This document shows, one piece after another, positions 1 through 64,000 of a stretch of DNA of 64,000 nt (positions within the stretch are counted from its first letter, which is position 1; each line of letters starts with the position of its first letter). Source of the stretch: Lentzea sp. NEAU-D7 (GTDB lineage: Bacteria; Actinomycetota; Actinomycetes; Mycobacteriales; Pseudonocardiaceae); assembly GCF_026242055.1 (NCBI RefSeq), contig NZ_JAPJDL010000001.1, positions 248,001 to 312,000 of the forward strand, written 5' to 3'. Under the pieces are notes generated by a model. That model had not been told where the DNA came from, did not search any database, and saw only the letters and a program-made list of their open reading frames with translations. The translations under genes were made by a program, and so were the position numbers.

Positions 1-2
1 CA

Positions 3-299
3 CCGCTGCTGCCGCTGAAGAAGCTGTCCTGGACCCTCGTGGGCGGGCTCGCGGTGCTCGAACTGGGCCTGCTGGTGCAGGCGGTCGTCGGCATCGTGTC
101 GATGCTCGGCACCGACCGCGACATCGAGCGCTGGTCGTTCGTCGGCTACCTGCTGGGTCCGGTGGTGATCCTGCCCGTGGCGGCCCTCTGGGCGGCCGCC
201 GAGCGCACCCGGTGGAGCGCCGGCGTGCTGGTGGTCGCGTTCCTCAGCGTGCCGGTGATGATCCTGCGTCTCGGCCAGGTCTGGGCAGGCCATGCCTGA
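3..299 (+). CDS. Partial small membrane protein (5' end outside window)
   Basis: The reading frame is already open at the left edge, so the true start is probably upstream; a GTG at 39 is only an internal candidate. The visible 98 residues have three hydrophobic stretches (about GGLAVLELGLLVQAVVGIV, the YLLGPVVILPVAALWAA stretch and VLVVAFLSVPVMIL), so it is an integral membrane protein. It overlaps the next gene by 8 bases, so the two are translationally coupled and probably act together. I do not recognise a family; function unknown. Confidence 0.6.
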   Translation, partial: PLLPLKKLSWTLVGGLAVLELGLLVQAVVGIVSMLGTDRDIERWSFVGYLLGPVVILPVAALWAAAERTRWSAGVLVVAFLSVPVMILRLGQVWAGHA

Positions 300-666
300 C
301 ACCCGCCAGGGCCCCGGCCGGATGCTGATCACCGTCTACGGCGTCTTCGCCCTCGCCGCCACGTCCCGTTCGGCCGTGCAGATCGCCACCCGCTTCTCCG
401 ACGCACCGGTCGCGTACGTGCTGTCGGCGTTCGCCGCCGTCGTCTACGTGCTGGCCACCATCGCCCTCGCGCGGGACAGCCGCCGGATCGCGTACGTCGC
501 GTGCTCCGTCGAGCTCACCGGCGTGCTGCTGGTCGGTGCGGCGAGCCTCGTGCTGCCGCGGGCGTTCCCGGACGCGACCGTGTGGTCGTCCTTCGGCATC
601 GGCTACGGGTTCGTGCCACTGGTGCTGCCGGTCCTCGGCCTGTGGTGGCTGCGCAAGACCGCGTGA
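292..666 (+). CDS. Small integral membrane protein
   Basis: 124 residues starting at ATG 292, inside the end of the preceding membrane protein gene. Four hydrophobic helices are visible (around residues 12-30, 40-60, 67-87 and 98-118), separated by short charged loops, and the protein ends with a basic tail (WLRKTA). Together with its upstream neighbour it looks like a two-gene module of actinobacterial membrane proteins. There is no recognisable catalytic motif and no function can be assigned. Confidence 0.6.
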   Translation: MPDTRQGPGRMLITVYGVFALAATSRSAVQIATRFSDAPVAYVLSAFAAVVYVLATIALARDSRRIAYVACSVELTGVLLVGAASLVLPRAFPDATVWSSFGIGYGFVPLVLPVLGLWWLRKTA

Positions 667-740
667 GCCTGCTCGACGGCTTCAGCAGCGCGTTCGGCAC
701 GACCTGACCGGCCGTGATCGGCAGGTCGCACGATCTGGGC

Positions 741-803
741 GTTCTCTGTGAAAGCACCGGCGCCACCGCGGTCGGAGGCCGAATTCTCCGGGTTCTCACA
801 GAA
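741..803 (+). promoter_or_regulatory. Repeated GTTCTC-NNN-GAA motif upstream of the ABC/two-component operon
   Basis: Two copies of GTTCTC-N3-GAA (741-752 and 792-803) lie 43-105 bases upstream of the ABC ATPase start. The whole downstream operon ends in an OmpR-type regulator, whose family usually binds direct repeats, so these are candidate autoregulatory sites. The spacing (51 bases) is longer than typical, so this is weak. Confidence 0.25.
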
Positions 804-845
804 GCTCCCAGGGATCGGTCAGACCGGGTCGCGAGGCTCGGTGCC

Positions 846-1760
846 ATGACGATGATCGATGTGCGGGGGCTGACCAAGCGGTACGGCCTCGACACCGTGG
901 TGGACGACCTGTCGTTCACCGTCGAGGCCGGTCAGGTGACCGGGTTCCTCGGGCCGAACGGCGCGGGCAAGTCCACGACCATGAAGGTGATCCTCGGGCT
1001 GGCCTCGCCCACCGCGGGTTCGGTGACCATCGGCGGGCGCCGCTACCGCGACCTGCCCGTGCCGCTGGAGGAGGTCGGCGCGCTGCTCGACGCCGGAGCG
1101 GTGCACGGCGGGCGGAAGGCCCGCGACCACCTGCTGGCGCTCGCCGCCGGCAACGGGCTGCCGCGGCGCCGGGTGGACGAGGTGCTCGCCAGGACGGGGC
1201 TGGAAAGCGTGGCGCACAAGCGCGCGGGCGGGTTCTCGCTCGGCATGCGGCAGCGGCTCGGCATCGCGGCGGCGCTGCTCGGCGACCCGCGGGTGCTGAT
1301 CTTCGACGAACCGGTGAACGGGCTCGACCCCGAGGGCATCCGCTGGATCCGCGACTTCATGCGGTCCCTGGCGGCCGAGGGGCGCGCGGTGCTGGTCTCC
1401 AGCCACCTCATGAACGAGATGGCGCAGACCGCCGACCACCTGGTCGTGATCGGCCGCGGCCGGCTCATCGCCGACACGGGCGTGGCCGAGTTCCTGCGCG
1501 GCCGCGGTGAGGGCACGGTGCTCGTCCGCACGCCCGAGCCGGCCGAGTTCGCGCTGCGGCTGACGGCGACCGGCGCCGCGGTGCGGGAGGGGCCCGGCTC
1601 GGCGCTGGTGGTCTCCGGGCTGGCGAGCGAGGAGATCGGCAAGCTCGCCGCCTACCACGGCACCGTGCTCAGCGAGCTCACTCCGCAGCGGCCCTCGCTG
1701 GAGGACGCCTTCATGGAGCTGACCAAGGACAGCGTCGAGTATCAGGGGGTGACCGCATGA
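846..1760 (+). CDS. ABC transporter ATP-binding protein
   Basis: 304 residues from ATG 846. Walker A GPNGAGKST lies at residues 36-44, followed by the ABC signature (SLGMRQR, about 131) and Walker B (VLIFDEP, about 150), then a C-terminal extension of about 90 residues typical of the CcmA/DrrA-like exporter ATPases. The frame is open further upstream to 714, but the family N-terminus (MIDVRGLTKRYG) begins here. It overlaps the permease gene by 4 bases (ATGA). It is probably the engine of a drug, lipid or peptide exporter; substrate unknown. The coupled two-component system suggests envelope-stress or antimicrobial-response control. Confidence 0.9.
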   Translation: MTMIDVRGLTKRYGLDTVVDDLSFTVEAGQVTGFLGPNGAGKSTTMKVILGLASPTAGSVTIGGRRYRDLPVPLEEVGALLDAGAVHGGRKARDHLLALAAGNGLPRRRVDEVLARTGLESVAHKRAGGFSLGMRQRLGIAAALLGDPRVLIFDEPVNGLDPEGIRWIRDFMRSLAAEGRAVLVSSHLMNEMAQTADHLVVIGRGRLIADTGVAEFLRGRGEGTVLVRTPEPAEFALRLTATGAAVREGPGSALVVSGLASEEIGKLAAYHGTVLSELTPQRPSLEDAFMELTKDSVEYQGVTA

Positions 1761-2545
1761 GTGCGCGGACGGTCTTCTTCGGCAACGCCCTGCACGCGGA
1801 ATGGGTGAAGCTGCGCAGCCTGCGGTCCACCTGGTACACGCTCGCCTGCCTGTTCGGCGTCGGCCTCGGCATCACGATCCTCGCGACGGGACGGGCGGGT
1901 GAGGTGTACGGGAGCGCGTCGGCCGCCGAACGGCTGGCGTGGGACCCGACCGAGCGCAGCCTGACCGCGTACCTGGTGGCGCAGCTCGTCATCGGCGTGC
2001 TCGGGACGCTGGTCGTGACGTCCGAGTACGCGACCGGGCTGGTGCGCACGTCGCTGGCGGTCACTCCGCGCAGGCACCGGTTGCTGGCGGCCAAGGTCGT
2101 GGTCGCCACCGGTGTCGCCGTGGTGGCGGGCCAGGTGCTGATGTTCGCCACCTTCCTGCTCGGCCAGTCCCTCTTCGCCGCTCAGAACGTGCCGCACGCG
2201 CGGCTCGGCGACCCCGGCGTGCTCTCCGCCGTCGTGGGCGGCGGGCTCTACCTCGCGGCGATCGCGCTGCTCGCGATCGGCCTCGGCACGATCATGCGCG
2301 CGACGGCGGGCGCGCTCACCACGCTGGTGGGCATCGTGTTCCTGGTGCCCGCGCTGGCCGGTCTGTTCCCGTCGTGGTTCCAGGGCCTGCTCGACTTCTG
2401 GCCGACGCAGGGCGCCGCCGCGGTGTTCGCGACGGTGCCGAACCCCGACCACCCGCATCCCTGGCTGAACCTGGGCGGGATGTGCCTCGGTGTCGGCATC
2501 GTGCTGGCCGCCGCGTTCGTCGTCTTCCACCGGCGTGACGTGTGA
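1757..2545 (+). CDS. ABC transporter permease (ABC-2 type)
   Basis: 262 residues with about six hydrophobic segments and the N-terminal ALHAEWVKLRSLRSTWY element seen in ABC-2 permeases that pair with CcmA-like ATPases. The start ATG 1757 overlaps the ATPase stop (ATGA). The protein ends in a short charged tail (FHRRDV). With the ATPase it forms the transport unit in the cytoplasmic membrane. The substrate cannot be inferred from sequence. Confidence 0.85.
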   Translation: MSARTVFFGNALHAEWVKLRSLRSTWYTLACLFGVGLGITILATGRAGEVYGSASAAERLAWDPTERSLTAYLVAQLVIGVLGTLVVTSEYATGLVRTSLAVTPRRHRLLAAKVVVATGVAVVAGQVLMFATFLLGQSLFAAQNVPHARLGDPGVLSAVVGGGLYLAAIALLAIGLGTIMRATAGALTTLVGIVFLVPALAGLFPSWFQGLLDFWPTQGAAAVFATVPNPDHPHPWLNLGGMCLGVGIVLAAAFVVFHRRDV

Positions 2546-3669
2546 TGGCGGCGCGGCGGGACGTGTGGCGGGGCGTGACGGCGGCGGCCGCGGCGCTGAC
2601 CGCCATGGGGGCCACCGCCGCGGCCGGGCTGCTGCTCCTCGACGCCGGCCGGTTCGGCGGGTTCGGCCGGTTGACCGCGGCCGTGGTCGCGATGGCCGTG
2701 GGTGGCTCGGCCGAGTTCGGTGCCGTCCCCTCGGGTGGCACGCCGATCTCCGTGCGGGGCAGCGTCGGCGTGATGCCGCTGGGGGTCGCGCTGGCCGGCG
2801 CCGTGGTGCTGGGCTGGTTGCTGCTGCGTCGCTGGGACGGGTTGCTCGTCCGCGGCGCGGCGGCGGCCGTGGCCTTCCCGGCCGGCGCGGTGGCGGTCGC
2901 GCTGCTGGCCCGGGGCGACGTGAGGCCACCGGGTGGAACGGCGGCCGGTGGGATCTCCGGTGTCTGCGGGCTGCCCGCGATCGGACCGCTGGGCCGGGGC
3001 AGGTCCCTCGACGCGCTGGGCGTCGGGTTCACCGTGCCCGTCTGGCCGGTGCTGGCCGGGGCGGTGGCCTGGGTGCTCGTCGTCGGCGGCGTGTGCTGGC
3101 TGGTCGCGCGGTTCCGGTTCGCCGTGCGCGGCGCGTTGTGGGTCGCGGGCGGCCTCGCCGCCGCGTGCCTGCTCGTCGCGTGGGCGTGGGGTGGTCCGGC
3201 TGCGGCGGGCGGTGTCCTGTTCTTCTTGCCGCACCTGGTGTCCGGCGTGCTGACGCTCGGTCTGGGGGTGCCGTGGACGGTCAGTGCGGACGGCGCGCTC
3301 GCCTGCGTCCTGGACGGCGCCGCGCCACCCGCGCCGGGCGGACCGCTGACGTGGGTGGCGGCGGCCGTGTTGCTGGCGCTCGGAGCCCTGGCCGGCCGGG
3401 GTGGCGATCCGCTGCGCAGGGCCGCGTGGCTGGGCGCGGCGGTGGGTGTCGCGCTGGGTGGCCTGGCGTTGTTGTCGCAGGTGTCGGTGCGACTCGGCAT
3501 CGGCGCGTTCGGGCTCTCGGTGCCGGTGCTCGACGCGGGGCTGGCGGCGAACCCCCTGGCCGCGTTGGCGTTCGGGAGTGCGGGCGGCGCCGCGGCGGGC
3601 CTGCTCGCCGGAGGGCTTCTCAGGTTGGCCTCCGTATCGTGGCCCGCGTGGAGGGATCGGGCCAGGTGA
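2545..3669 (+). CDS. Streptophobe-like polytopic membrane protein
   Basis: 374 residues, Ala/Gly/Val/Leu rich, with about eight to ten hydrophobic helices. The N-terminal half (VVAMAVGGS, then SGGTPISVRGSVGVMPLGV) resembles the actinobacterial streptophobe family, whose function is unknown, though at 374 residues it is shorter than many members. ATG 2545 overlaps the permease stop by one base; a GTG at 2542 is an alternative start. It sits between an ABC exporter and a two-component system in one operon, so it may be an accessory membrane or sensing component. Confidence 0.65.
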   Translation: MAARRDVWRGVTAAAAALTAMGATAAAGLLLLDAGRFGGFGRLTAAVVAMAVGGSAEFGAVPSGGTPISVRGSVGVMPLGVALAGAVVLGWLLLRRWDGLLVRGAAAAVAFPAGAVAVALLARGDVRPPGGTAAGGISGVCGLPAIGPLGRGRSLDALGVGFTVPVWPVLAGAVAWVLVVGGVCWLVARFRFAVRGALWVAGGLAAACLLVAWAWGGPAAAGGVLFFLPHLVSGVLTLGLGVPWTVSADGALACVLDGAAPPAPGGPLTWVAAAVLLALGALAGRGGDPLRRAAWLGAAVGVALGGLALLSQVSVRLGIGAFGLSVPVLDAGLAANPLAALAFGSAGGAAAGLLAGGLLRLASVSWPAWRDRAR

Positions 3670-4358
3670 CGACGCTGCTGGTGGTGGACGACGAGGCCAC
3701 CGTGCGCGAGCTGCTGTCCGCGACGCTGCGCTTCGCGGGATTCCAGGTGACGTCCGCGGCGACCGGTGCCGAGGCGGTCGCCGCCGCCACCGAGGAACCG
3801 CCCGACCTCGTGCTGCTCGACGTGATGCTGCCCGACGTGGACGGGTTCGAGGTGGTCCGGCGGCTGCGCGAGCAGCGCGCGGAGGGCCGCCGCGGGCCCG
3901 TGCCCGTCCTGTTCCTCACCGCCAGGGACCGCAAGGCGGACAAGGTCACCGGGCTGTCGCTGGGCGCCGACGACTACGTGACCAAGCCGTTCGACCTGGA
4001 GGAGCTGATCGCCCGGATCCGGGCGATCCTGCGCCGCACCTCCGGCCACCGGGAGGGCCTGCTGACCGTGGGCGCGCTCGTGCTCGACACCGGGGGTCAT
4101 CGGGTGACCAGGGCCGGGCAGCCCGTCCGGGTGTCGCCCACGGAGTTCCGGCTGCTGCGCTACCTGATGGAGAACGCCGGGCGCGTGGTGTCCAAGGCGC
4201 AGATCCTCGACCGCGTGTGGCGCTACGACTTCGGCGGCGACGCCGGCATCGTGGACACCTACATCTCGTACCTGCGGCGCAAGATCGACGCCGAGGACCC
4301 CAAGTTGATCCACACCGTGCACGGCGTGGGGTACGTGATGCGGGATCCCGACGCGTGA
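3666..4358 (+). CDS. OmpR/PhoB-family response regulator
   Basis: 230 residues. Receiver domain residues 1-120: acidic pocket D8/D9, phosphoacceptor D52 (LLDVMLPD), T85 and K107 (VTKPF). The C-terminal winged helix (about 130-228) contains the RVSPTEFRLLRYL and the VDTYISYLRRKI elements. GTG 3666 is preferred because GGAGGG lies about 9 bases upstream and it overlaps the preceding stop as GTGA; the frame itself extends far upstream. It is phosphorylated by the histidine kinase encoded next and probably regulates this operon. Confidence 0.92.
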   Translation: MTTLLVVDDEATVRELLSATLRFAGFQVTSAATGAEAVAAATEEPPDLVLLDVMLPDVDGFEVVRRLREQRAEGRRGPVPVLFLTARDRKADKVTGLSLGADDYVTKPFDLEELIARIRAILRRTSGHREGLLTVGALVLDTGGHRVTRAGQPVRVSPTEFRLLRYLMENAGRVVSKAQILDRVWRYDFGGDAGIVDTYISYLRRKIDAEDPKLIHTVHGVGYVMRDPDA

Positions 4359-5818
4359 GGCGCGTGCTGGGCGGGCTTTCCCTGCGCACCAGGCTGTTGC
4401 TGCTCACCGCGAGCCTGCTCCTCGCCGGGCTGGGCCTGATCGGCGCGGTCGTGTCCGACCAGCTGGAGCGCTACCAGCTCGACCGGATCGACGGTCAGCT
4501 GCGCTCGCTCGGCGAGATCCTGTCGAGCGTGCCCTCCGCCGGGCCGCTCGACACCGCCGGCAGCACGCCCCGGCCGGACCTCCTCGACCCCGCCCTGCGT
4601 CTTGTCGGCGCGCCCTACCTCGTGTACCTGGGCCCGGACGGCACCGTGGTGGGCGGTCTGCACACCAGCCGCCTGGACGGCGCCTCGCTTCCCGGCCCCG
4701 GAGATCTGCGCACGGTGCCCACCGACGGCGACCCGGTCGAGCTGCGCGCCGCGGACGGCTCGGGGCGCTGGCGCGCGACCGCGCGGCCGACCACCGGGTG
4801 GGACGGGGTGGTCGTCGTCGCGGCGTCGCTGGCCGAGGCCGACGCCACCACCGCCCGGCTCCGCACGACGAGCCTGATCAGCGGCGCGGTGCTGCTGGCG
4901 CTGCTGACGGCGGTCGGCTGGTTCGCCCTGGGACGGGGTCTGGGGCCGCTGCGCCGGATCGAGCACACCGCCGCCGCGATCGCCGACGGCGACCTCACCC
5001 GGCGCGTGCCCCTCCTCGCGGCACCGACCACGGAGATCGGGCACCTGGCCACTTCGCTCAACACCATGCTCGGGCAGCTCGAGCGAGCCTTCGCCGACCG
5101 GTCCGCCGCCGAGGCCCGCATGCGGACGTTCCTCTCGGACGTGAGCCACGAGCTGCGCACCCCGTTGTTCGGCATCAAGGGCTCGACCGAGCTGTACCGG
5201 ATGGGCGGGATGCCCGAACGCGCCGACGTGGACGAGGCGATGCTCCGCATCGACCGCGAAGCCACCCGGCTCACCGGCCTCACCGAGGACCTGCTCCTGC
5301 TGGCCCGGCTGGACGAGGCGCCGCAGGCCCAGCTGGACCGCGCACCGATGGACCTGCGCACCCTGGCCAACGACGCCCGGCACGACCTGCGCGGCCTCGA
5401 CCCGTCCCGCCCGGTCGAGCTCACCGGCCCCGCCGGGATCGGACCGCCGGGGCCTGCCCCCGTGCACGCCGACGAGGACGGACTGCGCCAGGTCGTCACC
5501 AACCTGATCGGCAACGCCGTCACCTACACGCCGCCGGGCACCGCGGTCCGGATCGGCGTGGGCACGGCGAACGGCCGCGCCGTGCTCGAGGTGGCCGACC
5601 GGGGTCCCGGTCTGCCCGCCGAGCAGGCGGCCCGCGTCTTCGACCGCTTCTACCGCGCCGACCACTCGCGCAACCGCGCGGAGGGCGCCAACGCCGGACT
5701 GGGCCTGGCGATCGCCCTCGCCCTGGCCCGCGCGCACGACGGGGACGTCGAGCTCGAGACGACCGTGGGCGAAGGCGCCTGCTTCCGCCTCGTGCTGCCG
5801 CTGCTCGACCGGCAGTGA
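4355..5818 (+). CDS. Sensor histidine kinase
   Basis: 487 residues from GTG 4355 (GTGA overlap with the regulator). There are two transmembrane helices (about 12-33 and 170-190) flanking an extracytoplasmic sensor of about 135 residues, then HAMP, then HisKA with the phospho-His in SDVSHELRTPL, then an HATPase_c domain with N-box NLIGNAVTYTPPG, G1 DRGPGLP, F-box FDRFYRAD and G2 GLGLAIALA. All catalytic boxes are intact. It is an orthodox kinase partner of the OmpR regulator; the ligand is unknown. It runs tail-to-tail into the FHA gene with no gap. Confidence 0.92.
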   Translation: MRRVLGGLSLRTRLLLLTASLLLAGLGLIGAVVSDQLERYQLDRIDGQLRSLGEILSSVPSAGPLDTAGSTPRPDLLDPALRLVGAPYLVYLGPDGTVVGGLHTSRLDGASLPGPGDLRTVPTDGDPVELRAADGSGRWRATARPTTGWDGVVVVAASLAEADATTARLRTTSLISGAVLLALLTAVGWFALGRGLGPLRRIEHTAAAIADGDLTRRVPLLAAPTTEIGHLATSLNTMLGQLERAFADRSAAEARMRTFLSDVSHELRTPLFGIKGSTELYRMGGMPERADVDEAMLRIDREATRLTGLTEDLLLLARLDEAPQAQLDRAPMDLRTLANDARHDLRGLDPSRPVELTGPAGIGPPGPAPVHADEDGLRQVVTNLIGNAVTYTPPGTAVRIGVGTANGRAVLEVADRGPGLPAEQAARVFDRFYRADHSRNRAEGANAGLGLAIALALARAHDGDVELETTVGEGACFRLVLPLLDRQ

Positions 5819-6298
5819 TCAGGAGCAGGGGCTCGCAGCCGGTTCCGGCGCGATGTCGCGGGCGAACTCGGCCAGGACCGGGCGGTGCGCCCCGCCGATC
5901 GCCGCGGAAGGTCGGGGCGAGGGAAGAGCCGTTTCCCAGTCGGGCAGGCGGAGCAGCCGCGGCCCGCTCGTCACCGGCGGCGAGCGGAAGGTCATCCGGT
6001 GGTCGCCGATCCAGATCGTGTCGCCGTCGTGCAGCACGGCGCTGTCGACGGGAGTGCGGTTGAGATAGGTGCCGTTGAGCGAGCCGAGGTCCGTGAGGAC
6101 GACCGCGTTGCCCTCGCGGCGCAGTTCCGCGTGGCGGCGGGAGACGGTGATGTCGTCGAGAACGACGCCGCAGCCGCGATCACGGCCGATGACGACGACC
6201 GGCTCGGTCAGCGCGACGGTGACCGGGTCGCGGCCTTCGACCGTCAGCGACGGCGTCGCGACGCCGGTAGGCCTGGTGTCCGTGGTGTCACCGATCAT
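5819..6298 (-). CDS. FHA-domain protein
   Basis: 159 residues from ATG 6298; the frame is open upstream but the FHA fold starts just after this methionine. The FHA core is residues 20-100: GRDRGCGVVLDDITVSRRHAEL contains the conserved R, S and H for phosphothreonine binding, followed by DLGSLNGTYLN and the strand TIWIGDHRMTF. The N-terminal 20 residues contain several Thr (DTTDTRPTG) that could be phosphorylated by Ser/Thr kinases, as in GarA/Wag31-type signalling. The Pro-rich C-terminal tail has no recognised domain. It is divergent from the BtrH-like gene. Partner kinase unknown. Confidence 0.88.
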   Translation of the reverse strand: MIGDTTDTRPTGVATPSLTVEGRDPVTVALTEPVVVIGRDRGCGVVLDDITVSRRHAELRREGNAVVLTDLGSLNGTYLNRTPVDSAVLHDGDTIWIGDHRMTFRSPPVTSGPRLLRLPDWETALPSPRPSAAIGGAHRPVLAEFARDIAPEPAASPCS

Positions 6299-6468
6299 GC
6301 CGTGCTCCCGCGGTTCCCTTCGTCGGACCGGACCAGTTCTGGCACTCTCCACGCCCGAGTGCCAAGTGTAGTGGGCGGTGACCGGTGCCAGGCGGTTGAC
6401 CCTCACACCGTGTGAGGGCCCAAGGTGGTCGGCCAGACCACCAGCCGCCACCAGCCCCCAGGAAGCAC

Positions 6469-7452
6469 ATGATCATCGCCAACGTCTCGTTGCCCGGCGG
6501 ACGGCACTGCGAAACCACCGCTCTCGGCGCGCTGCTGCACCACGCGGGCGTCGAGATCTCCGAGCCGATGCTGTTCGGCCTCGGCGAAGGGCTGGGCTTC
6601 GTCTACTGGGACGCCAAGCACCTGGATTTCCCGTTCGTCGGCGGTCGCGTCAAACCGATGGCGCTCACCCGTACCGCGGCCGACCGGCTGGGCCTGACGC
6701 TGCACGTCCAGCAGACGGCCTCGCCGCGCAAGGCGTGGCAGAACGTCGCCACCGCGCTCGCCGCTGGACGGCCCGTCGGGCTGCAGCTGGACTCGTACCA
6801 CCTGGACCACTTCACCGAGAAGGTCCACTTCGGAGGTCACTTCGTGGCCATGTACGGCTTCGACGAAGACCTCGCCCACCTCGTCGACACCGCCCAGCAG
6901 GGCGGCGCGGTGACGACCACATTGGCGAGCCTGGAACGGGCACGCGCCGAACGCGGACCGATGACCGCCCGCAACCTCTCCTACACCGTCACCGCTCCCG
7001 CCACCCGGCCCGATCTGGCCGCGGCCGTCCGGACCTCCATCGCCGGCAACGCGCGGGCCTTCCTGAACCCGCCCATCGCCAACCTCGGTCACCGCGGCAT
7101 TGCCAAGGCGGCCGGGCAGGTCACGCGCTGGCTCGACCGCTCCACCGACCCGGCCCGCGACTTGCCGCTGACCGGCACGCTGATGGAACGCGGCGGCACC
7201 GGCGGCGCGCTGTTCCGCGCCATGTACCGCGACTTCCTCGCCGAGTGCACCACCTTCGTCGACGACGACAACCTGCGTCTCGGTCACCGGCTGTACGCCG
7301 AGATCGTTCCACTGTGGACAGAAGTCGCGCGCCTCGTGGCGGACGCCGGGCGTACAGGAGACCAGGAACCCCTGAACCGCGCCTCGGCGATCCTCTTCGA
7401 CCTCGCGGAACGGGAACGCCGTGCGATGGAGGTCCTGGCCGGGACCACCTGA
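6469..7452 (+). CDS. BtrH-N/DUF4872-type protein (putative acyl/peptidyl transferase)
   Basis: 327 residues from ATG 6469, with AGGAAG 5 bases upstream. The N-terminal half matches the BtrH N-terminal fold: GGRHCETTALGALLHHAG with the expected nucleophilic Cys, then EPMLFGLGEGLGF and the GGHFVAMYGFDE segment with the likely catalytic His, then LVDTAQQGG. The C-terminal half is helical like DUF4872. BtrH itself transfers an acyl side chain from a carrier protein in butirosin biosynthesis. No carrier protein or aminoglycoside genes are adjacent, so the substrate is unknown. Confidence 0.72.
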   Translation: MIIANVSLPGGRHCETTALGALLHHAGVEISEPMLFGLGEGLGFVYWDAKHLDFPFVGGRVKPMALTRTAADRLGLTLHVQQTASPRKAWQNVATALAAGRPVGLQLDSYHLDHFTEKVHFGGHFVAMYGFDEDLAHLVDTAQQGGAVTTTLASLERARAERGPMTARNLSYTVTAPATRPDLAAAVRTSIAGNARAFLNPPIANLGHRGIAKAAGQVTRWLDRSTDPARDLPLTGTLMERGGTGGALFRAMYRDFLAECTTFVDDDNLRLGHRLYAEIVPLWTEVARLVADAGRTGDQEPLNRASAILFDLAERERRAMEVLAGTT

Positions 7453-7455
7453 GGC

Positions 7456-7477
7456 ACGTCACCGCACGGCGTGACGT
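7456..7477 (+). terminator. Hairpin just after the BtrH-like gene
   Basis: ACGTCAC (7456-7462) and GTGACGT (7471-7477) form a 7-bp stem with an 8-base loop, starting 4 bases after the stop codon. There is no T-tract, which is common in high-GC actinomycetes. Confidence 0.4.
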
Positions 7478-7717
7478 CGCGAAGGGAGTTCGGCCCCGTC
7501 TTTCGCGATAAACCGCGACACCGGCCGCCGAGAAGTACCGAAGATTCACGGTGATGAACCGGAAATGGTCCGCAGAGCCTCGCGGCGACCATCCCCTGTT
7601 CACAAGTATGACCATTCCGAATTGGTCGAACTTTCCGGTGATCAATTCGACGCGCAGTGACCTGCACATTCGATCCATTCGACTTCGAGCGGCCGCTGAC
7701 CTCGCACAATTTCCTCA

Positions 7718-7747
7718 TTGACCCGCCCTCGGAAGGCCTCCTAGCAT
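7718..7747 (+). promoter_or_regulatory. SigA-type promoter for the secreted lyase gene
   Basis: TTGACC (7718-7723), an 18-base spacer and TAGCAT (7742-7747) resemble a housekeeping -35/-10 pair. The predicted transcript start is near 7754, about 60 bases before ATG 7816. Confidence 0.4.
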
Positions 7748-7815
7748 CCGACGGGAAATGGCCCTCACATCCGGCCGCGAACTCTTTCTCGCTCAGTGTT
7801 GGAAGCGGAGTCTCC

Positions 7816-9513
7816 ATGGGAATTGCACAACGTCGTGCCCACCTGACGAGAAAACGTCGCGTGCGTGCCGGACTGGTGTCCGGGGGCGCGGTCGTCGCGC
7901 TGGTCACCACGCTCGCTGTCTGGCCCGGCACCGCGGCACTCGCCAACGCGACGGCGGGCACGTACGTGCTGAAGAACGCCGGCAGCGGGCAGTGCCTCGA
8001 CGCGGGAGCGAGCCCGGCGAGCGGCACGCAGCTCCGGCAGCAGGCGTGCGCTGATCAGGCGTGGGTGCTGACCGAGGTCAGCGGCGGGTTCCGGATCACC
8101 GCGGGAGACCTGTGCGTCGGTGTGCGGGACGCGTCGACCAGCGCGGGCAAGCCGATCCAGCTGGAAGCGTGCAACGGTGCCCAGAGCCAGGTCTGGGGGT
8201 TGACCGCGAGCGGCGCGAACTACCGCCTGGTCAACGCCAACGGTGGCAAGTGCATGAACGTCAAGGACAACGCCACGACGGCAGGAGCGTTGGTGCAGAC
8301 CAACTCCTGTGATGGCGCGGCCACCAAGCAGTGGACCCTCGCGCCGGCCGGTGGCGGGCCGACCAGCACCACGACGTCGACCACGACGACGACCACCACC
8401 ACAACGACCACCACCAGTCAGCCGCCGGCCGACGCGCTGTACGCGTCGCCGACCGGTCGTGACGGCGCTTCCGGCACGCTCGCGGATCCGACGACGCTGA
8501 CGTCCGCCCTCACGCGGGTGGCGGCCGGTGGCACGATCTTCCTGCGCGGTGGCACGTACAGCTTCTCGCAGACGGTCACGATCCCGCCCACCAACAACGG
8601 CACGGCCTCCGCCCGCAAGAAGCTGACGGCCTACCAGGGTGAGAAGCCGGTGCTGAACTTCTCGGCGCAGGCGGAGGACCCGGCCAACCGGGGCCTGGCC
8701 GTGAACGGCTCGTACTGGCACGTGCAGGGCGTCATCGTCGAACGGGCCGGCGACAACGGCATCTTCGTGGGCGGCAGCAACAACATCTTCGAGCGCACGA
8801 TCACCCGCTTCAACCGCGACACCGGCCTGCAGCTCTCCCGGATGCTGTCCACCACGCCCAAGGAGCAGTGGCCCGCCAACAACCTCATCCTCGGCGCGGA
8901 GTCGCACGACAACGCCGACTCCGACGGGGAGGACGCCGACGGCTTCGCCGCCAAGCTCACCTCCGGTCCCGGCAACGTGTTCCGCTACTCGGTGGCGCAC
9001 AACAACATCGACGACGGCTGGGACCTCTACACCAAGTCGGACACCGGACCGATCGGCGCCGTCACCATCGAGGACTCCCTGGCCTACGAGAACGGCACGC
9101 TGAGCAACGGCGGCCAGGCGGGCAACGGCGACCGCAACGGCTTCAAGCTCGGCGGCGAGGACATCGGCGTCAACCACGTCGTACGCCGCACCATCGCCTA
9201 CGACAACGGCAAGCACGGCTTCACCTACAACCGCAACCCCGGCACCATGACCGTGTCGAACAACCTCAGCATCGACAACACCGAGCGCAACTTCACCTTC
9301 GACGCGGGCAGCTCGGTCTTCCGCGGCAACACCTCCTGCCGCAGCGGCAGCGGGACCAACGACAAGATCGTCGGCAACTCCGACACCACCAACCAGTTCT
9401 GGACCGGTTCCAACGGCTCCCGGTGCGCCTCCTACTCCGGGGCACTCGGCTGGTCGTTCGCCTCCGACGGCAGGCTCGTCGTCACCCTCGGAGGCAGGCC
9501 GGTCGTCCTCTGA
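7816..9513 (+). CDS. Secreted ricin-lectin / PL9-like pectate lyase
   Basis: 565 residues from ATG 7816 (GGAG 5 bases upstream). Residues 1-45 form a Sec-type signal peptide: basic RKRRVRA, hydrophobic core, then a likely cut after AALA. Residues about 48-178 are a ricin-B/CBM13 trefoil with repeated Q.W motifs (ADQAWVL, QSQVWGL, TKQWTL) and Cys pairs. A Thr/Ser linker follows at about 183-205. The C-terminal 360 residues are a right-handed beta-helix like PL9 exopolygalacturonate lyases, with Asp-rich NADSDGEDADGFAAK, DDGWDLYTK and a Lys in RNGFKLGG that may be the catalytic base. It probably cleaves plant pectin outside the cell. Confidence 0.85.
   Translation: MGIAQRRAHLTRKRRVRAGLVSGGAVVALVTTLAVWPGTAALANATAGTYVLKNAGSGQCLDAGASPASGTQLRQQACADQAWVLTEVSGGFRITAGDLCVGVRDASTSAGKPIQLEACNGAQSQVWGLTASGANYRLVNANGGKCMNVKDNATTAGALVQTNSCDGAATKQWTLAPAGGGPTSTTTSTTTTTTTTTTTTSQPPADALYASPTGRDGASGTLADPTTLTSALTRVAAGGTIFLRGGTYSFSQTVTIPPTNNGTASARKKLTAYQGEKPVLNFSAQAEDPANRGLAVNGSYWHVQGVIVERAGDNGIFVGGSNNIFERTITRFNRDTGLQLSRMLSTTPKEQWPANNLILGAESHDNADSDGEDADGFAAKLTSGPGNVFRYSVAHNNIDDGWDLYTKSDTGPIGAVTIEDSLAYENGTLSNGGQAGNGDRNGFKLGGEDIGVNHVVRRTIAYDNGKHGFTYNRNPGTMTVSNNLSIDNTERNFTFDAGSSVFRGNTSCRSGSGTNDKIVGNSDTTNQFWTGSNGSRCASYSGALGWSFASDGRLVVTLGGRPVVL
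8362..8417 (+). repeat. ACC/ACG codon-repeat linker
   Basis: This low-complexity stretch encodes a run of about 18 Thr with a few Ser between the lectin and beta-helix domains of the secreted lyase. Such runs are typical flexible, often O-mannosylated linkers in actinobacterial secreted enzymes and are prone to length variation. Confidence 0.8.
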
Positions 9514-9528
9514 CCGCCGCCACCCGAA

Positions 9529-9569
9529 CCAGGCCAGGTCCGCGCGTCAGCCGCGCGGGCCCGGCCTGG
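9529..9569 (+). terminator. Strong hairpin terminator after the lyase gene
   Basis: An 18-base arm (9529-9546) pairs with 9552-9569 with one mismatch and one G-T wobble, around the 5-base loop TCAGC. It begins 15 bases after the lyase stop codon. No T-tract follows. Confidence 0.75.
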
Positions 9570-9703
9570 GCCGCTTCTCCGACCCATCAACGCCGTGAAT
9601 CCACCCATCGCGATTCCCACCGGTCCGATCAACCCGAAGTGCCACCACACCCGTCGTTCCCGTGATTCGATCAAGGTTTGGCCGAGCGCGGTGGGGAGCA
9701 CGG

Positions 9704-10561
9704 ATGTCGATTCAGTTCTTGGGAGACCACGCGATCCCGCCCGAGGTGACGATCGCGGCCTCCAACAAGGGGCTGGGCAGGGCCACAGCGGCGCACCGGG
9801 TGCCGCACCGGGTGGGCACCGAAGAGGAGGCCGCGAAGGAGAAGAGCGCCGAACGTCGCCAGGGCGTGCTCGTCTTCGCCGCGATCGCCAGCCCCCTGGC
9901 CATCGGTCTGCTCCTCTGGTGGGCCACCGGAAGCCCCGGCCTGGGCATCGGTGTGGGCGCGGTGCTGACGCTCGTGGGCTGGGGCGCGAGCGCCTACTTC
10001 ATGGACCGGGACGGCGACGAGCACGACGGGGACCGCGACCGCGTCTACGTGTTCAGCGAGGGTTTCGCGCTGCCGCCGCGGGACGGGGTTCCCGCCCGCG
10101 CGTTCACCTGGGACGAGGTCGAGGCCCTCCACCACTTCGTGACCGACACCTACGTCGCTCGCCGGCTCGTCGTCACCGGCCACGTCTACAAGCTCGTGCT
10201 GGCGGGCGGCGAACTGGTCGTCTTCCACGGCGCCGAACAGCCGGACAAGGTGTCGCCCACCGACGTCCTCGAGCTGGGTCCGCTGCTGCAGAAGGAGATC
10301 TTCGAGCGGCGGCTGCCACCGGCGGTCGAGGCGATCAACGCGGGCCGGACCGTCACCTTCGGCGCGCTGGCCCTGTCCGCGTCGGGCATCACCACGCCCG
10401 CAGGTCTCGCACCGTGGGAGACGGTGCGAGACCTGTCGGTAGGCGCGGGCCAGGTGGTCATCTCCGCGGCGCGCGGCAGGCCGGGCACCTACGCGATCGG
10501 CGACATCCCCAACTTCGACGTCTTCTGGACGTTGGCGCAGAACCTGCACGCACAAGGCTGA
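9704..10561 (+). CDS. Two-helix membrane protein with a PH-like cytoplasmic domain (DUF6585-like)
   Basis: 285 residues from ATG 9704. The N-terminal cytoplasmic segment (about 55 residues, with the charged run EEEAAKEKSAERRQG) is followed by two adjacent hydrophobic helices (about 58-103). The C-terminal 175 residues alternate strands such as RVYVFSEGFALPPRDG, FTWDEVEALHHF, KLVLAGGELVVFHG and GAGQVVISAARG, ending in an amphipathic helix. This layout resembles DUF6585 or bacterial PH-domain proteins. I am unsure of the family name and no function is known. It is convergent with the alcohol dehydrogenase gene. Confidence 0.6.
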   Translation: MSIQFLGDHAIPPEVTIAASNKGLGRATAAHRVPHRVGTEEEAAKEKSAERRQGVLVFAAIASPLAIGLLLWWATGSPGLGIGVGAVLTLVGWGASAYFMDRDGDEHDGDRDRVYVFSEGFALPPRDGVPARAFTWDEVEALHHFVTDTYVARRLVVTGHVYKLVLAGGELVVFHGAEQPDKVSPTDVLELGPLLQKEIFERRLPPAVEAINAGRTVTFGALALSASGITTPAGLAPWETVRDLSVGAGQVVISAARGRPGTYAIGDIPNFDVFWTLAQNLHAQG

Positions 10562-10589
10562 CGGACCGGCGAAGAAGCCTCGCGCGTGC

Positions 10590-11801
10590 TCAGGCGACGT
10601 CCAGCACGGTCTTGAGCCAGCCGTCCTCGCGCCGGTCGAACGACTCGTAGGCCTCGACGGCGTCGACCGGGTCCTCGTGCCGGGTGATGAACGCGGTGGG
10701 GTCGACGGTGCCGCTCACGACGAGGTCCAGCAGCTTCGGCAGGTAGCGGCGGTGGTTGCAGTTGCCCATGTTCAGGGTGAGGTTCTTGTTCATGGCCTCG
10801 CCGATCGGGAAGCGGTCGAACCCCGGCGGGTAGACACCGATGATCCCGATCGTGCCGGCCTTCGCGGCGGCCTGCACGGCCCACCGCAGCGCCAGGCTCG
10901 GCGCGTCGCCCGGCACCCACTGCTCGCCCCGCGGCGCCGCGTCCGGTGCCGCCTGCGACCGTTCCTGCTCGAACTGCTCCGCCTGCTGCTCGTACTGCCC
11001 GGCGGCCGGTCCGCGCGACGGGCGCTGCGCGTCCACGCCGACGGCGTCGATCACCCGGTCGGCGCCGATGCCACCGGTCAGCTCCTTGACCAGTGCCACC
11101 GGGTCCTCGACGTTGAAGTCGACGGTCTCCGCGTTCTGCTCGCGGGCCTTGTCCAGGCGAGACGCGATGCCGTCGACCACCAGCACCCGGCCCGCGCCCT
11201 GCCGTTTGGCCGAGGCGATCGCGAACTGGCCCACCACGCCGGCGCCCAGCACCAGCACGGTGTCGCCGTCGCCCACCTCCGCGAGCCGGGCGCCGAACCA
11301 CGACGTCGGGAAGATGTCCGACAGCAGGATCGCCTGGTCGTCGCTCACCGCGTCGGGCACGCGCACCAGGGTCGTCATCGCGAACGGGATCCGGGCGTAC
11401 TCGGCCTGCAGGCCGTCGACGGGACCGGTCGTCTCCGGGCCGCCGAAGAAGCACGTGCCCGCCGACGGACCGTTGGGGTTGGCCGTGTCGCACTGGGCGA
11501 AGTACCCGGCCCGGCAGTACGAGCAGGTGCCGCACCCGACGGTCGAGGTCACCACCACGCGGTCGCCCGGCGTGAACCCGCGCACCGCGGGGCCGACCTC
11601 CTCGACCACACCGACCGCCTCGTGGCCCAGCACCGTCCCCTCCACCATGCCCGGCATCGTGCCGCGCACCATGTGCAGGTCCGTTCCGCAGATCGCGCTG
11701 CGGGTGATCCGCACGATCGCGTCGGACGGTTCCAGGATCTTCGGATCGGGCACGGTGTCCAGACGGATGTCACCGATGCCGTGCCACACCACTGCCTTCA
11801 C
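10590..11801 (-). CDS. Zinc-dependent alcohol dehydrogenase (glutathione-independent formaldehyde dehydrogenase-like)
   Basis: 403 residues from GTG 11801 with GAGGGGAAG upstream. Catalytic zinc ligands are in the CGTDLHMVRG segment and GHEAVG. The structural zinc cluster lies in GCGTCSYCRAGYFAQC. A Rossmann motif GAGVVG is near residue 184. A Gln/Glu/Ala/Pro-rich insertion (about residues 265-300) is typical of the larger FdhA-like enzymes rather than short-chain alcohol-specific ones. It is the last gene of a minus-strand run with a sensory-rhodopsin-transducer-like gene and a Cys-rich DUF326 gene, suggesting an aldehyde/metal stress role. Confidence 0.85.
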   Translation of the reverse strand: MKAVVWHGIGDIRLDTVPDPKILEPSDAIVRITRSAICGTDLHMVRGTMPGMVEGTVLGHEAVGVVEEVGPAVRGFTPGDRVVVTSTVGCGTCSYCRAGYFAQCDTANPNGPSAGTCFFGGPETTGPVDGLQAEYARIPFAMTTLVRVPDAVSDDQAILLSDIFPTSWFGARLAEVGDGDTVLVLGAGVVGQFAIASAKRQGAGRVLVVDGIASRLDKAREQNAETVDFNVEDPVALVKELTGGIGADRVIDAVGVDAQRPSRGPAAGQYEQQAEQFEQERSQAAPDAAPRGEQWVPGDAPSLALRWAVQAAAKAGTIGIIGVYPPGFDRFPIGEAMNKNLTLNMGNCNHRRYLPKLLDLVVSGTVDPTAFITRHEDPVDAVEAYESFDRREDGWLKTVLDVA

Positions 11802-11841
11802 AGCGCTTCCCCTCGTTCGTCCACAACGGATTCCACCGACG

Positions 11842-12219
11842 TCAGCCCGCGGGCCAGGCGATGGTGGACAACAGCGCCAGCTCGGCCTGACGGGAGTCGA
11901 GGCGGCTGTGCTGGACGACGACCGGAACGTCGCTGTGCAGCACGGTGGCGAAGTCGGTGTCCCGCGGAATCCGTTGCGGGTCGGTCAGGTCGTTGAACCG
12001 CTGGTGCCGCGTGCGTCGCGCGGGCACCGTGAAGCGGTAGGGGCCGACCGGGTCCCGGTCGGTGAAATACACGGTGATCTCGACGTGCGCGTCCGTGTCG
12101 GACGTGTTGAGGATGCACGCCGTCTCGTGGCTTTCCAGGGCCGGGCCCTCGCCGTGACCGCTGCCGGGGATGTGTCCCTCCGCGATCACCCAGGTGTGTT
12201 GTCCCAGAGCGTTCTGCAT
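11842..12219 (-). CDS. Sensory rhodopsin transducer-like protein (ASRT family)
   Basis: 125 residues from ATG 12219. The sequence is beta-rich, with WVIAEGHIPG near the N-terminus, HETACILNTSDTDAHVEITVYFTD and FNDLTDPQRIPRDTDFATVL, all characteristic of the Anabaena sensory rhodopsin transducer family, a small beta-sandwich that forms tetramers. Many members occur in organisms lacking rhodopsin and may bind sugars or other small ligands. No rhodopsin gene is in the window. It lies 13 bases downstream of the DUF326 gene and 40 bases upstream of the dehydrogenase, so it is probably co-transcribed with both. Confidence 0.8.
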   Translation of the reverse strand: MQNALGQHTWVIAEGHIPGSGHGEGPALESHETACILNTSDTDAHVEITVYFTDRDPVGPYRFTVPARRTRHQRFNDLTDPQRIPRDTDFATVLHSDVPVVVQHSRLDSRQAELALLSTIAWPAG

Positions 12220-12232
12220 GGTCTGGCCCCGA

Positions 12233-12640
12233 TCAGCTGATGGTCGCGAGCAGGTCCCGGCAGGCGGTCTCGCAGGCGCGACACGCCTCGGCGCAGATGC
12301 GGCAATGCTCGTGCATGTTCGCGTGCGACCAGCACTCGTCCCCACATGCCTTGCACGCCACCGCACACGCCTCCAGCAACGCCCGGCTGATGTTGGCGTC
12401 GTACGCGGTGTGCCGCGACAGGACGCGAGCCGTGGCACCGCAGATGTCCGCGCAGTCCAGGTCCGTGCGGATGCACTTCGTCAGCTCCGCCACCGAGCTC
12501 TCGCTCAGGCACGCGTCGGCGCAGGCGGTGCACGCCTCGGCGCACGCGATCAAGGCGTCGATCGCCGCTGCCAGTCTGCCCCTGTCGACGTTGATCTCCG
12601 CCGGGTAGCTCTCCAGCATCGGCATCGTCGTCGTGGTCAC
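12233..12640 (-). CDS. Cys-rich four-helix bundle protein (DUF326/copper-storage-like)
   Basis: 135 residues from GTG 12640 with GGAGGAGGG upstream. It contains 16 Cys, mostly as C-x3-C-x2-C runs on four predicted helices (ACAEACTACADAC, CIRTDLDCADIC, CAVACKACGDEC, CRICAEACRACETAC), the hallmark of DUF326 proteins, whose best-known relatives (Csp) store Cu(I) inside the bundle. There is no Tat/Sec signal, so it is a cytosolic Csp3-like form. It is the first gene of the run with the ASRT-like and dehydrogenase genes. Copper or other soft-metal binding is an inference from the family. Confidence 0.85.
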   Translation of the reverse strand: MTTTTMPMLESYPAEINVDRGRLAAAIDALIACAEACTACADACLSESSVAELTKCIRTDLDCADICGATARVLSRHTAYDANISRALLEACAVACKACGDECWSHANMHEHCRICAEACRACETACRDLLATIS

Positions 12641-12713
12641 GTCAGCCCTCCTCCGTCGGCATCGCTCCCGTGACGGCTACCCCGGGACGTCCCGGCGAAC
12701 CACGCTCCGACGG

Positions 12714-13685
12714 TCAGGCGACGGCGACCAGGCCGCCGCCCGCCTGCCGCACGGGCTGTTCCAGGAGCGTGATCAGCAGGCCTTCCCTGGTGGACCACGG
12801 GCAGATGTCCACGACGTCGTGGCCGGTCGCCTCCATGAGCGCCCGCGCGGCGATCGCGCCGGCCAGCGACTGGTGTGCGCGGTGCTCGGAGATGCCGGGG
12901 AGCCGTGCGCGCTCGGCCGCCGGCAGTTTCGCCAGCCGGGGGATCCACTTCTCCAGGTCCGCGGCACGGAGCTGGCGCGCGACGAAGAGCCCGTCGCGTT
13001 GCGAGCGCGCACCGGTCAGGCGTGCCAGCTGCTGGAAGACCTTGGAGCAGCCCACGGCACGGCACCGGGCGCCGTCCGGCAGGCCGGCGGGGAGATCGGC
13101 GTTGATCATCCGGACCAGGTCCGCGGTGGTGCGGCGCAGCCGCTTGCCGGTGAGCTTCTCCGACTCCCACAGCCTCGTCAGGGTTCTCGCTCCCAGCGGC
13201 AGCGAGTGGGCGGCCACGGGCTCCGTGCCCTCGCCGACGGCCATCTCCACCGTGCCACCGCCGACGTCGAGCACCGTGAGCGGGCCGGCCGACCAGCCGA
13301 ACCAGTGCCGCGCGGCGAGGTAGGACAGGCGGGCCTCCTGCAGGCCCGACAACGTGCGCAGCTCCACGCCGGTCCGCGACGCGACCAGGCCGACGACCTC
13401 CCCGGCGTTGGCGGCGTCCCTGATGACCGAGGTGGCGAACGGGACCACGGTCGACACCCCGGCCCGGCGGGCGGCCCGCTGCGCCTGGTCGACGGCGGCG
13501 GCGACGCGTGCCGCGCCGTCCGGGCTGATCCGCCCGGACGAGTCGATGGCCTGGTCCAGCCGCAACCTCACCTTGTGCGACAGCACCGGACGCAGCAGCG
13601 ACCCCTCGTGGCGGTCGACCACGACCAGGTGTGCGCTGAAGCAACCGACGTCGAGAACGCCGACCCGGTGGGGCTCCTCGGACAC
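12714..13685 (-). CDS. Ppx/GppA-family phosphatase
   Basis: 323 residues from GTG 13685 (GAGGTGATGG upstream). The sequence shows the ASKHA fold: N-terminal VGVLDVGCFSAHLVVVD (phosphate-1), the catalytic-Glu region SGLQEARLSY, then LDVGGGTVEMAVG (phosphate-2). Family members hydrolyse inorganic polyphosphate or (p)ppGpp. At about 320 residues it is the short actinobacterial form, without the C-terminal HD-like domains of E. coli Ppx. It belongs to a run of minus-strand stress-related genes. Confidence 0.85.
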   Translation of the reverse strand: MSEEPHRVGVLDVGCFSAHLVVVDRHEGSLLRPVLSHKVRLRLDQAIDSSGRISPDGAARVAAAVDQAQRAARRAGVSTVVPFATSVIRDAANAGEVVGLVASRTGVELRTLSGLQEARLSYLAARHWFGWSAGPLTVLDVGGGTVEMAVGEGTEPVAAHSLPLGARTLTRLWESEKLTGKRLRRTTADLVRMINADLPAGLPDGARCRAVGCSKVFQQLARLTGARSQRDGLFVARQLRAADLEKWIPRLAKLPAAERARLPGISEHRAHQSLAGAIAARALMEATGHDVVDICPWSTREGLLITLLEQPVRQAGGGLVAVA

Positions 13686-13863
13686 GCGCCATCACCTCGC
13701 ACCTCGTCATCAGAGCCCTCCAGATACCCGGGATCGGGGCAGGCAAACGGAACTTCCCGCACAGCACCGAAGTGGTTCTCTCCGCTTCGCGCTCGCCGTG
13801 CTCGACGTCCCCGACCTGCTGCGCGATCCGCCCTCAGGGCTTGGGTTACGCGCTGTTCGCTGA

Positions 13864-15333
13864 TCAGGGCTTGCGGGCCACCACGCGGAAGCTCTTCAGC
13901 TCGGGGTCGGCGGGGTCGGGCAGTTCCATGCCGGCGTCCAGGCCGCTGCGCACGTAGTCCACGACGTCCTGGGTGATCACCTCGCCGGGCAGCACGGCCG
14001 GTGCTCCCGGCGGGTAGGGCGTCACCATCTCGGCGCTGATCCTCCCGACCGCCTCGTCCGCCGGGACCTGCTCCACCTCGGCGAAGAAGGCGTCGCGCGG
14101 CAGCATCGCCGTCTCCAGCTGCAGCTGCTCCGGCGTGGGCAGGTCGACGCGCGGTGGCGCGGGCATGTCGTCGGCGGCCTTGACCAGCGCGCTCAGCGCG
14201 TCCAGGAGCACGCCCGCGGTCCGGTGGTCGTCCGCGTGGGTGAGCTGGGCGACGATGCGGCGGTGGTCGGACAGACCGACGGTGACGCGCTGGTGCTCGC
14301 GCAGCCAGTCGGCCGCCTGGTACCCGCTGATGTTCAGCTCGGCCAGGTCGATCACCATCTTGAGCGGGTCCAGGTCGTGCGCCAGTCCGGGGCCGGTGAA
14401 CTCGGCCTCGCCCATGACGCGCAGGCCGGGCAGGTCGTCGATCGCGGCGCGGGTGGAGTGCGCCACCGACAGGACGGCGGTGAGCAGCGCCTCCCCCTGC
14501 TGGACCATGTGGCGGCGCCAGCCGTCGAGGGTCGCGTACACCAGGGAGCTGGGGCTGGTCGTGCCCAGGAGGTCCTCGCGGTTCTTGAGCGCCGACGGGT
14601 CGACCAGGTCACCCTGCAGGTGGAACACCGAGCTCTGCTCCACCGCGGCACCGGACTTGTGGACGCTGGTGACGACGACGTCCGCGCCGGCGTCCATGCC
14701 CCACTGCGGAAGGTCCGGGTGGAACGGCAGGTGGGCGCCCCACGCCTCGTCCACGATCAGCGGCTTGCCGAACTCGTGGCAGACGTCGGCGATGGCCTGG
14801 ATGTCGCCGCACGTGCCGTAGTCGTTCGGGGTGACCAGCAGCATGCCCTTGGCCTCGGGTTCGGCCTCGAAGAGCTTGCGCACCTCCTCGGCGGCGGGCG
14901 GGTGGGACAGGTGCCGCTCGGCGTCCCAGTGCGGGGACAGCCACACCGGTGACACGCCGCTCAGGATCAGCCCCGCCACCACGGACTTGTGCACGTGCCT
15001 CGGGATGATGATCTTCTCGTGCGGCCCGGCGACCGACAGCATGGCGCTCTTGACCGACAGCGAGCTGCCGCAGGTGGAGAAGAACGCCTGGTCGGCGTCC
15101 ACGGCGTCGGCCATCAGCTGCTGGGCCTGCTCGAGGACGCCGTTGCGCATCAGCCGGTCGTCCAGGCCGTTGATCGAGATGACGTCCGAGGCGAACACCG
15201 CCTCACCGACGACGTCCAGCACGCGCGGGTCCACTCCCCGACCCTGGCGGTGGCCGGGCGGGTTGAACGGGGTGAACCCCAGTTCGCGGAACGCCTGCAG
15301 TGCTTCCAGCACGGGTGCTTTGCCGTGGTCCAT
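13864..15333 (-). CDS. Orn/Lys/Arg decarboxylase family PLP enzyme
   Basis: 489 residues; ATG 15333 (MDHGKAPVLEAL) is chosen because the family fold starts there although the frame is open upstream. Fold-type I features: FNPPGHRQGRG, the FFSTCGSSLSVKSAML phosphate-binding segment, PNDYGTCGD, LIVDEAWGAHLPFH with the PLP-ring Asp, and VTSVHKSGAAVEQ carrying the Schiff-base Lys. A C-terminal domain (GRISAEMVTPYPPGAPAVLPGE) follows. This is the short type without a wing domain, as in Gram-positive arginine/lysine decarboxylases. It makes cadaverine or agmatine; substrate uncertain. There is no clear Shine-Dalgarno; a GGTTAC hexamer ends 9 bases before ATG. Confidence 0.85.
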   Translation of the reverse strand: MDHGKAPVLEALQAFRELGFTPFNPPGHRQGRGVDPRVLDVVGEAVFASDVISINGLDDRLMRNGVLEQAQQLMADAVDADQAFFSTCGSSLSVKSAMLSVAGPHEKIIIPRHVHKSVVAGLILSGVSPVWLSPHWDAERHLSHPPAAEEVRKLFEAEPEAKGMLLVTPNDYGTCGDIQAIADVCHEFGKPLIVDEAWGAHLPFHPDLPQWGMDAGADVVVTSVHKSGAAVEQSSVFHLQGDLVDPSALKNREDLLGTTSPSSLVYATLDGWRRHMVQQGEALLTAVLSVAHSTRAAIDDLPGLRVMGEAEFTGPGLAHDLDPLKMVIDLAELNISGYQAADWLREHQRVTVGLSDHRRIVAQLTHADDHRTAGVLLDALSALVKAADDMPAPPRVDLPTPEQLQLETAMLPRDAFFAEVEQVPADEAVGRISAEMVTPYPPGAPAVLPGEVITQDVVDYVRSGLDAGMELPDPADPELKSFRVVARKP

Positions 15334-15342
15334 GCGATCGGA

Positions 15343-15369
15343 GTAACCACAACGCCCCCACTTGAACAC
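15343..15369 (-). promoter_or_regulatory. SigB/SigF-like leaderless promoter candidate (decarboxylase)
   Basis: Reading the minus strand: GTGT (15369-15366), 17 bases, GGTTAC (15348-15343), 9 bases, then ATG 15333. This is the weakest member of the promoter family described in the findings, with a longer spacer and one mismatch to GGGTAC. Confidence 0.35.
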
Positions 15370-15390
15370 CTTCGGCGCCGTGATCGAGGC

Positions 15391-15415
15391 GATTGGGCGA
15401 ACGACCGCCGGGTAC
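15391..15415 (+). promoter_or_regulatory. SigB-like leaderless promoter (DUF5709 gene)
   Basis: GATT (15391-15394), 15 bases, GGGTAC (15410-15415), 9 bases, ATG 15425. It exactly fits the published Streptomyces SigB consensus GNNT-N14-16-GGGTAY. No Shine-Dalgarno sequence lies between it and the start, so a leaderless mRNA is likely. Confidence 0.6.
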
Positions 15416-15424
15416 ACGACGGTC

Positions 15425-15817
15425 ATGGCTACGCATGACATGGATCCGGCCGAAGACCAGGCGTCGTACGCGCCGCCGCACGACACGGGATCGCCCGACT
15501 CCGTCGAGACCGATCCAGCGGCGCTCAACAGCGCGGAGGACCTCGACGAGGACCGGCTCCGGCTCGACCCGCTCGAAGCGGGCATGGACCCGCCGGAGCG
15601 GTGGAGCGGCGTGGACAAGTACGGCATGACGCCGTACGAGGAGGCCCATCCCCGTCCGCTGGAGGACCGGCTCGCCGAGGAGCAGCCCGACGTGCCGGTG
15701 GCCGAGGCACCGCTCGACGAGGAGGTGCGGGCGGAAGCCGCCGGACGCGGACAGCTCGCGGACGAACCCGGCGGCTCGGTGGCCGGTGCGGCACGCACGC
15801 CGGAAGACCCGATCTGA
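15425..15817 (+). CDS. DUF5709 protein
   Basis: 130 residues, very acidic, from ATG 15425. The conserved core is DPLEAGMDPPERWSGVDKYGMTPYEE, followed by DRLAEEQPDVP, the hallmark of the actinobacterial DUF5709 family. It has no transmembrane or catalytic motifs and is probably largely disordered; the function of the family is unknown. A SigB-like promoter sits immediately upstream, suggesting stress induction. It is divergent from the decarboxylase gene and convergent with the DivIVA-like gene across a strong bidirectional hairpin. Confidence 0.8.
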   Translation: MATHDMDPAEDQASYAPPHDTGSPDSVETDPAALNSAEDLDEDRLRLDPLEAGMDPPERWSGVDKYGMTPYEEAHPRPLEDRLAEEQPDVPVAEAPLDEEVRAEAAGRGQLADEPGGSVAGAARTPEDPI

Positions 15818-15827
15818 CCTGACGAGC

Positions 15828-15873
15828 GGGCGAGCACGGCGGCAGTCCCCAGTGGACGGAGCCGTGCTCGCCC
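15828..15873. terminator. Bidirectional hairpin terminator
   Basis: A perfect 13-bp inverted repeat, GGGCGAGCACGGC (15828-15840) and GCCGTGCTCGCCC (15861-15873), with a 20-base loop. It lies between the convergent DUF5709 and DivIVA-like genes and can serve both. Confidence 0.75.
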
Positions 15874-15895
15874 CGAACGACCTGTGCGCAGCTGT

Positions 15896-16702
15896 TCAGC
15901 GGCGAACGGGTTCGCGGATGTGCCGGTCCTGGCGGATGACCTGCACCGGCACCACGGGTCCCTCCTCCGGCGCCTCCTCCGGCAGAGGGCACAGCAGCAG
16001 CTCGGCGTCGGCCAGGAGTGCCTGCGCCGCGCGGAGTTCTCCGGCGATGCGGTCGCGCTGCCCGCGCAGCGCGTCGATCCGCGCCTGCTCACGCTGCTGC
16101 CGCTCTGCCAATACGCGCATCGCCTCCGCCCGCCGCAACGCCATGGCCTGTTCGAAGTCCGCCTCGACCTGCTGACGCAGCCGCGCGGCCTGCTCGTCGA
16201 GCTCGCGCCGCCGGCGTTCGGCCTGCCGGGTCGTCGCTTCGACCTGCCGGTGCGCACGGTCCATGAGGTCGCGGTGCTCGGTCTCCATCTCCGCGCGGCG
16301 CCGGTCGAGGTCGGCCACCAGCTGTCCGGCCCGCTGCCGCAGCCTGTCGGCGGCCCGCTCGGCGTTCGCCCAGTGCTGCTCAGCGGCGGCGCGGGCGCGC
16401 GTGGTGATCTCCTCCGCCTCGGCGTGGGCCAGCTCGACCATGCGGCGCAGGCGTTCGGTGAGCGCGCCGGGGTCGACCGGGGTGCGGCAGATCCGGTCGA
16501 CGCGGGCGCGCAGCTCCGCGTTGTGCGTGCGAGCTTCTTCCAGCTGCCGGGCGAGGGACTCCGCGTGGGCGAGGGCGGCGTCGCGATCGGCGGCGAGCAG
16601 CCTCAGCTCCTCCTCGGTTCCCCGCACGTAGTCCTGGACCTGGTCGCGGTCGTAGCCGCGCCGCCGCAGGTCGAAATCGGTGCGCAGCGGCAACAACTCC
16701 AC
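15896..16702 (-). CDS. DivIVA-like coiled-coil protein
   Basis: 268 residues. GTG 16702 is preferred over GTG 16747 because a strong GGAGGGAGAA lies 5-6 bases upstream and the longer start would fall inside the Hsp20 terminator hairpin. The N-terminus (LRTDFDLRRRGYDRDQVQDYV) is a DivIVA/Wag31 membrane-binding motif. About 200 residues of Arg/Glu/Ala-rich coiled coil follow, then a Pro-rich tail. Wag31-type proteins organise polar growth; this shorter paralogue resembles accessory polarisome or coiled-coil scaffolds. It lies downstream of hsp20. The exact role is inference. Confidence 0.75.
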   Translation of the reverse strand: MELLPLRTDFDLRRRGYDRDQVQDYVRGTEEELRLLAADRDAALAHAESLARQLEEARTHNAELRARVDRICRTPVDPGALTERLRRMVELAHAEAEEITTRARAAAEQHWANAERAADRLRQRAGQLVADLDRRRAEMETEHRDLMDRAHRQVEATTRQAERRRRELDEQAARLRQQVEADFEQAMALRRAEAMRVLAERQQREQARIDALRGQRDRIAGELRAAQALLADAELLLCPLPEEAPEEGPVVPVQVIRQDRHIREPVRR

Positions 16703-16735
16703 TCTTGTTCTCCCTCCGGTCACCGGTGCGGCGAC

Positions 16736-16769
16736 GCCACCGGTCACGGCCCTGCCCGCGACCGGTGGC
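16736..16769 (-). terminator. Hairpin after hsp20
   Basis: GCCACCGGTC (16736-16745) and GACCGGTGGC (16760-16769) form a perfect 10-bp stem with a 14-base loop, 9 bases beyond the hsp20 stop codon. Its position argues against a DivIVA-like start at 16747. Confidence 0.65.
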
Positions 16770-16777
16770 GCCCGGTG

Positions 16778-17233
16778 TCACTTGCCTTTGACGGCGATGC
16801 GGCGCGGCTTGGCCGCCTCGGTCTTGGGAACGCGGACCGTGAGCACGCCGTCGGCCAGATCGGCCTCGATGCTGTCGGCGTCGACGTCGCGCGGCAGCGT
16901 GATCCCGTACGAGAACCGCCCGACGCGGCGGGTGCGGTGCCGGAACAGGCCCTGCCGTTCCTTCTCCCTCACCTCACCGCCGATGGACAGCTCGGTGCCG
17001 GCGAGGTCGACGACGACGTCGTCGCGCCGGACGCCGGGCAGCTCGACCTCGACCAGGTAGGCCTCGGCCGACTCGGTCACGTCGGCCGGCGGCGCCCAGG
17101 CCCGCACGGTGTCACCGACGGAACCCGCGACCGACTCCAGCACACTGCCCAGCCGGGCGTGCAGGTCCTCGAACTCGCGGAACGGATCCCACCGGCCGAG
17201 TGGGCCGGACGATCGCACAGCAGGCAACGCCAT
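16778..17233 (-). CDS. Hsp20/alpha-crystallin small heat-shock protein
   Basis: 151 residues from ATG 17233 with AGGAGGTG 6 bases upstream, an unusually strong ribosome site. The N-terminal arm has DPFREFEDLHARLG; the alpha-crystallin domain (about 48-140) contains VEVELPGVRRDDVVVDL and the GRFSYGITLPRDVDAD and VLTVRVPK segments, followed by a short basic tail. It is an ATP-independent holdase for unfolding proteins. I see no clear HAIR (HspR) site upstream. Confidence 0.92.
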   Translation of the reverse strand: MALPAVRSSGPLGRWDPFREFEDLHARLGSVLESVAGSVGDTVRAWAPPADVTESAEAYLVEVELPGVRRDDVVVDLAGTELSIGGEVREKERQGLFRHRTRRVGRFSYGITLPRDVDADSIEADLADGVLTVRVPKTEAAKPRRIAVKGK

Positions 17234-17456
17234 GGCTTCACACCTCCTATGAGAGCCGGACGATTTTCCGTTCTCCTAGACGAACTCGCGCACGCCGTTG
17301 TTCCCGGAGCCGAGCCACTCGGACTCGGTCGTCCGGGTGATCCGTGCCACGGACCGGCCGTGGCTGACCTTGCTGGTGGCCCACTGCTCCCCCGCCTCGC
17401 TGACCGCGAGTGGGTTCGGCCGCGCGGCCCGGACGCCGTCTCGCGCCGGAACGTGG

Positions 17457-18926
17457 TCACAGCGCCAGTTCGTCGCTCTTCGTCCAGCGTGCGAGCAGGA
17501 TGGAGGCGTCGTCCCGCAAGGCTTCGTTCTGGTGCGCCAGCACGGCTTTGATCAGCCGCCGGGCGGTCTCCGGTGGCGGGTGCTGCGCCGCGGCCTCCCG
17601 TTCGAGGAAGTCCGTCAGCCGGCTCTCGCCGAAGAGCTCGCCGGCGTCGTCGCGTGCCTCGGTGATGCCGTCGGTGTGCAGGACCAGCCAGTCGCCGGGC
17701 TGCAGCGTCTCCTCGGCGATGGTGAGCTCACCGGTTCCCCGGCCGAAGGGCGGCCGCCGCCCGCCGCCGAGACGTTTGACGACCCTGCCGGACCGCAGCA
17801 GCAGCGGTGGCGGGTGACCGGCGTTGAGGTAGCGCAGCCGCCCGCTGCCGAGGTCGAGCTCGGCCAGGACACCGGTGGCGAACGCGCCGTCGGGGAACTG
17901 GCCGCTGATCGTCTCGTCGATGGCGCGGGCCTGTTCGAACAGGCCGTGGCCCACGCGGCGGTTGCTCCGGCAAGCGGCCAGGGCCGCCGCGGCCACGAAG
18001 CCGCTGCGCAGGGTGTGCCCGACGGCGTCGAAGATGGCCAGTGAGGCCGACTCCGGCGACAACGTGTAGTCGAAGGCGTCGCCGCCGACCTCGTAGCAGG
18101 GCTCCAGCATGCCGGCGAGGGCGAAACCCTCGGTGGCCGCGGTGAGCGGGGGCAGCAGCTGCCAGATCAGGTCGGCCGCCGGGGTCCTCTGCCGCTGGAG
18201 GCGGATCGCGTCCAGGCCGTCGCCGTAGCCGGTGCTGACGGTGACCAGGTGGCCGATGAGCGCCGACAGCCAGCGGCACCACATGCGCAGCTCCGGGTCG
18301 TGCGGACCCACTCCTCCCGGCGGGGTCACCGCCAGGACGCCGAGGCGTTCCACGCCGTCCAGCAGCGGCACCCACAGCTGGTGCTGCCCGCCGGAGTCGC
18401 TGGTGAGCGTCTGCACCGTGCGGAACGCCCGCCCGGCCAGGCTCGTGTCCACGCCCAGGGGCGCGCGACGGGGGTCTTCCGGGTCGTGCAGCGGGTGCAA
18501 GGTCTGCTGGTCGTAGTCGACGAGGTAGATCGCGATCCGCAGCCCCAGCGCCCTGCCCGCGCGTGCCGCGGCCGCGGGGAGGCGCTCCGGTGGCGCCTTG
18601 TGCATGCCGTCGAGCAAGCCGACCAGGCCCGCCAGCGGACCGGTCCGCGGACCGCTGCCCCGTGCGGGGAAGGTGTAGGGCACCCGCTGCGGCCAGGTCA
18701 GTTCGTCGAGGCGCTCGTTGATCGCGTGCGCCAACATGTCGCGTTGCAACGCGGGCAACGGCATCAGGCCGTGCAGGTACGCCTCGACCTCCATGAGACC
18801 TGCCGCTCCGCCGAGAGCGAAGTACCGCGTCCACAACTGCTCGGGTGTCAGGCCCGACCTGCTGAAGGCGAGCGCCAGAGCGCGGCGCTGCTCGTCCTGC
18901 TGTGAGGCCTGCCGGTCGGAGGACAT
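17457..18926 (-). CDS. GAF-like/SpoIIE PP2C phosphatase (RsbU-type)
   Basis: 489 residues from ATG 18926. An N-terminal helical region precedes a GAF-like sensor (about 110-235). A SpoIIE/PP2C domain follows (about 255-485), with metal-binding motifs in YEVGGDAFDY, IFDAVGHTLRSG, LNAGHPPPLLL, LHTDGITEARD and LRDDASILLARW. It would dephosphorylate an anti-sigma-factor antagonist, releasing a stress sigma factor. It is a clear paralogue of the phosphatase at 40822-42036. It lies 5 bases downstream of a GAF-ANTAR gene, so the two probably form one operon. Confidence 0.88.
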   Translation of the reverse strand: MSSDRQASQQDEQRRALALAFSRSGLTPEQLWTRYFALGGAAGLMEVEAYLHGLMPLPALQRDMLAHAINERLDELTWPQRVPYTFPARGSGPRTGPLAGLVGLLDGMHKAPPERLPAAAARAGRALGLRIAIYLVDYDQQTLHPLHDPEDPRRAPLGVDTSLAGRAFRTVQTLTSDSGGQHQLWVPLLDGVERLGVLAVTPPGGVGPHDPELRMWCRWLSALIGHLVTVSTGYGDGLDAIRLQRQRTPAADLIWQLLPPLTAATEGFALAGMLEPCYEVGGDAFDYTLSPESASLAIFDAVGHTLRSGFVAAAALAACRSNRRVGHGLFEQARAIDETISGQFPDGAFATGVLAELDLGSGRLRYLNAGHPPPLLLRSGRVVKRLGGGRRPPFGRGTGELTIAEETLQPGDWLVLHTDGITEARDDAGELFGESRLTDFLEREAAAQHPPPETARRLIKAVLAHQNEALRDDASILLARWTKSDELAL

Positions 18927-18931
18927 GGTGA

Positions 18932-19654
18932 TCAGCGGTCCCGCCGGGAGGTGGAGCGCACCAGGGTGCCGGCCAGGTCGCGGAGCTTCTTGTTCTCCTC
19001 GCGGGCGCTCTTCGCCAGCACGGCGAAAGCGGTTCCCTCGTCGACGTGCTCACGCGCCATGACGATCCCCTTGGCGATGCTGATCATGTCGCGGCCGCGC
19101 AGCGCGTCCGCGAGTGCCTCGCTGAGCTTCGTGGCGTTCTCGAACGTCCGCACGTTGGCCACCAGGATCGCCGACTGCGCCGCGAACATCGTGAGCAGGT
19201 ACTCGTGCCGTTCCCCGAACGTGCCGGGCTCGCGGCCGTAGACCTTGATCGCGCCCAGCACGTCGCCTCCCGCGACCAGCGGCGCGCTCAACGCCGACCG
19301 CATGACCGAGTCCCCGGCGGCCGCGGCCCAGCGCGGCCACCGGCCGTCCCCGGCGATGTCGTCGACCCGCACCACGTGGCGCTGTTCCCACGCCGTCAGG
19401 CACGGCCCCTCCCCCAGGTCGTACTGGAGCCCGTCGAGGTGTTCCACGACCGGGTCGGTCGCTGCCTCGGTCGTCCTGCGGCCGTGCTCGTCGAGCAGTG
19501 ACACGCCCGCGCCCGCCGTGCCGGGAAGCGCTTCCCCTGCCAGGGAGGTCACCAGCTGCAACGCCGTGCCGACCGTCTCCCGCGACAGCAGCAGCCCCGA
19601 CATCCGCGCGGTCACGGCCGCCAGTTCGTCGGCCAGCGGCAGGTCGTGGTTCAT
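18932..19654 (-). CDS. GAF-ANTAR regulator
   Basis: 240 residues from ATG 19654 (a GTG at 19663 is possible but lacks ribosome-site spacing). The GAF domain (about 20-165) includes YDLGEGPCLTAWEQ and VRVDDIAGDGRWPRWA. The C-terminal ANTAR three-helix domain begins near ALADALRGRDMISIAKGIVM, with Ala/Gly-rich helix contacts and a basic end. ANTAR domains bind paired hexaloop RNA hairpins and prevent transcription termination. It is upstream of the SpoIIE phosphatase in the same operon. The signal sensed is unknown. Confidence 0.88.
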   Translation of the reverse strand: MNHDLPLADELAAVTARMSGLLLSRETVGTALQLVTSLAGEALPGTAGAGVSLLDEHGRRTTEAATDPVVEHLDGLQYDLGEGPCLTAWEQRHVVRVDDIAGDGRWPRWAAAAGDSVMRSALSAPLVAGGDVLGAIKVYGREPGTFGERHEYLLTMFAAQSAILVANVRTFENATKLSEALADALRGRDMISIAKGIVMAREHVDEGTAFAVLAKSAREENKKLRDLAGTLVRSTSRRDR

Positions 19655-19802
19655 TCGCGTCACACCTTCGGCACTGGCTCATCGCCTCTCCGGTGACGGA
19701 CGTGCACCGATGTCCCGGGCTTCCCTTCCACCGCCGCCCCAAACCGGCGGGCCGCGGCGGCGTTCTCCGCGCGCCGGGCTACGGCGTACGCGGGATGCGA
19801 GT

Positions 19803-19862
19803 GGGTGGACGGATACGCCCGACGTGGTCGCACAAGTCGTCCGGTTCAGTCAGGAGCCGGCC
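19803..19862. repeat. 60-bp element, copy 1 (second copy at 35752-35811)
   Basis: This stretch is closely similar to 35752-35811, sharing TGGACGG(G/A)TACGCC, TCGCAC and TCCGGTTCAG followed by GAGCCGGC, with small indels (4 bases net). It contains GGATAC preceded at 14 bases by GGAT, a SigB-like arrangement. The reading frame is not conserved between copies, which favours a regulatory or RNA element rather than a peptide. Confidence 0.5.
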
Positions 19863-19899
19863 AGACCACCTCCCGCCGGACCACGCGAGTCGGTCGCCG

Positions 19900-19925
19900 G
19901 GATGGGTGGTTCCCGGCGGGGGTAT
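19900..19925 (+). promoter_or_regulatory. SigB-like leaderless promoter (DUF2231 gene)
   Basis: GGAT (19900-19903), 16 bases, GGGTAT (19920-19925), 8 bases, ATG 19934. It matches GNNT-N14-16-GGGTAY, and no Shine-Dalgarno intervenes. Confidence 0.5.
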
Positions 19926-19933
19926 CCGCAGCC

Positions 19934-20515
19934 ATGAACCTTCACGAGGTGTTGCGGTCGGTGGAGAACCTCCGTGCCGCTGACCGGCCGGCGGGCGCGT
20001 TGGCGGCGGTCGCCCGGCGGCTGCTGCGGCCACCGGGCCTGCGCGAGGTGCTGCGCGGGTCCTGGCTCGGCCATCCGCTGCATCCCCTGGCGGTCACCGT
20101 GCCCATCGGGGCCTGGGCGTGCGCGTCGGTGCTGGACGCCCGACCGGGGAACGAGGACGCGGCACGGCGTCTCACCGGCATCGGACTGGCGGCGGCGCCA
20201 CCGGCCGTCCTGCTGGGGCTCTCGGACTACGACCGGCTGAACCGGCGCCAGCAGCGGGTCGGTGTGGTGCACGCGGTCGCCAACACGGCCGCGCTGGCCT
20301 GCTTCACCGCGTCCTACGCGGCACGACGGCAGGAGGCCCACGCCAGGGGGAAGGTGCTGAGCCTGCTCGGCATGGCGGTGCTGGGCGTCGGAGGTGCGCT
20401 CGGCGGGCACCTCGCCTACGCCCAGGGGGCCGGCGTGTTCCGCTGGCAGCGCCCGGCGGAGGACTCCAACGTGTACCCGCTCGAGGTCCGGCGGTCCACG
20501 CGGCGCGTCCGATGA
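19934..20515 (+). CDS. DUF2231 membrane protein
   Basis: 193 residues from ATG 19934. After a short cytoplasmic helix, SWLGHPLHPLAVTVPIGAW carries the conserved HPLHP of DUF2231 proteins. Four hydrophobic helices follow (about 50-68, 80-98, 112-130, 145-165) and the end has a conserved HLAYAQGAG segment. The family is often encoded next to Rieske or haem-type redox proteins, but none is here. A SigB-like promoter directly precedes it. Function unknown. Confidence 0.82.
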   Translation: MNLHEVLRSVENLRAADRPAGALAAVARRLLRPPGLREVLRGSWLGHPLHPLAVTVPIGAWACASVLDARPGNEDAARRLTGIGLAAAPPAVLLGLSDYDRLNRRQQRVGVVHAVANTAALACFTASYAARRQEAHARGKVLSLLGMAVLGVGGALGGHLAYAQGAGVFRWQRPAEDSNVYPLEVRRSTRRVR

Positions 20516-20820
20516 CCCCCGGCCCGGACGCGCCGTGCGTGTCCGGGCTCTGGTCAGCCGTCGTGGCCGTAGCGGCCGCCGCCGTCCAGGCCGGCGCCCG
20601 GACCGCCGGGGTCGCTCGCCTGGCGGCCGTGCAGACCGACCCGTTGCGGGAAAGCGCTCACCGCACGCTCGTCCAGCTGCACCTGGCCGACGGCAACCCG
20701 GCGCAGGCGTTGCGCCAGTACCAGACCTACCGGGCCCTGCTCCGCGCGGAACTCGGGCTCGAACCGTCCCCGCACATCCACGACCTCATGCGGCCGCTGC
20801 TGAAGAGCGCGCGCTGCTGA
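20512..20820 (+). pseudogene. Truncated SARP/AfsR-type regulator (BTAD remnant)
   Basis: A 102-codon frame whose second half (DPLRESAHRTLVQLHLADGN, then QALRQYQTYRALLRAELGLEPSP) is the C-terminal repeat of a bacterial transcriptional activator domain. The DNA-binding winged helix and first BTAD repeats are missing, and the N-terminal 35 residues are low-complexity. It overlaps the DUF2231 stop (ATGA), but a functional activator of this size is implausible. The best reading is a relic of a SARP gene whose 5' part was deleted. Confidence 0.7.
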
Positions 20821-20968
20821 GGAGGAGCGCGATGTCGGTGGTGCGTTCGGTCGCGATCAGGCCGATGTGGGAGTGGGTGGCCCGGTCCAGGTGGCGGAAC
20901 GCCGAACCTCGCTCGCCCCCAGGAATCCGCCAGCCCAGGAACGTCGCCCCCGCCTCGGCACCGACAGG

Positions 20969-21442
20969 TCAGCGGCGTCCAGCCGCCAGGACGACGAGGA
21001 ACTGGCCACCACCCGGCTCGACACCGGCGGTCACCGGCAGACCGGGCACCAGCCGGGAGAACCGGTCCACCAGCCAGTCCGCCACCTCGCGGGCGTCCTT
21101 CTCGGTCGGGCAGCGGCCCACCATCTCGCGGCCCCCCTTGCGTTCCAGCCTCCCGGCGACGGTGATCAGGGGCGCGGGTTCGGCCACGTGCAGGTGGTCC
21201 GGCCAGGCGATGACGACCTTGACCGCGCCCTTGCGGCTGTTGCAGCCGCGGTGCGCGAGCCGCTCGGTGACCTTGGCCTTCCGGTCGGCGGTCCTGCTGT
21301 CGACGCTGGGGCCTCGCGCGTCGTTCACCGACATGTCCGGGTCGACCGGCTCGTCGCACACCCAGCACCGCCAGCTGTCCCGCTCGGCCACGTCATCAAG
21401 TTGACTCACCTGCGCGAACCTAGTCCGCCCGGCCTTCACCAC
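20969..21442 (-). CDS. HNH-like zinc-finger protein
   Basis: 157 residues. CWVCDEPVDPD and a later RLAHRGCNSRKGAVK form the metal knuckle and terminal H/C residues of an HNH/recombination-endonuclease-type fold. Asn and His at the usual catalytic positions are partly preserved (HRGCNSRKG). The C-terminal 75 residues (WPDHLHVAEPAPLI, then ADWLVDRFSRLVPGLPVTAGV) look like a conserved actinobacterial family of unknown role. It is divergent from the P450/MarR remnant, with a 24-bp palindrome between them. Confidence 0.65.
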   Translation of the reverse strand: MVKAGRTRFAQVSQLDDVAERDSWRCWVCDEPVDPDMSVNDARGPSVDSRTADRKAKVTERLAHRGCNSRKGAVKVVIAWPDHLHVAEPAPLITVAGRLERKGGREMVGRCPTEKDAREVADWLVDRFSRLVPGLPVTAGVEPGGGQFLVVLAAGRR

Positions 21443-21459
21443 CGCCCGGCGGCCCAGAG

Positions 21460-21483
21460 ATTAAGTCAGTCGCTTGACTTAAT
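21460..21483. promoter_or_regulatory. 24-bp palindromic operator, MarR type
   Basis: ATTAAGTCA (21460-21468), a 6-base centre and TGACTTAAT (21475-21483) form a perfect palindrome in an AT-rich island between the HNH-like gene (minus) and the P450/MarR unit (plus). Size and symmetry fit a MarR-family dimer site. The adjacent MarR protein is the obvious candidate ligand. Confidence 0.6.
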
Positions 21484-21543
21484 GGCCAGCGATCTCCAAG
21501 CTGTGGGTGAGCGGCCGAACACGTGCTGCGAGAGGAGCCATTG

Positions 21544-21939
21544 GTGACGCAGGTCGAAGAACCTTTGCGATACCCGATTCCCGCCGGGAGAGCACTCGAC
21601 GCGCCTGAGGAGTGGGCACGGCTGCGTGATCGGTGCCCGGTCGCGCGCGTGACGCTGCCGAGCGGTGACGAGGCCGCGCTGGTGACCCGGTACGACGACG
21701 TCAAGCAGGTGCTGTCCGACCCCCGGTTCACCAGGACCGGCCCGGGCAGGGGTGCCAGGGTCTCCGCCGAGGACGGCGGGGTGTTCGACAGCGACATGGC
21801 GTCGGTGCTGCCGCAGCACGGCCCGGAGCACCTGCGGTGGCGGCGGATGATCGGCAAGTGGTTCACCGCCAAGCGGAAGACCCGCGCTGGCTCACGGCGG
21901 AGCAACGGCTGGCCTGGCTCGGCATGGTCCGCGTGCTGA
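21544..21939 (+). pseudogene. 5' fragment of a cytochrome P450 gene
   Basis: From GTG 21544 (GAGAGGAG 6-7 bases upstream) the first 112 or so codons are a P450 N-terminus: RYPIPAGRALDAPEEWARLRD, then LVTRYDDVKQVLSDPRFTR and GPEHLRWRRMIGKWFTAKR (helix C). At about 21880 the P450 homology stops and the DNA continues as a MarR gene in another frame; this frame then ends 60 bases later at 21939. The I helix, ExxR and haem-Cys regions are absent, so no P450 can be made. Confidence 0.85.
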
Positions 21940-22361
21940 CGCGGCTGCCCGCGGTCCTCGACGCCCAGCTGGAACGCGACGCCGGACTGTCCTTCTTCGA
22001 GTACCACGTGCTGTCGATGCTCTCCGAGGTCCCCGGCCACACCCTGCGCCTGAGCCGGCTCGCGCAGCTCACCAGTTCCTCGCTGTCCCGCCTTTCGAAC
22101 GTCGTCAAGCGCCTCGAAGGCCGCGGCCTGCTGCGCCGCGAGCCCGATCCCGGCGACGGCCGGGCCAGCCTCGCGGTCCTCACCGACGCGGGCACAGCCG
22201 CCGTCGAGCTGGCGGCACCCGGTCACGTCACCGCGGTCCGCGAGCTGGTCGTGGACCCCTTGGACCCGGCGCAGCTGACCGAGTTGCACGCCGCCCACGA
22301 ACGCATCCTCGGCCGGCTCGATCCCGCTTCCTCCACCCGGCCGGAATGGCTGGAGACCTGA
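21837..22361 (+). CDS. MarR-family regulator, 5' end replaced by a P450 fragment
   Basis: The frame from GTG 21837 gives 174 residues, but MarR homology starts only at about codon 15 (EDPRWLTAEQRLAWLGMVRVL). The first codons are P450 DNA read in another frame. GTG 21858 is a more likely start. The rest is complete: FFEYHVLSMLSEVPG, LSRLAQLTSSSLSRLSNVVKRL recognition helix, and the wing RREPDPGDGRASLAVLT. It is probably translated by read-through or re-initiation from the P450 ribosome site and may autoregulate through the palindrome at 21460-21483. The 3' end is 7 bases from the convergent LysR gene. Confidence 0.75.
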   Translation: MAADDRQVVHRQAEDPRWLTAEQRLAWLGMVRVLTRLPAVLDAQLERDAGLSFFEYHVLSMLSEVPGHTLRLSRLAQLTSSSLSRLSNVVKRLEGRGLLRREPDPGDGRASLAVLTDAGTAAVELAAPGHVTAVRELVVDPLDPAQLTELHAAHERILGRLDPASSTRPEWLET

Positions 22362-22368
22362 CCGCGAC

Positions 22369-23265
22369 TCAGCGCGACTTCCTCCTTTCCTGCCACCGCA
22401 CCAGCAAACCGAGTGCCCGCGCGACGACCGGCGAGTCGTCGTCGGCCCGCACGGCGGCCACGAGGTCGACGCCCTGGTTCCCCGTCAGCGGGCGGTAGGT
22501 CGCGCCCGCCACGCCGAGCTCCGCCACAGGTCGCGGCACCACGGCCACGCCCAGTCCGGCGGCGACGAAGGTGACCAGGGTCGAGGTCTCCGCCACCTCG
22601 TGGCGGATCCGAGGCTCGAACCCCGCCGCGCGGCACAGGTCCGTGACGATCCCGTGCATGACCGAACGGCCGTGCGACGCGTGCACGATCAGGTCCTCCT
22701 CGCGCAGGTCCTCGATCTTCAACCGCTTCCGCCGCGCCAGCTCGTGGTCCCCGGGCAACGCCACGATGAGCCGGTCGCGGCGCACGGCGGTCACCCGCAC
22801 CGCCGGGTCGTCGACCGGCGGCCGCAGCAGGGCGAGGTCGACGCGGCGGGCGAGCAGGGACTCGAGCTGGTCCGGTGCCAGCATCTCGCCCCGGAACACG
22901 AAGTCGACCGCCGGCAGCTCCTCCCGCAGGGCGCGCGCGAACGCGGGCAGCAGGCTGTAGGTGGCCGAGCCGACGCACCCCACGACCAGACGGCCCTGCA
23001 GTCCCTCGGCCACTCGCCGCGCCTCCGCACCGGCGTCGTCCACGGCGGCGAGCACGGCTCGGGCGCGGTCCAGGTAGACCGTCCCGGCGTCGGTGAGCTC
23101 GACCTTGCGGGTGGTGCGGTGCAGCAACGTCACCCCGAGCTCGGCCTCCAGCTGCTGGATCTGCTGGGAGAGCGGTGGTTGTGCCATGTGCAGGCGTTCG
23201 GCGGCGCGGCCGAAGTGCCGTTCCTCGGCGACCGCGACGAAGTAGCGCAGGTGACGGAGTTCCAC
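22369..23265 (-). CDS. LysR-type regulator of the beta-ketoadipate genes
   Basis: 298 residues. GTG 23265 is chosen because the family N-terminus VELRHLRYFVAVAEERHFGRA starts here although the frame is open upstream. The winged helix is at residues 1-60 with the QPPLSQQIQQLEAELG recognition helix, and the two-lobed periplasmic-binding-like effector domain is at about 90-295. It is divergent from pcaF across 78 bases that contain a T-N11-A-like dyad. By position it is a PcaQ/CatR-like activator responding to a pathway intermediate. I would not give a symbol. Confidence 0.85.
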   Translation of the reverse strand: MELRHLRYFVAVAEERHFGRAAERLHMAQPPLSQQIQQLEAELGVTLLHRTTRKVELTDAGTVYLDRARAVLAAVDDAGAEARRVAEGLQGRLVVGCVGSATYSLLPAFARALREELPAVDFVFRGEMLAPDQLESLLARRVDLALLRPPVDDPAVRVTAVRRDRLIVALPGDHELARRKRLKIEDLREEDLIVHASHGRSVMHGIVTDLCRAAGFEPRIRHEVAETSTLVTFVAAGLGVAVVPRPVAELGVAGATYRPLTGNQGVDLVAAVRADDDSPVVARALGLLVRWQERRKSR

Positions 23266-23302
23266 CGATTGATACCCCCGGAGTCTCAGCGCTTGCCAAA
23301 TG

Positions 23303-23318
23303 AGTATTTCTGAATATA
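23303..23318. promoter_or_regulatory. LysR-type operator in the divergent pca promoter
   Basis: AGTATT (23303-23308), TCTG, AATATA (23313-23318) is an imperfect AT-rich dyad with the T-N11-A spacing favoured by LysR proteins. It sits midway between the LysR gene and pcaF in otherwise GC-rich DNA. Confidence 0.5.
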
Positions 23319-23343
23319 ACCGCGCCGCACTAGCGTCAAGGGC

Positions 23344-24558
23344 ATGACCGACGTCGTGATCTGCGAACCCCTCCGCACCCCCGTCGGACGGTTCGGCGGT
23401 GCGCTCTCCTCGCTGAGCGCCGCCGATCTCGCCACCACCGTGCTCACCGAGCTGGTGCGGCGCACGGGCCTGCGCGAGGGCGATGTCGACGACGTCGTGC
23501 TCGGGCAGAGCTACCCGAACGGCGAGTCGCCCGCGATCGGCCGGGTCGCGGCGCTGGACGCGGGCCTCGGCACCGGCGTTCCCGGCCTCCAGATCGACCG
23601 CCGCTGCGGATCCGGGCTGCAGGCGGTGCTCTACGCGGCGGGTCAGGTCGCGACCGGCGCGGCGGACGTCGTCGTGGCGGGTGGTGCCGAGTCGATGTCG
23701 CAGGTCGAGCACTACGCGCTGGGACTGCGCACCGGTGTCCGCAGCGGTGGCGTCCAGCTCGCCGACCGCCTCGACCGGGCCAGGGAGACCGCCGGTGGCC
23801 GGTTCCACCCGGTGCCGGGCGGCATGCTCGAGACCGCGGAGAACCTCCGCCGCGAGTACGGGATCTCGCGCGTCGAGCAGGACGAGTTCGCGGTGCGGTC
23901 GCAGCGGCGCTGGGGTGCCGCCGACGAGGCGGGGCGGTTCGCGGACGAGCTCGTGCCGGTGACCGTGCCCGGCCGCCGCGGCAAGCCCGACCTCGTCGTC
24001 GACCGCGACGAGCACGCCCGCCCGGACACGACGCTCGAGGACCTCGCCGCGCTGCGACCGGTCAGGCTGAAGCTGGACCCGGAGTCCACGGTCACCGCGG
24101 GCAACGCGAGCGGCCAGAACGACGGTGCCGCGCTGTGCGTGGTCACCACCCGCGCCGAAGCCGAGAAGCGCGGCCTGAGGCCCGTGCTCGCCCTCAGGTC
24201 CTGGGCCGTCGCCGGGGTGGGGCCGGAGGTCATGGGCATCGGGCCCGTCCCGGCCACCGCCGCCGCGCTCGGCCGCGCCGGACTCACCCTCGACGACATG
24301 GACGTGATCGAGCTCAACGAGGCGTTCGCCGCGCAGGTGCTCGCCTGCCTGCGCGAGTGGAAGCTCGACGCGGAGGACGACCGGCTCAACCCCAACGGTT
24401 CCGGCATCTCGCTCGGGCACCCCGTCGGCGCGACCGGAGCGCGGATCCTGACGACCCTCGCGCACGAGATGGGCCGCCGCGGCAGCCGTTACGGCCTGGA
24501 GACGATGTGCATCGGCGGCGGCCAGGGACTCGCCGCCGTCTTCGAGGCGGTCCGCTGA
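23344..24558 (+). CDS. pcaF: 3-oxoadipyl-CoA thiolase
   Basis: 404 residues from ATG 23344. The thiolase I fold has nucleophile C88 in [11 protein letters not shown], the His in [12 protein letters not shown], and the second Cys in MCIGGGQG near the C-terminus, plus NEAFAAQ. It cleaves beta-ketoadipyl-CoA to succinyl-CoA and acetyl-CoA. The identity rests on the neighbours (enol-lactone hydrolase and both CoA-transferase subunits); as an isolated sequence it could be any acetyl-CoA acyltransferase. It overlaps pcaD by one base (TGATG). Confidence 0.88.
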
Positions 24559-25322
24559 TGGGCGTCGCCGAGGTCCACCACGTCGTCACCGGCAGGCAGG
24601 ACGGCCCGGTCGTCGTGCTGTCCAACTCGCTCGGGTCGACGCTGGAGATGTGGGACGCCAACGTCGCCGCGCTCGAAGAGCACTTCCGGGTGGTGCGCTA
24701 CGACACCCGCGGTCACGGACGCTCCCCCGTCGTGCCCGGCCCGCAGACCATCGACACCCTCGCCACGGACCTCCTCGCGCTGCTCGACCGCCTCGGCGTG
24801 GAGAAGGCACACCTGGTCGGGCTGTCGCTCGGGGGCATGACCGCGCTGCGACTGGCCGCGCGCGACCCCGGACGCGTCGACCGGCTCGCGGTCCTGTGCA
24901 CGAGCGCCCTCCTCGGACCGGCGGCGAACTGGACCGGCCGCGCGGCACTCGTCCGTTCCCGGGGAACGGCGGTGGTCGCCGAGGCCGTCGTCCAGCGCTG
25001 GTTCACCCCCGCCCACGAGAACCGCGCGGCGTGGGAGGCGATGGTGGCCTCCACACCCGCGGAGGGGTACGCGGGCTGCTGCGAGGCGATCGCCGCGATG
25101 GACCTGCGCGGGGACCTCGCCAGGATCAGCGCGCCCACGCTGGCGATCGCCGGAGCGGACGACCCGGCGACCCCGCCTCACCACCTGGAGGAGATCGCCA
25201 CGTCCGTCCAGGACGGCCGGCTGCTCGTCGTCCCCTCGGCCGCCCACCTCGCCAACGCCGAACAACCCGGCGTCGTCACGGCGGCGCTCGTCGACCACCT
25301 CACGAAGGAGAGCCACTCATGA
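24558..25322 (+). CDS. pcaD: 3-oxoadipate enol-lactonase
   Basis: 254 residues, alpha/beta hydrolase. Oxyanion region [22 protein letters not shown], nucleophile elbow [10 protein letters not shown], Asp in [10 protein letters not shown] and terminal His in [12 protein letters not shown] complete the triad. It hydrolyses beta-ketoadipate enol-lactone to beta-ketoadipate. It is a stand-alone PcaD, not fused to the PcaC decarboxylase as in some actinomycetes (PcaL). It is coupled to pcaF upstream (one-base overlap) and pcaI downstream (ATGA). Confidence 0.9.
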
Positions 25323-26095
25323 GCCTGGACAAGGTGGTCGGCGGACCGGCCGAAGCCGTGGCGGGCATCCGGTCCGGCGCGAGCGTCGCGGTCGGCGGGT
25401 TCGGGCTCGCGGGCATCCCGTGGTTCCTCATCGAGGCGCTGCTGGAGCAGGGTGCCGACGACCTCACGATCGTCTCCAACAACTGCGGCGTCGACGGCGC
25501 CGGCCTCGGGCTGCTGCTCGAACACCGCCGCATCAGCCGGGTCGTCGCGTCCTACGTCGGCGAGAACAAGGAGTTCGCCCGCCAGTACCTGGCCGGAGAG
25601 CTGACCGTGGAGCTCACTCCACAAGGGACGCTCGCCGAACGGTTGCGCGCCGGGGGTTCCGGAGTGGGCGCCTTCTACACGCCCACCGGTGTCGGCACGC
25701 TGGTGTCCGAGGGCGGTCTGCCCTGGCGGTACAACCCGGACGGCACCGTCGCGCTCGCCTCGCCGCCCAAGGAGGTGCGCACCTTCCACGGCAAGGAGAT
25801 GGTGCTGGAGGAGTCGATCGTCACCGACGTGGCCCTCGTGCGCGCCGCCGTCGCCGACCGTGCCGGGAACTGCGTCTTCCACGCCGCCGCCCGCAACTTC
25901 AACCCGGCCGCCGCGATGGCCGGCCGGTTCACCGTCGTCGAGGCCGAACGCGTCGTCGAGGTCGGCGAGATCACCCCCGACCACGTGCACCTGCCCGGCG
26001 TCTTCGTGCAGAGCGTCGTCGCGCTCACGCCGGAGCAGGCCGCCCGCAAGGACATCGAGAAGCGCACCACCCGCGCCCGCCAGGAGGCGAACTGA
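25319..26095 (+). CDS. pcaI: 3-oxoadipate CoA-transferase subunit A
   Basis: 258 residues from ATG 25319. Family I CoA-transferase alpha subunit: [20 protein letters not shown], the [12 protein letters not shown] loop, [15 protein letters not shown] and FYTPTGVGT are all conserved. With PcaJ it transfers CoA from succinyl-CoA to 3-oxoadipate in the cytosol. The ATGA overlap with pcaD and the one-base gap to pcaJ indicate a single operon. A succinyl-CoA:acetoacetate transferase is the main alternative, disfavoured by the neighbours. Confidence 0.9.
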
Positions 26096-26096
26096 C

Positions 26097-26744
26097 ATGG
26101 CCTGGACCCGCGACCAGATGGCCGCCCGCGCCGCGCTCGAACTGCGCGACGGCGAGTACGTCAACCTCGGCATCGGCCTGCCCACGCTCATCCCCGACCA
26201 CCTGCCCGCGGACTCCACCGTCACACTCCACGCGGAGAACGGCATCCTCGGCGTCGGCCCGTTCCCCTACGACGACGAGGTGGACCCCGACCTCATCAAC
26301 GCGGGCAAGCAGACCGTCAGCGTGCTGCCGGGAGCGTCGTTCTTCGACTCCCCCACCAGCTTCGCGATGATCCGCGGCGGCCACATCGACACCGCGGTCC
26401 TCGGCGGCATGCAGGTCTCCGCGCACGGCGACCTCGCCAACTGGATGGTGCCCGGCGCGATGGTCAAGGGCATGGGCGGCGCGATGGACCTCGTCAGCGG
26501 AGCCCGCCGCGTCATCGTCCTGATGGAACACGTGTCCCGCACCGGTGACCCGAAGCTGGTCGGCACGTGCACCCTGCCGCTGACCGGACGCGGGGTCGTC
26601 TCCCGCGTCATCACCGACCTGGCCGTGCTCGACGTCGCGGACGGCGCCTTCCGCCTGGTCGACCTCGCACCCGGCAGCTCGGTCGAGGACGTGGTGGCGA
26701 GGACGGGCGCGCCGGTGCTCGCCGGGGAGCTCAGCGCCGGCTGA
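26097..26744 (+). CDS. pcaJ: 3-oxoadipate CoA-transferase subunit B
   Basis: 215 residues from ATG 26097. Beta subunit of family I CoA-transferases: [15 protein letters not shown], then [12 protein letters not shown] with the catalytic Glu of the ENG motif, [16 protein letters not shown] and [18 protein letters not shown]. It is complete, and the last gene of the operon. No protocatechuate dioxygenase or cycloisomerase genes are in the window, so upstream steps must be encoded elsewhere. It is convergent with the methyltransferase, 6 bases apart. Confidence 0.9.
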
Positions 26745-26750
26745 CGGCCC

Positions 26751-27587
26751 TCACTCGCCCGGATGCCGGAGCGGCGCCTCGGTGCGGATCGCGGTGAGGC
26801 CCCAGGTGGCGTAGGGCACAGTGACGGTGCCGCCCAGCTCGTCGACCGCCGCACCGAGAGCGGCCACCACCTCCGCCAGCCGCTCCGGCGGCAGGGTGGT
26901 GAGGCCGCCCGAGGTCGGCACCAGGTCCAGCAGCTCCTCGCGGGTGTACGTGCGGTGCCAGTCGTGACGCCACACCTCGGGCTCGCCGAACCCGCCCGCC
27001 TCGCGGATTCCGTCCGCGGCCCTCGCGTACAGGCCCTGGTAGGCGTCCAGGACCGGCACCTCCGACCTGGTGAAGCTCAGCGGCGAGTCGGGTGCCGCCC
27101 GCCGGTACGCCCCGTCGAGGGCCTCCGCCAGGGCGGGCGGAAGCTGGTAGACGTGCCCGAACGGCGCCAGCACCCCTCCCGGTCGCAGGATCCGCGCCGC
27201 CGCGGCCGCGCCCAGGACCGGGTCGATCCAGTGCCAGGCGGTACCGGAGACGACCGCGTCGAAGGTGCGGCCCGCGGGCTCCCACTCCTCGAACGTCGCC
27301 ACCTCGACCTCAAGACCGGTGCCGCGCGCGAAGGCGGCCATCCGCCGGTCGGGCTCGACGCCGAGAACGGTGCGACCGGCCGCCTGGAACTGGCGGGCCG
27401 CGATGCCGGTCCCGCAGCCGACGTCGAGGAAGTCCGGGCCCGGGCTCGCGGAGACGATCCGCTCGACCACCGCCCCGGGGTACTCGGCGCGGGTGCGGTC
27501 GTACCTCTCCGGGTCGATTCCGAACGACTCCGCGACGCGACGCTGCCGATGCGGTTCCGGCGCAGGTGACGACGGTAGAGTGACCAT
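26751..27587 (-). CDS. Class I SAM-dependent methyltransferase
   Basis: 278 residues from ATG 27587. Motif I FLDVGCGTGIAARQF binds SAM, then VLGVEPDRRMAAFA, the TFDAVVSGTAWHWID segment and ILRPGGVLAPFG. The AWHW motif is typical of the UbiE-like Methyltransf_11 group. The substrate cannot be predicted. It is divergent from a TetR regulator across a 70-bp region packed with TGGGC/GCCCA half-sites overlapping this start codon region, so the TetR protein probably represses it. Confidence 0.82.
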   Translation of the reverse strand: MVTLPSSPAPEPHRQRRVAESFGIDPERYDRTRAEYPGAVVERIVSASPGPDFLDVGCGTGIAARQFQAAGRTVLGVEPDRRMAAFARGTGLEVEVATFEEWEPAGRTFDAVVSGTAWHWIDPVLGAAAAARILRPGGVLAPFGHVYQLPPALAEALDGAYRRAAPDSPLSFTRSEVPVLDAYQGLYARAADGIREAGGFGEPEVWRHDWHRTYTREELLDLVPTSGGLTTLPPERLAEVVAALGAAVDELGGTVTVPYATWGLTAIRTEAPLRHPGE

Positions 27588-27589
27588 GC

Positions 27590-27613
27590 GCCCACTCTAG
27601 TGGGCATGTGCCC
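27590..27613. promoter_or_regulatory. Overlapping inverted repeats, likely TetR operator
   Basis: GCCCACT-CT-AGTGGGC (27590-27605) is a perfect 7-bp-arm palindrome; GGGCA-TG-TGCCC (27602-27613) overlaps it. They begin 3 bases upstream of the methyltransferase start and lie 45 bases before the TetR start, the classic place for an autoregulated divergent operator. Confidence 0.6.
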
Positions 27614-27657
27614 ATTGGAGCGGCGGGTTCGCTCTCGGCGATCGATGAGGAGGCGTG

Positions 27658-28245
27658 GTGCCGACTGGCGTTGCGCTGCGCGACCCGCGCCGGCAGCTGT
27701 TCGACGCCGCCGGCCGCGTCCTGCTCCGGGACGGTGCCAGCGAGCTGACCAGCCGGGCCGTCACCACCGAGGCGGGCGTGGCCAAGGGCGTCCTGCACCG
27801 GTACTTCGCCGACTTCGACGCCTTCCTCACCGAGCTGGTGCTGGATCGCATCGCGCAGATCGAGGCACAGGCCGCCGCACTTCGGGACGTGGCGGGCACC
27901 GGCACCGTCGCCGGCAACCTGACCAGCGCTCTCACGACCGGCTTCGACCCGGTCATGGTGGCGGTCGTGGTGCTCGTCATCGCACGGGACGAACTGCGCT
28001 CACGGCTGCGTGCGGCAGGCACAGCCAGGCTTCCGGTCGTCGGTGAGTTCACGGCCGCGGTCGCCGAGTACCTGACGGCCGAGCGCGACCTCGGCCGGCT
28101 CGCGGCCGACGCCGACATCAGCACGCTCGCTCCCACGGTGATCGGCGCCGCACACCTGCAGTTCACCGAGCACGGGGACGACCCGGCGAAAGCCGAGGCC
28201 GTGCGGAAGGTCGTGACCGCGGTCCTGGCCGGCGCCGTGCGCTGA
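27658..28245 (+). CDS. TetR-family regulator
   Basis: 195 residues; GTG 27658 (GAGGAGG 4 bases upstream) is preferred over GTG 27655. The N-terminal HTH (about 8-55) is canonical: RRQLFDAAGRVLLRDGASELTSRAVTTEAGVAKGVLHRYFADF. The C-terminal ligand domain is variable. It is divergent from a methyltransferase with overlapping operators between, so it is expected to control itself and that gene. Inducer unknown. Confidence 0.88.
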   Translation: MPTGVALRDPRRQLFDAAGRVLLRDGASELTSRAVTTEAGVAKGVLHRYFADFDAFLTELVLDRIAQIEAQAAALRDVAGTGTVAGNLTSALTTGFDPVMVAVVVLVIARDELRSRLRAAGTARLPVVGEFTAAVAEYLTAERDLGRLAADADISTLAPTVIGAAHLQFTEHGDDPAKAEAVRKVVTAVLAGAVR

Positions 28246-28269
28246 GTGGACCGGCGGGTGATCGGGTAC
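28244..28269 (+). promoter_or_regulatory. SigB-like leaderless promoter (DinB gene)
   Basis: GAGT (28244-28247), 16 bases, GGGTAC (28264-28269), 8 bases, ATG 28278. It starts 2 bases before the end of the TetR gene. It matches GNNT-N14-16-GGGTAY. Confidence 0.5.
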
Positions 28270-28277
28270 ACGGGATC

Positions 28278-28787
28278 ATGAGTGAGATCAGTGCGACGGA
28301 CGTGCTGCTGGACGGGTTCGACCGCGTTCAGCAGGCGGTCACGCGAACTCTCGAAGGCCTGTCGACCGACCAGCTCGCGCACCGCGTGAACGACTCGGCG
28401 AACTCGATCGCCTGGCTCGTCTGGCACCTCACCCGAGTGCAGGACGACCACGTCGCCGATCTGGCGGGCACCGGGCAGGTCTGGACCGACGGCGGCTGGG
28501 CGGAGCGGTTCGGCCTGCCGCTGCCCGCCGAGGACACCGGCTACGGCCACGACGCCGGACAGGTCGCCGCGGTGGTCGCGCCGTCGGACCTGCTGCTCGG
28601 CTACCACCAGGCCGTGCACGAGCGCACCGAGGCGTATCTGCGCGGCGTGAAGGCCGGAGATCTGTCGGTGGTGATCGACGTGTCGTGGGATCCGCCGGTC
28701 ACCCGCGCCGTGCGGCTGGTCAGCGTGCTGGAGGACGACCTCCAGCACGCCGGGCAGGCCGCCTTCGTGCGCGGTCTGCTCGCATAG
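28278..28787 (+). CDS. DinB/DUF664 protein (possible mycothiol-dependent transferase)
   Basis: 169 residues from ATG 28278. This is a four-helix DinB-like fold. Metal-site His candidates are H50 in IAWLVWHLTRVQDDH, H58 and the His in VLEDDLQHAGQAAF near the C-terminus. DUF664 members in mycothiol-producing actinomycetes include mycothiol S-transferases and maleylpyruvate isomerase relatives, so detoxification is a reasonable inference. It has its own SigB-like promoter inside the end of the TetR gene, pointing to stress induction. Confidence 0.8.
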   Translation: MSEISATDVLLDGFDRVQQAVTRTLEGLSTDQLAHRVNDSANSIAWLVWHLTRVQDDHVADLAGTGQVWTDGGWAERFGLPLPAEDTGYGHDAGQVAAVVAPSDLLLGYHQAVHERTEAYLRGVKAGDLSVVIDVSWDPPVTRAVRLVSVLEDDLQHAGQAAFVRGLLA

Positions 28788-29005
28788 GACACCTCGTCCA
28801 CCTCATGGCGGAACGCCTACACGGTCATGGGCAGATGCAGCCTCGCGTGAGCGCGGAGGCCGTGGTCGCGGTGCAGTACCGCGTGCCGAGCGGATCGTGC
28901 TCGCGCCACAGGTGAGGACACACCACGCAGCTCGCGTCGTGGTCGGCGGCTTGGGTTCGTGGTTCGGGCATGCGGACACTCCGATGATCGGTGGTGGAAC
29001 GGGTG

Positions 29006-29026
29006 CGTCAGCGCGTGCGCCTGACG
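29006..29026 (+). terminator. Hairpin downstream of the DinB gene
   Basis: CGTCAG (29006-29011) and CTGACG (29021-29026) form a 6-bp stem with a GC-rich 9-base loop. It lies in the 273-bp convergent gap between the DinB and transglutaminase-like genes, which otherwise shows no gene. Confidence 0.4.
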
Positions 29027-29036
29027 GTGGTGCAGA

Positions 29037-29065
29037 GCTGAGCCGGGTTCATCCCGGCGCTCAGC
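29037..29065 (-). terminator. Hairpin at the end of the transglutaminase-like gene
   Basis: GCTGAGCCGGG (29037-29047) pairs with CCCGG plus CTCAGC (29053-29057 and 29060-29065) with a 2-base bulge and a TTCAT loop. It overlaps the stop codon of the minus-strand gene and could act in both directions. Confidence 0.45.
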
Positions 29066-29930
29066 GCCACGACGGTGCCAGGTCCTCTTCCGCCTGGACC
29101 ACCATCGACTCCAGCTGCGGGCCGCCGTACGTGGTGACCATGGCGACGTCCGCCGCGTCCCGGCCACGGCCGATGACGACGCGGCCCTTGCGGGGCTCGT
29201 TGTTGCGCGGGTCGAAGGTCCACCAGCGGTCTCCCAGCCAGACCTCCATCCACGCCGCGAAGTCCATCTCCGCGTCGCCGGGCGGCACGTCCAGGTCCGG
29301 CAGGTAGCCGAAGACGTACCGGGCGGGGATGTTGAGCGCGCGGCAGAACGAGATCGCCAGGTGCGTGAAGTCGCGGCACACGCCGAAACCCGCCGCGTTG
29401 ACGTCCGCGGCGGTGGACAGCGCGGTGGAGGTGCCGTAGCCGAAGTTCAGCGACTCGTGGACGTGCCGGCAGATCTCCCGCACCCGGCCGTAGCCCGGCG
29501 GATGAGCGCCGAACCGCGACCAGGCCTCGTCGCCGAGCACGTCGGACACGCAGTAGCGGCTCGGCAGCGTGTACATCAGCACGTCGTCCGGAAGGCCGTC
29601 GGGCAGCGTCTCCGGGACGGACTCGTCCACGTCCTCGGTCCTGTCCGGCACGTCCACCCACGCGTTGTAGTGCACTGTGGACAGACCGGCGGGAAGCACG
29701 ACGCGGGTGTTGCGGTTGCCGTACAGGTCGCGGTAGTGCCTCATCGGGACGTCCGGCTTCACGTCCAGGTGCTCCTGGCTGACCCGCACGTCAGGGCTCC
29801 ACAGCGGCCGCACGAGGAACACCGCCGGCGTGGGCACCTCGGCGCGGTAGGTGAACGCACAGCCGACGCGGAGCAGTCGGGTGCCCCACGTCAGCTGTTC
29901 CGCGCCGGTGCCGTAGTGGCGCGAGTTCAA
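29061..29930 (-). CDS. Transglutaminase-like protein lacking the usual catalytic His
   Basis: 289 residues. A TTG start at 29930 is proposed: GGAGCAGG lies 5-6 bases upstream and it overlaps the previous stop as TTGA; no ATG/GTG fits in this position. An N-terminal beta domain (RVGCAFTYRAEVPTPAVFLV) precedes the transglutaminase core with Cys in GFGVCRDFTHLAISFCRAL and Asp in WWTFDPRNNEPR. The position that is His in DFHAWFEV-type enzymes is Ala (MDFAAWMEVWL), as in a subfamily where it is replaced, so amide-bond chemistry is doubtful. It is the last gene of a three-gene overlapping operon. Confidence 0.75.
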   Translation of the reverse strand: MNSRHYGTGAEQLTWGTRLLRVGCAFTYRAEVPTPAVFLVRPLWSPDVRVSQEHLDVKPDVPMRHYRDLYGNRNTRVVLPAGLSTVHYNAWVDVPDRTEDVDESVPETLPDGLPDDVLMYTLPSRYCVSDVLGDEAWSRFGAHPPGYGRVREICRHVHESLNFGYGTSTALSTAADVNAAGFGVCRDFTHLAISFCRALNIPARYVFGYLPDLDVPPGDAEMDFAAWMEVWLGDRWWTFDPRNNEPRKGRVVIGRGRDAADVAMVTTYGGPQLESMVVQAEEDLAPSWR

Positions 29931-30082
29931 CGCACCTGCTCCGGTATGTGGTCCAGCGCGCGCAGCACGCGCACGGCGAGATCCCGTGCCGCTGTGCCTT
30001 CGAGCTCGGACTGGCCGGTCAGCACGTCCTGCACCATCTTGAGCCTGCGCTCGTAGGCGGACGTGTAGGTCGAGGTGGTCAT
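29927..30082 (-). CDS. Small conserved protein (DUF6307-like)
   Basis: 51 residues from ATG 30082, overlapping the upstream gene by 4 bases and the downstream gene by 4 bases. The sequence (TYTSAYERRLKMVQDVLTGQ, then AARDLAVRVLRALDHIPEQVR) predicts two amphipathic helices. It resembles small actinobacterial proteins annotated DUF6307, a name I recall without certainty. Tight coupling to DUF5994- and transglutaminase-like genes suggests a common unknown process. Confidence 0.65.
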   Translation of the reverse strand: MTTSTYTSAYERRLKMVQDVLTGQSELEGTAARDLAVRVLRALDHIPEQVR

Positions 30083-30603
30083 CGAACTCCTTGGAACGTC
30101 TGTTCGGGAATGCAGGTGCTGCGAGCATCCGCAGTGGATTCGTGCGCCGCCACGTCCCGCAGCAGGACCTCGACGGTGTCGGTGTTCCCGCGCTCGGCGG
30201 CGCGCATCATGGCGTCGTGAGCGGCGGTGGCGTCGGCGTCCGGCGGAACGAGGAGCAGCGTCGTGCGGTGCCTGTCCCCCGCGACGACGTCGACCGTGTG
30301 CGCGGGCCTGGACCAGAACCCGCTGAGCCGCACCCGCACGCCGTCCAAGGCGAGCTGGCGTGGCGCGCTGTCCCACTCGGTCAGGTTGTAGCTCACCCGC
30401 GGGATCGCGCCGAGCCGAACCGCCAGCACCGCGAGCAGCGCGGGCAGTTCGGCGGCGAGGTCCCGGGAACGCGGCCACCAGGCACCGTCGACGTGCCCCG
30501 CGGAGAGCGCGTTCGGCCGCAGCCGCAATCGCAGCGGAGTCCGGAGCTGCTCGGTGGCCGTGGCGGCCGGAGGGGACGAGGAAAGGTGAGGAGCCGACGT
30601 CAT
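30079..30603 (-). CDS. DUF5994 protein
   Basis: 174 residues from ATG 30603. The conserved core is LRLRPNALSAGHVDGAWWPRSRDL, then LPALLAVLAVRLGAIPRVSYNL, LDGVRVRLSGFWSRPAHTV and TLLLVPPDADATAAH, characteristic of DUF5994, a soluble actinobacterial family of unknown function. It is first in the overlapping operon with a 51-residue protein and a transglutaminase-like protein. No ribosome site stands out; GGGAG lies about 7 bases upstream. Confidence 0.8.
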   Translation of the reverse strand: MTSAPHLSSSPPAATATEQLRTPLRLRLRPNALSAGHVDGAWWPRSRDLAAELPALLAVLAVRLGAIPRVSYNLTEWDSAPRQLALDGVRVRLSGFWSRPAHTVDVVAGDRHRTTLLLVPPDADATAAHDAMMRAAERGNTDTVEVLLRDVAAHESTADARSTCIPEQTFQGVR

Positions 30604-30774
30604 GCCGGGACTCCCGTCTCCGGACCGAAGTGGACCGGGTTCAGGTTTCGCCGAGTGCGACGTGAGCTTGAGTGCTCAGGTGCGAGATGCTCTCAGCGAA
30701 ATCGACTCTACACCATTTCCGGCATGATCGGTCGAAAATAGCCTTCGCCCCGAAAATCGACGATCCACCATTCG

Positions 30775-30789
30775 CCGGGAAATCCCCGG
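30775..30789 (-). terminator. Short hairpin after the DUF6292 gene
   Basis: CCGGG (30775-30779) and CCCGG (30785-30789) with a 5-base loop, 18 bases beyond the stop codon of the minus-strand gene. It lies in an unusually AT-rich 200-bp gap that otherwise shows no gene. Confidence 0.35.
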
Positions 30790-30806
30790 ACGAAAATCGT
30801 GTGGCG

Positions 30807-31274
30807 TCAGGGCGCGTCGCGTTCCATGCACTCGGCGAGATCCGACCACCCCATGAGCGGCGGGCCCGTCACCGGCAACTGCCGGACGCCGGGGCGCGTC
30901 ATGGACTCGGCCACGAGACCCGCCACCGCCTCCGGTGCCTGCACGACGTCCCCGGAGAGCCGGCCGAGCACGATCAGCGGCTCGGCCGGATCGGTCTCGA
31001 TCGACACCGACCACCCCTGCGTCGCGCTCCAGACGAGCATGACGTCGCGGTCCGGGTGGGCCACCGCACGGCAGCCGAGCGCGATGTAGGCGGTGGCGGT
31101 GTCGGTGACCTCGAAGCTGGCGCCCTCGCGGGGCACACCGAGGGCCTCGGCGACCTTCCCCACGTAGCGCTCGAGGGCCCCGGCCAGCAGGTGGGTGCCC
31201 TCCGACGTGGCCTCCGGCGCGCCGCCACTGCGGCGCGAGACTCGATCATCACTGATGGGCGCGGTCACTGCCAT
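30807..31274 (-). CDS. DUF6292 protein
   Basis: 155 residues from ATG 31274. The core ALERYVGKVAEALGVPREGAS, TATAYIALGCRAVAHPDRDVMLVW, GWSVSIETDPAEPLIVLGRL and VVQAPEAVAGLV fits the actinobacterial DUF6292 family, often linked to immunity-like or regulatory loci but of unknown function. It is a soluble alpha/beta protein with no signal peptide. It is monocistronic, with wide gaps on both sides. Confidence 0.75.
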   Translation of the reverse strand: MAVTAPISDDRVSRRSGGAPEATSEGTHLLAGALERYVGKVAEALGVPREGASFEVTDTATAYIALGCRAVAHPDRDVMLVWSATQGWSVSIETDPAEPLIVLGRLSGDVVQAPEAVAGLVAESMTRPGVRQLPVTGPPLMGWSDLAECMERDAP

Positions 31275-31592
31275 GCGACTCCGTGTTCCTCAGATCGCTG
31301 CGGAACCACGGCGGGCGGGCTCACAGACCGCGGAGGTGACGAAGCGGGTGGACGAGCCGATCAACGACTCTGCACCCCCACTGTAACCGCTCGCAACAGC
31401 GGCTGAACGCGCCGCGGCGCTCGTTCCGGGAGATTTCCGCGATCTTCGCCGCGGCACGCACGACGGCGCGCCGTCGCCCGGACGACCTCACCGCCACTCA
31501 TCGGCCTCATTGGAAAAGCACGTGGGTTTCGGAGAAAATCGGTTCTGTTTTTGTTGCGGGCGAGTTTCACGCGGGCAACCTTTGAGCGAATG
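31275..31592. other. 318-bp intergenic region, partly AT-rich
   Basis: No gene is visible. The right half (about 31505-31592) is AT-rich for this genome, with a T-run near 31550. A small inverted repeat CCGCT/AGCGG (31387-31402) is present. It holds the promoter of the DUF6292 gene and the 3' region of the MarR gene. Confidence 0.4.
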
Positions 31593-32057
31593 TCACTCCG
31601 CTTCGGACGAAGCCGGCCGGCTCGACCAGTTCGCGCTGTCGCGGCTGTAGCGAACCAGGAAACGGGCGAACTGCTCGCGTTCAGCAGCCGTCCAGGCGGT
31701 GGTGATGAGCTCGAACGTCTCGCGCTGCTGGGCGGCGAACCGGCGGCGTTCGGTCTCACCGGCCTCGGTGAGCTCGAGGACCGTGCGGCGGCCGTCCGCC
31801 TGCGAGGCGGCACGCCTGAGCAGGCCGTCCGCGATGCAGGCGGCCACGGTCCGGCTGGCGACGGGCTGGGCGACCCCCATCTCGGCGGCGAGCCCGCCCA
31901 CCGTCATCTCGCCGGAACTCTCGTGGACGAGGTTCAGCACGAGGTTGCGGGTGAGGTCCCCGCGTCCGCCGGAGGTGCGGCGGCGCAGCCGGGACAGCGC
32001 CGGCCCGACCTGGTCGAGCAGGCCCTCGTCGTCGGAGGGCAGGGGCGAGTCGCTCAT
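31593..32057 (-). CDS. MarR-family regulator
   Basis: 154 residues; ATG 32057 is chosen over an upstream GTG because the family N-terminus starts here. The winged helix comprises GDLTRNLVLNLVHESSGEMT, the VGGLAAEMGVAQPVASRTVAAC recognition helix and the wing RAASQADGRRTVLELT. It is divergent from an amidohydrolase across an AT-rich 112-bp region with an inverted repeat; it probably represses that gene and itself. Confidence 0.88.
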   Translation of the reverse strand: MSDSPLPSDDEGLLDQVGPALSRLRRRTSGGRGDLTRNLVLNLVHESSGEMTVGGLAAEMGVAQPVASRTVAACIADGLLRRAASQADGRRTVLELTEAGETERRRFAAQQRETFELITTAWTAAEREQFARFLVRYSRDSANWSSRPASSEAE

Positions 32058-32095
32058 CCGCGCACTGTAACAACTGTGAACCACATGACATCTAC

Positions 32096-32127
32096 ATACC
32101 TTTAGTGATTTACATAGCGCAAGGTAT
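32096..32127. promoter_or_regulatory. Inverted repeat in the MarR/amidohydrolase divergent promoter
   Basis: ATACCTT (32096-32102) and AAGGTAT (32121-32127), 18 bases apart, lie in a strongly AT-rich stretch with repeated TACATA. It could be two half-sites for the MarR regulator flanking overlapping divergent promoters. Confidence 0.5.
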
Positions 32128-32169
32128 ATGATTCAGCCAGGTTGTCACCCACCACGAACAAGGCAGGCC

Positions 32170-33393
32170 ATGACCACGACCACCATCACCGGCGCCAGGG
32201 TCTTCGACGGCGAGAAGACCCTCGGTGTCACCACCGTGTCCATCGAGGACGGAAAGATCGTCCGGATCGGAGGGGAGGTGCCCTCCGGGAGCGACGTGGT
32301 CGACGGGACCGGCGCGACGCTGTTGCCGGGCTTGATCGACGCACACGTCCACACCGGTCCGGAGGCCCTCGCGCTGGCACTGCGCTTCGGCGTGACCACC
32401 GAGCTGGAGATGCAGGGCGTCCACACGCGCGACCGGCGTGCGGGCATCAGCGAGAACGACGCGGTCGCGGACGTGCGCTCGGCGGGCTTCGGCCTCACGC
32501 CGCCGGGCGGGCACCCCAGCGAGCTGTTCCCGCCGGGCTTCACCCCCGGCGACCGGGGAGGCCCGCGCGGGACGGGCGAGCCGCCGTTCCACCCGGACGC
32601 CACGAGCCCCGAGGCCGCCGCGGCCTCGATCCCCCAGCTGCTCGCCCGCGGCTCGGACTACGTCAAGTTCATGATCGACGACGGCAGCGTCGAGGGGCAC
32701 CCCGGTCTTCCGATGATCGACCAGGCGACCCTGAACGCGGGCGTGGCCGAGGCCAGGAGGTACGGCGCGCTCACCGTCGCGCACACGCTGACCCTCGACG
32801 CCACCAGGATGGCCGTGGAGGCCGGGATCGACGGCCTGGTGCACGTGTTCGTCGAGCCCCACGACGACGAGATCATCGCCATGATCAAGGACGCCGGCAT
32901 GTTCGTCGTCCCGTGCGCCGTGCTCAACGCCTCCCTCATGGGCATCACCGGTGGCGAGCTCGCCGACGACCCGCGGGTGTCGTCGAGGCTGGACGAGGAC
33001 TGGGACACGACCTTGCGCTCCAGCTTCGGCTGCTACCCGCAAGGCGACATCAAGGACGTCCTGCGCACCATCAAGGTGCTCAGCGACGAGGGCGTCGACG
33101 TCCTGGTGGGCACCGACGCCTCCCTCCCCCTGCCGTTCCTCGGCGGCCTGGCCCACGGCGCGAGCGTCCACCACGAACTGCAGTACCTGGTCCAGGCCGG
33201 GCTGACCCCCGAACAGGCGCTGCGCGCCGCGACCGCCACGACGGCCCGCCGTTTCGCGCTGTCCGACCGCGGTCGCATCGCCGAAGGGCTGCGCGCCGAC
33301 CTGCTCCTCGTCGACGGGGACCCCACCACCACGATCTCGGACACGCTCAACACGCGTGCCGTCTGGCGCCGCGGCACCCGTCTCAGGGGCTGA
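32170..33393 (+). CDS. Amidohydrolase (imidazolonepropionase/prolidase-like)
   Basis: 407 residues from ATG 32170. TIM-barrel amidohydrolase: metal ligands in LLPGLIDAHVHTGPE, Lys in SDYVKFMIDD, His in LTVAHTLTLDATR and VHVFVEP, and the catalytic Asp in VLVGTDASLPLP; the terminal strand is GLRADLLLVDGDPTTTI. This pattern is typical of uncharacterised dipeptidase or carboxylesterase-like amidohydrolases. It is controlled, judging by position, by the divergent MarR regulator, so the substrate may be a toxic amide or ester. Confidence 0.85.
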   Translation: MTTTTITGARVFDGEKTLGVTTVSIEDGKIVRIGGEVPSGSDVVDGTGATLLPGLIDAHVHTGPEALALALRFGVTTELEMQGVHTRDRRAGISENDAVADVRSAGFGLTPPGGHPSELFPPGFTPGDRGGPRGTGEPPFHPDATSPEAAAASIPQLLARGSDYVKFMIDDGSVEGHPGLPMIDQATLNAGVAEARRYGALTVAHTLTLDATRMAVEAGIDGLVHVFVEPHDDEIIAMIKDAGMFVVPCAVLNASLMGITGGELADDPRVSSRLDEDWDTTLRSSFGCYPQGDIKDVLRTIKVLSDEGVDVLVGTDASLPLPFLGGLAHGASVHHELQYLVQAGLTPEQALRAATATTARRFALSDRGRIAEGLRADLLLVDGDPTTTISDTLNTRAVWRRGTRLRG

Positions 33394-33549
33394 ACGGGAT
33401 CACGCCCCGCCGGGACCGAGCGCAACGGGGTGGGCGGGCGCCGCAGCAGATTCTCCAGCCTGTCCCAGGTCGCTGCGGCGCGAGGCCCGGAACATGCCGA
33501 GCAACAGGCCGCCCGGGCCCTCGGGCATCCCCCTGCCGCACCAGGGACG

Positions 33550-33765
33550 CGGCCCGTTCCTCGTCCGCGGGCGCGACGAGTCCGCCGGTCGTCAGCGCCT
33601 GACCCAGCGGGTGCGGGACCGTGCTCGCGCAGAAGCCCTTGCGCAGTGCGGTGAACGGCAGACCGGTCTCCGCCAGGTGCTGCTCGGTGGCCGCGTGGTC
33701 GGGCATCGGCGCGAAGGGCGAGTCGCCCGCCGCACCCTGGTGGCTCGTGCACAGGACGCGGCCCG
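33550..33765 (-). pseudogene. NmrA-like NAD(P)-binding oxidoreductase fragment
   Basis: About 70 codons read AGDSPFAPMPDHAATEQHLAE, then GLPFTALRKGFCASTVPHPLG and ALTTGGLVAPADE, the middle of an NmrA/QOR2-type short-chain reductase. The Rossmann N-terminus and the C-terminal third are not found in any frame nearby. It is flanked on both sides by low-homology sequence, so it is a decayed gene. Confidence 0.6.
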
Positions 33766-33849
33766 CTCCACCGGCGCGGGCGCGGTGACGTGCCGGCGCC
33801 GGCGCGGTGCTGACCCTGCTGGCCACAGCCCCGCCGGACCGGGACCCCG

Positions 33850-33963
33850 GCCGCGGCGACGACGTCCACGGCCACCGGCACGGTCCGGCGCCGCCTGCCG
33901 GAACTGCGGCAGCTCACGGAGGCCGAACGCACACCCCTCAGCGAGTGGCTGACCCCGCCCTGA
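33850..33963 (+). pseudogene. Possible C-terminal fragment of a MarR-like regulator
   Basis: The last 25 codons before TGA 33961 read RRRLPELRQLTEAERTPLSE, a pattern common at the end of MarR-family proteins (dimerisation helix). No winged helix is found upstream. The assignment is weak, but the position opposite an NmrA fragment supports it. Confidence 0.35.
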
Positions 33964-34050
33964 TCGCGGGATTCCGGTTGCCGCCCAGGGTGATCGGCAG
34001 CACCGCGGTGAGCGGGGCCGGCGAGGAGACCCTCGCCGGCCGCTCCTGAC

Positions 34051-34341
34051 TCACACCCGCTCGGACTCGACCGTCGTCACGACCTGACCGGAGGACGACT
34101 CGCGGGTCTCCAGCGAGATCCCGCACTTCCCGACCAGCGCGACACCGGCACCGATGGTCGTGACCACCGGAGCGGCGAACGCCGCGACCAGCCCGAGAGC
34201 GACCGGCACCTCGAGCACCACGTCGTCCTTGCTGTCGCGCACGACAACACGGCGGTTGAAGCCCTCGCTGACCAGTCCTCGCACGGCGTCGACCACCGAG
34301 TCGACGGCGGTGTGGACGGACTCAGGCCTGGATTCGCTCAT
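34051..34341 (-). CDS. DUF4342-like small protein
   Basis: 96 residues from ATG 34341, with GAGGAGAA upstream. The N-terminal helix (SVVDAVRGLVSEGFNRRVVVRD) and strand DVVLEVPVALGLVAAFAAPV are followed by a hydrophobic segment and a short beta end. It resembles DUF4342 proteins, which carry one membrane-inserting segment. Function unknown. It is downstream of nothing obvious and appears monocistronic. Confidence 0.65.
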   Translation of the reverse strand: MSESRPESVHTAVDSVVDAVRGLVSEGFNRRVVVRDSKDDVVLEVPVALGLVAAFAAPVVTTIGAGVALVGKCGISLETRESSSGQVVTTVESERV

Positions 34342-34407
34342 GATTCTCCTCGCACTGCGGATGTCCCCTTGACGACTCCAGAGTGCCCGCGGCCGCGAAC
34401 CGCGCCA

Positions 34408-34424
34408 TCAGGGTTCACCCCTGA
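34408..34424 (-). terminator. Short hairpin after the AlkC-like gene
   Basis: TCAGGG (34408-34413) and CCCTGA (34419-34424) with a 5-base loop, 13 bases past the stop codon of the minus-strand AlkC-like gene. A 6-bp stem makes it a modest candidate. Confidence 0.35.
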
Positions 34425-34436
34425 CCTCCACCTGAT

Positions 34437-35549
34437 CTATCCCTCACCCGAGGCCACCAGGGTGAACTCGGCGCGACCGGAACGCACGCCGTTGACCTGC
34501 AGCTCGACGGCGTGCCGCCCGGGGTGGTAGCGGCGCGTGGTCAGCACCCGGAACGAGTGCTCGCGGCTGAGCTCGCAGGTCTCACCGGGTTCGACGGTGC
34601 GGGTGGTGAGCTTGAAGGTCTTGCCGGTGAGCGTGCCGTTGGCCTTGCGGTGGTGGACCACGTAGTCGATCACCAGCCGCGCGGGCTCCTGGCCGAGGTT
34701 GCGCACGGAGCCCGTGAACGACAGCGCCTCCCCGATCACCACGCTGTCGGCGGAGAGCAGCGGGCCCGTCACGTCCAGGTGCGCGGAGGTGAACCCCAGC
34801 AGCTCCAGCGCACCGGGATGGCCCTGCTTGACGAGCGTGCGCAGGCCGTGGCGCACGACGCGGGCAGTGTTGTCGTCGGGCGCGGCCGTCCACGCGGCCG
34901 CCGTCGCGACGACGAGCTCAGGATCGCGGCGGCTGATGTCGTTGAGGTGGTTGGCGACCGAGCGCCGGACGTACTCGCTCTCGTCCCGGTACAGCGCGTC
35001 GAGGATCGGCAGCGTCGCCTTGGGCTCGGCGAGGATGCCGGGCACGCGGACGGCCCAGGGCAGCAGCGGGCGCGTTCCCTCCGAGGCGAGCCTGCGCACG
35101 TCCGCCGACTCCGAACGGGTCCAGGGCAGGATCGTCGCCAGTGCTCGTCCCAGATCGTGGGCGAGCAGGGGGCGCAGCGCGAACTCCGAGGTCAGCCGGG
35201 GCGTCAGCTCCGCCAGCAGCGCGAGCGCGTCGTCGAACGCCTCCACGCCGCCCTCGGCGATGGCCTTGGTGGCGACGGCACTCGTGACCGGCCAGATCAG
35301 CCATCCGGTGAAGGACGGCGACCGGGCGGCCGCGGCGCGCACGGTCCGCGCGAACGAGCTGTAGTCCCCCGGCAGGTCGGCGAGCAGCGCGTCGCGGATC
35401 AGATCGCTGCGCTCCCGCAGCGCCAGCGGCGCCAGGGCGGCTCCGGCCGCGCGAAGCCGGGGCAGGTCCGCCCCCGGCGCCGCGGTGAGCAGGGCGGCGG
35501 TGAGATCGGAGACGGTCTGAACACCGATCAGCTCATCGGCAAAGGGCAT
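34437..35549 (-). CDS. AlkC-like DNA glycosylase with C-terminal Ig-like domain
   Basis: 370 residues from ATG 35549. Residues 1-240 are HEAT-like helical repeats with the AlkC signature VRRLASEGTRPLLPWAVR and SEYVRRSVANHLNDISRRDP. The C-terminal 110 residues (GEALSFTGSVRNLGQEPARL, then IDYVVHHRKANGT and CELSREHSFRVLTTRRYHPG) form an Ig-like beta sandwich, present in many AlkC proteins and thought to contact DNA. AlkC excises 3-methyladenine and 3-methylcytosine. It appears full length and functional. Confidence 0.82.
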   Translation of the reverse strand: MPFADELIGVQTVSDLTAALLTAAPGADLPRLRAAGAALAPLALRERSDLIRDALLADLPGDYSSFARTVRAAAARSPSFTGWLIWPVTSAVATKAIAEGGVEAFDDALALLAELTPRLTSEFALRPLLAHDLGRALATILPWTRSESADVRRLASEGTRPLLPWAVRVPGILAEPKATLPILDALYRDESEYVRRSVANHLNDISRRDPELVVATAAAWTAAPDDNTARVVRHGLRTLVKQGHPGALELLGFTSAHLDVTGPLLSADSVVIGEALSFTGSVRNLGQEPARLVIDYVVHHRKANGTLTGKTFKLTTRTVEPGETCELSREHSFRVLTTRRYHPGRHAVELQVNGVRSGRAEFTLVASGEG

Positions 35550-35862
35550 GTCGATCTCCGCCGGAAACTGGTCCGGAGTAGGGGAAGCCGAGGCAGGACA
35601 ACGCTTTCGCGCTGCCGCTGCCCGTGGCGGCGGGCACGGACGGGATGCTACCCGGCGCGAGGACCGGGGCCTGGTTCATCGCCAGGCCGCCCGCTAAGCT
35701 CGTGCGGTCCGCGGTCTTCACGCGCCGAGCAGCGGCGCCGGCCTCGGACTCGTGATGGACGGGTACGCCGAACATCGCACGATCATCCGGTTCAGCAAGA
35801 GCCGGCGGGCATGACGTTCCCGCCGTGCGCTCGTTCCGGAGTCCTCGTCAGACGGCGAGGGG
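35550..35862. other. 313-bp region before the GT4 gene
   Basis: No gene is seen. It holds copy 2 of the duplicated 60-bp element (35752-35811), which contains GGGTAC (35761-35766) preceded at 16 bases by GCCT, a possible SigB-like promoter about 95 bases before the glycosyltransferase. A 19-codon frame starts at 35757, but its frame is not conserved in copy 1. Confidence 0.45.
35752..35811. repeat. 60-bp element, copy 2 (first copy at 19803-19862)
   Basis: It shares GGACGG(G/A)TACGCC, CGCAC, TCCGGTTCAG and GAGCCGGC blocks with the region upstream of DUF2231. Each copy lies 50-75 bases before a gene start on the same strand. It is too similar for chance in unrelated intergenic DNA, so a shared promoter or RNA element is likely. 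Confidence 0.5.
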
Positions 35863-37002
35863 ATGAGCATGCGCATCGCATTGGTGGGCAGCCACACCGG
35901 CGAGATGCCCCACCGGACCGGAACCGCCGGGTTCGCGCGAGCACTGACCCAGCAGGGGCACGAGATCGTAGTCTACGCCCGCAGGGACGCCGCGAACGTC
36001 GGGGACCGTGAGCACACCGAAGACGGTTACGAGGTCGTGCACGTGCCTTTCGGGCCCGCCCGCCCGATGCCCGAGGCCGCCGTGTGGGACCACACCGACG
36101 ACTTCGCCCGGTTCCTCCGCCGCGAGTGGGTCCGGGCGAAGCCGGACATCGCCCACTCGGACGGGTCGGTGGCGGGCCTCGCCGCTTTGCTGGCCGCACG
36201 TGAGCACGGCGTGCCCGTGGTGCACACCCACCACGAACCGGACTCCGAACACGAGCGGATCGCACGGCTGATCTGCCGCCATGCCGCTCACGTGGCGGTG
36301 ACCAGCAGCGATCAGGTGCACGGCCTGTGCCTGGCGGGGGTGCCCCGTTCCCGGATCTCCGTGTCGCCGGCCGGTGTGGACCTCGACGGCCGGGGCCTGC
36401 CCGGTGTCACCGAACGCGGCTCCGGACCGGTGCGGGTGCTCGGTCTGGGCGGGCTGCTGCCCGGTCACGGCTTCGACACCGTCGTCGCGGCGATGGCCGA
36501 CTTGCGCAACGCCGCGCTCGTCGTCGCCGCACCGGTCGAGACCGTCGACCGGAACACCGGCCTGGAAGCGCGGCGGCTGCGGCACTTGGCCGTGCGGCTC
36601 GGCGTCCAGGGCCGGGTCTCGGTGACCGGAACCGCGAACCGGGCGGAGGTGACCGCGCTGCTGCGCTCGGCCCACGTCGTGGTGACCGCGCCGCGCCGGG
36701 ACCCGGCCGGAGTCGTTGCGCTGGAAGCGATGGCGCGGGGCCTGCCGGTCGTCGCGTCGGCGGTGGGAGCACTTGCCGACGTGGTCGTCGACAAGATCAC
36801 CGGACGGCTGGTGCCGCCGGGCGACGTCCGCGCGCTCACGCTCGCTCTGCGCGAACTGGTCGCGGACAGGTCCAGACGGGACGCTCTCGGCCTCGCGGGC
36901 GCCGACCGGGTGCGGGCTCGCTACGGCTGGGACCGCGTCGCACGCGACGCGGTCCTCGTCTACCAGCGTGCCGCACATCTCGTCCGCGCCGAGGCCGGCT
37001 GA
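35863..37002 (+). CDS. GT4-type glycosyltransferase
   Basis: 379 residues from ATG 35863 (ATG 35869 is also possible). GT-B fold: the N-terminal acceptor domain starts MRIALVGSHTGEMPHRTG with GFARALTQQGHEIVVYARR, and the C-terminal donor domain has VRVLGLGGLLPGHGFDTVV and RDPAGVVALEAMARGLPVVA, where the usual E-x7-E motif reads D-x6-E. It shares a YEVVHVP(F/A)GPA segment with the GT4 at 43015-44208, suggesting a common origin. The nucleotide-sugar donor is unknown. Confidence 0.85.
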   Translation: MSMRIALVGSHTGEMPHRTGTAGFARALTQQGHEIVVYARRDAANVGDREHTEDGYEVVHVPFGPARPMPEAAVWDHTDDFARFLRREWVRAKPDIAHSDGSVAGLAALLAAREHGVPVVHTHHEPDSEHERIARLICRHAAHVAVTSSDQVHGLCLAGVPRSRISVSPAGVDLDGRGLPGVTERGSGPVRVLGLGGLLPGHGFDTVVAAMADLRNAALVVAAPVETVDRNTGLEARRLRHLAVRLGVQGRVSVTGTANRAEVTALLRSAHVVVTAPRRDPAGVVALEAMARGLPVVASAVGALADVVVDKITGRLVPPGDVRALTLALRELVADRSRRDALGLAGADRVRARYGWDRVARDAVLVYQRAAHLVRAEAG

Positions 37003-37171
37003 CGACGAGGACCGAGCCGGTGCGGGGCGGTGAGATCGACAACACCCCGCCCTGGTTCGGTTTCTCACCTTTCCGCGGCATGCACGCCGAATCACGCAGG
37101 CTTTAACATTCCCTGCGAGCGCGTTGAGCGACCAGCGCCGCGAACTCGACACCGGCGAGAGGACCGGCGCA

Positions 37172-37957
37172 ATGGACGACTTGACGATCCCACCGAGCCA
37201 GGACGGCGCGCACACCGCCGACACCGATCGGCAGGATCCGGTGGAGCGGCTCGACGACGCCACCTCCGCTCTGACGATGCTGCGGGACGGTTTCTCCGGC
37301 GAGGAACCGCTCGACTCGGTGCTCCAAAGACTCAGCGAGACCGCCACGAGAGCGATCCAGGACGCCGACGCGGTCACCGTCACCGTGAACCCGCGGCAAC
37401 CCAGAACCGCGGCCGCCAGCGTCGCCGAGCTCATCGAGATCGACGAGAAGCAGTACAGCTCCAACCGCGGTCCGTGCCTGGAGGCCGCCCGCACGCTCCG
37501 GGCCGTGCGCGCCGTGGTCGGGGAGAACAGGGACAACTGGCCCGAGTTCGACGCGTCCGCCGAGCAGCACGGCGTGCGCGCCTACCTGTCCGTGCCGATC
37601 GTGCTCCCGGCCGCGGACCACAGCGACGCCAAGCACGTCGGGTCGCTCAACATCTACAGCTACAAGCCGTCGGCGTTCGATCCCTTCGACGAAGGCGTGA
37701 TGCGGCTGTTCACCACCGCCGCCAGCGCGGCGATCGACAACGCGCACCGGTGGCAGCGGTCCCGCGACCACATCGCCCACCTCGAGACCGCGCTCGTCTC
37801 ACGCGCGGTCATCGACCAGGCCAAGGGCGTGCTCATGGCGGTGCACTCGTGCACCGCGGACCAGGCTTTCGCCATGCTGGTGCAGGACTCCCAGAAGCGG
37901 AACGTCAAGCTGCGCGAGGTCGCGCAGGGGCTGATCGACAGCGTCGCCCCGCGCTGA
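37172..37957 (+). CDS. GAF-ANTAR regulator
   Basis: 261 residues from ATG 37172 (GAGAGGA 7-8 bases upstream). An N-terminal GAF-like domain (about 40-185) contains QYSSNRGPCLEAARTLRAVR and LSVPIVLPAADHSDAKHVGSL. The ANTAR domain (about 195-258) is in HIAHLETALVSRAVIDQAKGVLM, then DQAFAMLVQDSQKRNVKLREVA. It should bind RNA hairpins in leader transcripts. It is upstream of two SpoIIE phosphatases on the same strand, mirroring the GAF-ANTAR/SpoIIE pair at 17.5-19.7 kb. Confidence 0.88.
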   Translation: MDDLTIPPSQDGAHTADTDRQDPVERLDDATSALTMLRDGFSGEEPLDSVLQRLSETATRAIQDADAVTVTVNPRQPRTAAASVAELIEIDEKQYSSNRGPCLEAARTLRAVRAVVGENRDNWPEFDASAEQHGVRAYLSVPIVLPAADHSDAKHVGSLNIYSYKPSAFDPFDEGVMRLFTTAASAAIDNAHRWQRSRDHIAHLETALVSRAVIDQAKGVLMAVHSCTADQAFAMLVQDSQKRNVKLREVAQGLIDSVAPR

Positions 37958-38107
37958 GCCCGCGGCCGACGTTTGACGGGCCCTCTCCTGCGGAAACCCC
38001 GTCTGCGCTGATCGAGATGAAGGGGCCGCACCATGCGTTCGTTGCGTCCGGCGAACCTCGGCCGTGTGCGGTTCGCCGCACCGTCGCCGGCGTGACAGGC
38101 TTTCGCC

Positions 38108-40825
38108 ATGAGCACCGCCCGACACGAGATCGACTCCGACAGGCTGCGCGGGCTCGTGCACAACCTCGGCGTCGTGTTCTGGGCCGCCGACGCCCGGACC
38201 CGCGAGCTGACCTTCGTGTCGGGCCACGTCGAACAGCTGCTCGGCCATCCCGTCCAGCGGTGGCTGGAGGAACCCGGGTTCTGGGACTCGGTCGTGCACC
38301 CCGACGACCGCGACAGGTCCCACCGGGACCGCTGGCAGCGGGCAGGTGACCAGGACGACTACGACCTGAGCTACCGAGCCGTCACCGCGAGCGGTGAAGT
38401 CGTGTGGCTGTACGAGAAGGTCCACGTGGAGCGGGACGAGGCGGGCGCGCCGCGGGCGCTGCAGGGCGTGCTCGTCGACGTCACCGGCCAGCGCGTCGCC
38501 GCCGAGAGGGAACGGTTCCTCGCGGTGCTCGACCGCGAGTCGCAGAAGCTCGACGACGCCGACGACCTCATGGCGCTGGCGACCCGGATGCTCGGTGAGC
38601 ACCTCGCCGTCGACCGGTGCGCGTACGCGCGGACGGAGGAGGACGAGAACCACTTCGTCATGAGCGGCGACTACGCCACCGGGCTGCCGCCGTTGCCGGG
38701 CCGGTTCGCCATGCGCGAGTTCGGTGCGGGGGCGCTGCGCGCGATGCGGGCGGGAGAACCGTGGGTGGTCGCGGACAGCGGCAACGATCCGCGGCTCGAC
38801 GAGGACGACCTGGCCGCCTACGCGGTCACGGGCATCCGCGCGGTGATCTGCCTGCCCCTGCTGCGCGCCGGCCGGTTCGTCGCGGCCATGGCCGTGCACC
38901 AGGCGCACCCGCGGCAGTGGACCCAGGACGAGATCGACCTCGTGTCCGTCGTGGTCAACCGCTGCTGGGAGTCGCTGCAGCGCGCGCACTCCGACCGCGC
39001 CCTGCGCGACAACGAGCAGCGCCTCCGCCTGCTGATCGACCGGGCCGTCGACTGCATCTGGGTCCTCGACGGCGAACGGCGGTTCGTCGAGATCAACCCG
39101 GCCGCCTGCAGACTGCTGGGCTACCGGCGCGAGGACCTGGTCGGCCGCCCCGCCGAGGAGCTGTTCGTGCTCGACGGCGACGACCGGGACCCGCCGCACG
39201 ACCAGGAGCAGACCGGGGTCTGGAACCTGCGCTGCGCCGACGGGTCGATCGTCGCGCTGGAGCTCAGCGTCCAGGTCACGCCGAGCGGGCTGCAGGCCAT
39301 CGGGCGCGACGTGACCGAACGGCAGCGCACCGAGGCCGAGCGCGAACTGCTGCTGCAGCGCGAGCACGAGATCGCCACCACGTTGCAGCGCAGCCTGCTG
39401 CCCCGCGAGCTGCCGGTGCTGGAGCGGCTCGCCACCTCCGCCCGCTACCTGCCCGCGTCGAGTCACGCGCAGGTCGGCGGCGACTGGTACGAGGTGCTCC
39501 CGATCAGCGGCACCGTGGCCGGGATGTCGGTCGGCGACGTCGTCGGCTCCGGCCCGACGGCCGCGGCCGTGATGGGGCAGCTCCGCAGCGCCCTGGCCGG
39601 GTTCCTGGTCGACGGGCACTCCCCCGCCGCGGCGCTGGAACGGCTCGACGCCTTCGCCGCCAGGGTGAACGGCGCCACCGGCAGCAGCTGCGCGTGCATC
39701 ACCTTCGACTGGGCCACCGGAAGGCTGTGCTGGGCCAGCGCGGGTCACCCGCCGCCGCTGGTGGCCGACGAGCGGGGAGCCCGGTTGCTCACGAGCAGCA
39801 CCGGCGCGGTGCTGGGCACCGCGGGCCGAGCGCGGTACGAGGAGCACAGCACGGAGCTCGCGCCCGGCGCGACGATCGTGCTCTACACCGACGGCCTGGT
39901 CGAACGCAGAGGCGTCGTCGTCGACGAGGGCCTCGACCAGCTGCTGGCCGTCGTGGCGCGGGCGCACCACCAGGCGCCCCCCGAACTGACCGGCACGATC
40001 GTCGACGCGCTGCTCGCCGACGGCCACAGCGACGACGTCGCGCTCGTCGTCGCCCGCCACCTGCCCGCGCCACTGCGCGTGACGTCCCCCGCCGAGGCGC
40101 GCCGGCTGTCGGAGCTGCGAGGTGCCGTGTCCGAGTGGGCGGCCGCCGCGGGGCTGTCCGACGACCTCGCCTACGACCTCGTGCTGGCCTACGGGGAGGC
40201 CGCCGCGAACGTCGTGGACCACGCCTATCCCGGCGCCACGGGCACGTTCGACACCGAGCTCTCGCAGACCGATGGCGCCGTGCGCGTCACCGTCCGGGAT
40301 CACGGCAGGTGGCGCCCGGAGCCCGAGGATCCCGGCCACCGCGGCCGCGGGCTGCAGATGATCCGCGCCATGGCCGACGACGTCGAGCTCGAAGCGAACG
40401 GCGCGGGCACGACGGTCACCTTCCAGTTCTCCACCGCACCCGCCGACGTACCACCGGCACCGGCGCCGGCGCTCGCCACGCCGTCCGACGTGGTCGGGCT
40501 CGCCGTGGAGGAGGCTTCCGGCGGCACCCAGGTGCTCCGCCTCACCGGAGACCTCGACACGCACACCTCCGGCGGCTTCCGCGCACCGCTGATGGCCCAC
40601 ATCGGCGCCCGGCCCGACAGCCCGGTCGACATCGACCTCACCCGCCTGGGTTACCTGAGCAGCTGCGGCGTCACGGTGCTCCTGGAGGCCGCGGACGCCG
40701 CGCGGCGAGCCGGGCGGACGATCAGCGTGACCTGCCTGCGCGGCAGTGCTCCCGACCGCATCCTCACGTTGTCGGGTCTGCGCGACGTCCTCGCCGTGAG
40801 CAGCCGGTCCGAGGAGTTCACGTGA
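38108..40825 (+). CDS. PAS-GAF-PAS-SpoIIE-HATPase-STAS multidomain regulator
   Basis: 905 residues from ATG 38108. Domain order: PAS (about 12-125), GAF (about 140-295), PAS (about 300-410), SpoIIE PP2C phosphatase (about 430-645; QVGGDWYEVL, GDVVGSGPTAAAVMG, ASAGHPPPL, LYTDGLVERR, HSDDVALVV), RsbW-type kinase (about 660-785; YGEAAANVVDHAYPG, VTVRDHGRW, RGRGLQMIRAMAD) and STAS (about 805-900; LGYLSSCGVTVLLEA). The chain carries a phosphatase, an anti-sigma-like kinase and an anti-sigma-antagonist domain, so it may be a self-contained partner-switching switch. It overlaps the next phosphatase gene (GTGA). Confidence 0.88.
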   Translation: MSTARHEIDSDRLRGLVHNLGVVFWAADARTRELTFVSGHVEQLLGHPVQRWLEEPGFWDSVVHPDDRDRSHRDRWQRAGDQDDYDLSYRAVTASGEVVWLYEKVHVERDEAGAPRALQGVLVDVTGQRVAAERERFLAVLDRESQKLDDADDLMALATRMLGEHLAVDRCAYARTEEDENHFVMSGDYATGLPPLPGRFAMREFGAGALRAMRAGEPWVVADSGNDPRLDEDDLAAYAVTGIRAVICLPLLRAGRFVAAMAVHQAHPRQWTQDEIDLVSVVVNRCWESLQRAHSDRALRDNEQRLRLLIDRAVDCIWVLDGERRFVEINPAACRLLGYRREDLVGRPAEELFVLDGDDRDPPHDQEQTGVWNLRCADGSIVALELSVQVTPSGLQAIGRDVTERQRTEAERELLLQREHEIATTLQRSLLPRELPVLERLATSARYLPASSHAQVGGDWYEVLPISGTVAGMSVGDVVGSGPTAAAVMGQLRSALAGFLVDGHSPAAALERLDAFAARVNGATGSSCACITFDWATGRLCWASAGHPPPLVADERGARLLTSSTGAVLGTAGRARYEEHSTELAPGATIVLYTDGLVERRGVVVDEGLDQLLAVVARAHHQAPPELTGTIVDALLADGHSDDVALVVARHLPAPLRVTSPAEARRLSELRGAVSEWAAAAGLSDDLAYDLVLAYGEAAANVVDHAYPGATGTFDTELSQTDGAVRVTVRDHGRWRPEPEDPGHRGRGLQMIRAMADDVELEANGAGTTVTFQFSTAPADVPPAPAPALATPSDVVGLAVEEASGGTQVLRLTGDLDTHTSGGFRAPLMAHIGARPDSPVDIDLTRLGYLSSCGVTVLLEAADAARRAGRTISVTCLRGSAPDRILTLSGLRDVLAVSSRSEEFT

Positions 40826-42036
40826 CCGAGAAGGCCGAGGCCTGGAACTCCGCGCTCCGCCACGTCATCAACGGCGCCCACCTGTCGACGGCCGGCGGTC
40901 TCGCGGAGCTGCTGGACGAGGCCGCCGCCCAGGTGGACGTCACCGCGCAGCTGTACGTCGTCGACATGGGTCAGCAGTGGTTGCGGTCGGTCCGTCCCGA
41001 GGAGGGACCGTCGTTGCGGGTGGACTCCACCACGGCCGGGCGCGCGTTCCAGCGGACCGAGATCATCGCCGTGAGCGGCTCGCCGCCGTGCCTGTGGCTG
41101 CCGGTGCTGAACGGCACCGAGCGGCTCGGCGTCGTCCAGTTCCTCCTGCACGGCGGCAGGAACCCGGACGACCGGTCGATCCGCGAGCACTGCTGGGAGC
41201 TGGCCGGTCTGCTCGGACATCTCCTCATGAGCAAGCTCCACTACAGCGACTTCCTGCACGTCCTGCGCCGCACCACGCCGTTGTCCGTGGCGTCCGAGCT
41301 GCTGTGGCAGCTGCTGCCGCCGCAGACCTTCGCGTGTGACCAGCTGACGGTCACGGCGGTGATGGAGCCCTACCACTCCGTGGGTGGTGACGGTTACGAC
41401 TACGCCGTCGACAACGGACGCGCGTACTTCTCGATCTTCGACGCGACGGGGCACGACCTGCACGCGGGCCTCACCACCGCGATCGTGCTGGCGGCCACCC
41501 GCAATGCGCGCCGCAACGGCCTCGGGCTCCTCGAGGCGGCCGAACTGGCCGACCAGGCCGTGCGGCAGCAGGCGGCCGAAGGGCTCAGGGCTCCGTTCGC
41601 GACGGCGGTGCTCGCCGATCTCGATCTCGCGACCGGGGCGTTGCGCTACGTCGTCGCGGGACACCCGCCCGCCCTGCTGTTGCGCGACGGCAGGATGGTC
41701 AAGGCACTGCGGAGCGCGGTCCACGTGCCGCTCGGACTAGGTCACCTCGCCAGGACGCCCCGGTCGCTCGGACGTGAACACCTCCAGGCCGGCGACCGGA
41801 TCCTGCTGCACACCGACGGCGTCACCGAGGCGCGCGACTCGCGGGGCGAGGAGTTCGGCGTGGAGCGCCTGGCCGACCTCACCGAACGGCACGAGGCCGC
41901 CGGGCTGCCCCCGCCGGAGACCCTGCGGCGGGTGTCCCGCGCGGTGCTGGACCACCAGCACGGGCACCTGCAGGACGACGCCACCCTGCTCCTGCTCGAG
42001 TGGAGCAGGACAGCGGCGAGCACCGTGCTGCCCTGA
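40822..42036 (+). CDS. GAF-like/SpoIIE PP2C phosphatase
   Basis: 404 residues from GTG 40822 (GTGA overlap). An N-terminal GAF-like half (AQLYVVDMGQQWLRSVRPEE, TTAGRAFQRTE, LWLPVLNGTERLGVVQF) and a C-terminal SpoIIE domain (SVGGDGYDYAVD, IFDATGHDLHAGLTTA, VVAGHPPALLL, LLHTDGVTEARD, LQDDATLLLLEW) are evident. It is a close paralogue of 17457-18926, differing mainly by lacking about 85 N-terminal residues. Paired with the multidomain switch, it probably tunes phosphorylation of an anti-sigma antagonist. Confidence 0.88.
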   Translation: MTEKAEAWNSALRHVINGAHLSTAGGLAELLDEAAAQVDVTAQLYVVDMGQQWLRSVRPEEGPSLRVDSTTAGRAFQRTEIIAVSGSPPCLWLPVLNGTERLGVVQFLLHGGRNPDDRSIREHCWELAGLLGHLLMSKLHYSDFLHVLRRTTPLSVASELLWQLLPPQTFACDQLTVTAVMEPYHSVGGDGYDYAVDNGRAYFSIFDATGHDLHAGLTTAIVLAATRNARRNGLGLLEAAELADQAVRQQAAEGLRAPFATAVLADLDLATGALRYVVAGHPPALLLRDGRMVKALRSAVHVPLGLGHLARTPRSLGREHLQAGDRILLHTDGVTEARDSRGEEFGVERLADLTERHEAAGLPPPETLRRVSRAVLDHQHGHLQDDATLLLLEWSRTAASTVLP

Positions 42037-42048
42037 CTCGAAGAGGGT

Positions 42049-42079
42049 GTCGCCGGGTGCGACGACCGCGCCCGGCGAC
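42049..42079. terminator. Strong bidirectional hairpin
   Basis: GTCGCCGGGTGCG (42049-42061) pairs with CGCGCCCGGCGAC (42067-42079) with a single T-G wobble and a 5-base loop. It lies between the convergent SpoIIE phosphatase and SDR genes. Confidence 0.75.
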
Positions 42080-42101
42080 GTGCTCCACTCCGGGAACGGG
42101 T

Positions 42102-42893
42102 CTAAGACTCCGCCGAACCGGGTTCGGACATCTTGCGATGTGCCTTGGCCTTCACCGGGTCCGGCAGCGCCCGGCCCGCCAGCGCCTGCGCCTTGTTCTT
42201 CACCGAACCCGCCACCACGTGGTCCTTGCCCTTCATCAACGCCTCGAACCCCTCGCGCGCGACCTGGGCGGGATCGTCCTTGGCCGCCTGGGCGACCTTG
42301 GTGTCCTGCATGCCCGCCCGGTCGAAGAAGTTCGTGTCCGTCGGACCGGGCATCAGCAGGGTCACGCTGACACCGGTGTCCTTCAGCTCCTCGCGCAGGC
42401 CCTGCCCGAACGAGGCGAGGAACGCCTTCGACGCCGCGTACACCGTCTGGAACGGCCCCGGGGTGGTGGCCGCGACCGACGACGTGAACAGCACACGCCC
42501 TTCCTTGCGGTCCACCATGTCCGACACCACGCGGTGCGTCAGGTGCACGGCGGACGTGACGTTGAGGTTGACGATCTCCAGGTTGTCGTCCACCGACGTG
42601 TCGCGGACGAAGTCGCCCCCGACGCCGACCCCGGCGTTGACGGCGAGCACGTCGACCGGCCGCCCGCTCGCCCTGATGCGCGCCACGAGGTCCTCGACGC
42701 CCTGGTACGACGAGAGGTCGACCTGCACGGCGTCCACCTGGACGCCGCCACGGCCTCGAATCTCCTCGCCGACGGTGTCGACCGCGTCGTCCTCCGCGGC
42801 GATGACGAGGTCGAAGCCGTTGTCCGCGAACACCTTCGCGAGCTCGAGACCGATACCGCTCGACGCTCCCGTCACGACTGCCTGTGGGTTCAC
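42102..42893 (-). CDS. Short-chain dehydrogenase/reductase
   Basis: 263 residues from GTG 42893, with GGAGGAGG 4 bases upstream. Classical SDR: VVTGASSGIGLELA cofactor loop, NAGVGVGGDF, SSVAATTPGPFQTVYAASKAF with catalytic Ser, Tyr and Lys. The C-terminal 50 residues are longer than usual and basic (KNKAQALAGRALPDPVKAKAHRK). A SigB-like promoter lies 37 bases upstream. The substrate is unknown; stress-induced SDRs of this type are common in actinomycetes. Confidence 0.85.
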   Translation of the reverse strand: MNPQAVVTGASSGIGLELAKVFADNGFDLVIAAEDDAVDTVGEEIRGRGGVQVDAVQVDLSSYQGVEDLVARIRASGRPVDVLAVNAGVGVGGDFVRDTSVDDNLEIVNLNVTSAVHLTHRVVSDMVDRKEGRVLFTSSVAATTPGPFQTVYAASKAFLASFGQGLREELKDTGVSVTLLMPGPTDTNFFDRAGMQDTKVAQAAKDDPAQVAREGFEALMKGKDHVVAGSVKNKAQALAGRALPDPVKAKAHRKMSEPGSAES

Positions 42894-42929
42894 CGATCCT
42901 CCTCCAGAGCGCGTGCCAACACCACGGAG

Positions 42930-42954
42930 GTACCCCGGACCGCCCGGGGCATTC
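42930..42954 (-). promoter_or_regulatory. SigB-like promoter of the SDR gene
   Basis: Minus strand: GAAT (42954-42951), 15 bases, GGGTAC (42935-42930), then a 36-base gap to GTG 42893 that includes a ribosome site. This is a leadered member of the GNNT-N15-GGGTAC series. Confidence 0.5.
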
Positions 42955-43014
42955 GCGGAGGGTGGACCCGGTGTCGCAGGAGCCGGCGCGGTTCTCGCGG
43001 ATGTGGTCCGGCGG

Positions 43015-44208
43015 TCAGCGCACCATGGCCAGCGAAGGCCGGGCGACGCGCAGGTACAGGTGTTCGGTCCTCCGCGCGACCTCGTCCCAGGTGTAGCAGG
43101 CGGAGACCCGGTCCGCGCCGGCGGTGCCGTAGACGCTGCGCCGGGAGCGGTCCGCGAGCAACACCCGCAGCTCCTTCGCGAGCCGCTTCGGGTTCCGCGG
43201 TGGCACCAGCTTTCCGGTGACGCCGTCGACCACGGTGTCGAGGAGCCCGCCGACCGCGGAAGCGATCACCGGCAGGCCGCACGCCATCGCCTCCAGCGGC
43301 ACGATGCCGAACGGTTCGTACCACGGCACGCAGGCGACGACTTCCGCCGAGCGCAGGAAGTCCGGCATGTCCTTGCGGGCCACCTGCCCTGCCAGCCGCA
43401 CTCGGTCGCACACACCGAGCGCCTCCGCGTGCGCGAGCAGCCGCTGCGCCTCGCGGTCCGACTTCAGCTTGCTCACGGGTGGTCCGCCCGCGATCACCAG
43501 TTCGGCCTCCGGCACCATCTTCAGCGCGGTGATCAGGTCCTCGAACCCCTTGCGCGGCACCAGCCTGCCGACCGACACGATCCGGCGGGGGTGGGGCGAG
43601 GCCGGGGCGGGGTGGAACAGCTCGGGGTCGACGCCGCAGGGCACGACGGCGGTGCGCGTGCGCACGATCCCCATCCTCACCAGCTCGTTCACCTCGTCCT
43701 CGCAGGTCGCGGCGATCAGGGCGGCCTTCTTGCCGATGATCCGCTCGATCGCGATCCGCTGGGCGGGGCTGGTGTCCGCCTCGCGCTGGTGGCGGCGCTT
43801 CACGGTGCCGAGCGCGTGGAAGGTCTGCACCACCGGCACTGCGAGGTCGCGCGTCGCCATGATCGCGGCGAATCCGGACATCCAGAAGTGCGCGTGCACG
43901 ACGTCGGGTGGCGCGGCACGCCAGTCCTCGGCCAGGAAGCGGGCGAACTCCCCCATGAAAGGCAGGAGCTCGTCCTTGGGCACGTGTTCCGCGGGTCCGG
44001 CGGGGACGTGCACCACCTCGTAACCGGCGTCCGTGCGCACCCGCTCCGGGATCTCGCCGTCGTCCCGCCGCGTGTAGACCACGACTTCGTGTCCCCGCGC
44101 GACCAATGCCTCCGACAGCGCGGCCACGTGCACGTTCTGCCCACCGGCGTCGACCTCGCCCAGCACCGCCAGCGGGCTGGCGTGCTCGGACACCATCGCG
44201 ATCCTCAT
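43015..44208 (-). CDS. GT4 glycosyltransferase (MshA-like subgroup)
   Basis: 397 residues from ATG 44208 (GGAGGTGACGGC upstream), overlapping a 33-codon frame by ATGA. GT-B fold: EVDAGGQNVHVAALSEALVA near the N-terminus is characteristic of GT4 enzymes using UDP- or ADP-sugars, and the donor domain has RIVSVGRLVPRKGFEDLI and the Glu-rich YEPFGIVPLEAMACGLPV motif (E-x7-E). It lies beside the UDP-glucose dehydrogenase/UDP-xylose synthase operon, so UDP-GlcA or UDP-Xyl is a plausible donor, by inference only. Confidence 0.88.
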   Translation of the reverse strand: MRIAMVSEHASPLAVLGEVDAGGQNVHVAALSEALVARGHEVVVYTRRDDGEIPERVRTDAGYEVVHVPAGPAEHVPKDELLPFMGEFARFLAEDWRAAPPDVVHAHFWMSGFAAIMATRDLAVPVVQTFHALGTVKRRHQREADTSPAQRIAIERIIGKKAALIAATCEDEVNELVRMGIVRTRTAVVPCGVDPELFHPAPASPHPRRIVSVGRLVPRKGFEDLITALKMVPEAELVIAGGPPVSKLKSDREAQRLLAHAEALGVCDRVRLAGQVARKDMPDFLRSAEVVACVPWYEPFGIVPLEAMACGLPVIASAVGGLLDTVVDGVTGKLVPPRNPKRLAKELRVLLADRSRRSVYGTAGADRVSACYTWDEVARRTEHLYLRVARPSLAMVR

Positions 44209-44306
44209 GCCGTCACCTCCATTGCACAGCCGATCCCCGCCCGCGACTTCGGCGTCCACATCGCGTCGTCACGATCGGAGGGCCCCGCGGCGGAAGTCCG
44301 GTCCAC
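44205..44306 (-). CDS. 33-codon leader-like ORF coupled to the GT4 gene
   Basis: GTG 44306 opens a 33-codon frame (MDRTSAAGPSDRDD at the N-terminus, ending GCAMEVTA) whose TGA overlaps the glycosyltransferase ATG as ATGA. A GGATAA hexamer ends exactly 9 bases before the GTG, as for gmhB. The first bases (promoter through CTCTGTGGACCGGAC) resemble the promoter and start of gmhB (56955), so this may be a duplicated gmhB 5' end that now drives the glycosyltransferase. Expression is unproven. Confidence 0.4.
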   Translation of the reverse strand: MDRTSAAGPSDRDDAMWTPKSRAGIGCAMEVTA

Positions 44307-44315
44307 AGAGGAGAT

Positions 44316-44340
44316 TTATCCCCGGAAAACGCTTCGAAAC
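44316..44340 (-). promoter_or_regulatory. SigB/SigF-like leaderless promoter before the 33-codon ORF and GT4
   Basis: Minus strand: GTTT (44340-44337), 15 bases, GGATAA (44321-44316), then ATCTCCTCT (9 bases) and GTG 44306. The same spacer length and the identical 9-base stretch occur at gmhB (56965-56989). Confidence 0.5.
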
Positions 44341-44361
44341 ACCACTTGCCGAAGCGCCACC

Positions 44362-44377
44362 CGGTGTCACCACACCG
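44362..44377 (-). terminator. Short hairpin after the UDP-glucose dehydrogenase gene
   Basis: CGGTGT (44362-44367), CACC loop, ACACCG (44372-44377), 14 bases past the stop codon. A small GC-rich stem, a moderate candidate for the end of the UXS/carbamoyltransferase/GT2/UGD operon. Confidence 0.4.
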
Positions 44378-44390
44378 TGTTCACGCCACG

Positions 44391-45584
44391 TCACCGGAGT
44401 CCGTCCGGGTGTCCCACGCTGACCAGCCGAAAGCCGGCCTCGCGGACCTTGTCGGCGGGAACGACGCCTCGGGTGTCGACGAGCACCGGGGTCGTCATCC
44501 GGTCGGCGAGCGCCGGCCAGTCGAGCTCGGCGAACTCCGGCCACTCGGTGAGCACGACCAGCACGTCGCGGCCGTCCGCCAGCTCCTCCGGTGTGCCGAC
44601 GACGGTGATGCCGTCGACCTCCTGGGTGATCGCCGGGTCGTAGGCGCGGATGTCGCCGTCCAGCAGCCGCGCAATCGCGAGCGCGGGCGAGTCGCGCAGG
44701 TCGTTGGTGCCCGCCTTGAACGTGAGGCCGAGCAGCCCGATCCGGTCGCCCTCGATCTTCTCCGCGATGCGGCGGACCTGGTGCTCGTTGGTGTCGACGG
44801 CGGCGCGCAGGGTGCCGAACTCGACGTCCTGCTCGCGTGCCGTGGTGAGCAGCGCGCGGGTGTCCTTGGGCAGGCAGGAGCCGCCCCAGCCGGGGCCGGG
44901 CCGCAGGAACGCGGCACCGATGCGTTCGTCCAGGCGCATGCCCTCGGTGACGCCGTCGATGTCCGCGCCGACGCGTTCGCACAGCTCGGCGAGGGTGTTG
45001 ACGAACGACAGCTTCACCGCGAGGAAGCTGTTGCAGGCGTACTTGACCAGCTCGGCGGTGGTGTTGTCGGTGAGCACGACCGGCACGTCGCCGTAGAGCG
45101 CGGCGACGCGTCTCGCCGCGTCCTGGTCGGCCGAACCGACCACCACCCGTTGCGGCCGCAGGAAGTCCTCGACCGCGTGGCCTTCCCGCAGGAACTCCGG
45201 GTTCGACACGGTCGGCCGGTGCGCGATGCCGCACGCGGTGCCGACGGGAACCGTCGACTTCAGCACCAGCACCGTGTTCTCCGGCACCTGCGCAACGACG
45301 TCGTGCACGGCGGTGAGGTCGGCTTGCCCGTGCTCCCCCGCCGGCGTCGGAACGCACACGAACAGGAAGTCCACGTCACGCGGAAACACGGTGGTGAACT
45401 CGATGTCGTGCTGTTCCAGCAGTTCCGCGAGCCCCGGCTCGACCAGGTCGACCTCGCCCCGCCGCAACCGCTCGACCTTGGCCTCGTCCACGTCCGCGCA
45501 GACGACGTCGTGGCCGAGGTGCGCGAAGCAGGCGGCCGTGGTCAGGCCGACGTACCCGGCACCAACGACACCGATTCGATGCAC
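44391..45584 (-). CDS. UDP-glucose 6-dehydrogenase
   Basis: 397 residues from GTG 45584 (GGGAGGGCAG upstream). N-terminal Rossmann motif RIGVVGAGYVGLTTAACFAHLG, conserved LVKYACNSFLAVKLSFVN with the active-site Lys and Asn, and nucleophile Cys in GWGGSCLPKDTRALL; the C-terminal domain has TFKAGTNDLRDSPALAI. It oxidises UDP-glucose to UDP-glucuronate, the substrate of the UDP-glucuronate decarboxylase encoded three genes upstream. It is somewhat shorter than the usual 430-450 residues. Its start lies 43 bases inside the preceding GT2 gene. Confidence 0.9.
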   Translation of the reverse strand: MHRIGVVGAGYVGLTTAACFAHLGHDVVCADVDEAKVERLRRGEVDLVEPGLAELLEQHDIEFTTVFPRDVDFLFVCVPTPAGEHGQADLTAVHDVVAQVPENTVLVLKSTVPVGTACGIAHRPTVSNPEFLREGHAVEDFLRPQRVVVGSADQDAARRVAALYGDVPVVLTDNTTAELVKYACNSFLAVKLSFVNTLAELCERVGADIDGVTEGMRLDERIGAAFLRPGPGWGGSCLPKDTRALLTTAREQDVEFGTLRAAVDTNEHQVRRIAEKIEGDRIGLLGLTFKAGTNDLRDSPALAIARLLDGDIRAYDPAITQEVDGITVVGTPEELADGRDVLVVLTEWPEFAELDWPALADRMTTPVLVDTRGVVPADKVREAGFRLVSVGHPDGLR

Positions 45585-46522
45585 GTCTGCCCTCCCGACT
45601 CGTCTCGTGCGGCGGTTTGCGCCTCGTTCCGGGTCACACGCACCTGCAGCTCGCCACGGGCTCGGTGCAGACAGGCGGCCGGCGGGATGGCGGCGCTCGT
45701 CACGATCATCCGCACGACCTCGGGTGCCGTGCGAGGACCCGGGGCGATGCGCTGCGCCGCGAACCGCGCTGTCAGGGCGGCCCACCCCAGCGCCGCGACG
45801 GCCGCGGCACGCCTGGCACCGAAAAGTCCACAAAGGACGGCGGCGACCGCGAAGCCGGTGGTGACCGCGTGTTCGCGCAACCGGCCGCGATGCCCGCCGA
45901 TCTTCTCCCGCCACCGCGGGCCGTGCACCTTGCGCATCAACGCGTCGTCGGCGTTCCCGCGCTGCTGCTTCAGGCTGGTGAAGAAACCGGTGCGCCGCAC
46001 GGGATGCGTGGTGACCCGGTCACCGGACACGACCCGGTACCCGAGGTCGATCACCCGCAGCGCGAGGTCGGCGTCCTCCCGGTAGGCCCGCGGGAATCGT
46101 TCGTCGAAACCGCCCGTCTCCAGCAGCGCGGACCGCCGGTAGGCCATGTCCGCGGTGATCCACTTCGCGTCGGCGAGACCGGAGGTGTTGCGCTCCCAGT
46201 CGGTGGGCCTGCGGTCCGGCGGCAGCGGCACCTCGATGCGCGCCTGGCTGGCCGCCACGTCGTCGCCCACCGCCGCGAGGTCGTCGGCGAGTCGTCGTTT
46301 CCAGTCCCGCGGCGGCAGCACGTCGTCGTCGAGGAAGACCACCCATTCGCTGGTGGCCCGCCGCCAGCCGGCGTTGCGCGCGGCCGCCGGCCCGCGGCCG
46401 AAGCGGTCGTACACCACGATGATCTCCTCCGGCGGCGGCCCCTCGCCATCCCGGATCGCGTTCACCACGACGTCGAGGCTCTCGCGGCCGACCGTGGGGA
46501 TGACGACGGTGTAGCCGGTCAT
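45542..46522 (-). CDS. GT2 glycosyltransferase with C-terminal membrane segment
   Basis: 326 residues from ATG 46522 (ATGA overlap with the carbamoyltransferase). GT-A fold: YTVVIPTVGRESLDVVVNAI, donor Asp region VFLDDDVLPPRDW, acceptor region GGFDERFPRAYREDADLALRV with the ED catalytic motif. A hydrophobic segment (about 228-262) precedes a Cys-containing tail. It is likely a membrane-associated transferase acting on the glycan built by this locus. The tail overlaps the start of the UDP-glucose dehydrogenase gene by 43 bases. Confidence 0.85.
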   Translation of the reverse strand: MTGYTVVIPTVGRESLDVVVNAIRDGEGPPPEEIIVVYDRFGRGPAAARNAGWRRATSEWVVFLDDDVLPPRDWKRRLADDLAAVGDDVAASQARIEVPLPPDRRPTDWERNTSGLADAKWITADMAYRRSALLETGGFDERFPRAYREDADLALRVIDLGYRVVSGDRVTTHPVRRTGFFTSLKQQRGNADDALMRKVHGPRWREKIGGHRGRLREHAVTTGFAVAAVLCGLFGARRAAAVAALGWAALTARFAAQRIAPGPRTAPEVVRMIVTSAAIPPAACLHRARGELQVRVTRNEAQTAARDESGGQTCIESVSLVPGTSA

Positions 46523-48114
46523 CGCCGCACCACGAACGGGCCGATCGCGAGCAGGTCGATGGGCGACGAACCGAAGCACTCCAGCGCGTCCCTGGGCGAG
46601 TCGACCATCGGCCGCCCTGCCGTGTTGAGGCTGGTGTTGACCACGACCGGCACACCGGTGTGGCGGTCGAACTCCTCCAGCACCCGTTCCAGCAGCGGGT
46701 CCCCCGCCACGGTCTGCACGCGGGCGGTGCCGTCCACGTGCACCACGGCCGGGATCCGGTCCCTCCACTCAGGACGGACGTCGTGCACGAACAGCATGTA
46801 GGGACTGGGAACCGGCCCGCGCTCGAACAGCTCGTGCGCGCGGCTCTCCAGCACCATCGGCGCGATCGGCCGGAACTGCTCGCGGCCCTTGACGTCGTTC
46901 ATCCGTTCCAGGTTCGCCGCGAAACAGGGGTTCGCGAGCAGCGACCGGCGGCCCAGCGCGCGTGGCCCGTACTCCGACCGCCCCTGGAACCAGGCGATGA
47001 TCCCGTCTTCCGCCAGCGCCCGCGCCACCACGGCGGCCAGGTCCGCGGGCTTCTCGTACACGACCTTCGCCGTCTTCAGCACCTGCTCGATCTCGTCGTC
47101 GCTCCAGCTCCGGCCGAGGTCGGCGCCCGGCATCGGCGCCAGCGGCTCACCCGACGCGACGTGCAGTGCGGCGCCGAGCGCGGTGCCGGAGTCGCCGGCC
47201 GCGGGCTGCACCCACACCTCGTCGAACGGTCCCTCGGCGAAGATCCGCGTGTTCGCGACGCAGTTCAACGCCACCCCGCCCGCCATCGCGAGCCTGCGCT
47301 CACCGGTCTGCTCGTGCAGCCACGTGGTGAGCTCCAGCAGCACCTCCTCCAGCCTGCGCTGCACGCTGGCGGCGAGCTCGGCGTGTTCCTGCTGCAGTTC
47401 ACCGTCCGGCTGCTTGGCCAGGGTGTTCCACTCGATCGGCACGATGTGGAAGCCACCGTCGGCGGTGGTCGTGATGTGTTCGCGCATGAGGTCCAGGTGC
47501 ACGGGTTCGGCGTGCGAGGCGAGTGCCATGACCTTGTACTCGTCGCTGGACCGCAGGAAGCCGAGGTGCTCGGTCAGGTCCTCGTAGAGCAGGCCGAGCG
47601 AGTGCGGCAGCCGTTGCTCGGCGAGCTTGTCCAGCTTCTGGTCGTCGTACCGCCCGGCCAGGTAGGAACCGCACTCGCCGCGCCCGTCGGCCACCAGCAC
47701 CGCGCAGTTCCCGCCGAACGGTGCCGCGAGCCCGGTCGAGGCCGCGTGCGCGGCGTGGTGCGGCACGAACCGCACGATCTCCGGGTCCAGGCCGGGCAAC
47801 GCGGTGGCCAGGAACTGCGGGGCCCGCCGGGCGTAGTTGGTGCGCAGCTCCTCCCACGGCGCGGTGTCGTCCTCCGCGAGCGCGGGATCGTAGGAGTACG
47901 CGACGGCGTCGAGGTCGGCCGGCGTGAGCCCGGCCTTCTCCAGGCACCACCTCGCCGCCATCTCGGGCAGCTCCCAGGCCGAGAACGGCACCGGACGCTT
48001 GCCGTGCTTGCGCCGGGAGAACCGTTCCTCCTCGGCGGCCGCGACCGTGTGCCCGTCGATCACGAGGGCGGCCGCGGGATCGTGAAAAATCGCGTTGATG
48101 CCCAGAACCCGCAT
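46519..48114 (-). CDS. NodU/TobZ-family O-carbamoyltransferase
   Basis: 531 residues from ATG 48114 (GTG 48117 also possible; GGGAG fits the ATG better). The N-terminal Kae1-like domain has VLGINAIFHDPAAALVIDG, the metal site HHAAHAAST, SSDEYKVMALAS and GGVALNCVANTRI; the C-terminal YrdC-like domain has WFQGRSEYGPRALGRRSLLA and GREQFRPIAPMV. TobZ uses carbamoyl phosphate and ATP to carbamoylate a sugar hydroxyl in tobramycin; NodU does so on Nod factors. Located between sugar-nucleotide and glycosyltransferase genes, it probably carbamoylates the glycan. Confidence 0.9.
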   Translation of the reverse strand: MRVLGINAIFHDPAAALVIDGHTVAAAEEERFSRRKHGKRPVPFSAWELPEMAARWCLEKAGLTPADLDAVAYSYDPALAEDDTAPWEELRTNYARRAPQFLATALPGLDPEIVRFVPHHAAHAASTGLAAPFGGNCAVLVADGRGECGSYLAGRYDDQKLDKLAEQRLPHSLGLLYEDLTEHLGFLRSSDEYKVMALASHAEPVHLDLMREHITTTADGGFHIVPIEWNTLAKQPDGELQQEHAELAASVQRRLEEVLLELTTWLHEQTGERRLAMAGGVALNCVANTRIFAEGPFDEVWVQPAAGDSGTALGAALHVASGEPLAPMPGADLGRSWSDDEIEQVLKTAKVVYEKPADLAAVVARALAEDGIIAWFQGRSEYGPRALGRRSLLANPCFAANLERMNDVKGREQFRPIAPMVLESRAHELFERGPVPSPYMLFVHDVRPEWRDRIPAVVHVDGTARVQTVAGDPLLERVLEEFDRHTGVPVVVNTSLNTAGRPMVDSPRDALECFGSSPIDLLAIGPFVVRR

Positions 48115-49019
48115 CACGTCTCCCTCGCCATGAGTCGAAGTCCTCGTTCCAGCGGGATCTCCGGCTCCCAGCCGAGCAGCTCCCGCGCTCTGGTGATGTC
48201 CGGCCTGCGTCGCCGGGGGTCGTCGGTCATCGCGCCGACGTGCACGATCTCGGAGTCGCTGCCGGTCACCTCGATGACCTGCTTGGCGACCTCCATCACC
48301 GTGACCTCCTCGGGGTTGCCGAGGTTGACCGGCCCGGCTTCACCGCTGTCCGCCATGGCCAGCACGCCGCGCACGAGATCGTCCACGTAGCAGAGCGACC
48401 GCGTCTGCGTGCCGTCACCGTGCACGGTCAACGGCTCGTTCTTGCGGGCCTGCGCGAAGAACGTCGGCAACATGCGACCGTCGCTCGACCTCATCCGGGG
48501 CCCGTAGGTGTTGAAGATCCTGACCACGCCGACGTCGACGCCGTGCTCCCGCCGGTAGGCGAACGCGAGCGCCTCGCCGAACCGCTTCGCCTCGTCGTAC
48601 ACGCTGCGCGGCCCGATCGGGTTGACGTTGCCCCAGTAGGTCTCCCGCTGCGGGTGTTCCAGCGGGTCGCCGTACACCTCGCTGGTGGAGGCGACGACCA
48701 CGCGCGCGCCGAGCCGTCTGGCCTCCTCCAGGACGCGATGGGTGCCGAACCCGCCCGTCTCGAGCGTGCCGACCGGTGACGCCAGGTAGGCAGCGGGCGA
48801 CGCGGGGCACGCGAAGTGCAGCACCAGCTCGCTGGGCGGCATCCGGAACGGTTCGCGCACGTCGACGTGCAGGAGGTCGACACCAGGCGGCACGTTCGCG
48901 GGCTCCCCCGTGCTGAAGTCGTCCACACAGGTCACCCGCATGCCGCGCGCCACAAGGGCGTCGCACATGTGCGAGCCGAGAAAGCCCGCACCTCCGGTCA
49001 CCACAGCACGCTCTGCCAT
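48114..49019 (-). CDS. UDP-glucuronate decarboxylase (UDP-xylose synthase)-like
   Basis: 301 residues from ATG 49019. Extended SDR: VVTGGAGFLGSHMCDAL, active-site Ser/Glu in STSEVYGDP, YDEAKRFGEALAF catalytic Tyr/Lys, RIFNTYGPRM and RSLCYVDDLVRG. The STSEVYGDP, YDEAKR and NTYGPRM set is characteristic of UXS. It would convert UDP-glucuronate from the operon's dehydrogenase to UDP-xylose. There is no ribosome site; a GGGTAG hexamer ends 9 bases before ATG. It is the first gene of the UXS/carbamoyltransferase/GT2/UGD operon. Confidence 0.85.
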   Translation of the reverse strand: MAERAVVTGGAGFLGSHMCDALVARGMRVTCVDDFSTGEPANVPPGVDLLHVDVREPFRMPPSELVLHFACPASPAAYLASPVGTLETGGFGTHRVLEEARRLGARVVVASTSEVYGDPLEHPQRETYWGNVNPIGPRSVYDEAKRFGEALAFAYRREHGVDVGVVRIFNTYGPRMRSSDGRMLPTFFAQARKNEPLTVHGDGTQTRSLCYVDDLVRGVLAMADSGEAGPVNLGNPEEVTVMEVAKQVIEVTGSDSEIVHVGAMTDDPRRRRPDITRARELLGWEPEIPLERGLRLMARET

Positions 49020-49028
49020 GGGATTGAG

Positions 49029-49053
49029 CTACCCGGCGAAACGCCTCCTACAC
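49029..49053 (-). promoter_or_regulatory. SigB/SigF-like leaderless promoter of the UXS operon
   Basis: Minus strand: GTGT (49053-49050), 15 bases, GGGTAG (49034-49029), 9 bases (CTCAATCCC), ATG 49019. No Shine-Dalgarno is present, consistent with a leaderless mRNA. Confidence 0.5.
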
Positions 49054-49116
49054 CGCTTCCGGAAAAGTAAGCGGCCCACCGGCCGCCACAGGAACATGTC
49101 GTCCGGCAAGTAGTGC

Positions 49117-49831
49117 TCAGTCCGCGAGGCGGTCGGCGGAGACCCGCCCTTCGAGCACGTCGCGCGACACCACCGGCAACGACCGGTGCTCGGCGAACGC
49201 GTGCGCCCGCAACCTCACCAAGGCCTCTTCGAGACCGATCCCCAGCTCCGCGGCCAGCACACCGGTCGCCAGGTGCACGTCCTGATAGGACACTTCCATC
49301 CGCAGCTTCTCGTGGTCGGCGGACAGCTCGCTCTCCAGCAGGGCGAGCGCCGCCACGTCCGCCAGCACCACGGCGTCGGCGAGCGCACCCGCGGACAGAC
49401 CACCGGGGCTGCGCCGGTAGAGGTCCAGCGCGCCGAGCCGGATGCCACCGATGTGCAGCGGGAACACGAACACCGCGCCGAGGCCCGCCTCGGCGCCCGC
49501 GGCGGCGAACCCCGGCCACCTGGCGCGCTCGGCGATCAAGTCGTCCACCAGCACCGGATCGCCACCGCGGTGAGCCTCCGCCGCGGGCCCCTCGCCGAGC
49601 CTCCGCCGCGGGCCCCTCGCGGAGCGAGTACTGCAGCTCCTCGAGCGCCTCGCCCCACGCGTCGCTGGCGGTGACCCCCTCCTGCGACCGCTCGTCACCG
49701 CGCACGACCAGCGCCGCCGCGTCCACCGGAAGCGCCTTCACGCACACCGCGCACAGCGCCCGCGGCCACCCGGCACGCGCGGCGTGCTGCTCGATCATCC
49801 GTTCAAGCCGGTCCCGGCGCTGTCCGTCCAC
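49117..49831 (-). pseudogene. GAF-ANTAR gene broken by a 25-bp tandem duplication
   Basis: From GTG 49831 the frame encodes VDGQRRDRLERMIEQHAARA up to LQYSLREGPAAEA, then shifts; the GAF C-terminus and ANTAR domain (SYQDVHLATGVLAAELGIGL, LEEALVRLRAHAFAEH) continue in another frame to 49117. The break falls in two adjacent 25-bp copies (49572-49621). Removing one copy restores an open 229-codon frame that aligns throughout with the neighbouring paralogue at 50982-51692. It is either inactivated, phase-variable or a sequencing artefact. Confidence 0.85.
49572..49621. repeat. 25-bp tandem duplication
   Basis: Two direct copies beginning GAGCCTCCGCCGCGGGCC (49572-49596 and 49597-49621) differ only in the last base. 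Because 25 is not divisible by 3, the duplication shifts the reading frame of the GAF-ANTAR gene. Confidence 0.95.
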
Positions 49832-49984
49832 CCTCGGCCCCTCGTGCGGCTGCCACTGGACACGAATCCGGTACCGCTCCCGATTCGTCCACTGTGGACT
49901 AGTCGCAACACGTGACCTCGCCGAACAGTACCTCGGTCGCGGGACCGGGTCGCCATCGCGGTCGATGAGGAGGAGGCTGGGCAC

Positions 49985-50209
49985 ATGACCTCACCCAGCG
50001 GCGGTTCCGGCGATGCCGCCGCGCGACGCCTCGTCGAAGCGGTCGAGAGACGAGCGGCCCTGCACGAAGCCATCGGCGTCGTGCGGGCCTGGAGCGGCGA
50101 CGTGCCGGAACGGTTCGGCGACACCGAACGCGAGGCGGAGGTCGCGCGGGTCACCGCGGCCGTGGATGCGGCGGCCGAACGGCGCTCGGACCCCGACTGG
50201 GACGACTAG
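49985..50209 (+). CDS. Small helical protein
   Basis: 74 residues from ATG 49985, with GAGGAGGAGG about 9 bases upstream. Predicted helices run LVEAVERRAALHEAIGVVRA and AEVARVTAAVDAAAERR, with an acidic end. It is divergent from the broken GAF-ANTAR gene and overlaps the 3' end of the convergent GAF-ANTAR gene by 4 bases. The segment HEAIGVV faintly recalls the ANTAR helix but the domain is absent. Function unknown; it may be an ANTAR-partner protein or chance. Confidence 0.5.
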   Translation: MTSPSGGSGDAAARRLVEAVERRAALHEAIGVVRAWSGDVPERFGDTEREAEVARVTAAVDAAAERRSDPDWDD

Positions 50210-50937
50210 GGCCTGCCCGGGTCCAGCGCGGTCGCTTCGAGGTTCCCGCCGGTGAGCCCGCGGGCGACGTCGCGGACCGGTTTCCGGGTCCTCGTGGCGT
50301 GATCGAAGATGAGGCGGCGGGCCTCGTCGGTGCCGATGTCGAGGCCACCGGCGACCATGCCGATCGCGTGCGCGAGCATCACGCGGTCGTTGAGCGTGGT
50401 CAGGGTCCGCTCGGCCAGCCGGTGGCTGCGCGCGGGGTCGTCGTCCTGCGACAGGCCCAGCACCGCCAGATCGGCCAGCACCTGCCCGAGCCGCCGCTGC
50501 CCGTCCTGCCACGGCGTGACCGCCGCGTAGAACACGTTCAGACCACCAACGGCGTCCCCCGCCAGACGCATCGGCACCGCGTGCACCGCACGGAACCCCG
50601 CATCCAGCGCGGCACGCGTGAACGCCGGCCAGCGACCACGGCCGTCCTCCAGATCCGGGCAGCCGACCGTCGCGTCGTCACGCACGCAGTCCACGCACGG
50701 GCCCTCGTCGACCTGGCTCTGCAGCAACTCCAGGAACCGGGCCCGTTCGTCGGAGGCCGACACCACGCTCAGCCCACCACGCGGATCCGCCAGCAACACC
50801 CCGGTCGCCGACGCCGACAGCAGCGTCCCACACGCCGCGGTGACCAGCCGCAGCACCGAATCGGCGTCATGACGGCCCACCAGCCTCGCCGTGAGCTCGC
50901 TCAACGTGACGGCGATCTGTTCCTGGGCACGGGGCAC
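50206..50937 (-). CDS. GAF-ANTAR regulator
   Basis: 243 residues from GTG 50937. The GAF domain (about 15-165) includes ATGVLLADPRGGLSVVSAS, VDEGPCVDCVRDDATVGCPDL and FRAVHAVPMRLAGDAVGGLNVF, the GPCVDC type often seen in ANTAR proteins. The ANTAR domain (about 180-240) is LNDRVMLAHAIGMVAGGLDIG, then ARRLIFDHATRTRKPVRDVARGL. All parts are intact. It lies beside two other GAF-ANTAR genes, one broken, in an RNA-binding-regulator cluster between the two glycan operons. Confidence 0.88.
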   Translation of the reverse strand: MPRAQEQIAVTLSELTARLVGRHDADSVLRLVTAACGTLLSASATGVLLADPRGGLSVVSASDERARFLELLQSQVDEGPCVDCVRDDATVGCPDLEDGRGRWPAFTRAALDAGFRAVHAVPMRLAGDAVGGLNVFYAAVTPWQDGQRRLGQVLADLAVLGLSQDDDPARSHRLAERTLTTLNDRVMLAHAIGMVAGGLDIGTDEARRLIFDHATRTRKPVRDVARGLTGGNLEATALDPGRP

Positions 50938-50981
50938 TCCCGCAGCATACGACCCGGCATGGTGCCGTGCCCGCGGCGCGG

Positions 50982-51692
50982 TCAGTCCGCCAGCCGGTCC
51001 AGCGGGATGCGCCGTTCCAGCAGATCACGTGCCACGTCCAGCACCGAACAGCCCGACGAGAACGCGTGCGCGCGCAGCCTGGAGAACGCGTCCTCCAGGC
51101 TGATCTGCAACTGCACCGCCAGCATCCCGGTCGCCATGTTCACGTCCTGGTACGACAAGGTCATCCGCAGCTGTTCGTCCTCGCCGGCGGAGTCGTCCTG
51201 CTCCAGCAACGCGCAGGTCGCCAGGTCGGCCAGGACCACCGCGTCCGCGACCGCCGCCGCGGTCAGGCCGCCGGGACGGCGGCGGAAAAGGTCGAGCCTG
51301 CCCAGCCTGATGCCGCCGGCCCGCAACGGGAACGCGAACATCGCCGCCAGGCCCTCCGCCGCAGCCGCCGCAGCGAAACCAGGCCACCGCACGCCGTCCA
51401 CGCCGAGATCGGCCACCAGCACCGGTGCGGCGTCGATGAAAGCAGCCACACCCGGCCGGTCCCTGAGGGTGTACTGGACCTCCTCCAGCCGGGCCGCCCA
51501 CTCGTCACTGGCGCCGACCATCTCCTCGGCGTGCGCGCTGCCGCGCAACGTCAGCGCTGCGGCATCCACACCAGGCACGACGTGCAGACACGCGAGGCAC
51601 AAACCGCGCGCCAAACCAGCACGTCCGGAAGCCGCGGCCGTGAACTCCTCCACGACCCGCACAAGCCGCTCCCGGCGCTGTCCGTCCAACAC
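50982..51692 (-). CDS. GAF-ANTAR regulator (paralogue of the broken gene)
   Basis: 236 residues from GTG 51692 (AGAGGA upstream). The GAF-like domain has ALTLRGSAHAEEMVGASDEW, DAAPVLVADLGVDGVRWPGF and RAGGIRLGRLDLFRRRPGGL, and the ANTAR end has LSYQDVNMATGMLAVQLQIS, then DAFSRLRAHAFSSGCSVLDVA. It is closely related to the frameshifted gene at 49117-49831, so the pair arose by duplication. The last seven residues (PLDRLAD) resemble those of the broken copy (SADRLAD). Confidence 0.87.
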   Translation of the reverse strand: MLDGQRRERLVRVVEEFTAAASGRAGLARGLCLACLHVVPGVDAAALTLRGSAHAEEMVGASDEWAARLEEVQYTLRDRPGVAAFIDAAPVLVADLGVDGVRWPGFAAAAAAEGLAAMFAFPLRAGGIRLGRLDLFRRRPGGLTAAAVADAVVLADLATCALLEQDDSAGEDEQLRMTLSYQDVNMATGMLAVQLQISLEDAFSRLRAHAFSSGCSVLDVARDLLERRIPLDRLAD

Positions 51693-52008
51693 CCGTCCTC
51701 TGACCACGCGGTCAGGCCGACCCGATCCGACGTCGGGCACGAACCCAGACCGGATCACCGCCGGTGCGCACCGGGGCAGGCAGGACGCGATGCGCACCAC
51801 GGCCCACCGGCCGCTCGGCCGCAGGACGGGACTTCCGGGAGGCGGACCAGGTCGTGTCACGGAAGTTCGTCCGGTGGCAGGCGCGGGCGAGACCGGTGTC
51901 CGGCACCGCCGCGATGCCCCTCATACCGGGCGTATTCGGGCGTCGCGGCGGCGCCGTCTCCGGGGCCCTCGGCCGCTACTGCCGCCGACGGGACTTCCGG
52001 GAGGCGGG
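51693..52008. other. 316-bp region with a 21-bp direct repeat
   Basis: No gene is supported. A 21-bp sequence with core ACTTCCGGGAGGCGG occurs at 51825-51845 and again at 51987-52007, each preceded by CTCGGCCGC; the second copy abuts the SDR stop codon. This may be a regulatory repeat or a relic of a local duplication. Confidence 0.5.
51825..52007. repeat. 21-bp direct repeat pair
   Basis: Identical copies at 51825-51845 and 51987-52007 (GACGGGACTTCCGGGAGGCG core), separated by 141 bases. The nearby GGAAGTTCGTCCGG shares part of the motif in inverted orientation. Confidence 0.6.
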
Positions 52009-52689
52009 CTAGGGCCAGGACGGTTCCTCCGCGTGGGCCACGACGAGCTCGCGCACCTCGCACCCCGCCGGCTGGCTCAGCGCGAACATGATCGCGGCCG
52101 CCACCCGGTCCGGCGGGTTCAGCTTCGCCGTGTCCGCCGGCTTGTACTGCTCGTCGCGGTCGTCGAAGAAGTGGGTGCGCATGCCGCCGGGGACCACGAG
52201 GGTCACGCCGACCTGGCCGGCCGTCTCGGCCGCCAGGGCGCGGGTGAAGCCAACGACGCCGAACTTCGACGCGCAGTACGCCGTGGCGTCGCTGACCGCG
52301 CGCACCCCGAGGGTGGACGCGATGGTCACCACCCGGCCGTTGCGCAGGTGCGGCAGCGCCGCGCGCACGACCGCCACCGTGCCGAACAGGTTCACCCGCA
52401 CGACGTGCTCCCACTCCGCCGTGGGCACCTCGTCGAGACGCCCGCACCTGTCCACACCCGCCGCGGTCACCACGGCGGTCAGGTTGTCGTTGCGGGAGAG
52501 CAGGTCGCGCACGGCGCGTTCGGCCGCGTCGGTGTCCGACAGGTCGACCGACTCGAAGTCGGCGACGTGCGGCGCCGACGGCGCCGCCTTGTCCAGCACG
52601 AGGGGCCGTCCGCCCGCCTCGTGCACGGCGTCGACCACCGCCGCACCCAGTCCGGACGCACCTCCGGTCACCAGCACGTCACCCAGCAT
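52009..52689 (-). CDS. Short-chain dehydrogenase/reductase in the heptose operon
   Basis: 226 residues from ATG 52689 (GGAGGG 5 bases upstream; it overlaps the hldE-like stop by one base). Classical SDR: VLVTGGASGLGAAVVDAV, AAGVDRCGRLDE, IASTLGVRAVSDATAYCASKF with catalytic Ser, Tyr and Lys, and LVVPGGMRTHFFD. It is not a HldD-type epimerase: it is short and lacks the extended-SDR substrate domain. As the last gene of the gmhB-GT9-GT4-gmhA-hldE operon it may reduce or epimerise a sugar or oxidise an acceptor; substrate unknown. Confidence 0.82.
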   Translation of the reverse strand: MLGDVLVTGGASGLGAAVVDAVHEAGGRPLVLDKAAPSAPHVADFESVDLSDTDAAERAVRDLLSRNDNLTAVVTAAGVDRCGRLDEVPTAEWEHVVRVNLFGTVAVVRAALPHLRNGRVVTIASTLGVRAVSDATAYCASKFGVVGFTRALAAETAGQVGVTLVVPGGMRTHFFDDRDEQYKPADTAKLNPPDRVAAAIMFALSQPAGCEVRELVVAHAEEPSWP

Positions 52690-53969
52690 CAAGCCCTCCT
52701 CGACAGGATCTCGGTCGTCGAACGGCCGCGGTGGTACGGGACGACGACCGTCCGGCCGCCCCAGTGCCGCACCACAGCCGTCTCCGGCAACAGCTCGGCG
52801 GTGTAGTCACCGCCCTTCACCCACACGTCCGGACGCAGGTCGCGCAGCACGCGTTCCGGTGTGTCCTCGGGGAACACCACCACCTCGTCCACGCAGCCCA
52901 GCGCGCGCAGCACCTCCACGCGGTCGGCCTGCCGGTTCACCGGACGCTCCGGCCCCTTGAGCCTGCGCACCGACGCGTCGGAGTTGAGGCACACCACGAG
53001 GCAGTCGCCGAGTTCCCGCGCCGCCCGCAACATGCGGACGTGGCCGGCGTGCAGCACGTCGAAGCACCCGCCGGTGGCCACGACCGTTCCACCACGAGCC
53101 CGCACAGCGTCCATGGTGGACATGGGCGTGCCCGCCATTCCCGACACACCGCCGTCGGCCAGGAACCGCGCGGCCGAGAGGACGGCGTCCGCCACGGCCT
53201 CGTCGGGAGTGGCGCCCGCGGCCAGCCGCGCCGCCGCCGTCACCGCGAACCTGTCCCCCGCCCCGCAGGGGTCGAGCACGGTCACCTTCGGCGCGGGCAC
53301 CGCGACCGGTGTCCCTCCACAGTGGAGCAAGGCACCGCCGGAACCTCGCGTCACCACCACCGCACGCGATCGCCACCGGCTCAGCAGTTCCTCCGCCGCC
53401 TCGAACGGGTCTGAGCAACCGCTGAACGCCGTGGCCTCGGCGAGGTTCGGCGTCACCAGCCGGGCGTCGGGCACCGGCGCCGGACCGCGGGGATGCGGGT
53501 CCCACACCACGGGGACGCGGGTGAGCACCGCCCGCAGCCGTTCGTCGCGCAGCAGTCCGCGGCCGTAGTCGGAGGCCAGCACGAAGTCGGCGGACAGCAC
53601 GGCGTCGAGCATCTCGTCGGTGGCCTTGGGCTCCGCCGGGCCACCACCGCGGTCCATGCGCGCCAGCGACGTCCCCGCGCAGCGCAGGCGCGTCTTCACC
53701 GACGTGGGCGCGCCGGAAGGCCCGAACACACCGGGCACCTCCAGCAGCGAGCGGATCCGGTGCCCGTCCTCGTCGTCGGCCAGCGCGCTGACCAGCGTCA
53801 CGTCCACGCCGTCGCGCGCCGCCATGGTGGCCGCGAGCGCGGCACCTCCCGGTCTGGCGCGTTCGGCGGACACGTCGAGGACGGGAGCGGGCGCGTCCGG
53901 GCACAGCCGCTCGGCCGTGCCCTCCACGTCGACGTCCAGCAGCGAGTCGCCGACCACCACCAGCCTCAT
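52689..53969 (-). CDS. HldE-like bifunctional heptose-7-P kinase / heptose-1-P nucleotidyltransferase
   Basis: 426 residues from ATG 53969. N-terminal ribokinase/PfkB domain (about 1-285): VVVGDSLLDVDVEG, ARPGGAALAATMAAR, and DPCGAGDRFAVTAAA with the catalytic Asp. C-terminal nucleotidyltransferase (about 295-426): VATGGCFDVLHAGHVRMLRA with the HxGH motif, CLNSDASVRRLKGPERPVN and DVWVKGGDYT. This fused HldE architecture makes ADP-D-glycero-beta-D-manno-heptose in Gram-negatives. GmhA and GmhB homologues are in the same operon, so the whole pathway is here. The nucleotide could be ADP or GDP. Confidence 0.88.
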   Translation of the reverse strand: MRLVVVGDSLLDVDVEGTAERLCPDAPAPVLDVSAERARPGGAALAATMAARDGVDVTLVSALADDEDGHRIRSLLEVPGVFGPSGAPTSVKTRLRCAGTSLARMDRGGGPAEPKATDEMLDAVLSADFVLASDYGRGLLRDERLRAVLTRVPVVWDPHPRGPAPVPDARLVTPNLAEATAFSGCSDPFEAAEELLSRWRSRAVVVTRGSGGALLHCGGTPVAVPAPKVTVLDPCGAGDRFAVTAAARLAAGATPDEAVADAVLSAARFLADGGVSGMAGTPMSTMDAVRARGGTVVATGGCFDVLHAGHVRMLRAARELGDCLVVCLNSDASVRRLKGPERPVNRQADRVEVLRALGCVDEVVVFPEDTPERVLRDLRPDVWVKGGDYTAELLPETAVVRHWGGRTVVVPYHRGRSTTEILSRRA

Positions 53970-54541
53970 GAGACCCTCCGCAGGGTCGCGGGGAGCGCGG
54001 CCTCGAACGCCTCGCACAGGGCGTGGACCGCGACGAGCTGCGCCTCCTGCACGTTGCACGGGTCGCCGGGCAGGTCCAGCACGTCGTCCGCCAGGTCGGC
54101 CAGCGGGTTCGGTGCCGGGCCGGTGAACGCCCAGACCTGGGCCCCGACCTTCCTGGCCGTGCGGGCGGCCTCCAGCAGGTTCTCGCTGCGGCCACTGGTG
54201 GACAGCAGCACGACGATGTCCCGCGGCCGCGCGTGTGCCGCGATCTGCCGGGCGAAGACCTGGTCGTAGCCGTAGTCGTTGGCGATCGCGGTGACGCTCG
54301 ACGTCTCGGCGCACAGCGCCAGCGCCGAGAACGGCGCGCGGTCGTGCCGGTAGCGGCCCACCAGCTCGGCTGTGAGGTGCTGAGCCTCGGCGGCGGATCC
54401 GCCGTTGCCCGCGGCGAGCAGCCTGCCGCCCTCGGTCAGCCTGCGGGCGAGCGTGCTGCCCCAGCGGGTGAGCCGCGGCGCCTGCGCCCGCAGGGCGGTC
54501 AGCGTGCCGGCCAGTCCGTTCAGGTGCTCCTCCACGCTCAT
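53966..54541 (-). CDS. gmhA: Sedoheptulose-7-phosphate isomerase (GmhA-like SIS protein)
   Basis: 191 residues from ATG 54541, overlapping the hldE-like gene by ATGA. A single SIS domain: LLAAGNGGSAAEAQHLTAELVGRY is the GmhA signature, with SSVTAIANDYGYDQVFARQI and LLSTSGRSENLLEAARTARKVG phosphosugar loops, and QEAQLVAVHALCEAFE carrying the conserved Glu/His. It converts sedoheptulose 7-phosphate to D-glycero-D-manno-heptose 7-phosphate. The GT4 gene upstream is separated only by a 17-codon coupled frame. Confidence 0.88.
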   Translation of the reverse strand: MSVEEHLNGLAGTLTALRAQAPRLTRWGSTLARRLTEGGRLLAAGNGGSAAEAQHLTAELVGRYRHDRAPFSALALCAETSSVTAIANDYGYDQVFARQIAAHARPRDIVVLLSTSGRSENLLEAARTARKVGAQVWAFTGPAPNPLADLADDVLDLPGDPCNVQEAQLVAVHALCEAFEAALPATLRRVS

Positions 54542-54591
54542 CGCGCCACCGCCAGCGGGCTGGCGGGCACGGAGATCGTCACGTCACTCAT
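54538..54591 (-). CDS. 17-codon ORF coupled on both sides between GT4 and gmhA
   Basis: ATG 54591 overlaps the GT4 stop as ATGA, and its own TGA overlaps the gmhA ATG as ATGA, so a 17-residue peptide (MSDVTISVPASPLAVAR) exactly fills the gap. Such perfect coupling suggests it is translated, as a micro-protein or a translation relay. It could also be coincidental filler left by loss of a larger gene. Confidence 0.4.
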   Translation of the reverse strand: MSDVTISVPASPLAVAR

Positions 54592-55448
54592 CCGGCCACC
54601 TCCTTCACCACGTCGTCCCAGCTGCGCAGGAACGCATCGAGTCCGTACCGGGCCAACGCGAACTCGCGCGCCCTCTTGCCCTTCTCGTGCGCGAGCGCGG
54701 GATCCGCGATCAGTTCCCGCGTCGCGCGCACCAGGTCCTCCACGTCCGTCGAGACCGTTCCGGCCTCCTCGGGCACCGCGCGCACAGCCTCGGTGCACGC
54801 GAGCGCCACGACCGGCATGCCGATGTGCATCGCCTCGATGAGCGACAGCCCCAGCGAGGTCCAGCGCATCGGATGGACGTAGACGCGCCGGCGAGCCATT
54901 TCCCGGTGCAGCGAGCCGAGGTCGTGATCGCCCAGGCCACCGATCGGCTCGGTGTTCATCCCGAACACGTCGATCGGCTCGAACCGCGGCAGCAGGTCGG
55001 TGCCGACGATCCGGCCGCGCCGGACCGGGTCGTTGACGACCGCGACCGCGCGGGCCAGCTCGCCGGTGTAGAGCGGGCCGGGGTCGGCCACGCCGTGCTC
55101 GACGACGACCGTCCGGGTGGACCCGCAGTCCCACATCAGGTCGTTGAAGTGCGTGACGTGCACCAGGAGCCCGTCCCAGTCCGCCATCGGATGCCTCTGC
55201 CCCGGCGCACTCGGTGTGTTGTGCTCCAGGTAGACCACCGGAACACCGCGCGGCACCAGGCCCAGCTGCTCCGGCTGCTGCACCACCGCGAGATCGGCGT
55301 CCACTTCGGACAGAGAGACCTCGGTCGCGCGCCAGGGACGTCCGGCGAGCCCGATCCCGTCAGGAGGGCCGACGACCAGGTAGTCGTGGTCGCCCCGGAC
55401 GAAGGAGTTCGTCCAGGACCCGTGCACGTGCCAGAGCAGGATTCTCAT
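54588..55448 (-). CDS. GT4-like glycosyltransferase
   Basis: 286 residues from ATG 55448. It starts MRILLWHVHGSWTNSFVRGDHDYLVV and carries LVPRGVPVVYLEHNTPSAPGQRHP, then the donor-domain pieces FGMNTEPIGGLGD, RRVYVHPMRWTSLGLSLIEAMHIGMPVVA and TEAVRAVPEEAGTVS. It is shorter than a usual GT4 (about 380) but has a complete donor motif. It is coupled to the GT9 gene (GTGA-type overlap region) and to the 17-codon frame before gmhA. It probably transfers a sugar onto the heptosylated acceptor. Confidence 0.82.
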   Translation of the reverse strand: MRILLWHVHGSWTNSFVRGDHDYLVVGPPDGIGLAGRPWRATEVSLSEVDADLAVVQQPEQLGLVPRGVPVVYLEHNTPSAPGQRHPMADWDGLLVHVTHFNDLMWDCGSTRTVVVEHGVADPGPLYTGELARAVAVVNDPVRRGRIVGTDLLPRFEPIDVFGMNTEPIGGLGDHDLGSLHREMARRRVYVHPMRWTSLGLSLIEAMHIGMPVVALACTEAVRAVPEEAGTVSTDVEDLVRATRELIADPALAHEKGKRAREFALARYGLDAFLRSWDDVVKEVAG

Positions 55449-56443
55449 CGGGTCACCTCCGCGACGGCCGCGACGACCTCGGCGGGTTCCACGAGGTCCA
55501 GGCACGGGTGGCCGGGTATCGGACATTCACGGGCACGGCTGTTCCGGCACCGCGCGTGCTGGTCGCCGAGCAGGACATGTCGTCCGTGCGGTGCCCATCG
55601 GACGGCGGGCACGACCGGAGCGAACAACGACACGACCGGTGTGCCGACCGCGACCGCGAGGTGAGCGGGGCCGGTGTTGCCGACGACGACAGCCTCGGCA
55701 CCGGCCAGCACGCCGCTCAGCTCGCGGAAGGTGGTGCGCCCGCCCAGATCGGTCCCGCACGCGCCGGCGACGTGTGCGGTCAGGCCGGCTTCCGCCGGTC
55801 CGCCGGTCACGACCACGCGATGCCCTGCCGCGTTCAACGCGACCACGGCCTTCGCCCACCGGTCGGGCGACCAGGTGCGGGCGGGCGCCGTCGCACCGGG
55901 GTGCACCACCACGTACGGGTGGCTCAGTTCGGGATGATCCAGCTCGACCTGGGGCGGGTCGAGCACGGCGAGCCGGCCGTCGTCGCCCGGCGGCAGCTCG
56001 AACCCGGCCGCGCGCGCGACCTGCAACGCCCGTTCGGCCTCGGGCACGTCCGGGTCGCCGGTCAGCCGCACGTCCAGCAGCGAGCCGGGGTAGTCGGTCG
56101 AGCGCGCCACGATCCTCGGCACCCCGGCGAGCCGCAGCAGCAGGGCCAGCGGCAACGGGCTCTGGTGGAACGACGTCAGCACCAGCGCCACGTCGGCGCG
56201 GATCCCGTGCACCAGCGCGACCACGGCCTCGATGTCGATCGGCCGGACCTCGGGCGCCGGGTTCACGATCCACGGGCACTCCCACTCGATGATCCGGTTC
56301 ACGCCGGGCAGCAGTTCGGCCGCCCTCACCCCGCCTGGTCCGCACAGCAGGACCACCTCGCCGGACGCGGCCGCCGCGCGGATCGCCGGACCCGCGAGCA
56401 GCACGTCGCCGTCACTGTCCAACCGCGCCACCAGCGTCCTCAC
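55445..56443 (-). CDS. GT9 heptosyltransferase-like glycosyltransferase
   Basis: 332 residues from GTG 56443 (GTGA overlap with gmhB). WaaF/WaaC-like fold: MRTLVARLDSDGDVLLAGPA, VVHPGATAPARTWSPDRWAKAV and the donor-binding GAEAVVVGNTGPAHLAVAVGTPVVSLFAP are characteristic of GT9, the ADP-heptose:LPS heptosyltransferase family. A Cys-rich end (CRNSRARECPIPGHPC) is unusual for the family. In this Gram-positive there is no LPS, so the acceptor is another glycan or secondary metabolite. The same operon makes the activated heptose. Confidence 0.85.
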   Translation of the reverse strand: MRTLVARLDSDGDVLLAGPAIRAAAASGEVVLLCGPGGVRAAELLPGVNRIIEWECPWIVNPAPEVRPIDIEAVVALVHGIRADVALVLTSFHQSPLPLALLLRLAGVPRIVARSTDYPGSLLDVRLTGDPDVPEAERALQVARAAGFELPPGDDGRLAVLDPPQVELDHPELSHPYVVVHPGATAPARTWSPDRWAKAVVALNAAGHRVVVTGGPAEAGLTAHVAGACGTDLGGRTTFRELSGVLAGAEAVVVGNTGPAHLAVAVGTPVVSLFAPVVPAVRWAPHGRHVLLGDQHARCRNSRARECPIPGHPCLDLVEPAEVVAAVAEVTR

Positions 56444-56955
56444 AGGATCATCCCCATCGCGGCACGCAGATCAGCGGCCGTGCGCGGCGCGCGTTGCACC
56501 TCTTCCGGCCGGGTCACGTCCGTGGGGACCAGGACGGACGCCGCGCCCGCGTTGCGCGCGGCCATCACGTCGGCTTCGATGTCCCCCACGACCACGGTGC
56601 GTCGTGGGCTCACCCCGAGCGCGTCACACGCCGCCAGCACCAGGCCGGGCGCGGGTTTGCGGCACGCACAGCCGTCATCCGGGTGGTGCGGGCAGATCTG
56701 CCACGTGCCGAACCGTCCGAGCAGTTCCTCGACGCGGGCGTTGACCGCCTGCACCTGGGCCTCGGTCAGCAACCCCCTGCCGATTCCGGACTGGTTGCTG
56801 ACCACTCCGGTGCGCAGTCCGCGTGCGCGCAGGTCCCTGATCGCTTCCTGAGCGCCGGGCATCAGCTCCACGCGAGCCGGGTCGCCGTTGTACGGCACAT
56901 CACGGACGAGCGTGCCGTCGCGGTCGAAGAGCACCGCCTCGATGGTCCGATCCAT
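56440..56955 (-). CDS. gmhB: D-glycero-beta-D-manno-heptose-1,7-bisphosphate 7-phosphatase
   Basis: 171 residues from ATG 56955. HAD fold with catalytic DRDGTLVRD, motif II SNQSGIGRG, a zinc-binding CPHHPDDGCACRKPAPG and GDIEADVMAARNAG. This zinc site and length define the GmhB/histidinol-phosphatase subfamily. It removes the 7-phosphate of the heptose bisphosphate. It is the first gene of the heptose operon. A GGCTAA hexamer ends 9 bases before ATG with no ribosome site, so the mRNA is probably leaderless. Confidence 0.88.
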   Translation of the reverse strand: MDRTIEAVLFDRDGTLVRDVPYNGDPARVELMPGAQEAIRDLRARGLRTGVVSNQSGIGRGLLTEAQVQAVNARVEELLGRFGTWQICPHHPDDGCACRKPAPGLVLAACDALGVSPRRTVVVGDIEADVMAARNAGAASVLVPTDVTRPEEVQRAPRTAADLRAAMGMIL

Positions 56956-56964
56956 AGAGGAGAT

Positions 56965-56989
56965 TTAGCCGAGAAAAACGGCTTGAAAC
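56965..56989 (-). promoter_or_regulatory. SigB/SigF-like leaderless promoter of the heptose operon
   Basis: Minus strand: GTTT (56989-56986), 15 bases, GGCTAA (56970-56965), ATCTCCTCT (9 bases), ATG 56955. The spacer, 9-base segment and first codons match the 44306 leader ORF region. Confidence 0.5.
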
Positions 56990-57076
56990 GCTACTCTGCG
57001 AAGCGATTCCCGCCGCCACGACCTGCAACGGGCTGTGACGTGCTCGAAACGGTCAGTGAGAAGTCGTCGCCGACGG

Positions 57077-57472
57077 TCACGAGCGGGCGGCGGCCGTCGC
57101 GCGGTCGTTCGCCCTGCCGATCGCCTCGACGAGCTCGTCCTTGGACATCCGCGAGCGGCCGTCGATCTTCAGGCGCTTCGCGATGTCGTACAGGTGTTCC
57201 TTGCTCGCGTTCGCGTCCACGCCACCGGCGGTCTCCCCCTGCACCGGCGTGCTCCTGGCCGCCTGGCGGTCGGAGGGTCCTTTCTCCTCCTTGGCCTCCC
57301 AGTGGTCGCCGACCTTCTCGAACGAGTGCTTCAGCGCGGAGAACGCCGTGCGGTGAGCACGTTCGCCCTCTCCGTAGGTCTCCACGGCCGAGTCGTGAGC
57401 CTTGATCCAGGTGCGCTGCGCCTTCTTCGACGACCGTGCCACCGTGCTGGGGAGTTCCTCTCGTCCGGGCAT
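57077..57472 (-). CDS. ChaB-like protein with C-terminal Rho-N-type domain
   Basis: 131 residues from ATG 57472, with GGAGGAAG upstream. N-terminal ChaB domain: PSTVARSSKKAQRTWIKAHD and GEGERAHRTAFSALKHSFEKVGDHW. Residues 95-128 (KEHLYDIAKRLKIDGRSRMS, KDELVEAIGRANDR) form a Rho-N/SAP-like helix-extended-helix nucleic-acid-binding motif. This fusion is common in actinomycetes and often stress-induced. Its minus-strand SigB-like promoter shares the palindrome GGGTACCC with the aldehyde dehydrogenase promoter. Confidence 0.8.
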   Translation of the reverse strand: MPGREELPSTVARSSKKAQRTWIKAHDSAVETYGEGERAHRTAFSALKHSFEKVGDHWEAKEEKGPSDRQAARSTPVQGETAGGVDANASKEHLYDIAKRLKIDGRSRMSKDELVEAIGRANDRATAAARS

Positions 57473-57483
57473 GCTTCCTCCAT

Positions 57484-57507
57484 GTTTCGACCGGGACGTC
57501 CGGGTAC
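57484..57507 (+). promoter_or_regulatory. SigB/SigF-like leaderless promoter (aldehyde dehydrogenase)
   Basis: GTTT (57484-57487), 14 bases, GGGTAC (57502-57507), 9 bases, ATG 57517. This is the best match in the window to both GTTT (SigF) and GNNT (SigB) consensus forms. The -10 is part of the palindrome GGGTACCC shared with the opposite-strand promoter. Confidence 0.6.
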
Positions 57508-57529
57508 CCGAATCGCATGACCGCCACCC
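57504..57529 (-). promoter_or_regulatory. SigB-like promoter of the ChaB-like gene
   Basis: Minus strand: GGGT (57529-57526), 16 bases, GGGTAC (57509-57504), then 31 bases with a ribosome site to ATG 57472. The hexamer overlaps the plus-strand -10 in GGGTACCC (57502-57509), so only one polymerase can occupy the site at a time. Confidence 0.5.
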
Positions 57530-58854
57530 ACGCCATCGACGTCCACAGCCCACTCGACGGTCAGCTGGTCGGCTGGCTCCCGGCCGCGTCCGAGACGGAG
57601 ACGACAACAGCGGTGGCGGCCGCCCGGAAGGCGCAGACCGCGTGGGCCGCCACGTCCGCGGCCGAACGCGGTGCCGCCGTGAGGGCGGCCGCCGCGGACC
57701 TCAGGGCGCGGGCCGGGGACCTCGCGACCGTGGTGGAGACCGAGACGGGCAGGCCGTACGCCTCGGCGCGGGAAGGTGTGCTCGCCGGAGCGTCCACGCT
57801 GGAGCAGTACGCCGAACTCGGCCCGGTCCACCGCGGACGGTCGCTGCTCGGTTCGGCCGTGGACTTCATGATCCCGGAGCCGCGCGGTGTCGTCGTGGCC
57901 CTCACCCCGTGGAACGACCCTGTCGCCGTCGCGTGCGGGCTGCTCGGCGCGGCGCTGGTCACGGGCAACACCGTGGTGCACAAGCCGAGCGAGCGCTGCC
58001 CGCACACCGGCATGCTGCTGGACACGGTGCTGCGGCCGCACTTCCCCGCGAACGTGCTGCAGACGCTGATCGGTGACGGGACGACGGGTGCGCAGCTCGT
58101 GCGCGAGGACGTCGACGTCGTCGCGCACGTCGGCAGCACCGCGACAGGACGTGCCATCGCACAGGCGTCGCGCGCGAAGTTGTTGCTGGAGAACGGAGGC
58201 AACGACCCGTTGCTCGTCGACGCGGACGTCGACCCGGACCGCGCGGCCGAGCAGGCCGCGCTCGGGGCGTTCACCAACGCGGGCCAGCTCTGCACCTCGG
58301 TGGAACGGATCTACGTGCACGAAGAGGTCGCCGCGGCCTTCATCGACGCGCTGTGCGCCCGCGCGAAGGAGTGGACGGCCAACGCACAACCGTTGGTGGA
58401 CAACAGGCATCGCGAGTTCGTCCACGCCCAGGTCGCCGAAGCGCTCGAAGCGGGCGCACGGGCCCTGACCGGTGGTGAGATCCCGGCCGGCCCCGGCGCG
58501 CACTACCCGGCGACCGTGCTCACCGGCTGCACGCCGGACATGCGGATCATGCGCGAGGAGACGTTCGGCCCGGTGGCGCCGGTGTGTGTGGTGCCGTCGT
58601 TCGACGAAGGCCTGCGCGAGGCGTGCTCCGGCGAGTACGGCCTGGCGGCGACGGTGCTGACCCGGTCGATGGAGCACGCGCAGAAGGCGTGGCGCGCGCT
58701 GCCGGTCGGCACGGTGAAGGTGAACGCCGTGTTCGGCGGCGCTCCCGGCGGCGCGGCTCAGCCCCGCGGCGCGTCCGGCACGGGGTTCGGCTACGGGCCG
58801 GAGCTGCTCGACGAGATGACCACCGTCAAGGTCGTGCACCTCGGCCTGCCGTGA
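57517..58854 (+). CDS. Aldehyde dehydrogenase family protein
   Basis: 445 residues from ATG 57517. NAD(P)-dependent aldehyde dehydrogenase fold: cofactor region LTPWNDPVAVACGLLGAALVTGNTVVHKPSE, HVGSTATGRAI, Glu in LLENGGNDPLLV, catalytic Cys in NAGQLCTSVER and EETFGPVAPV. It is shorter than the usual 480-500 residues but keeps all catalytic residues. The substrate is unknown; the class includes betaine-aldehyde and succinate-semialdehyde enzymes. A SigB-like leaderless promoter suggests stress induction. Its 3' end overlaps the convergent GT9 gene by 29 bases. Confidence 0.88.
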   Translation: MTATHAIDVHSPLDGQLVGWLPAASETETTTAVAAARKAQTAWAATSAAERGAAVRAAAADLRARAGDLATVVETETGRPYASAREGVLAGASTLEQYAELGPVHRGRSLLGSAVDFMIPEPRGVVVALTPWNDPVAVACGLLGAALVTGNTVVHKPSERCPHTGMLLDTVLRPHFPANVLQTLIGDGTTGAQLVREDVDVVAHVGSTATGRAIAQASRAKLLLENGGNDPLLVDADVDPDRAAEQAALGAFTNAGQLCTSVERIYVHEEVAAAFIDALCARAKEWTANAQPLVDNRHREFVHAQVAEALEAGARALTGGEIPAGPGAHYPATVLTGCTPDMRIMREETFGPVAPVCVVPSFDEGLREACSGEYGLAATVLTRSMEHAQKAWRALPVGTVKVNAVFGGAPGGAAQPRGASGTGFGYGPELLDEMTTVKVVHLGLP

Positions 58855-59689
58855 CCGGCCGGAGCTCCTTCACGGCGTCCAGGACCTCGTCCACGGTGAT
58901 CCGCAGCAGGCCGGGGTCCGGCTCCGAGGCGAACGTGTCACCCGTTCCGCCGTGCCACAGCACGTGGTGCGGCCCGGAACGCGGCCCCCACAGGCTCGGC
59001 GGCATCGGACCGAACAGCAGCACGGACGGCGTGCCGTAGGCCGTCGCGACGTGCGCGACCCCGGTGTCGCCGCAGATCACGAGCCCGGCCGTGGCGACGA
59101 GGTCGAGCAGCTGGCCGAGGCTTCCGCACACGGGCTCGGGCACGATCCGGCGAGCCGCTTCGAGCTCGGACGGACTGGCCGTCACCACGACGTCGTGGCC
59201 GTCCAGCTCCCGCACCACCGCGCCGAACCGCTCCACCGGCCACCGGCGCGCGCCGTGGCTCGCACCCGGATGGACCACGATCCGCTCGGTCCGCGGTCCG
59301 GGCGGCGACAGCAGCAGATCGTCGGCGTCGCATGGAATTCCGTGCTCCTGCAGAAGATCGCACCACCGCAGCACCTCGTGCCGGTCTTCCGGCCACTCGT
59401 CGTGGGTGAGCAGCAGCCGGGGCCGGGTGGCCATGAGCCGTTCGACGCTCTGCGGCCCGCGGCCGTGCAGGTTGACGGCGAGATCAGGGCTGTCGTACTC
59501 GATTCGGGTGAGGCCCTCGGTGGGCAGCAGCCGGTCGACGGCGTCGATCCGCGCGACCGCGTCGGACAGCCACCCCGGCGCGGCGAGCGTGATCTCGGCG
59601 CCGGGGAACGCCCTGCGCAGTGCGCGCAGCGCGGGTACGGCGGTGAGCAGGTCTCCCAGTCCGAGTGCGCGCAGCACCAGGATTCGCAT
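58826..59689 (-). CDS. GT9 heptosyltransferase-like glycosyltransferase
   Basis: 287 residues from ATG 59689, with GAGGAGGAAC upstream. MRILVLRALGLGDLLTAVPALRALRRAFPG is a typical WaaF-like start; VVHPGASHGARRWPVERFGAVV and GLVICGDTGVAHVATAYGTPSVLLFGPMPP bind the donor. It is shorter than the GT9 at 55445-56443 but has the same motifs, so it is probably a second heptosyltransferase. It overlaps the aldehyde dehydrogenase gene tail-to-tail by 29 bases and lies outside the main heptose operon, 127 bp from the transketolase remnant. Confidence 0.85.
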   Translation of the reverse strand: MRILVLRALGLGDLLTAVPALRALRRAFPGAEITLAAPGWLSDAVARIDAVDRLLPTEGLTRIEYDSPDLAVNLHGRGPQSVERLMATRPRLLLTHDEWPEDRHEVLRWCDLLQEHGIPCDADDLLLSPPGPRTERIVVHPGASHGARRWPVERFGAVVRELDGHDVVVTASPSELEAARRIVPEPVCGSLGQLLDLVATAGLVICGDTGVAHVATAYGTPSVLLFGPMPPSLWGPRSGPHHVLWHGGTGDTFASEPDPGLLRITVDEVLDAVKELRPVTAGRGARP

Positions 59690-59816
59690 CGGTGTTCCTC
59701 CTCGGGCGGGCGATCCGGTCCGCGACGGGACCGCGCTGGACTCCACAATGGACCGGCGGTGCGCCGGCAGGCCACGCATACCCGCTCCACGTCCGAATAC
59801 ACCTGCGGTGCCCTGG

Positions 59817-60047
59817 TCAGCGGCTCCCCGCCGGTGGTCCGACCAGCTCCCGGGCCAGCGCGGCGAGCTCGTCCGCGCCGATGCCGTGGTGCGCGAGGAC
59901 GTCGAGCTGCGGACCGTTGACGGTCGGCTCGTCCGGAATGCCCAGCGCGCGGAACCGCACCGGAACGCCCTCGGTCAGGAGCGCGGGCGCGCACGCCTCC
60001 CCGAGGCCGCCGTGCACGCTGTGCTCCTCCGCCACGATCAGCCCGCG
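59817..60047 (-). pseudogene. C-terminal fragment of a transketolase-like subunit
   Basis: About 76 codons read RGLIVAEEHSVHGGLGEACA, then ALLTEGVPVRFRALGIPDEP and GADELAALARELVG, a transketolase C-terminal domain (the EEHSVHGGLG strand-helix is diagnostic). The thiamine-diphosphate-binding and pyrimidine domains are absent, and the 5' side runs into the GMC terminator hairpin. It is a remnant. Transketolase makes sedoheptulose 7-phosphate, the entry metabolite of the nearby heptose pathway, so an ancestral link is conceivable. Confidence 0.7.
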
Positions 60048-60107
60048 CACCCGCCGCGGCGAGGGCGATGCCCACCGTGACAGTGGCCGCAACTCTTGTT
60101 GCCGACG

Positions 60108-60156
60108 CGAGGACCGCTGTGCCACAGGGGATTCCCCGGTTGCACAGCGGTCCTCG
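60108..60156 (-). terminator. Strong hairpin after the GMC oxidoreductase
   Basis: A perfect 15-bp inverted repeat, CGAGGACCGCTGTGC (60108-60122) and GCACAGCGGTCCTCG (60142-60156), with a 19-base loop that itself contains GGGGATTCCCC. It starts 10 bases past the GMC stop codon. Confidence 0.8.
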
Positions 60157-60165
60157 GTCGTGTCG

Positions 60166-61809
60166 TCAGGAACGGCCCAGGATCAGCCGCCCGCAGCGGT
60201 CGCCGATCATCATCGACGGCGCGTTGGTGTTGCCGGACGTCACGCTGGGCATGATCGCGGCACTGGCGAGCCGCAGCCCGGTGACACCGCGCACTCGCAG
60301 CTGCGGGTCCACGACGGCGTTCGAGTCGGTGCCCACGCGGCACGTCCCGACGGCGTGGAAGTCGGCCTGGGAGTAGGTGCGCACCGCTTCGACCAGCTTC
60401 TCCCTGGTGTCGTAACCCGGTCCCGGCAGGGAGCCCTCGTCGGTCACCCAGTCGCGCAGGCCCCGCGAGTTGATCAGCTCCATCGCCAGCCGGTAGCCCT
60501 CCACCTGGGTGTCGAGGTCCTCCGGGGTCTGCAGGAAGTTCGGCTGGATGACCGGCGGCACGGCGGGATCAGCCGACCGCAGCTTCACGTGGCCCCGGCT
60601 GGTCGGGTGCAAGTTGATCACCCCGACCGACATCGAGTTGCCCGGATAGGGCGGGTACCCGTCCCGCGTGTAGTAGACCTGGAACTGGTACGCGGGTGTT
60701 CCCGGCACCCGTCCCCTGCCGGTGAACGCGGTGACGTCCATCGCGGTGATGTGCGACTCGGGCTCCGGCACCCGCAGCTTCTTCAACGTCACCGAGATCA
60801 GGTGGTCGTGCAGGCCGGCGCCGACCCCGGGCAGGTCCGCGACGACCGGGATGCCGAGGGGCGCCAGATCGCGCGCCGCGCCGACGCCGGACAGCTGCAG
60901 CAGCCGGGGCGTGTTGATCGTGCCCGTGCTGAGCACGACCTCGCACTCGGCCCGGACCGTGAACTGGCGGTCGCCCGCCCTGATCACGACACCGGTCACG
61001 GCCCTGCGGCTGTCGAACGTCAGCCGCGCGACCTCCGCGTCCGTCATGATCGTCAGGCGCGGGTCGGTGAGGTAGGGCGTCAGGAACGCGGTGAACGCGT
61101 CCTGGCGGATCTGGTTCACCACGTTGAGCTGCGTGTAGCCGACACCGAACTGCGTCGCGCCGTTGTAGTCCGGGTTGTAGGCGTAGCCCACGTCGACGGC
61201 CGCGTTCACCGTGGCCTGCGAGAGCAGGTTGCGCCGCGTCAACTCGCTCGACGGCTTGATCGGGCCGGTCAGCGCGTCCAGCGACGAGCGCACGTTCGCG
61301 TAGTTCCAGCCGGTCGCGCCCTGGGCGGCCCAGTGGTCGTAGTCGGCCGGGTTGCCCCTCGCCCACACCATGCCGTTCACCGAACTGCTGCCGCCGCTGA
61401 GTTTCCCGCACACGAACGACTGCGGCTGGTTCAGCAGCGCGGGCTGCGGCTCGGACTGGAAGGGCCAGATGAGCCTCGAACCCGGCGAGGTCAGCGAGCC
61501 GGCCTTCGTGAAGTCCCGCACCTCCGGCAGGTCGTTCGAACCGCCCGCCTCGATCAGCAGCACGCTCGCGCGCGAGTCCGCCAGCAGCCGTGCTGCCAGC
61601 GTGCACCCGGCCGAGCCGGCGCCCACGACGACGTAGTCGTAGCGGACCCCCTCCGCCCCCGCCGTTCCCGTGGCGGCCGAGGTGAACGCGACCGACGCCG
61701 CGGACACGCCGAACAACTTGAGCAGGTTCCGTCGAGTGAGAGTTCCGTCCTGCACCTGGCGAGCGATCTCGTCCGGATCTCGCAAGTTGTTCCGTTCCAC
61801 TCTGGACAT
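60166..61809 (-). CDS. Tat-exported GMC-family oxidoreductase
   Basis: 547 residues from ATG 61809 (GGAAAGG upstream). Residues 25-50 (TRRNLLKLFGVSAASVAFT) are a Tat signal with the twin Arg. FAD-binding VVVGAGSAGCTLAARLL and VLLIEAGGSND follow, then the GMC signature 1 region with GGSSSVNGMVWARGNPADYD, and the C-terminal active-site region with HAVGTCRVG and MPSVTSGNTNAPSMMIGDR, where the usual second His/Asn is Asn. This resembles choline dehydrogenase/alcohol oxidase types but is exported; substrate unknown. It has a strong terminator downstream. Confidence 0.88.
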   Translation of the reverse strand: MSRVERNNLRDPDEIARQVQDGTLTRRNLLKLFGVSAASVAFTSAATGTAGAEGVRYDYVVVGAGSAGCTLAARLLADSRASVLLIEAGGSNDLPEVRDFTKAGSLTSPGSRLIWPFQSEPQPALLNQPQSFVCGKLSGGSSSVNGMVWARGNPADYDHWAAQGATGWNYANVRSSLDALTGPIKPSSELTRRNLLSQATVNAAVDVGYAYNPDYNGATQFGVGYTQLNVVNQIRQDAFTAFLTPYLTDPRLTIMTDAEVARLTFDSRRAVTGVVIRAGDRQFTVRAECEVVLSTGTINTPRLLQLSGVGAARDLAPLGIPVVADLPGVGAGLHDHLISVTLKKLRVPEPESHITAMDVTAFTGRGRVPGTPAYQFQVYYTRDGYPPYPGNSMSVGVINLHPTSRGHVKLRSADPAVPPVIQPNFLQTPEDLDTQVEGYRLAMELINSRGLRDWVTDEGSLPGPGYDTREKLVEAVRTYSQADFHAVGTCRVGTDSNAVVDPQLRVRGVTGLRLASAAIMPSVTSGNTNAPSMMIGDRCGRLILGRS

Positions 61810-62240
61810 CGAAGCCCTTTCCTCCAATGGATGCATTCCAGTACTACCCGCATCGGCCAACACTGGCAAGAAGATTCACCAATAGCTCTGAACTGCGCAA
61901 ATGACCAGCAGAGCCCGTGAATCAGACTTCGGAAGGCATTCGGTCGAATCGCGTGCAACTGTGAAGCGAATCGTTGACAAGTCCGGCAGAGGACTGCCAT
62001 CTTCGCGCGCTTCACACGCGATATCCCTCAAAATCAGGAATGCAATGCCCGAAGCGGAGGAATCAGGAACGCGAAGAACCGGGAGTGCGGAAAACCGGTC
62101 TCGGCGAGCGGGTGACGACGTTGCCCGACGACAGATCATCTTGTTACGGTCGACTCACCGAAAGTCACCATGTCGTCGCTGTGGGGAGTGGCGCTCGGTG
62201 CGACGTGGGGGCGTGTTCAGCGAATCTCGTGGGGGAGATC
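61810..62240. other. 431-bp AT-richer region upstream of the StrR-like gene
   Basis: No gene is visible. The stretch 61860-62060 is markedly AT-richer than its surroundings. It holds the GMC promoter (a GGGTAG at 61843-61848 read on the minus strand lacks a matching -35) and the upstream region of the StrR-like gene, where TTGCCC near 62120 and TTACGG near 62146 are only weak promoter candidates. Confidence 0.4.
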
Positions 62241-63242
62241 GTGATCGAAGGGGTGGCCCCGTCCGACGGGGCCGCGGGGGAAGGAAGTGCCACGGACGTC
62301 GACCGGTACCTGGCGCGATGCGCGCCCGGCCGGGTGCCGATCGACGCGCTGGTCACCGGCGACTCGCCTCGGGTGGCCGGGGAGGATCCCGGGCACGTGC
62401 GCGCGCTGGCCGAGGCGGACGGCCCGTTGCCCGCGATCGTCGTGCACCGTCCGACGATGAGGGTCGTGGACGGGCTGCACCGGCTGCTCGCCGCGCGGTC
62501 GCGCGGCGAGCGGACGATCGACGTGCTGTTCTTCGACGGGACCGCCGACGAGGCGTTCCTGCTGGCGGTGCGGCTCAACTCCGCGGACGGCCTGCCGCTG
62601 GGCCAGGCCGACCGCAACGCGGCGGCCCGGCGGATCATCGCCACGCACGGCACGTGGTCGGACCGCGCGATCGCCGCCGTCGTCGGCCTGTCGGCCAAGA
62701 CCGTGGGGGTGCTGCGCCGGGCGGTACCCGCGGGAGGCGCGCCCGCCAGGATCGGCCGCGACGGCAGGGTGCGGCCGCTCACCACGGCGGAGGGGCGCCG
62801 CCAGGCGGGGAAGCTGCTGGTCTCCCAGCCCGGCACGAGCCTGAGGGAGGTCGCGCGGCGGACCAACGTCTCCGTCGGCACGGTGCGCGACGTGCGTCGC
62901 CGCCTGCTCGACGGCGCCGACCCGGTGCCCGCGCGGCAGCGGCTGGCCGAACGCGCCGAGGCTCCGATCCCGGCCGATGAGCCGCGTCCCGCGCAGGACC
63001 TGGGCCCGCTCAGGCGCGATCCGTCGATGAGGTTCACCGAGGCGGGCCGCGGCGTCCTGCGAGCGCTCGACGTGGGCACCTTCAGCCCCGAGCAGTGGCA
63101 GCGCTACACCGACGCGGTACCCGCGCACGCCGTCGGCGCGCTGGCCGAGGCGGCCCACCACTGCGCCGAGTCCTGGGCGCTGTTCGCCCGGAAGCTGGAG
63201 GAGCGCTCCCGCCGCGGCCCGGGCGCCTCGACAGCGCTCTGA
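62241..63242 (+). CDS. StrR-family transcriptional activator (ParB/RepB/Spo0J-like)
   Basis: 333 residues from GTG 62241 (GGGGGAG 3-4 bases upstream; GTG 62229 is possible but lacks a ribosome site). The N-terminal ParB-like domain has PIDALVTGDSPRVAGEDPGH, then GPLPAIVVHRPTMRVVDGLH and LLAARSRGERTIDVLFFDGT; two HTH regions follow (WSDRAIAAVVGLSAKTVGVL, LREVARRTNVSVGTVRDVRR). This matches StrR of streptomycin, NovG and the glycopeptide regulators Tei15*/Bbr, pathway activators of antibiotic clusters. The downstream MFS gene may be part of such a cluster. Confidence 0.85.
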   Translation: MIEGVAPSDGAAGEGSATDVDRYLARCAPGRVPIDALVTGDSPRVAGEDPGHVRALAEADGPLPAIVVHRPTMRVVDGLHRLLAARSRGERTIDVLFFDGTADEAFLLAVRLNSADGLPLGQADRNAAARRIIATHGTWSDRAIAAVVGLSAKTVGVLRRAVPAGGAPARIGRDGRVRPLTTAEGRRQAGKLLVSQPGTSLREVARRTNVSVGTVRDVRRRLLDGADPVPARQRLAERAEAPIPADEPRPAQDLGPLRRDPSMRFTEAGRGVLRALDVGTFSPEQWQRYTDAVPAHAVGALAEAAHHCAESWALFARKLEERSRRGPGASTAL

Positions 63243-63638
63243 GCACCGGGGCACCGTCCCCGCGACCGCGCCCCAAGATCAGTCCCAAGTGGACTTGCCT
63301 GAGCTTGTGCACTTTCCGGGTCAAAACTGTCCACTTAGGAGCCGTTGCGTCAGGGAGCACGCAGCCCTCACCGGTGGCGAAATAGTCTTCGGAGAACCGG
63401 TAAAGTTTCCGGTTTCCAACGTCATCTGCCGCGCGGAAGTTCACTCGAAAGGCCAGCGAGAATCCGGTTTCGTCACAGAGCGCTGCAAAAGCCGATTCCC
63501 CTACCGCCACATCCACCGCGATCGCCTTTGGTGCTATACATGAACGGGGACGACCGCAGAGACGTCCGGAAGACCGTGCTGGGGGGTACGAGACTTGTTG
63601 TCGTCATCTGTCCTTTGTAGATCGGATGTGGCGAGCCG
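63243..63638. other. 396-bp upstream region of the MFS gene, with possible regulatory sites
   Basis: It is AT-richer than average. It contains an inverted repeat AAGTGGAC (63287-63294) / GTCCACTT (63329-63336), and GTTCACTCG (63439-63447) followed at 9 bases by CGAG (63457-63460), a partial resemblance to the StrR site GTTCGActG-N11-CagTcGAAC. CTATACAT near 63533 could be a -10. A 26-codon frame starts at 63540. No other gene is convincing. Confidence 0.4.
63247..63262 (+). terminator. Short hairpin after the StrR-like gene
   Basis: CGGGG (63247-63251) and CCCCG (63258-63262) with a 6-base loop, 4 bases after the stop codon. Confidence 0.4.
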
Positions 63639-64000
63639 GTGACCACTGCCCCGGCCGGCCGCAACCGGCTGTTCGTCGCGGTCCTGGTCGACACGGTCGG
63701 CGCGGGCGCGTTCTTCCCGCTCACCTTCCTCTACCTCTCGGAGACCACCGACGTGCCGCTCGCGCGGCTCGGCCTCGTCATCACCGCGGCGAGCCTGGTC
63801 GGCCTCCCGGTCACCCCGCTGATCGGCCAGCTCGTGGACCGGTTCGGCGCGCAGCGGGTGCTGGTCGCGCAGACGGTGGTGGCGGCGGCCGGGTTCTCGT
63901 TCTACTTCCACGTCACCGGGCTGGGCGTGCTGGTGTGCGGGGTCGCGCTGGTGACGCTCTCCGACCGGATGTACTGGGCCACGTGGCCGGTGTTCGTCGG
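63639..64000 (+). CDS. MFS transporter (N-terminal part, runs off the window)
   Basis: GTG 63639 opens a frame that continues past the right edge; 120 residues are visible. Three to four transmembrane segments are evident (about LFVAVLVDTVGAGAFFPLTF, LGLVITAASLVGLPVTPLIG, VLVAQTVVAAAGFSFYF). The loop GQLVDRFGAQRVLV is the MFS motif A (GxLxDRxGxR), which identifies a 12-14 helix drug/metabolite exporter. It lies just after a StrR-type regulator, so it may export the product of a linked natural-product cluster. Confidence 0.8.
   Translation, partial: MTTAPAGRNRLFVAVLVDTVGAGAFFPLTFLYLSETTDVPLARLGLVITAASLVGLPVTPLIGQLVDRFGAQRVLVAQTVVAAAGFSFYFHVTGLGVLVCGVALVTLSDRMYWATWPVFV

Follow-up and report, generated by a model that had tools for sequence, protein, structure and literature searches.

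Candidate SigB/SigF-type leaderless promoters in Lentzea and their link to glycan genes in Pseudonocardiaceae

Promoter-like sites in the window

The 64-kb window of Lentzea DNA analysed here, meaning the whole stretch at its full length, contains ten sites that resemble SigB/SigF-type promoters, and all ten (10/10) lie where an initial annotation had placed them. On the forward strand, GATT-N15-GGGTAC (15391..15424) stands 9 nt before ATG 15425 of a 130-aa ORF, labelled DUF5709 in that annotation, for which Pfam returned no family at E≤10 and an NCBIfam search also gave no name. GGAT-N16-GGGTAT (19900..19933) and GAGT-N16-GGGTAC (28244..28277) each stand 8 nt before a start, ATG 19934 of a DUF2231 membrane protein and ATG 28278 of a DinB-fold mycothiol transferase, and GTTT-N14-GGGTAC (57484..57516) stands 9 nt before ATG 57517 of an aldehyde dehydrogenase (ALDH). 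The reverse strand carries four more sites with a 9-nt gap: GTGT-N17-GGTTAC (15334..15369) before ATG 15333 of an Orn/Lys/Arg decarboxylase, GTGT-N15-GGGTAG (49020..49053) before ATG 49019 of an NAD-dependent sugar epimerase (earlier named UXS; no NCBIfam cut-off was reached), GTTT-N15-GGCTAA (56956..56989) before ATG 56955 of gmhB, gene 1 of a heptose operon, and GTTT-N15-GGATAA (44307..44340) before GTG 44306, the pre-GT4 site. None of eight Shine-Dalgarno-like words tried occurs in positions -20 to -1 at any of these eight short-range sites (0/8), and four of the eight have a perfect GGGTAC or GGGTAT hexamer; re-inspection thus bears out the spacing, the missing Shine-Dalgarno and the number of perfect hexamers given earlier. 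The two remaining sites, also on the reverse strand, have Shine-Dalgarno words and longer gaps: GGGT-N16-GGGTAC with a 31-nt leader before ATG 57472 of ChaB (57473..57529), its hexamer overlapping that of ALDH within GGGTACCC, and a weak GAAT-N15-GGGTAC 36 nt before GTG 42893 of an SDR gene (42894..42954).

We scored the sites with a matrix of 24 published Streptomyces coelicolor SigB-type promoters, which is independent of the window. All eight short-range sites reach at least 9 bits at their observed distance (9.0-15.2; decarboxylase, 11.8 at d=9) and follow the SigB/SigF-type pattern (GNNT/GTTT, 14-17 nt, GGGNAN), with the third hexamer base not G at gmhB, the pre-GT4 site and the decarboxylase, which therefore fit less strictly; ChaB and SDR score 8.1 and 6.7. 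Scores of at least 9 occur at about 0.04% of sampled genome positions and at 75 positions across both strands of the window, so they are not rare there and the distance to the start codon is what carries the signal. The ten sites are not one uniform class: they fall into GGGTAY, GGGTAR and GTTT-N15-GGNNAN subclasses, two of them are weaker and have leaders, and two others are a duplicated pair.

That pair is gmhB and the pre-GT4 site, whose local alignment score is 98 against a best of 56 in 200 shuffles. The 33-codon ORF that follows the pre-GT4 site (44205..44306, reverse strand), which the initial annotation had treated as an ORF before GT4, is a remnant of the gmhB 5' end whose stop overlaps the GT4 start (ATGA, GT4 ATG 44208). 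Its promoter is a copy of the gmhB promoter, so the positions of the ten sites stand and their independence does not, and we rejected counting the two as separate observations. We also rejected the idea that the TAAATCTCCTCTRTG block marks a separate regulon, since the block has exactly two genome copies, both in the window, with two further places at two mismatches.

Conserved candidate promoters at glycan genes

Both glycan promoters recur beyond the genus. The epimerase promoter was found at 22 of 30 loci in 12 genera, all 22 with GGGTAR (shuffled expectation 0.03); it is absent from the other 8, among them the locus of the closest epimerase relative, which has AGGAGG instead. At gmhB, GTTT-N15-GGNNAN was found at 20 of 30 loci in 9 genera and is absent from 10; the shuffled expectation is 0.04, for a pattern defined after the sequences had been seen, which shuffling does not correct for. 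Among the glycan genes there are thus two conserved subclasses, one with GGGTAR (epimerase gene) and one with GTTT-N15-GGNNAN (heptose operon). The link to a glycan locus proposed earlier is real and goes deeper than first noticed, and these distributions support a conserved association of leaderless-type promoters with sugar and glycan genes.

The heptose-operon promoter has a further conserved element. GAGTAGTAG, usually preceded by YACG, stands 13 nt before GTTTAC in 20 of the 21 genomes with the pair and 12 nt before it in one, always at the heptose operon (17 loci placed by sequence display, 4 by coordinates). The GAGTAGTAG-GTTTAC pair occurs in ten other genera, once per genome; being single-locus, it was rejected as a broad regulon. 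Literature searches, judged by titles for a heptose or gmhB promoter in actinobacteria and from listings for GAGTAGTAG with Streptomyces, returned nothing on the first subject and nothing useful on the second.

The fixed attachment of GAGTAGTAG to this operon, the loose GGNNAN hexamer at gmhB and, at locus L120, an inverted repeat GAGAAGTG-N7-CACTTCTC overlapping the -35 region would all suit a reading in which neither the heptose-operon element nor the pre-GT4 element is SigB-type and the conserved block is a transcription-factor operator with a promoter of another class. We regard this as unlikely, though it is the most serious of the alternatives, because GTTT-N15-GGNNAN-N9/10-RTG matches the published SigB-family pattern, because one genome, L136, carries a canonical GGGTAC promoter of the leaderless type at gmhB, and because none of the 20 gmhB matches shows a TANNNT box in the interval 4-10 nt ahead of the start. 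As a tentative model, which we hold at somewhat less than even confidence, the Pseudonocardiaceae heptose-glycan operon may be under a dedicated composite promoter, in which an activator-like GAGTAGTAG (usually after YACG) would lie a fixed 13 nt from a SigB-family core, GTTTAC-N15-GGNNAN, giving leaderless mRNA. It would occur once per genome, before whichever gene leads the operon, and would place an envelope glycan under both the stress sigma network and one private regulator.

The sigma factor operon and the 9-nt spacing

Two proteins of the genome exceed the curated SigBFG cut-off, and the cognate sigma and anti-sigma factors are encoded in an RsbW-SigF operon with a promoter like those in the window, GTGT-N16-GGGTAC-N9-ATG; the sigma gene of this operon has a paralogue at a distance of 48 kb. 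Counting our own, the RsbW hexamer lies 8-10 nt from the start at 16 of 18 same-genus loci, 13 of them at 9 nt; the exceptions are L198, with a 6-nt gap, and L211, without an in-frame start at the aligned place. The RsbW start codon switches between ATG and GTG among loci while the gap of about 9 nt stays. Start codons are predicted and further in-frame ATG or GTG codons may exist, so translation could truly begin further downstream, on transcripts with short leaders; this is improbable given that no Shine-Dalgarno lies near the sites, that the gap is kept although the RsbW start alternates, and that a peak at 8-10 nt would not otherwise be expected.

Conservation at the other genes is uneven. 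The 130-aa ORF has GGGTAC at 9 nt in 8 of 8 full-length same-genus loci counting our own, relatives within one genus not being independent of each other, and its partial homologues have GGGTAN at 9-10 nt in 15 of 22. All 6 other loci with the divergent ChaB/ALDH pair keep the ALDH hexamer 9 nt ahead of the ATG (5 GGGTAC, 1 GGGTAA). The decarboxylase and DUF2231 sites were each found in 1 of 7 relatives' neighbourhoods, that of the closest relative (L225), and the DinB gene had no orthologue in those 7 neighbourhoods. L138, with its flank cut and alignment off, was counted as a miss, and the start at L206 was placed by string match.

A scan for enrichment near starts was run with the published-promoter matrix over 1.26 Mb of the genome, using starts from a codon-usage-based caller and not a standard annotation. 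It peaks at d=9 (14 sites at threshold 10); d=8-10 holds 23 sites, 5 of them from the window, where sets of three other distances hold 9.8 on average. The string GNNT-N14-17-GGGTAY gave 36 site-start pairs at d=0-40, a count that leaves out start 15425 (the search range ended at +60); 12 lie at d=8-10, 9 of these outside the window, and 15 lie at d=31-39, so SigB-type sites also occur with leaders and leaderlessness is not obligatory. With alternative -35 choices at one site counted separately, GNNT-N14-17-GGGTAY-N8-10-ATG matches 43 times in the 9.3-Mb genome and 13 times in the reversed control. At this rate 64 kb would hold about 0.3 matches, and the window has 4 (Poisson about 3e-4, uncorrected for the choice of window).

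Across 120 Pseudonocardiaceae genomes the pattern occurs 3022 times 8-10 nt before ATG versus 1683 times at 12-14 nt, with reversed controls of 1023 and 1015, alternative -35 choices again being counted separately, and 109 of the 120 have more matches at the shorter distance. The class-level sum covers 7 families (103/197 genomes) and uses the reversed control only; families f29, f38 and f31 show little excess (1.12-, 1.19- and 1.48-fold), so the leaderless layout is not general. That GGGTAY is simply common in a 72% GC genome, with start codons chosen to fit, is very improbable and was rejected as a full account on the reversed-control and other-distance counts in genome, family and matrix scan: a reversed control of about one third of the matches and 75 scoring positions mean that some single sites, such as DUF2231 or DinB, could be chance, but chance predicts a flat distance distribution, whereas those in genome and family are not flat, the matrix is independent, and site and distance are kept in orthologues while flanks diverge.

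Relation to known promoters and proposed mechanism

In the parts of the cited papers covered here, both the consensus and the short gap to the start have precedents. Promoters of S. coelicolor SigB homologues have GNNT/GTTT and then GGGNAN, with 12-15 nt separating a 6-nt -35 element from the hexamer; in 21 of 24 the TSS falls 8-11 nt past the hexamer (PMC8346170). The regulon genes listed there differ from those found here. Mycobacterial SigF promoters, GTTT-N15-17-GGGTA, share consensus and spacer (PMC4694148, PMC7390352, PMC7693655). In the portion covered, the M. smegmatis SigF table has 14 of 88 positions at 8-11 nt and 0 at 4-7 or 12-13 nt; the motif counted there has 5 nt, so the hexamer equivalent is roughly 7-10 nt (PMC4694148). 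Entries in the table include ChaB, a GT2 and an arginine decarboxylase; in the portion covered it has no heptose gene. In M. smegmatis a SigF-dependent promoter precedes chaB (63 nt) and that of rsbW is SigF-independent, whereas here RsbW has a SigF-type promoter of the leaderless kind. The word "leaderless" does not appear in PMC4694148 or PMC8346170. Leaderless actinobacterial genes likewise have a -10 box about 10 nt before the start and no Shine-Dalgarno (Zheng 2011, PMC3160421; Cortes 2013, PMC3898074). Because the Zheng prediction relies on TANNNT-like boxes, its signal does not take in genes led by GGGTAY; the same paper counts sigJ among known leaderless genes that have no apparent Pribnow box. 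Direct TSS mapping by Cortes placed TANNNT at 73% of primary TSSs, and SigF is not mentioned in the part covered. Since published TSS offsets of 8-11 nt lead one to expect a 9-nt gap (PMC8346170) and the M. smegmatis positions include such cases, the earlier view that this geometry lacks precedent is not supported, and leaderless GGGTAY geometry is not new as a kind.

The sites are very probably SigB/SigF-type promoters that make leaderless mRNA. The assignment to this class agrees with the independent matrix, the two SigBFG factors and the like promoter before RsbW-SigF, and the geometry of about 9 nt agrees with the positional peak in the genome and across the family; given the published offsets, a hexamer at that distance would make the TSS coincide with the start codon. 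From the sequence, position and conservation of the sites, their excess over controls and the presence of SigF and RsbW we infer their sigma dependence, TSS and stress induction. RNA polymerase with a SigB/SigF-family general-stress sigma factor would use the sites as promoters and initiate some 8-10 nt past the GGNNAN hexamer. With a gap of 8-9 nt, the 5' end of the mRNA would then coincide with the start codon or lie no more than 1-2 nt from it, and the message would be translated leaderless, without a Shine-Dalgarno. The 9-nt spacing, at which TSS and start codon would be the same, is probably held by selection.

A stress regulon whose promoters have GGGTAY boxes would escape predictions of leaderless genes keyed on TANNNT. 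The geometry offers a simple means to correct start codons and to list SigB/SigF regulons from Pseudonocardiaceae sequence, and the single-copy GAGTAGTAG module provides an entry point to the search for the regulator of a heptose glycan in actinobacteria. Should leaderless translation hold for stress genes, for the sigma operon itself and for an envelope-glycan operon alike, stress could be coupled to altered ribosome initiation.

Geometry of the probable promoter sites in the window

Re-reading of the sequence placed all ten sites that combine a GNNT-like -35 element, a spacer of 14-17 nt and a GGGTAY-like hexamer exactly where the initial annotation, which proposed SigB/SigF-type leaderless promoters, had located them. 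At eight of the ten (the 130-aa ORF at 15425 that the initial annotation called DUF5709, ALDH, DUF2231, DinB, the epimerase, gmhB, pre-GT4 and the decarboxylase) the hexamer ends 8 or 9 nt from an ATG or GTG, and none of these eight has a Shine-Dalgarno-like word in the 20 nt upstream; the SDR and ChaB sites have Shine-Dalgarno words and distances of 36 nt and 31 nt, respectively. Scored with a matrix built from the 24 promoters of Table 2 of PMC8346170, with the window sites kept out of training, all eight short-range sites reached 9.0-15.2 at these distances, and the leadered SDR and ChaB sites reached 6.7 and 8.1. Scores of at least 9 occur at about 0.04% of sampled positions, and because 75 positions on both window strands also reach 9, the matrix score alone is not decisive.

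In the same Table 2, the string after the hexamer, whose last letter we took as the transcription start site, is 8-11 nt long in 21 of 24 promoters (3, 6 and 7 nt in the other three). Given this published offset and the 9 nt found here, the transcript would begin at the start codon or just before it. Mycobacterial transcripts are often leaderless, with figures of 24% and 26% in passages of PMC6448022 and PMC3898074. The leaderless geometry of about 9 nt had been presented as not known to be described, a claim that found no support: of 88 positions counted in the Mycobacterium smegmatis SigF table of PMC4694148, which refer to a 5-nt motif and to genes not all necessarily with a true SigF promoter, 14 fall in the 8-11 nt range, and the ranges of 4-7 nt and 12-13 nt are empty. 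The word "leaderless" occurs nowhere in PMC4694148. A passage of Zheng 2011 (PMC3160421) names sigJ as a known leaderless gene whose Pribnow box is not apparent, and the paper cited there for sigJ places it under the stress sigma factor SigH. As the SigF-table cluster and leaderless sigJ under SigH indicate, the geometry belongs to a promoter class that is already known and, as far as seen, has drawn no comment so far; among open-access papers, passages of PMC6448022, PMC8820732 and PMC5741613 do not state it.

Conservation of individual putative promoters and the candidate sigma factors

GGGTAC lies 9 nt before the ATG of the 130-aa ORF in all eight full-length loci, counting our own, with flanks that differ in places. 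Of 22 shorter homologues elsewhere in the genus (L173-L194, counted without a shuffled control), 15 likewise carry GGGTAN at 9-10 nt from an ATG in frame, so the promoter seems to accompany the entire gene family. Six of the 20 loci fetched for the divergent ChaB/ALDH pair, apart from our own, hold both genes, and in all six the ALDH-side hexamer is 9 nt from the ATG (five GGGTAC, one GGGTAA). The palindrome GGGTACCC at 57502-57509 comprises the overlapping -10 hexamers of ALDH (leaderless) and ChaB (leadered, with a Shine-Dalgarno sequence); it is kept in the four same-genus relatives that were fetched and in locus L149, and is absent from locus L159.

The epimerase promoter was found at 22 of 30 loci, in 12 genera, sampled from matches in 51 of 120 genomes; its distance is 8-10 nt throughout, and its spacer is 15 nt in 20 of the 22. 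These hexamers (L239-L266) are all GGGTAR, 16 GGGTAG and 6 GGGTAA, and two misses from genus g3, L255 and L257, have GGGTAY farther off. Among seven fetched neighbourhoods the DUF2231 and decarboxylase sites are kept in one close relative, and the DinB site had no counterpart in the seven fetched.

Two proteins of the genome passed the SigBFG cut-off. The stronger belongs to an RsbW-like-SigF operon, the first codon of which is preceded by GTGT-N16-GGGTAC-N9. This hexamer is present in 18 of 18 same-genus loci counting our own (17 GGGTAC, one GGGTAG) and lies 8-10 nt from the start in 16, exactly 9 in 13, with TTG as the RsbW start codon in one of the 16; the exceptions are L198, at 6 nt, and L211, which has no start codon in the aligned frame. 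Such a pattern is the autoregulation expected of these sigma factors. In the 12 loci that represent the order outside this family (35-55% identity), the promoter was not visible by eye; their alignments start within the protein, and the true upstream position is uncertain. Hexamers at RsbW, ALDH and the 130-aa ORF are nearly all GGGTAC, in contrast to GGGTAR at the epimerase; different sigma paralogues may thus be told apart by the final base of the hexamer. The second SigBFG sigma factor (locus L036, G000:C6:179118) lies about 48 kb from the first and is followed by a 152-aa ORF, membrane-protein-like by appearance. The window also has stress-signalling genes of its own: 16778-18926 and 38108-40825 encode Hsp20, a SpoIIE phosphatase and a PAS-GAF-SpoIIE-HATPase-STAS protein, a possible partner-switching input to the sigma factors.

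The putative heptose operon promoter and its copy before GT4

Relatives commonly share the order gmhB-GT9-GT-GT4-gmhA-hldE-SDR. GTTT-N15-GGNNAN (N16 once) stands 9-10 nt from the gmhB ATG or GTG at 20 of 30 loci, in nine genera, against a shuffled expectation of 0.04 for a pattern set after inspection; one of the remaining ten has canonical GGGTAC, and none of the 20 carries a TANNNT box at 4-10 nt upstream of its start codon. Ten other genera carry GAGTAGTAG 13 nt upstream of GTTTAC (12 in one genome). The pattern GAGTAGTAG-N8-20-GTTTACY matched 21 of 120 genomes, one copy each, against one reversed-control match over all 120, and its position was the heptose locus in all 21 (17 seen with their genes; genomes G061, G075, G094 and G118 by coordinates, about 1.6 kb or less from gmhB); L159 carries a variant outside these 21. 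In genus g42 and a genome matching Amycolatopsis arida the module precedes GTb instead of gmhB, and therefore marks the operon start, not a single gene.

Among the matches listed in a GTDB scan, 80 loci, nine are Pseudonocardiaceae, all beside heptose-operon genes. The other 71 comprise four GC-rich loci without any of 19 query genes and 67 without gmhB, gmhA, hldE or GT9; chance matches are expected, with 15 fixed bases over that collection. Listings of open-access papers gave no account of the module. Our own genus lacks the exact GAGTAGTAG pair and has GAGTAGC immediately 5' of GTTTC in its place. In locus L120 a perfect inverted repeat, GAGAAGTG-N7-CACTTCTC, covers the heptose-promoter -35 (1457-1479 of the reverse complement, its end 18 nt upstream of gmhB); by eye, certain other genera have partial forms, and the L120 repeat is a possible operator.

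In our genome the gmhB operon lacks GT4, which occupies 43015-44208 and is preceded by a second version of the gmhB promoter. From about 145 nt upstream this second version can be aligned, with gaps, to gmhB, and the agreement is tightest around the promoter and the initial codons (alignment score 98 versus 56, the best of 200 shuffles). The product of the 33-codon ORF there (44205-44306, minus strand; VDRTSAAGPSDRDD...) matches the N-terminus of gmhB (MDRTIEAVLFDRDG...) and diverges afterwards; the ORF ends in ATGA, where its stop codon and the GT4 start codon overlap. Judged by sequence, this ORF is a truncated gmhB copy that kept its start codon and promoter, and we infer a duplication followed by deletion, with the leaderless start codon kept and coupled to the displaced GT4.

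Excess over chance in the genome, family and class

GNNT-N14-17-GGGTAY-N8-10-ATG occurs 43 times in the 9.3-Mb genome versus 13 in the reversed control. Sixty stretches and the window, together 1.264 Mb with 1203 called genes, gave 36 site-start pairs of GNNT-N14-17-GGGTAY at distances of 0-40 nt. Of these, 12 fall at 8-10 nt (nine if the window is left aside), and a further 15 make up a wide second peak at 31-39 nt, consistent with leadered genes. The published matrix has its maximum exactly at 9 nt.

In 120 Pseudonocardiaceae genomes, 3022 matches at 8-10 nt compare with 1683 at 12-14 nt (reversed controls 1023 and 1015). Counts were higher at 8-10 nt in 109 genomes, lower in 10 and equal in one, and 117 of 120 exceeded their own reversed control, with two below. 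At class level, 197 genomes were sampled, and the seven families represented by 14-15 genomes each were summed; their match/control ratios were 3.84 (f39), 2.64 (f8), 2.41 (f32), 2.29 (f30), 1.48 (f31), 1.19 (f38) and 1.12 (f29); the layout is therefore widespread across the class, not universal.
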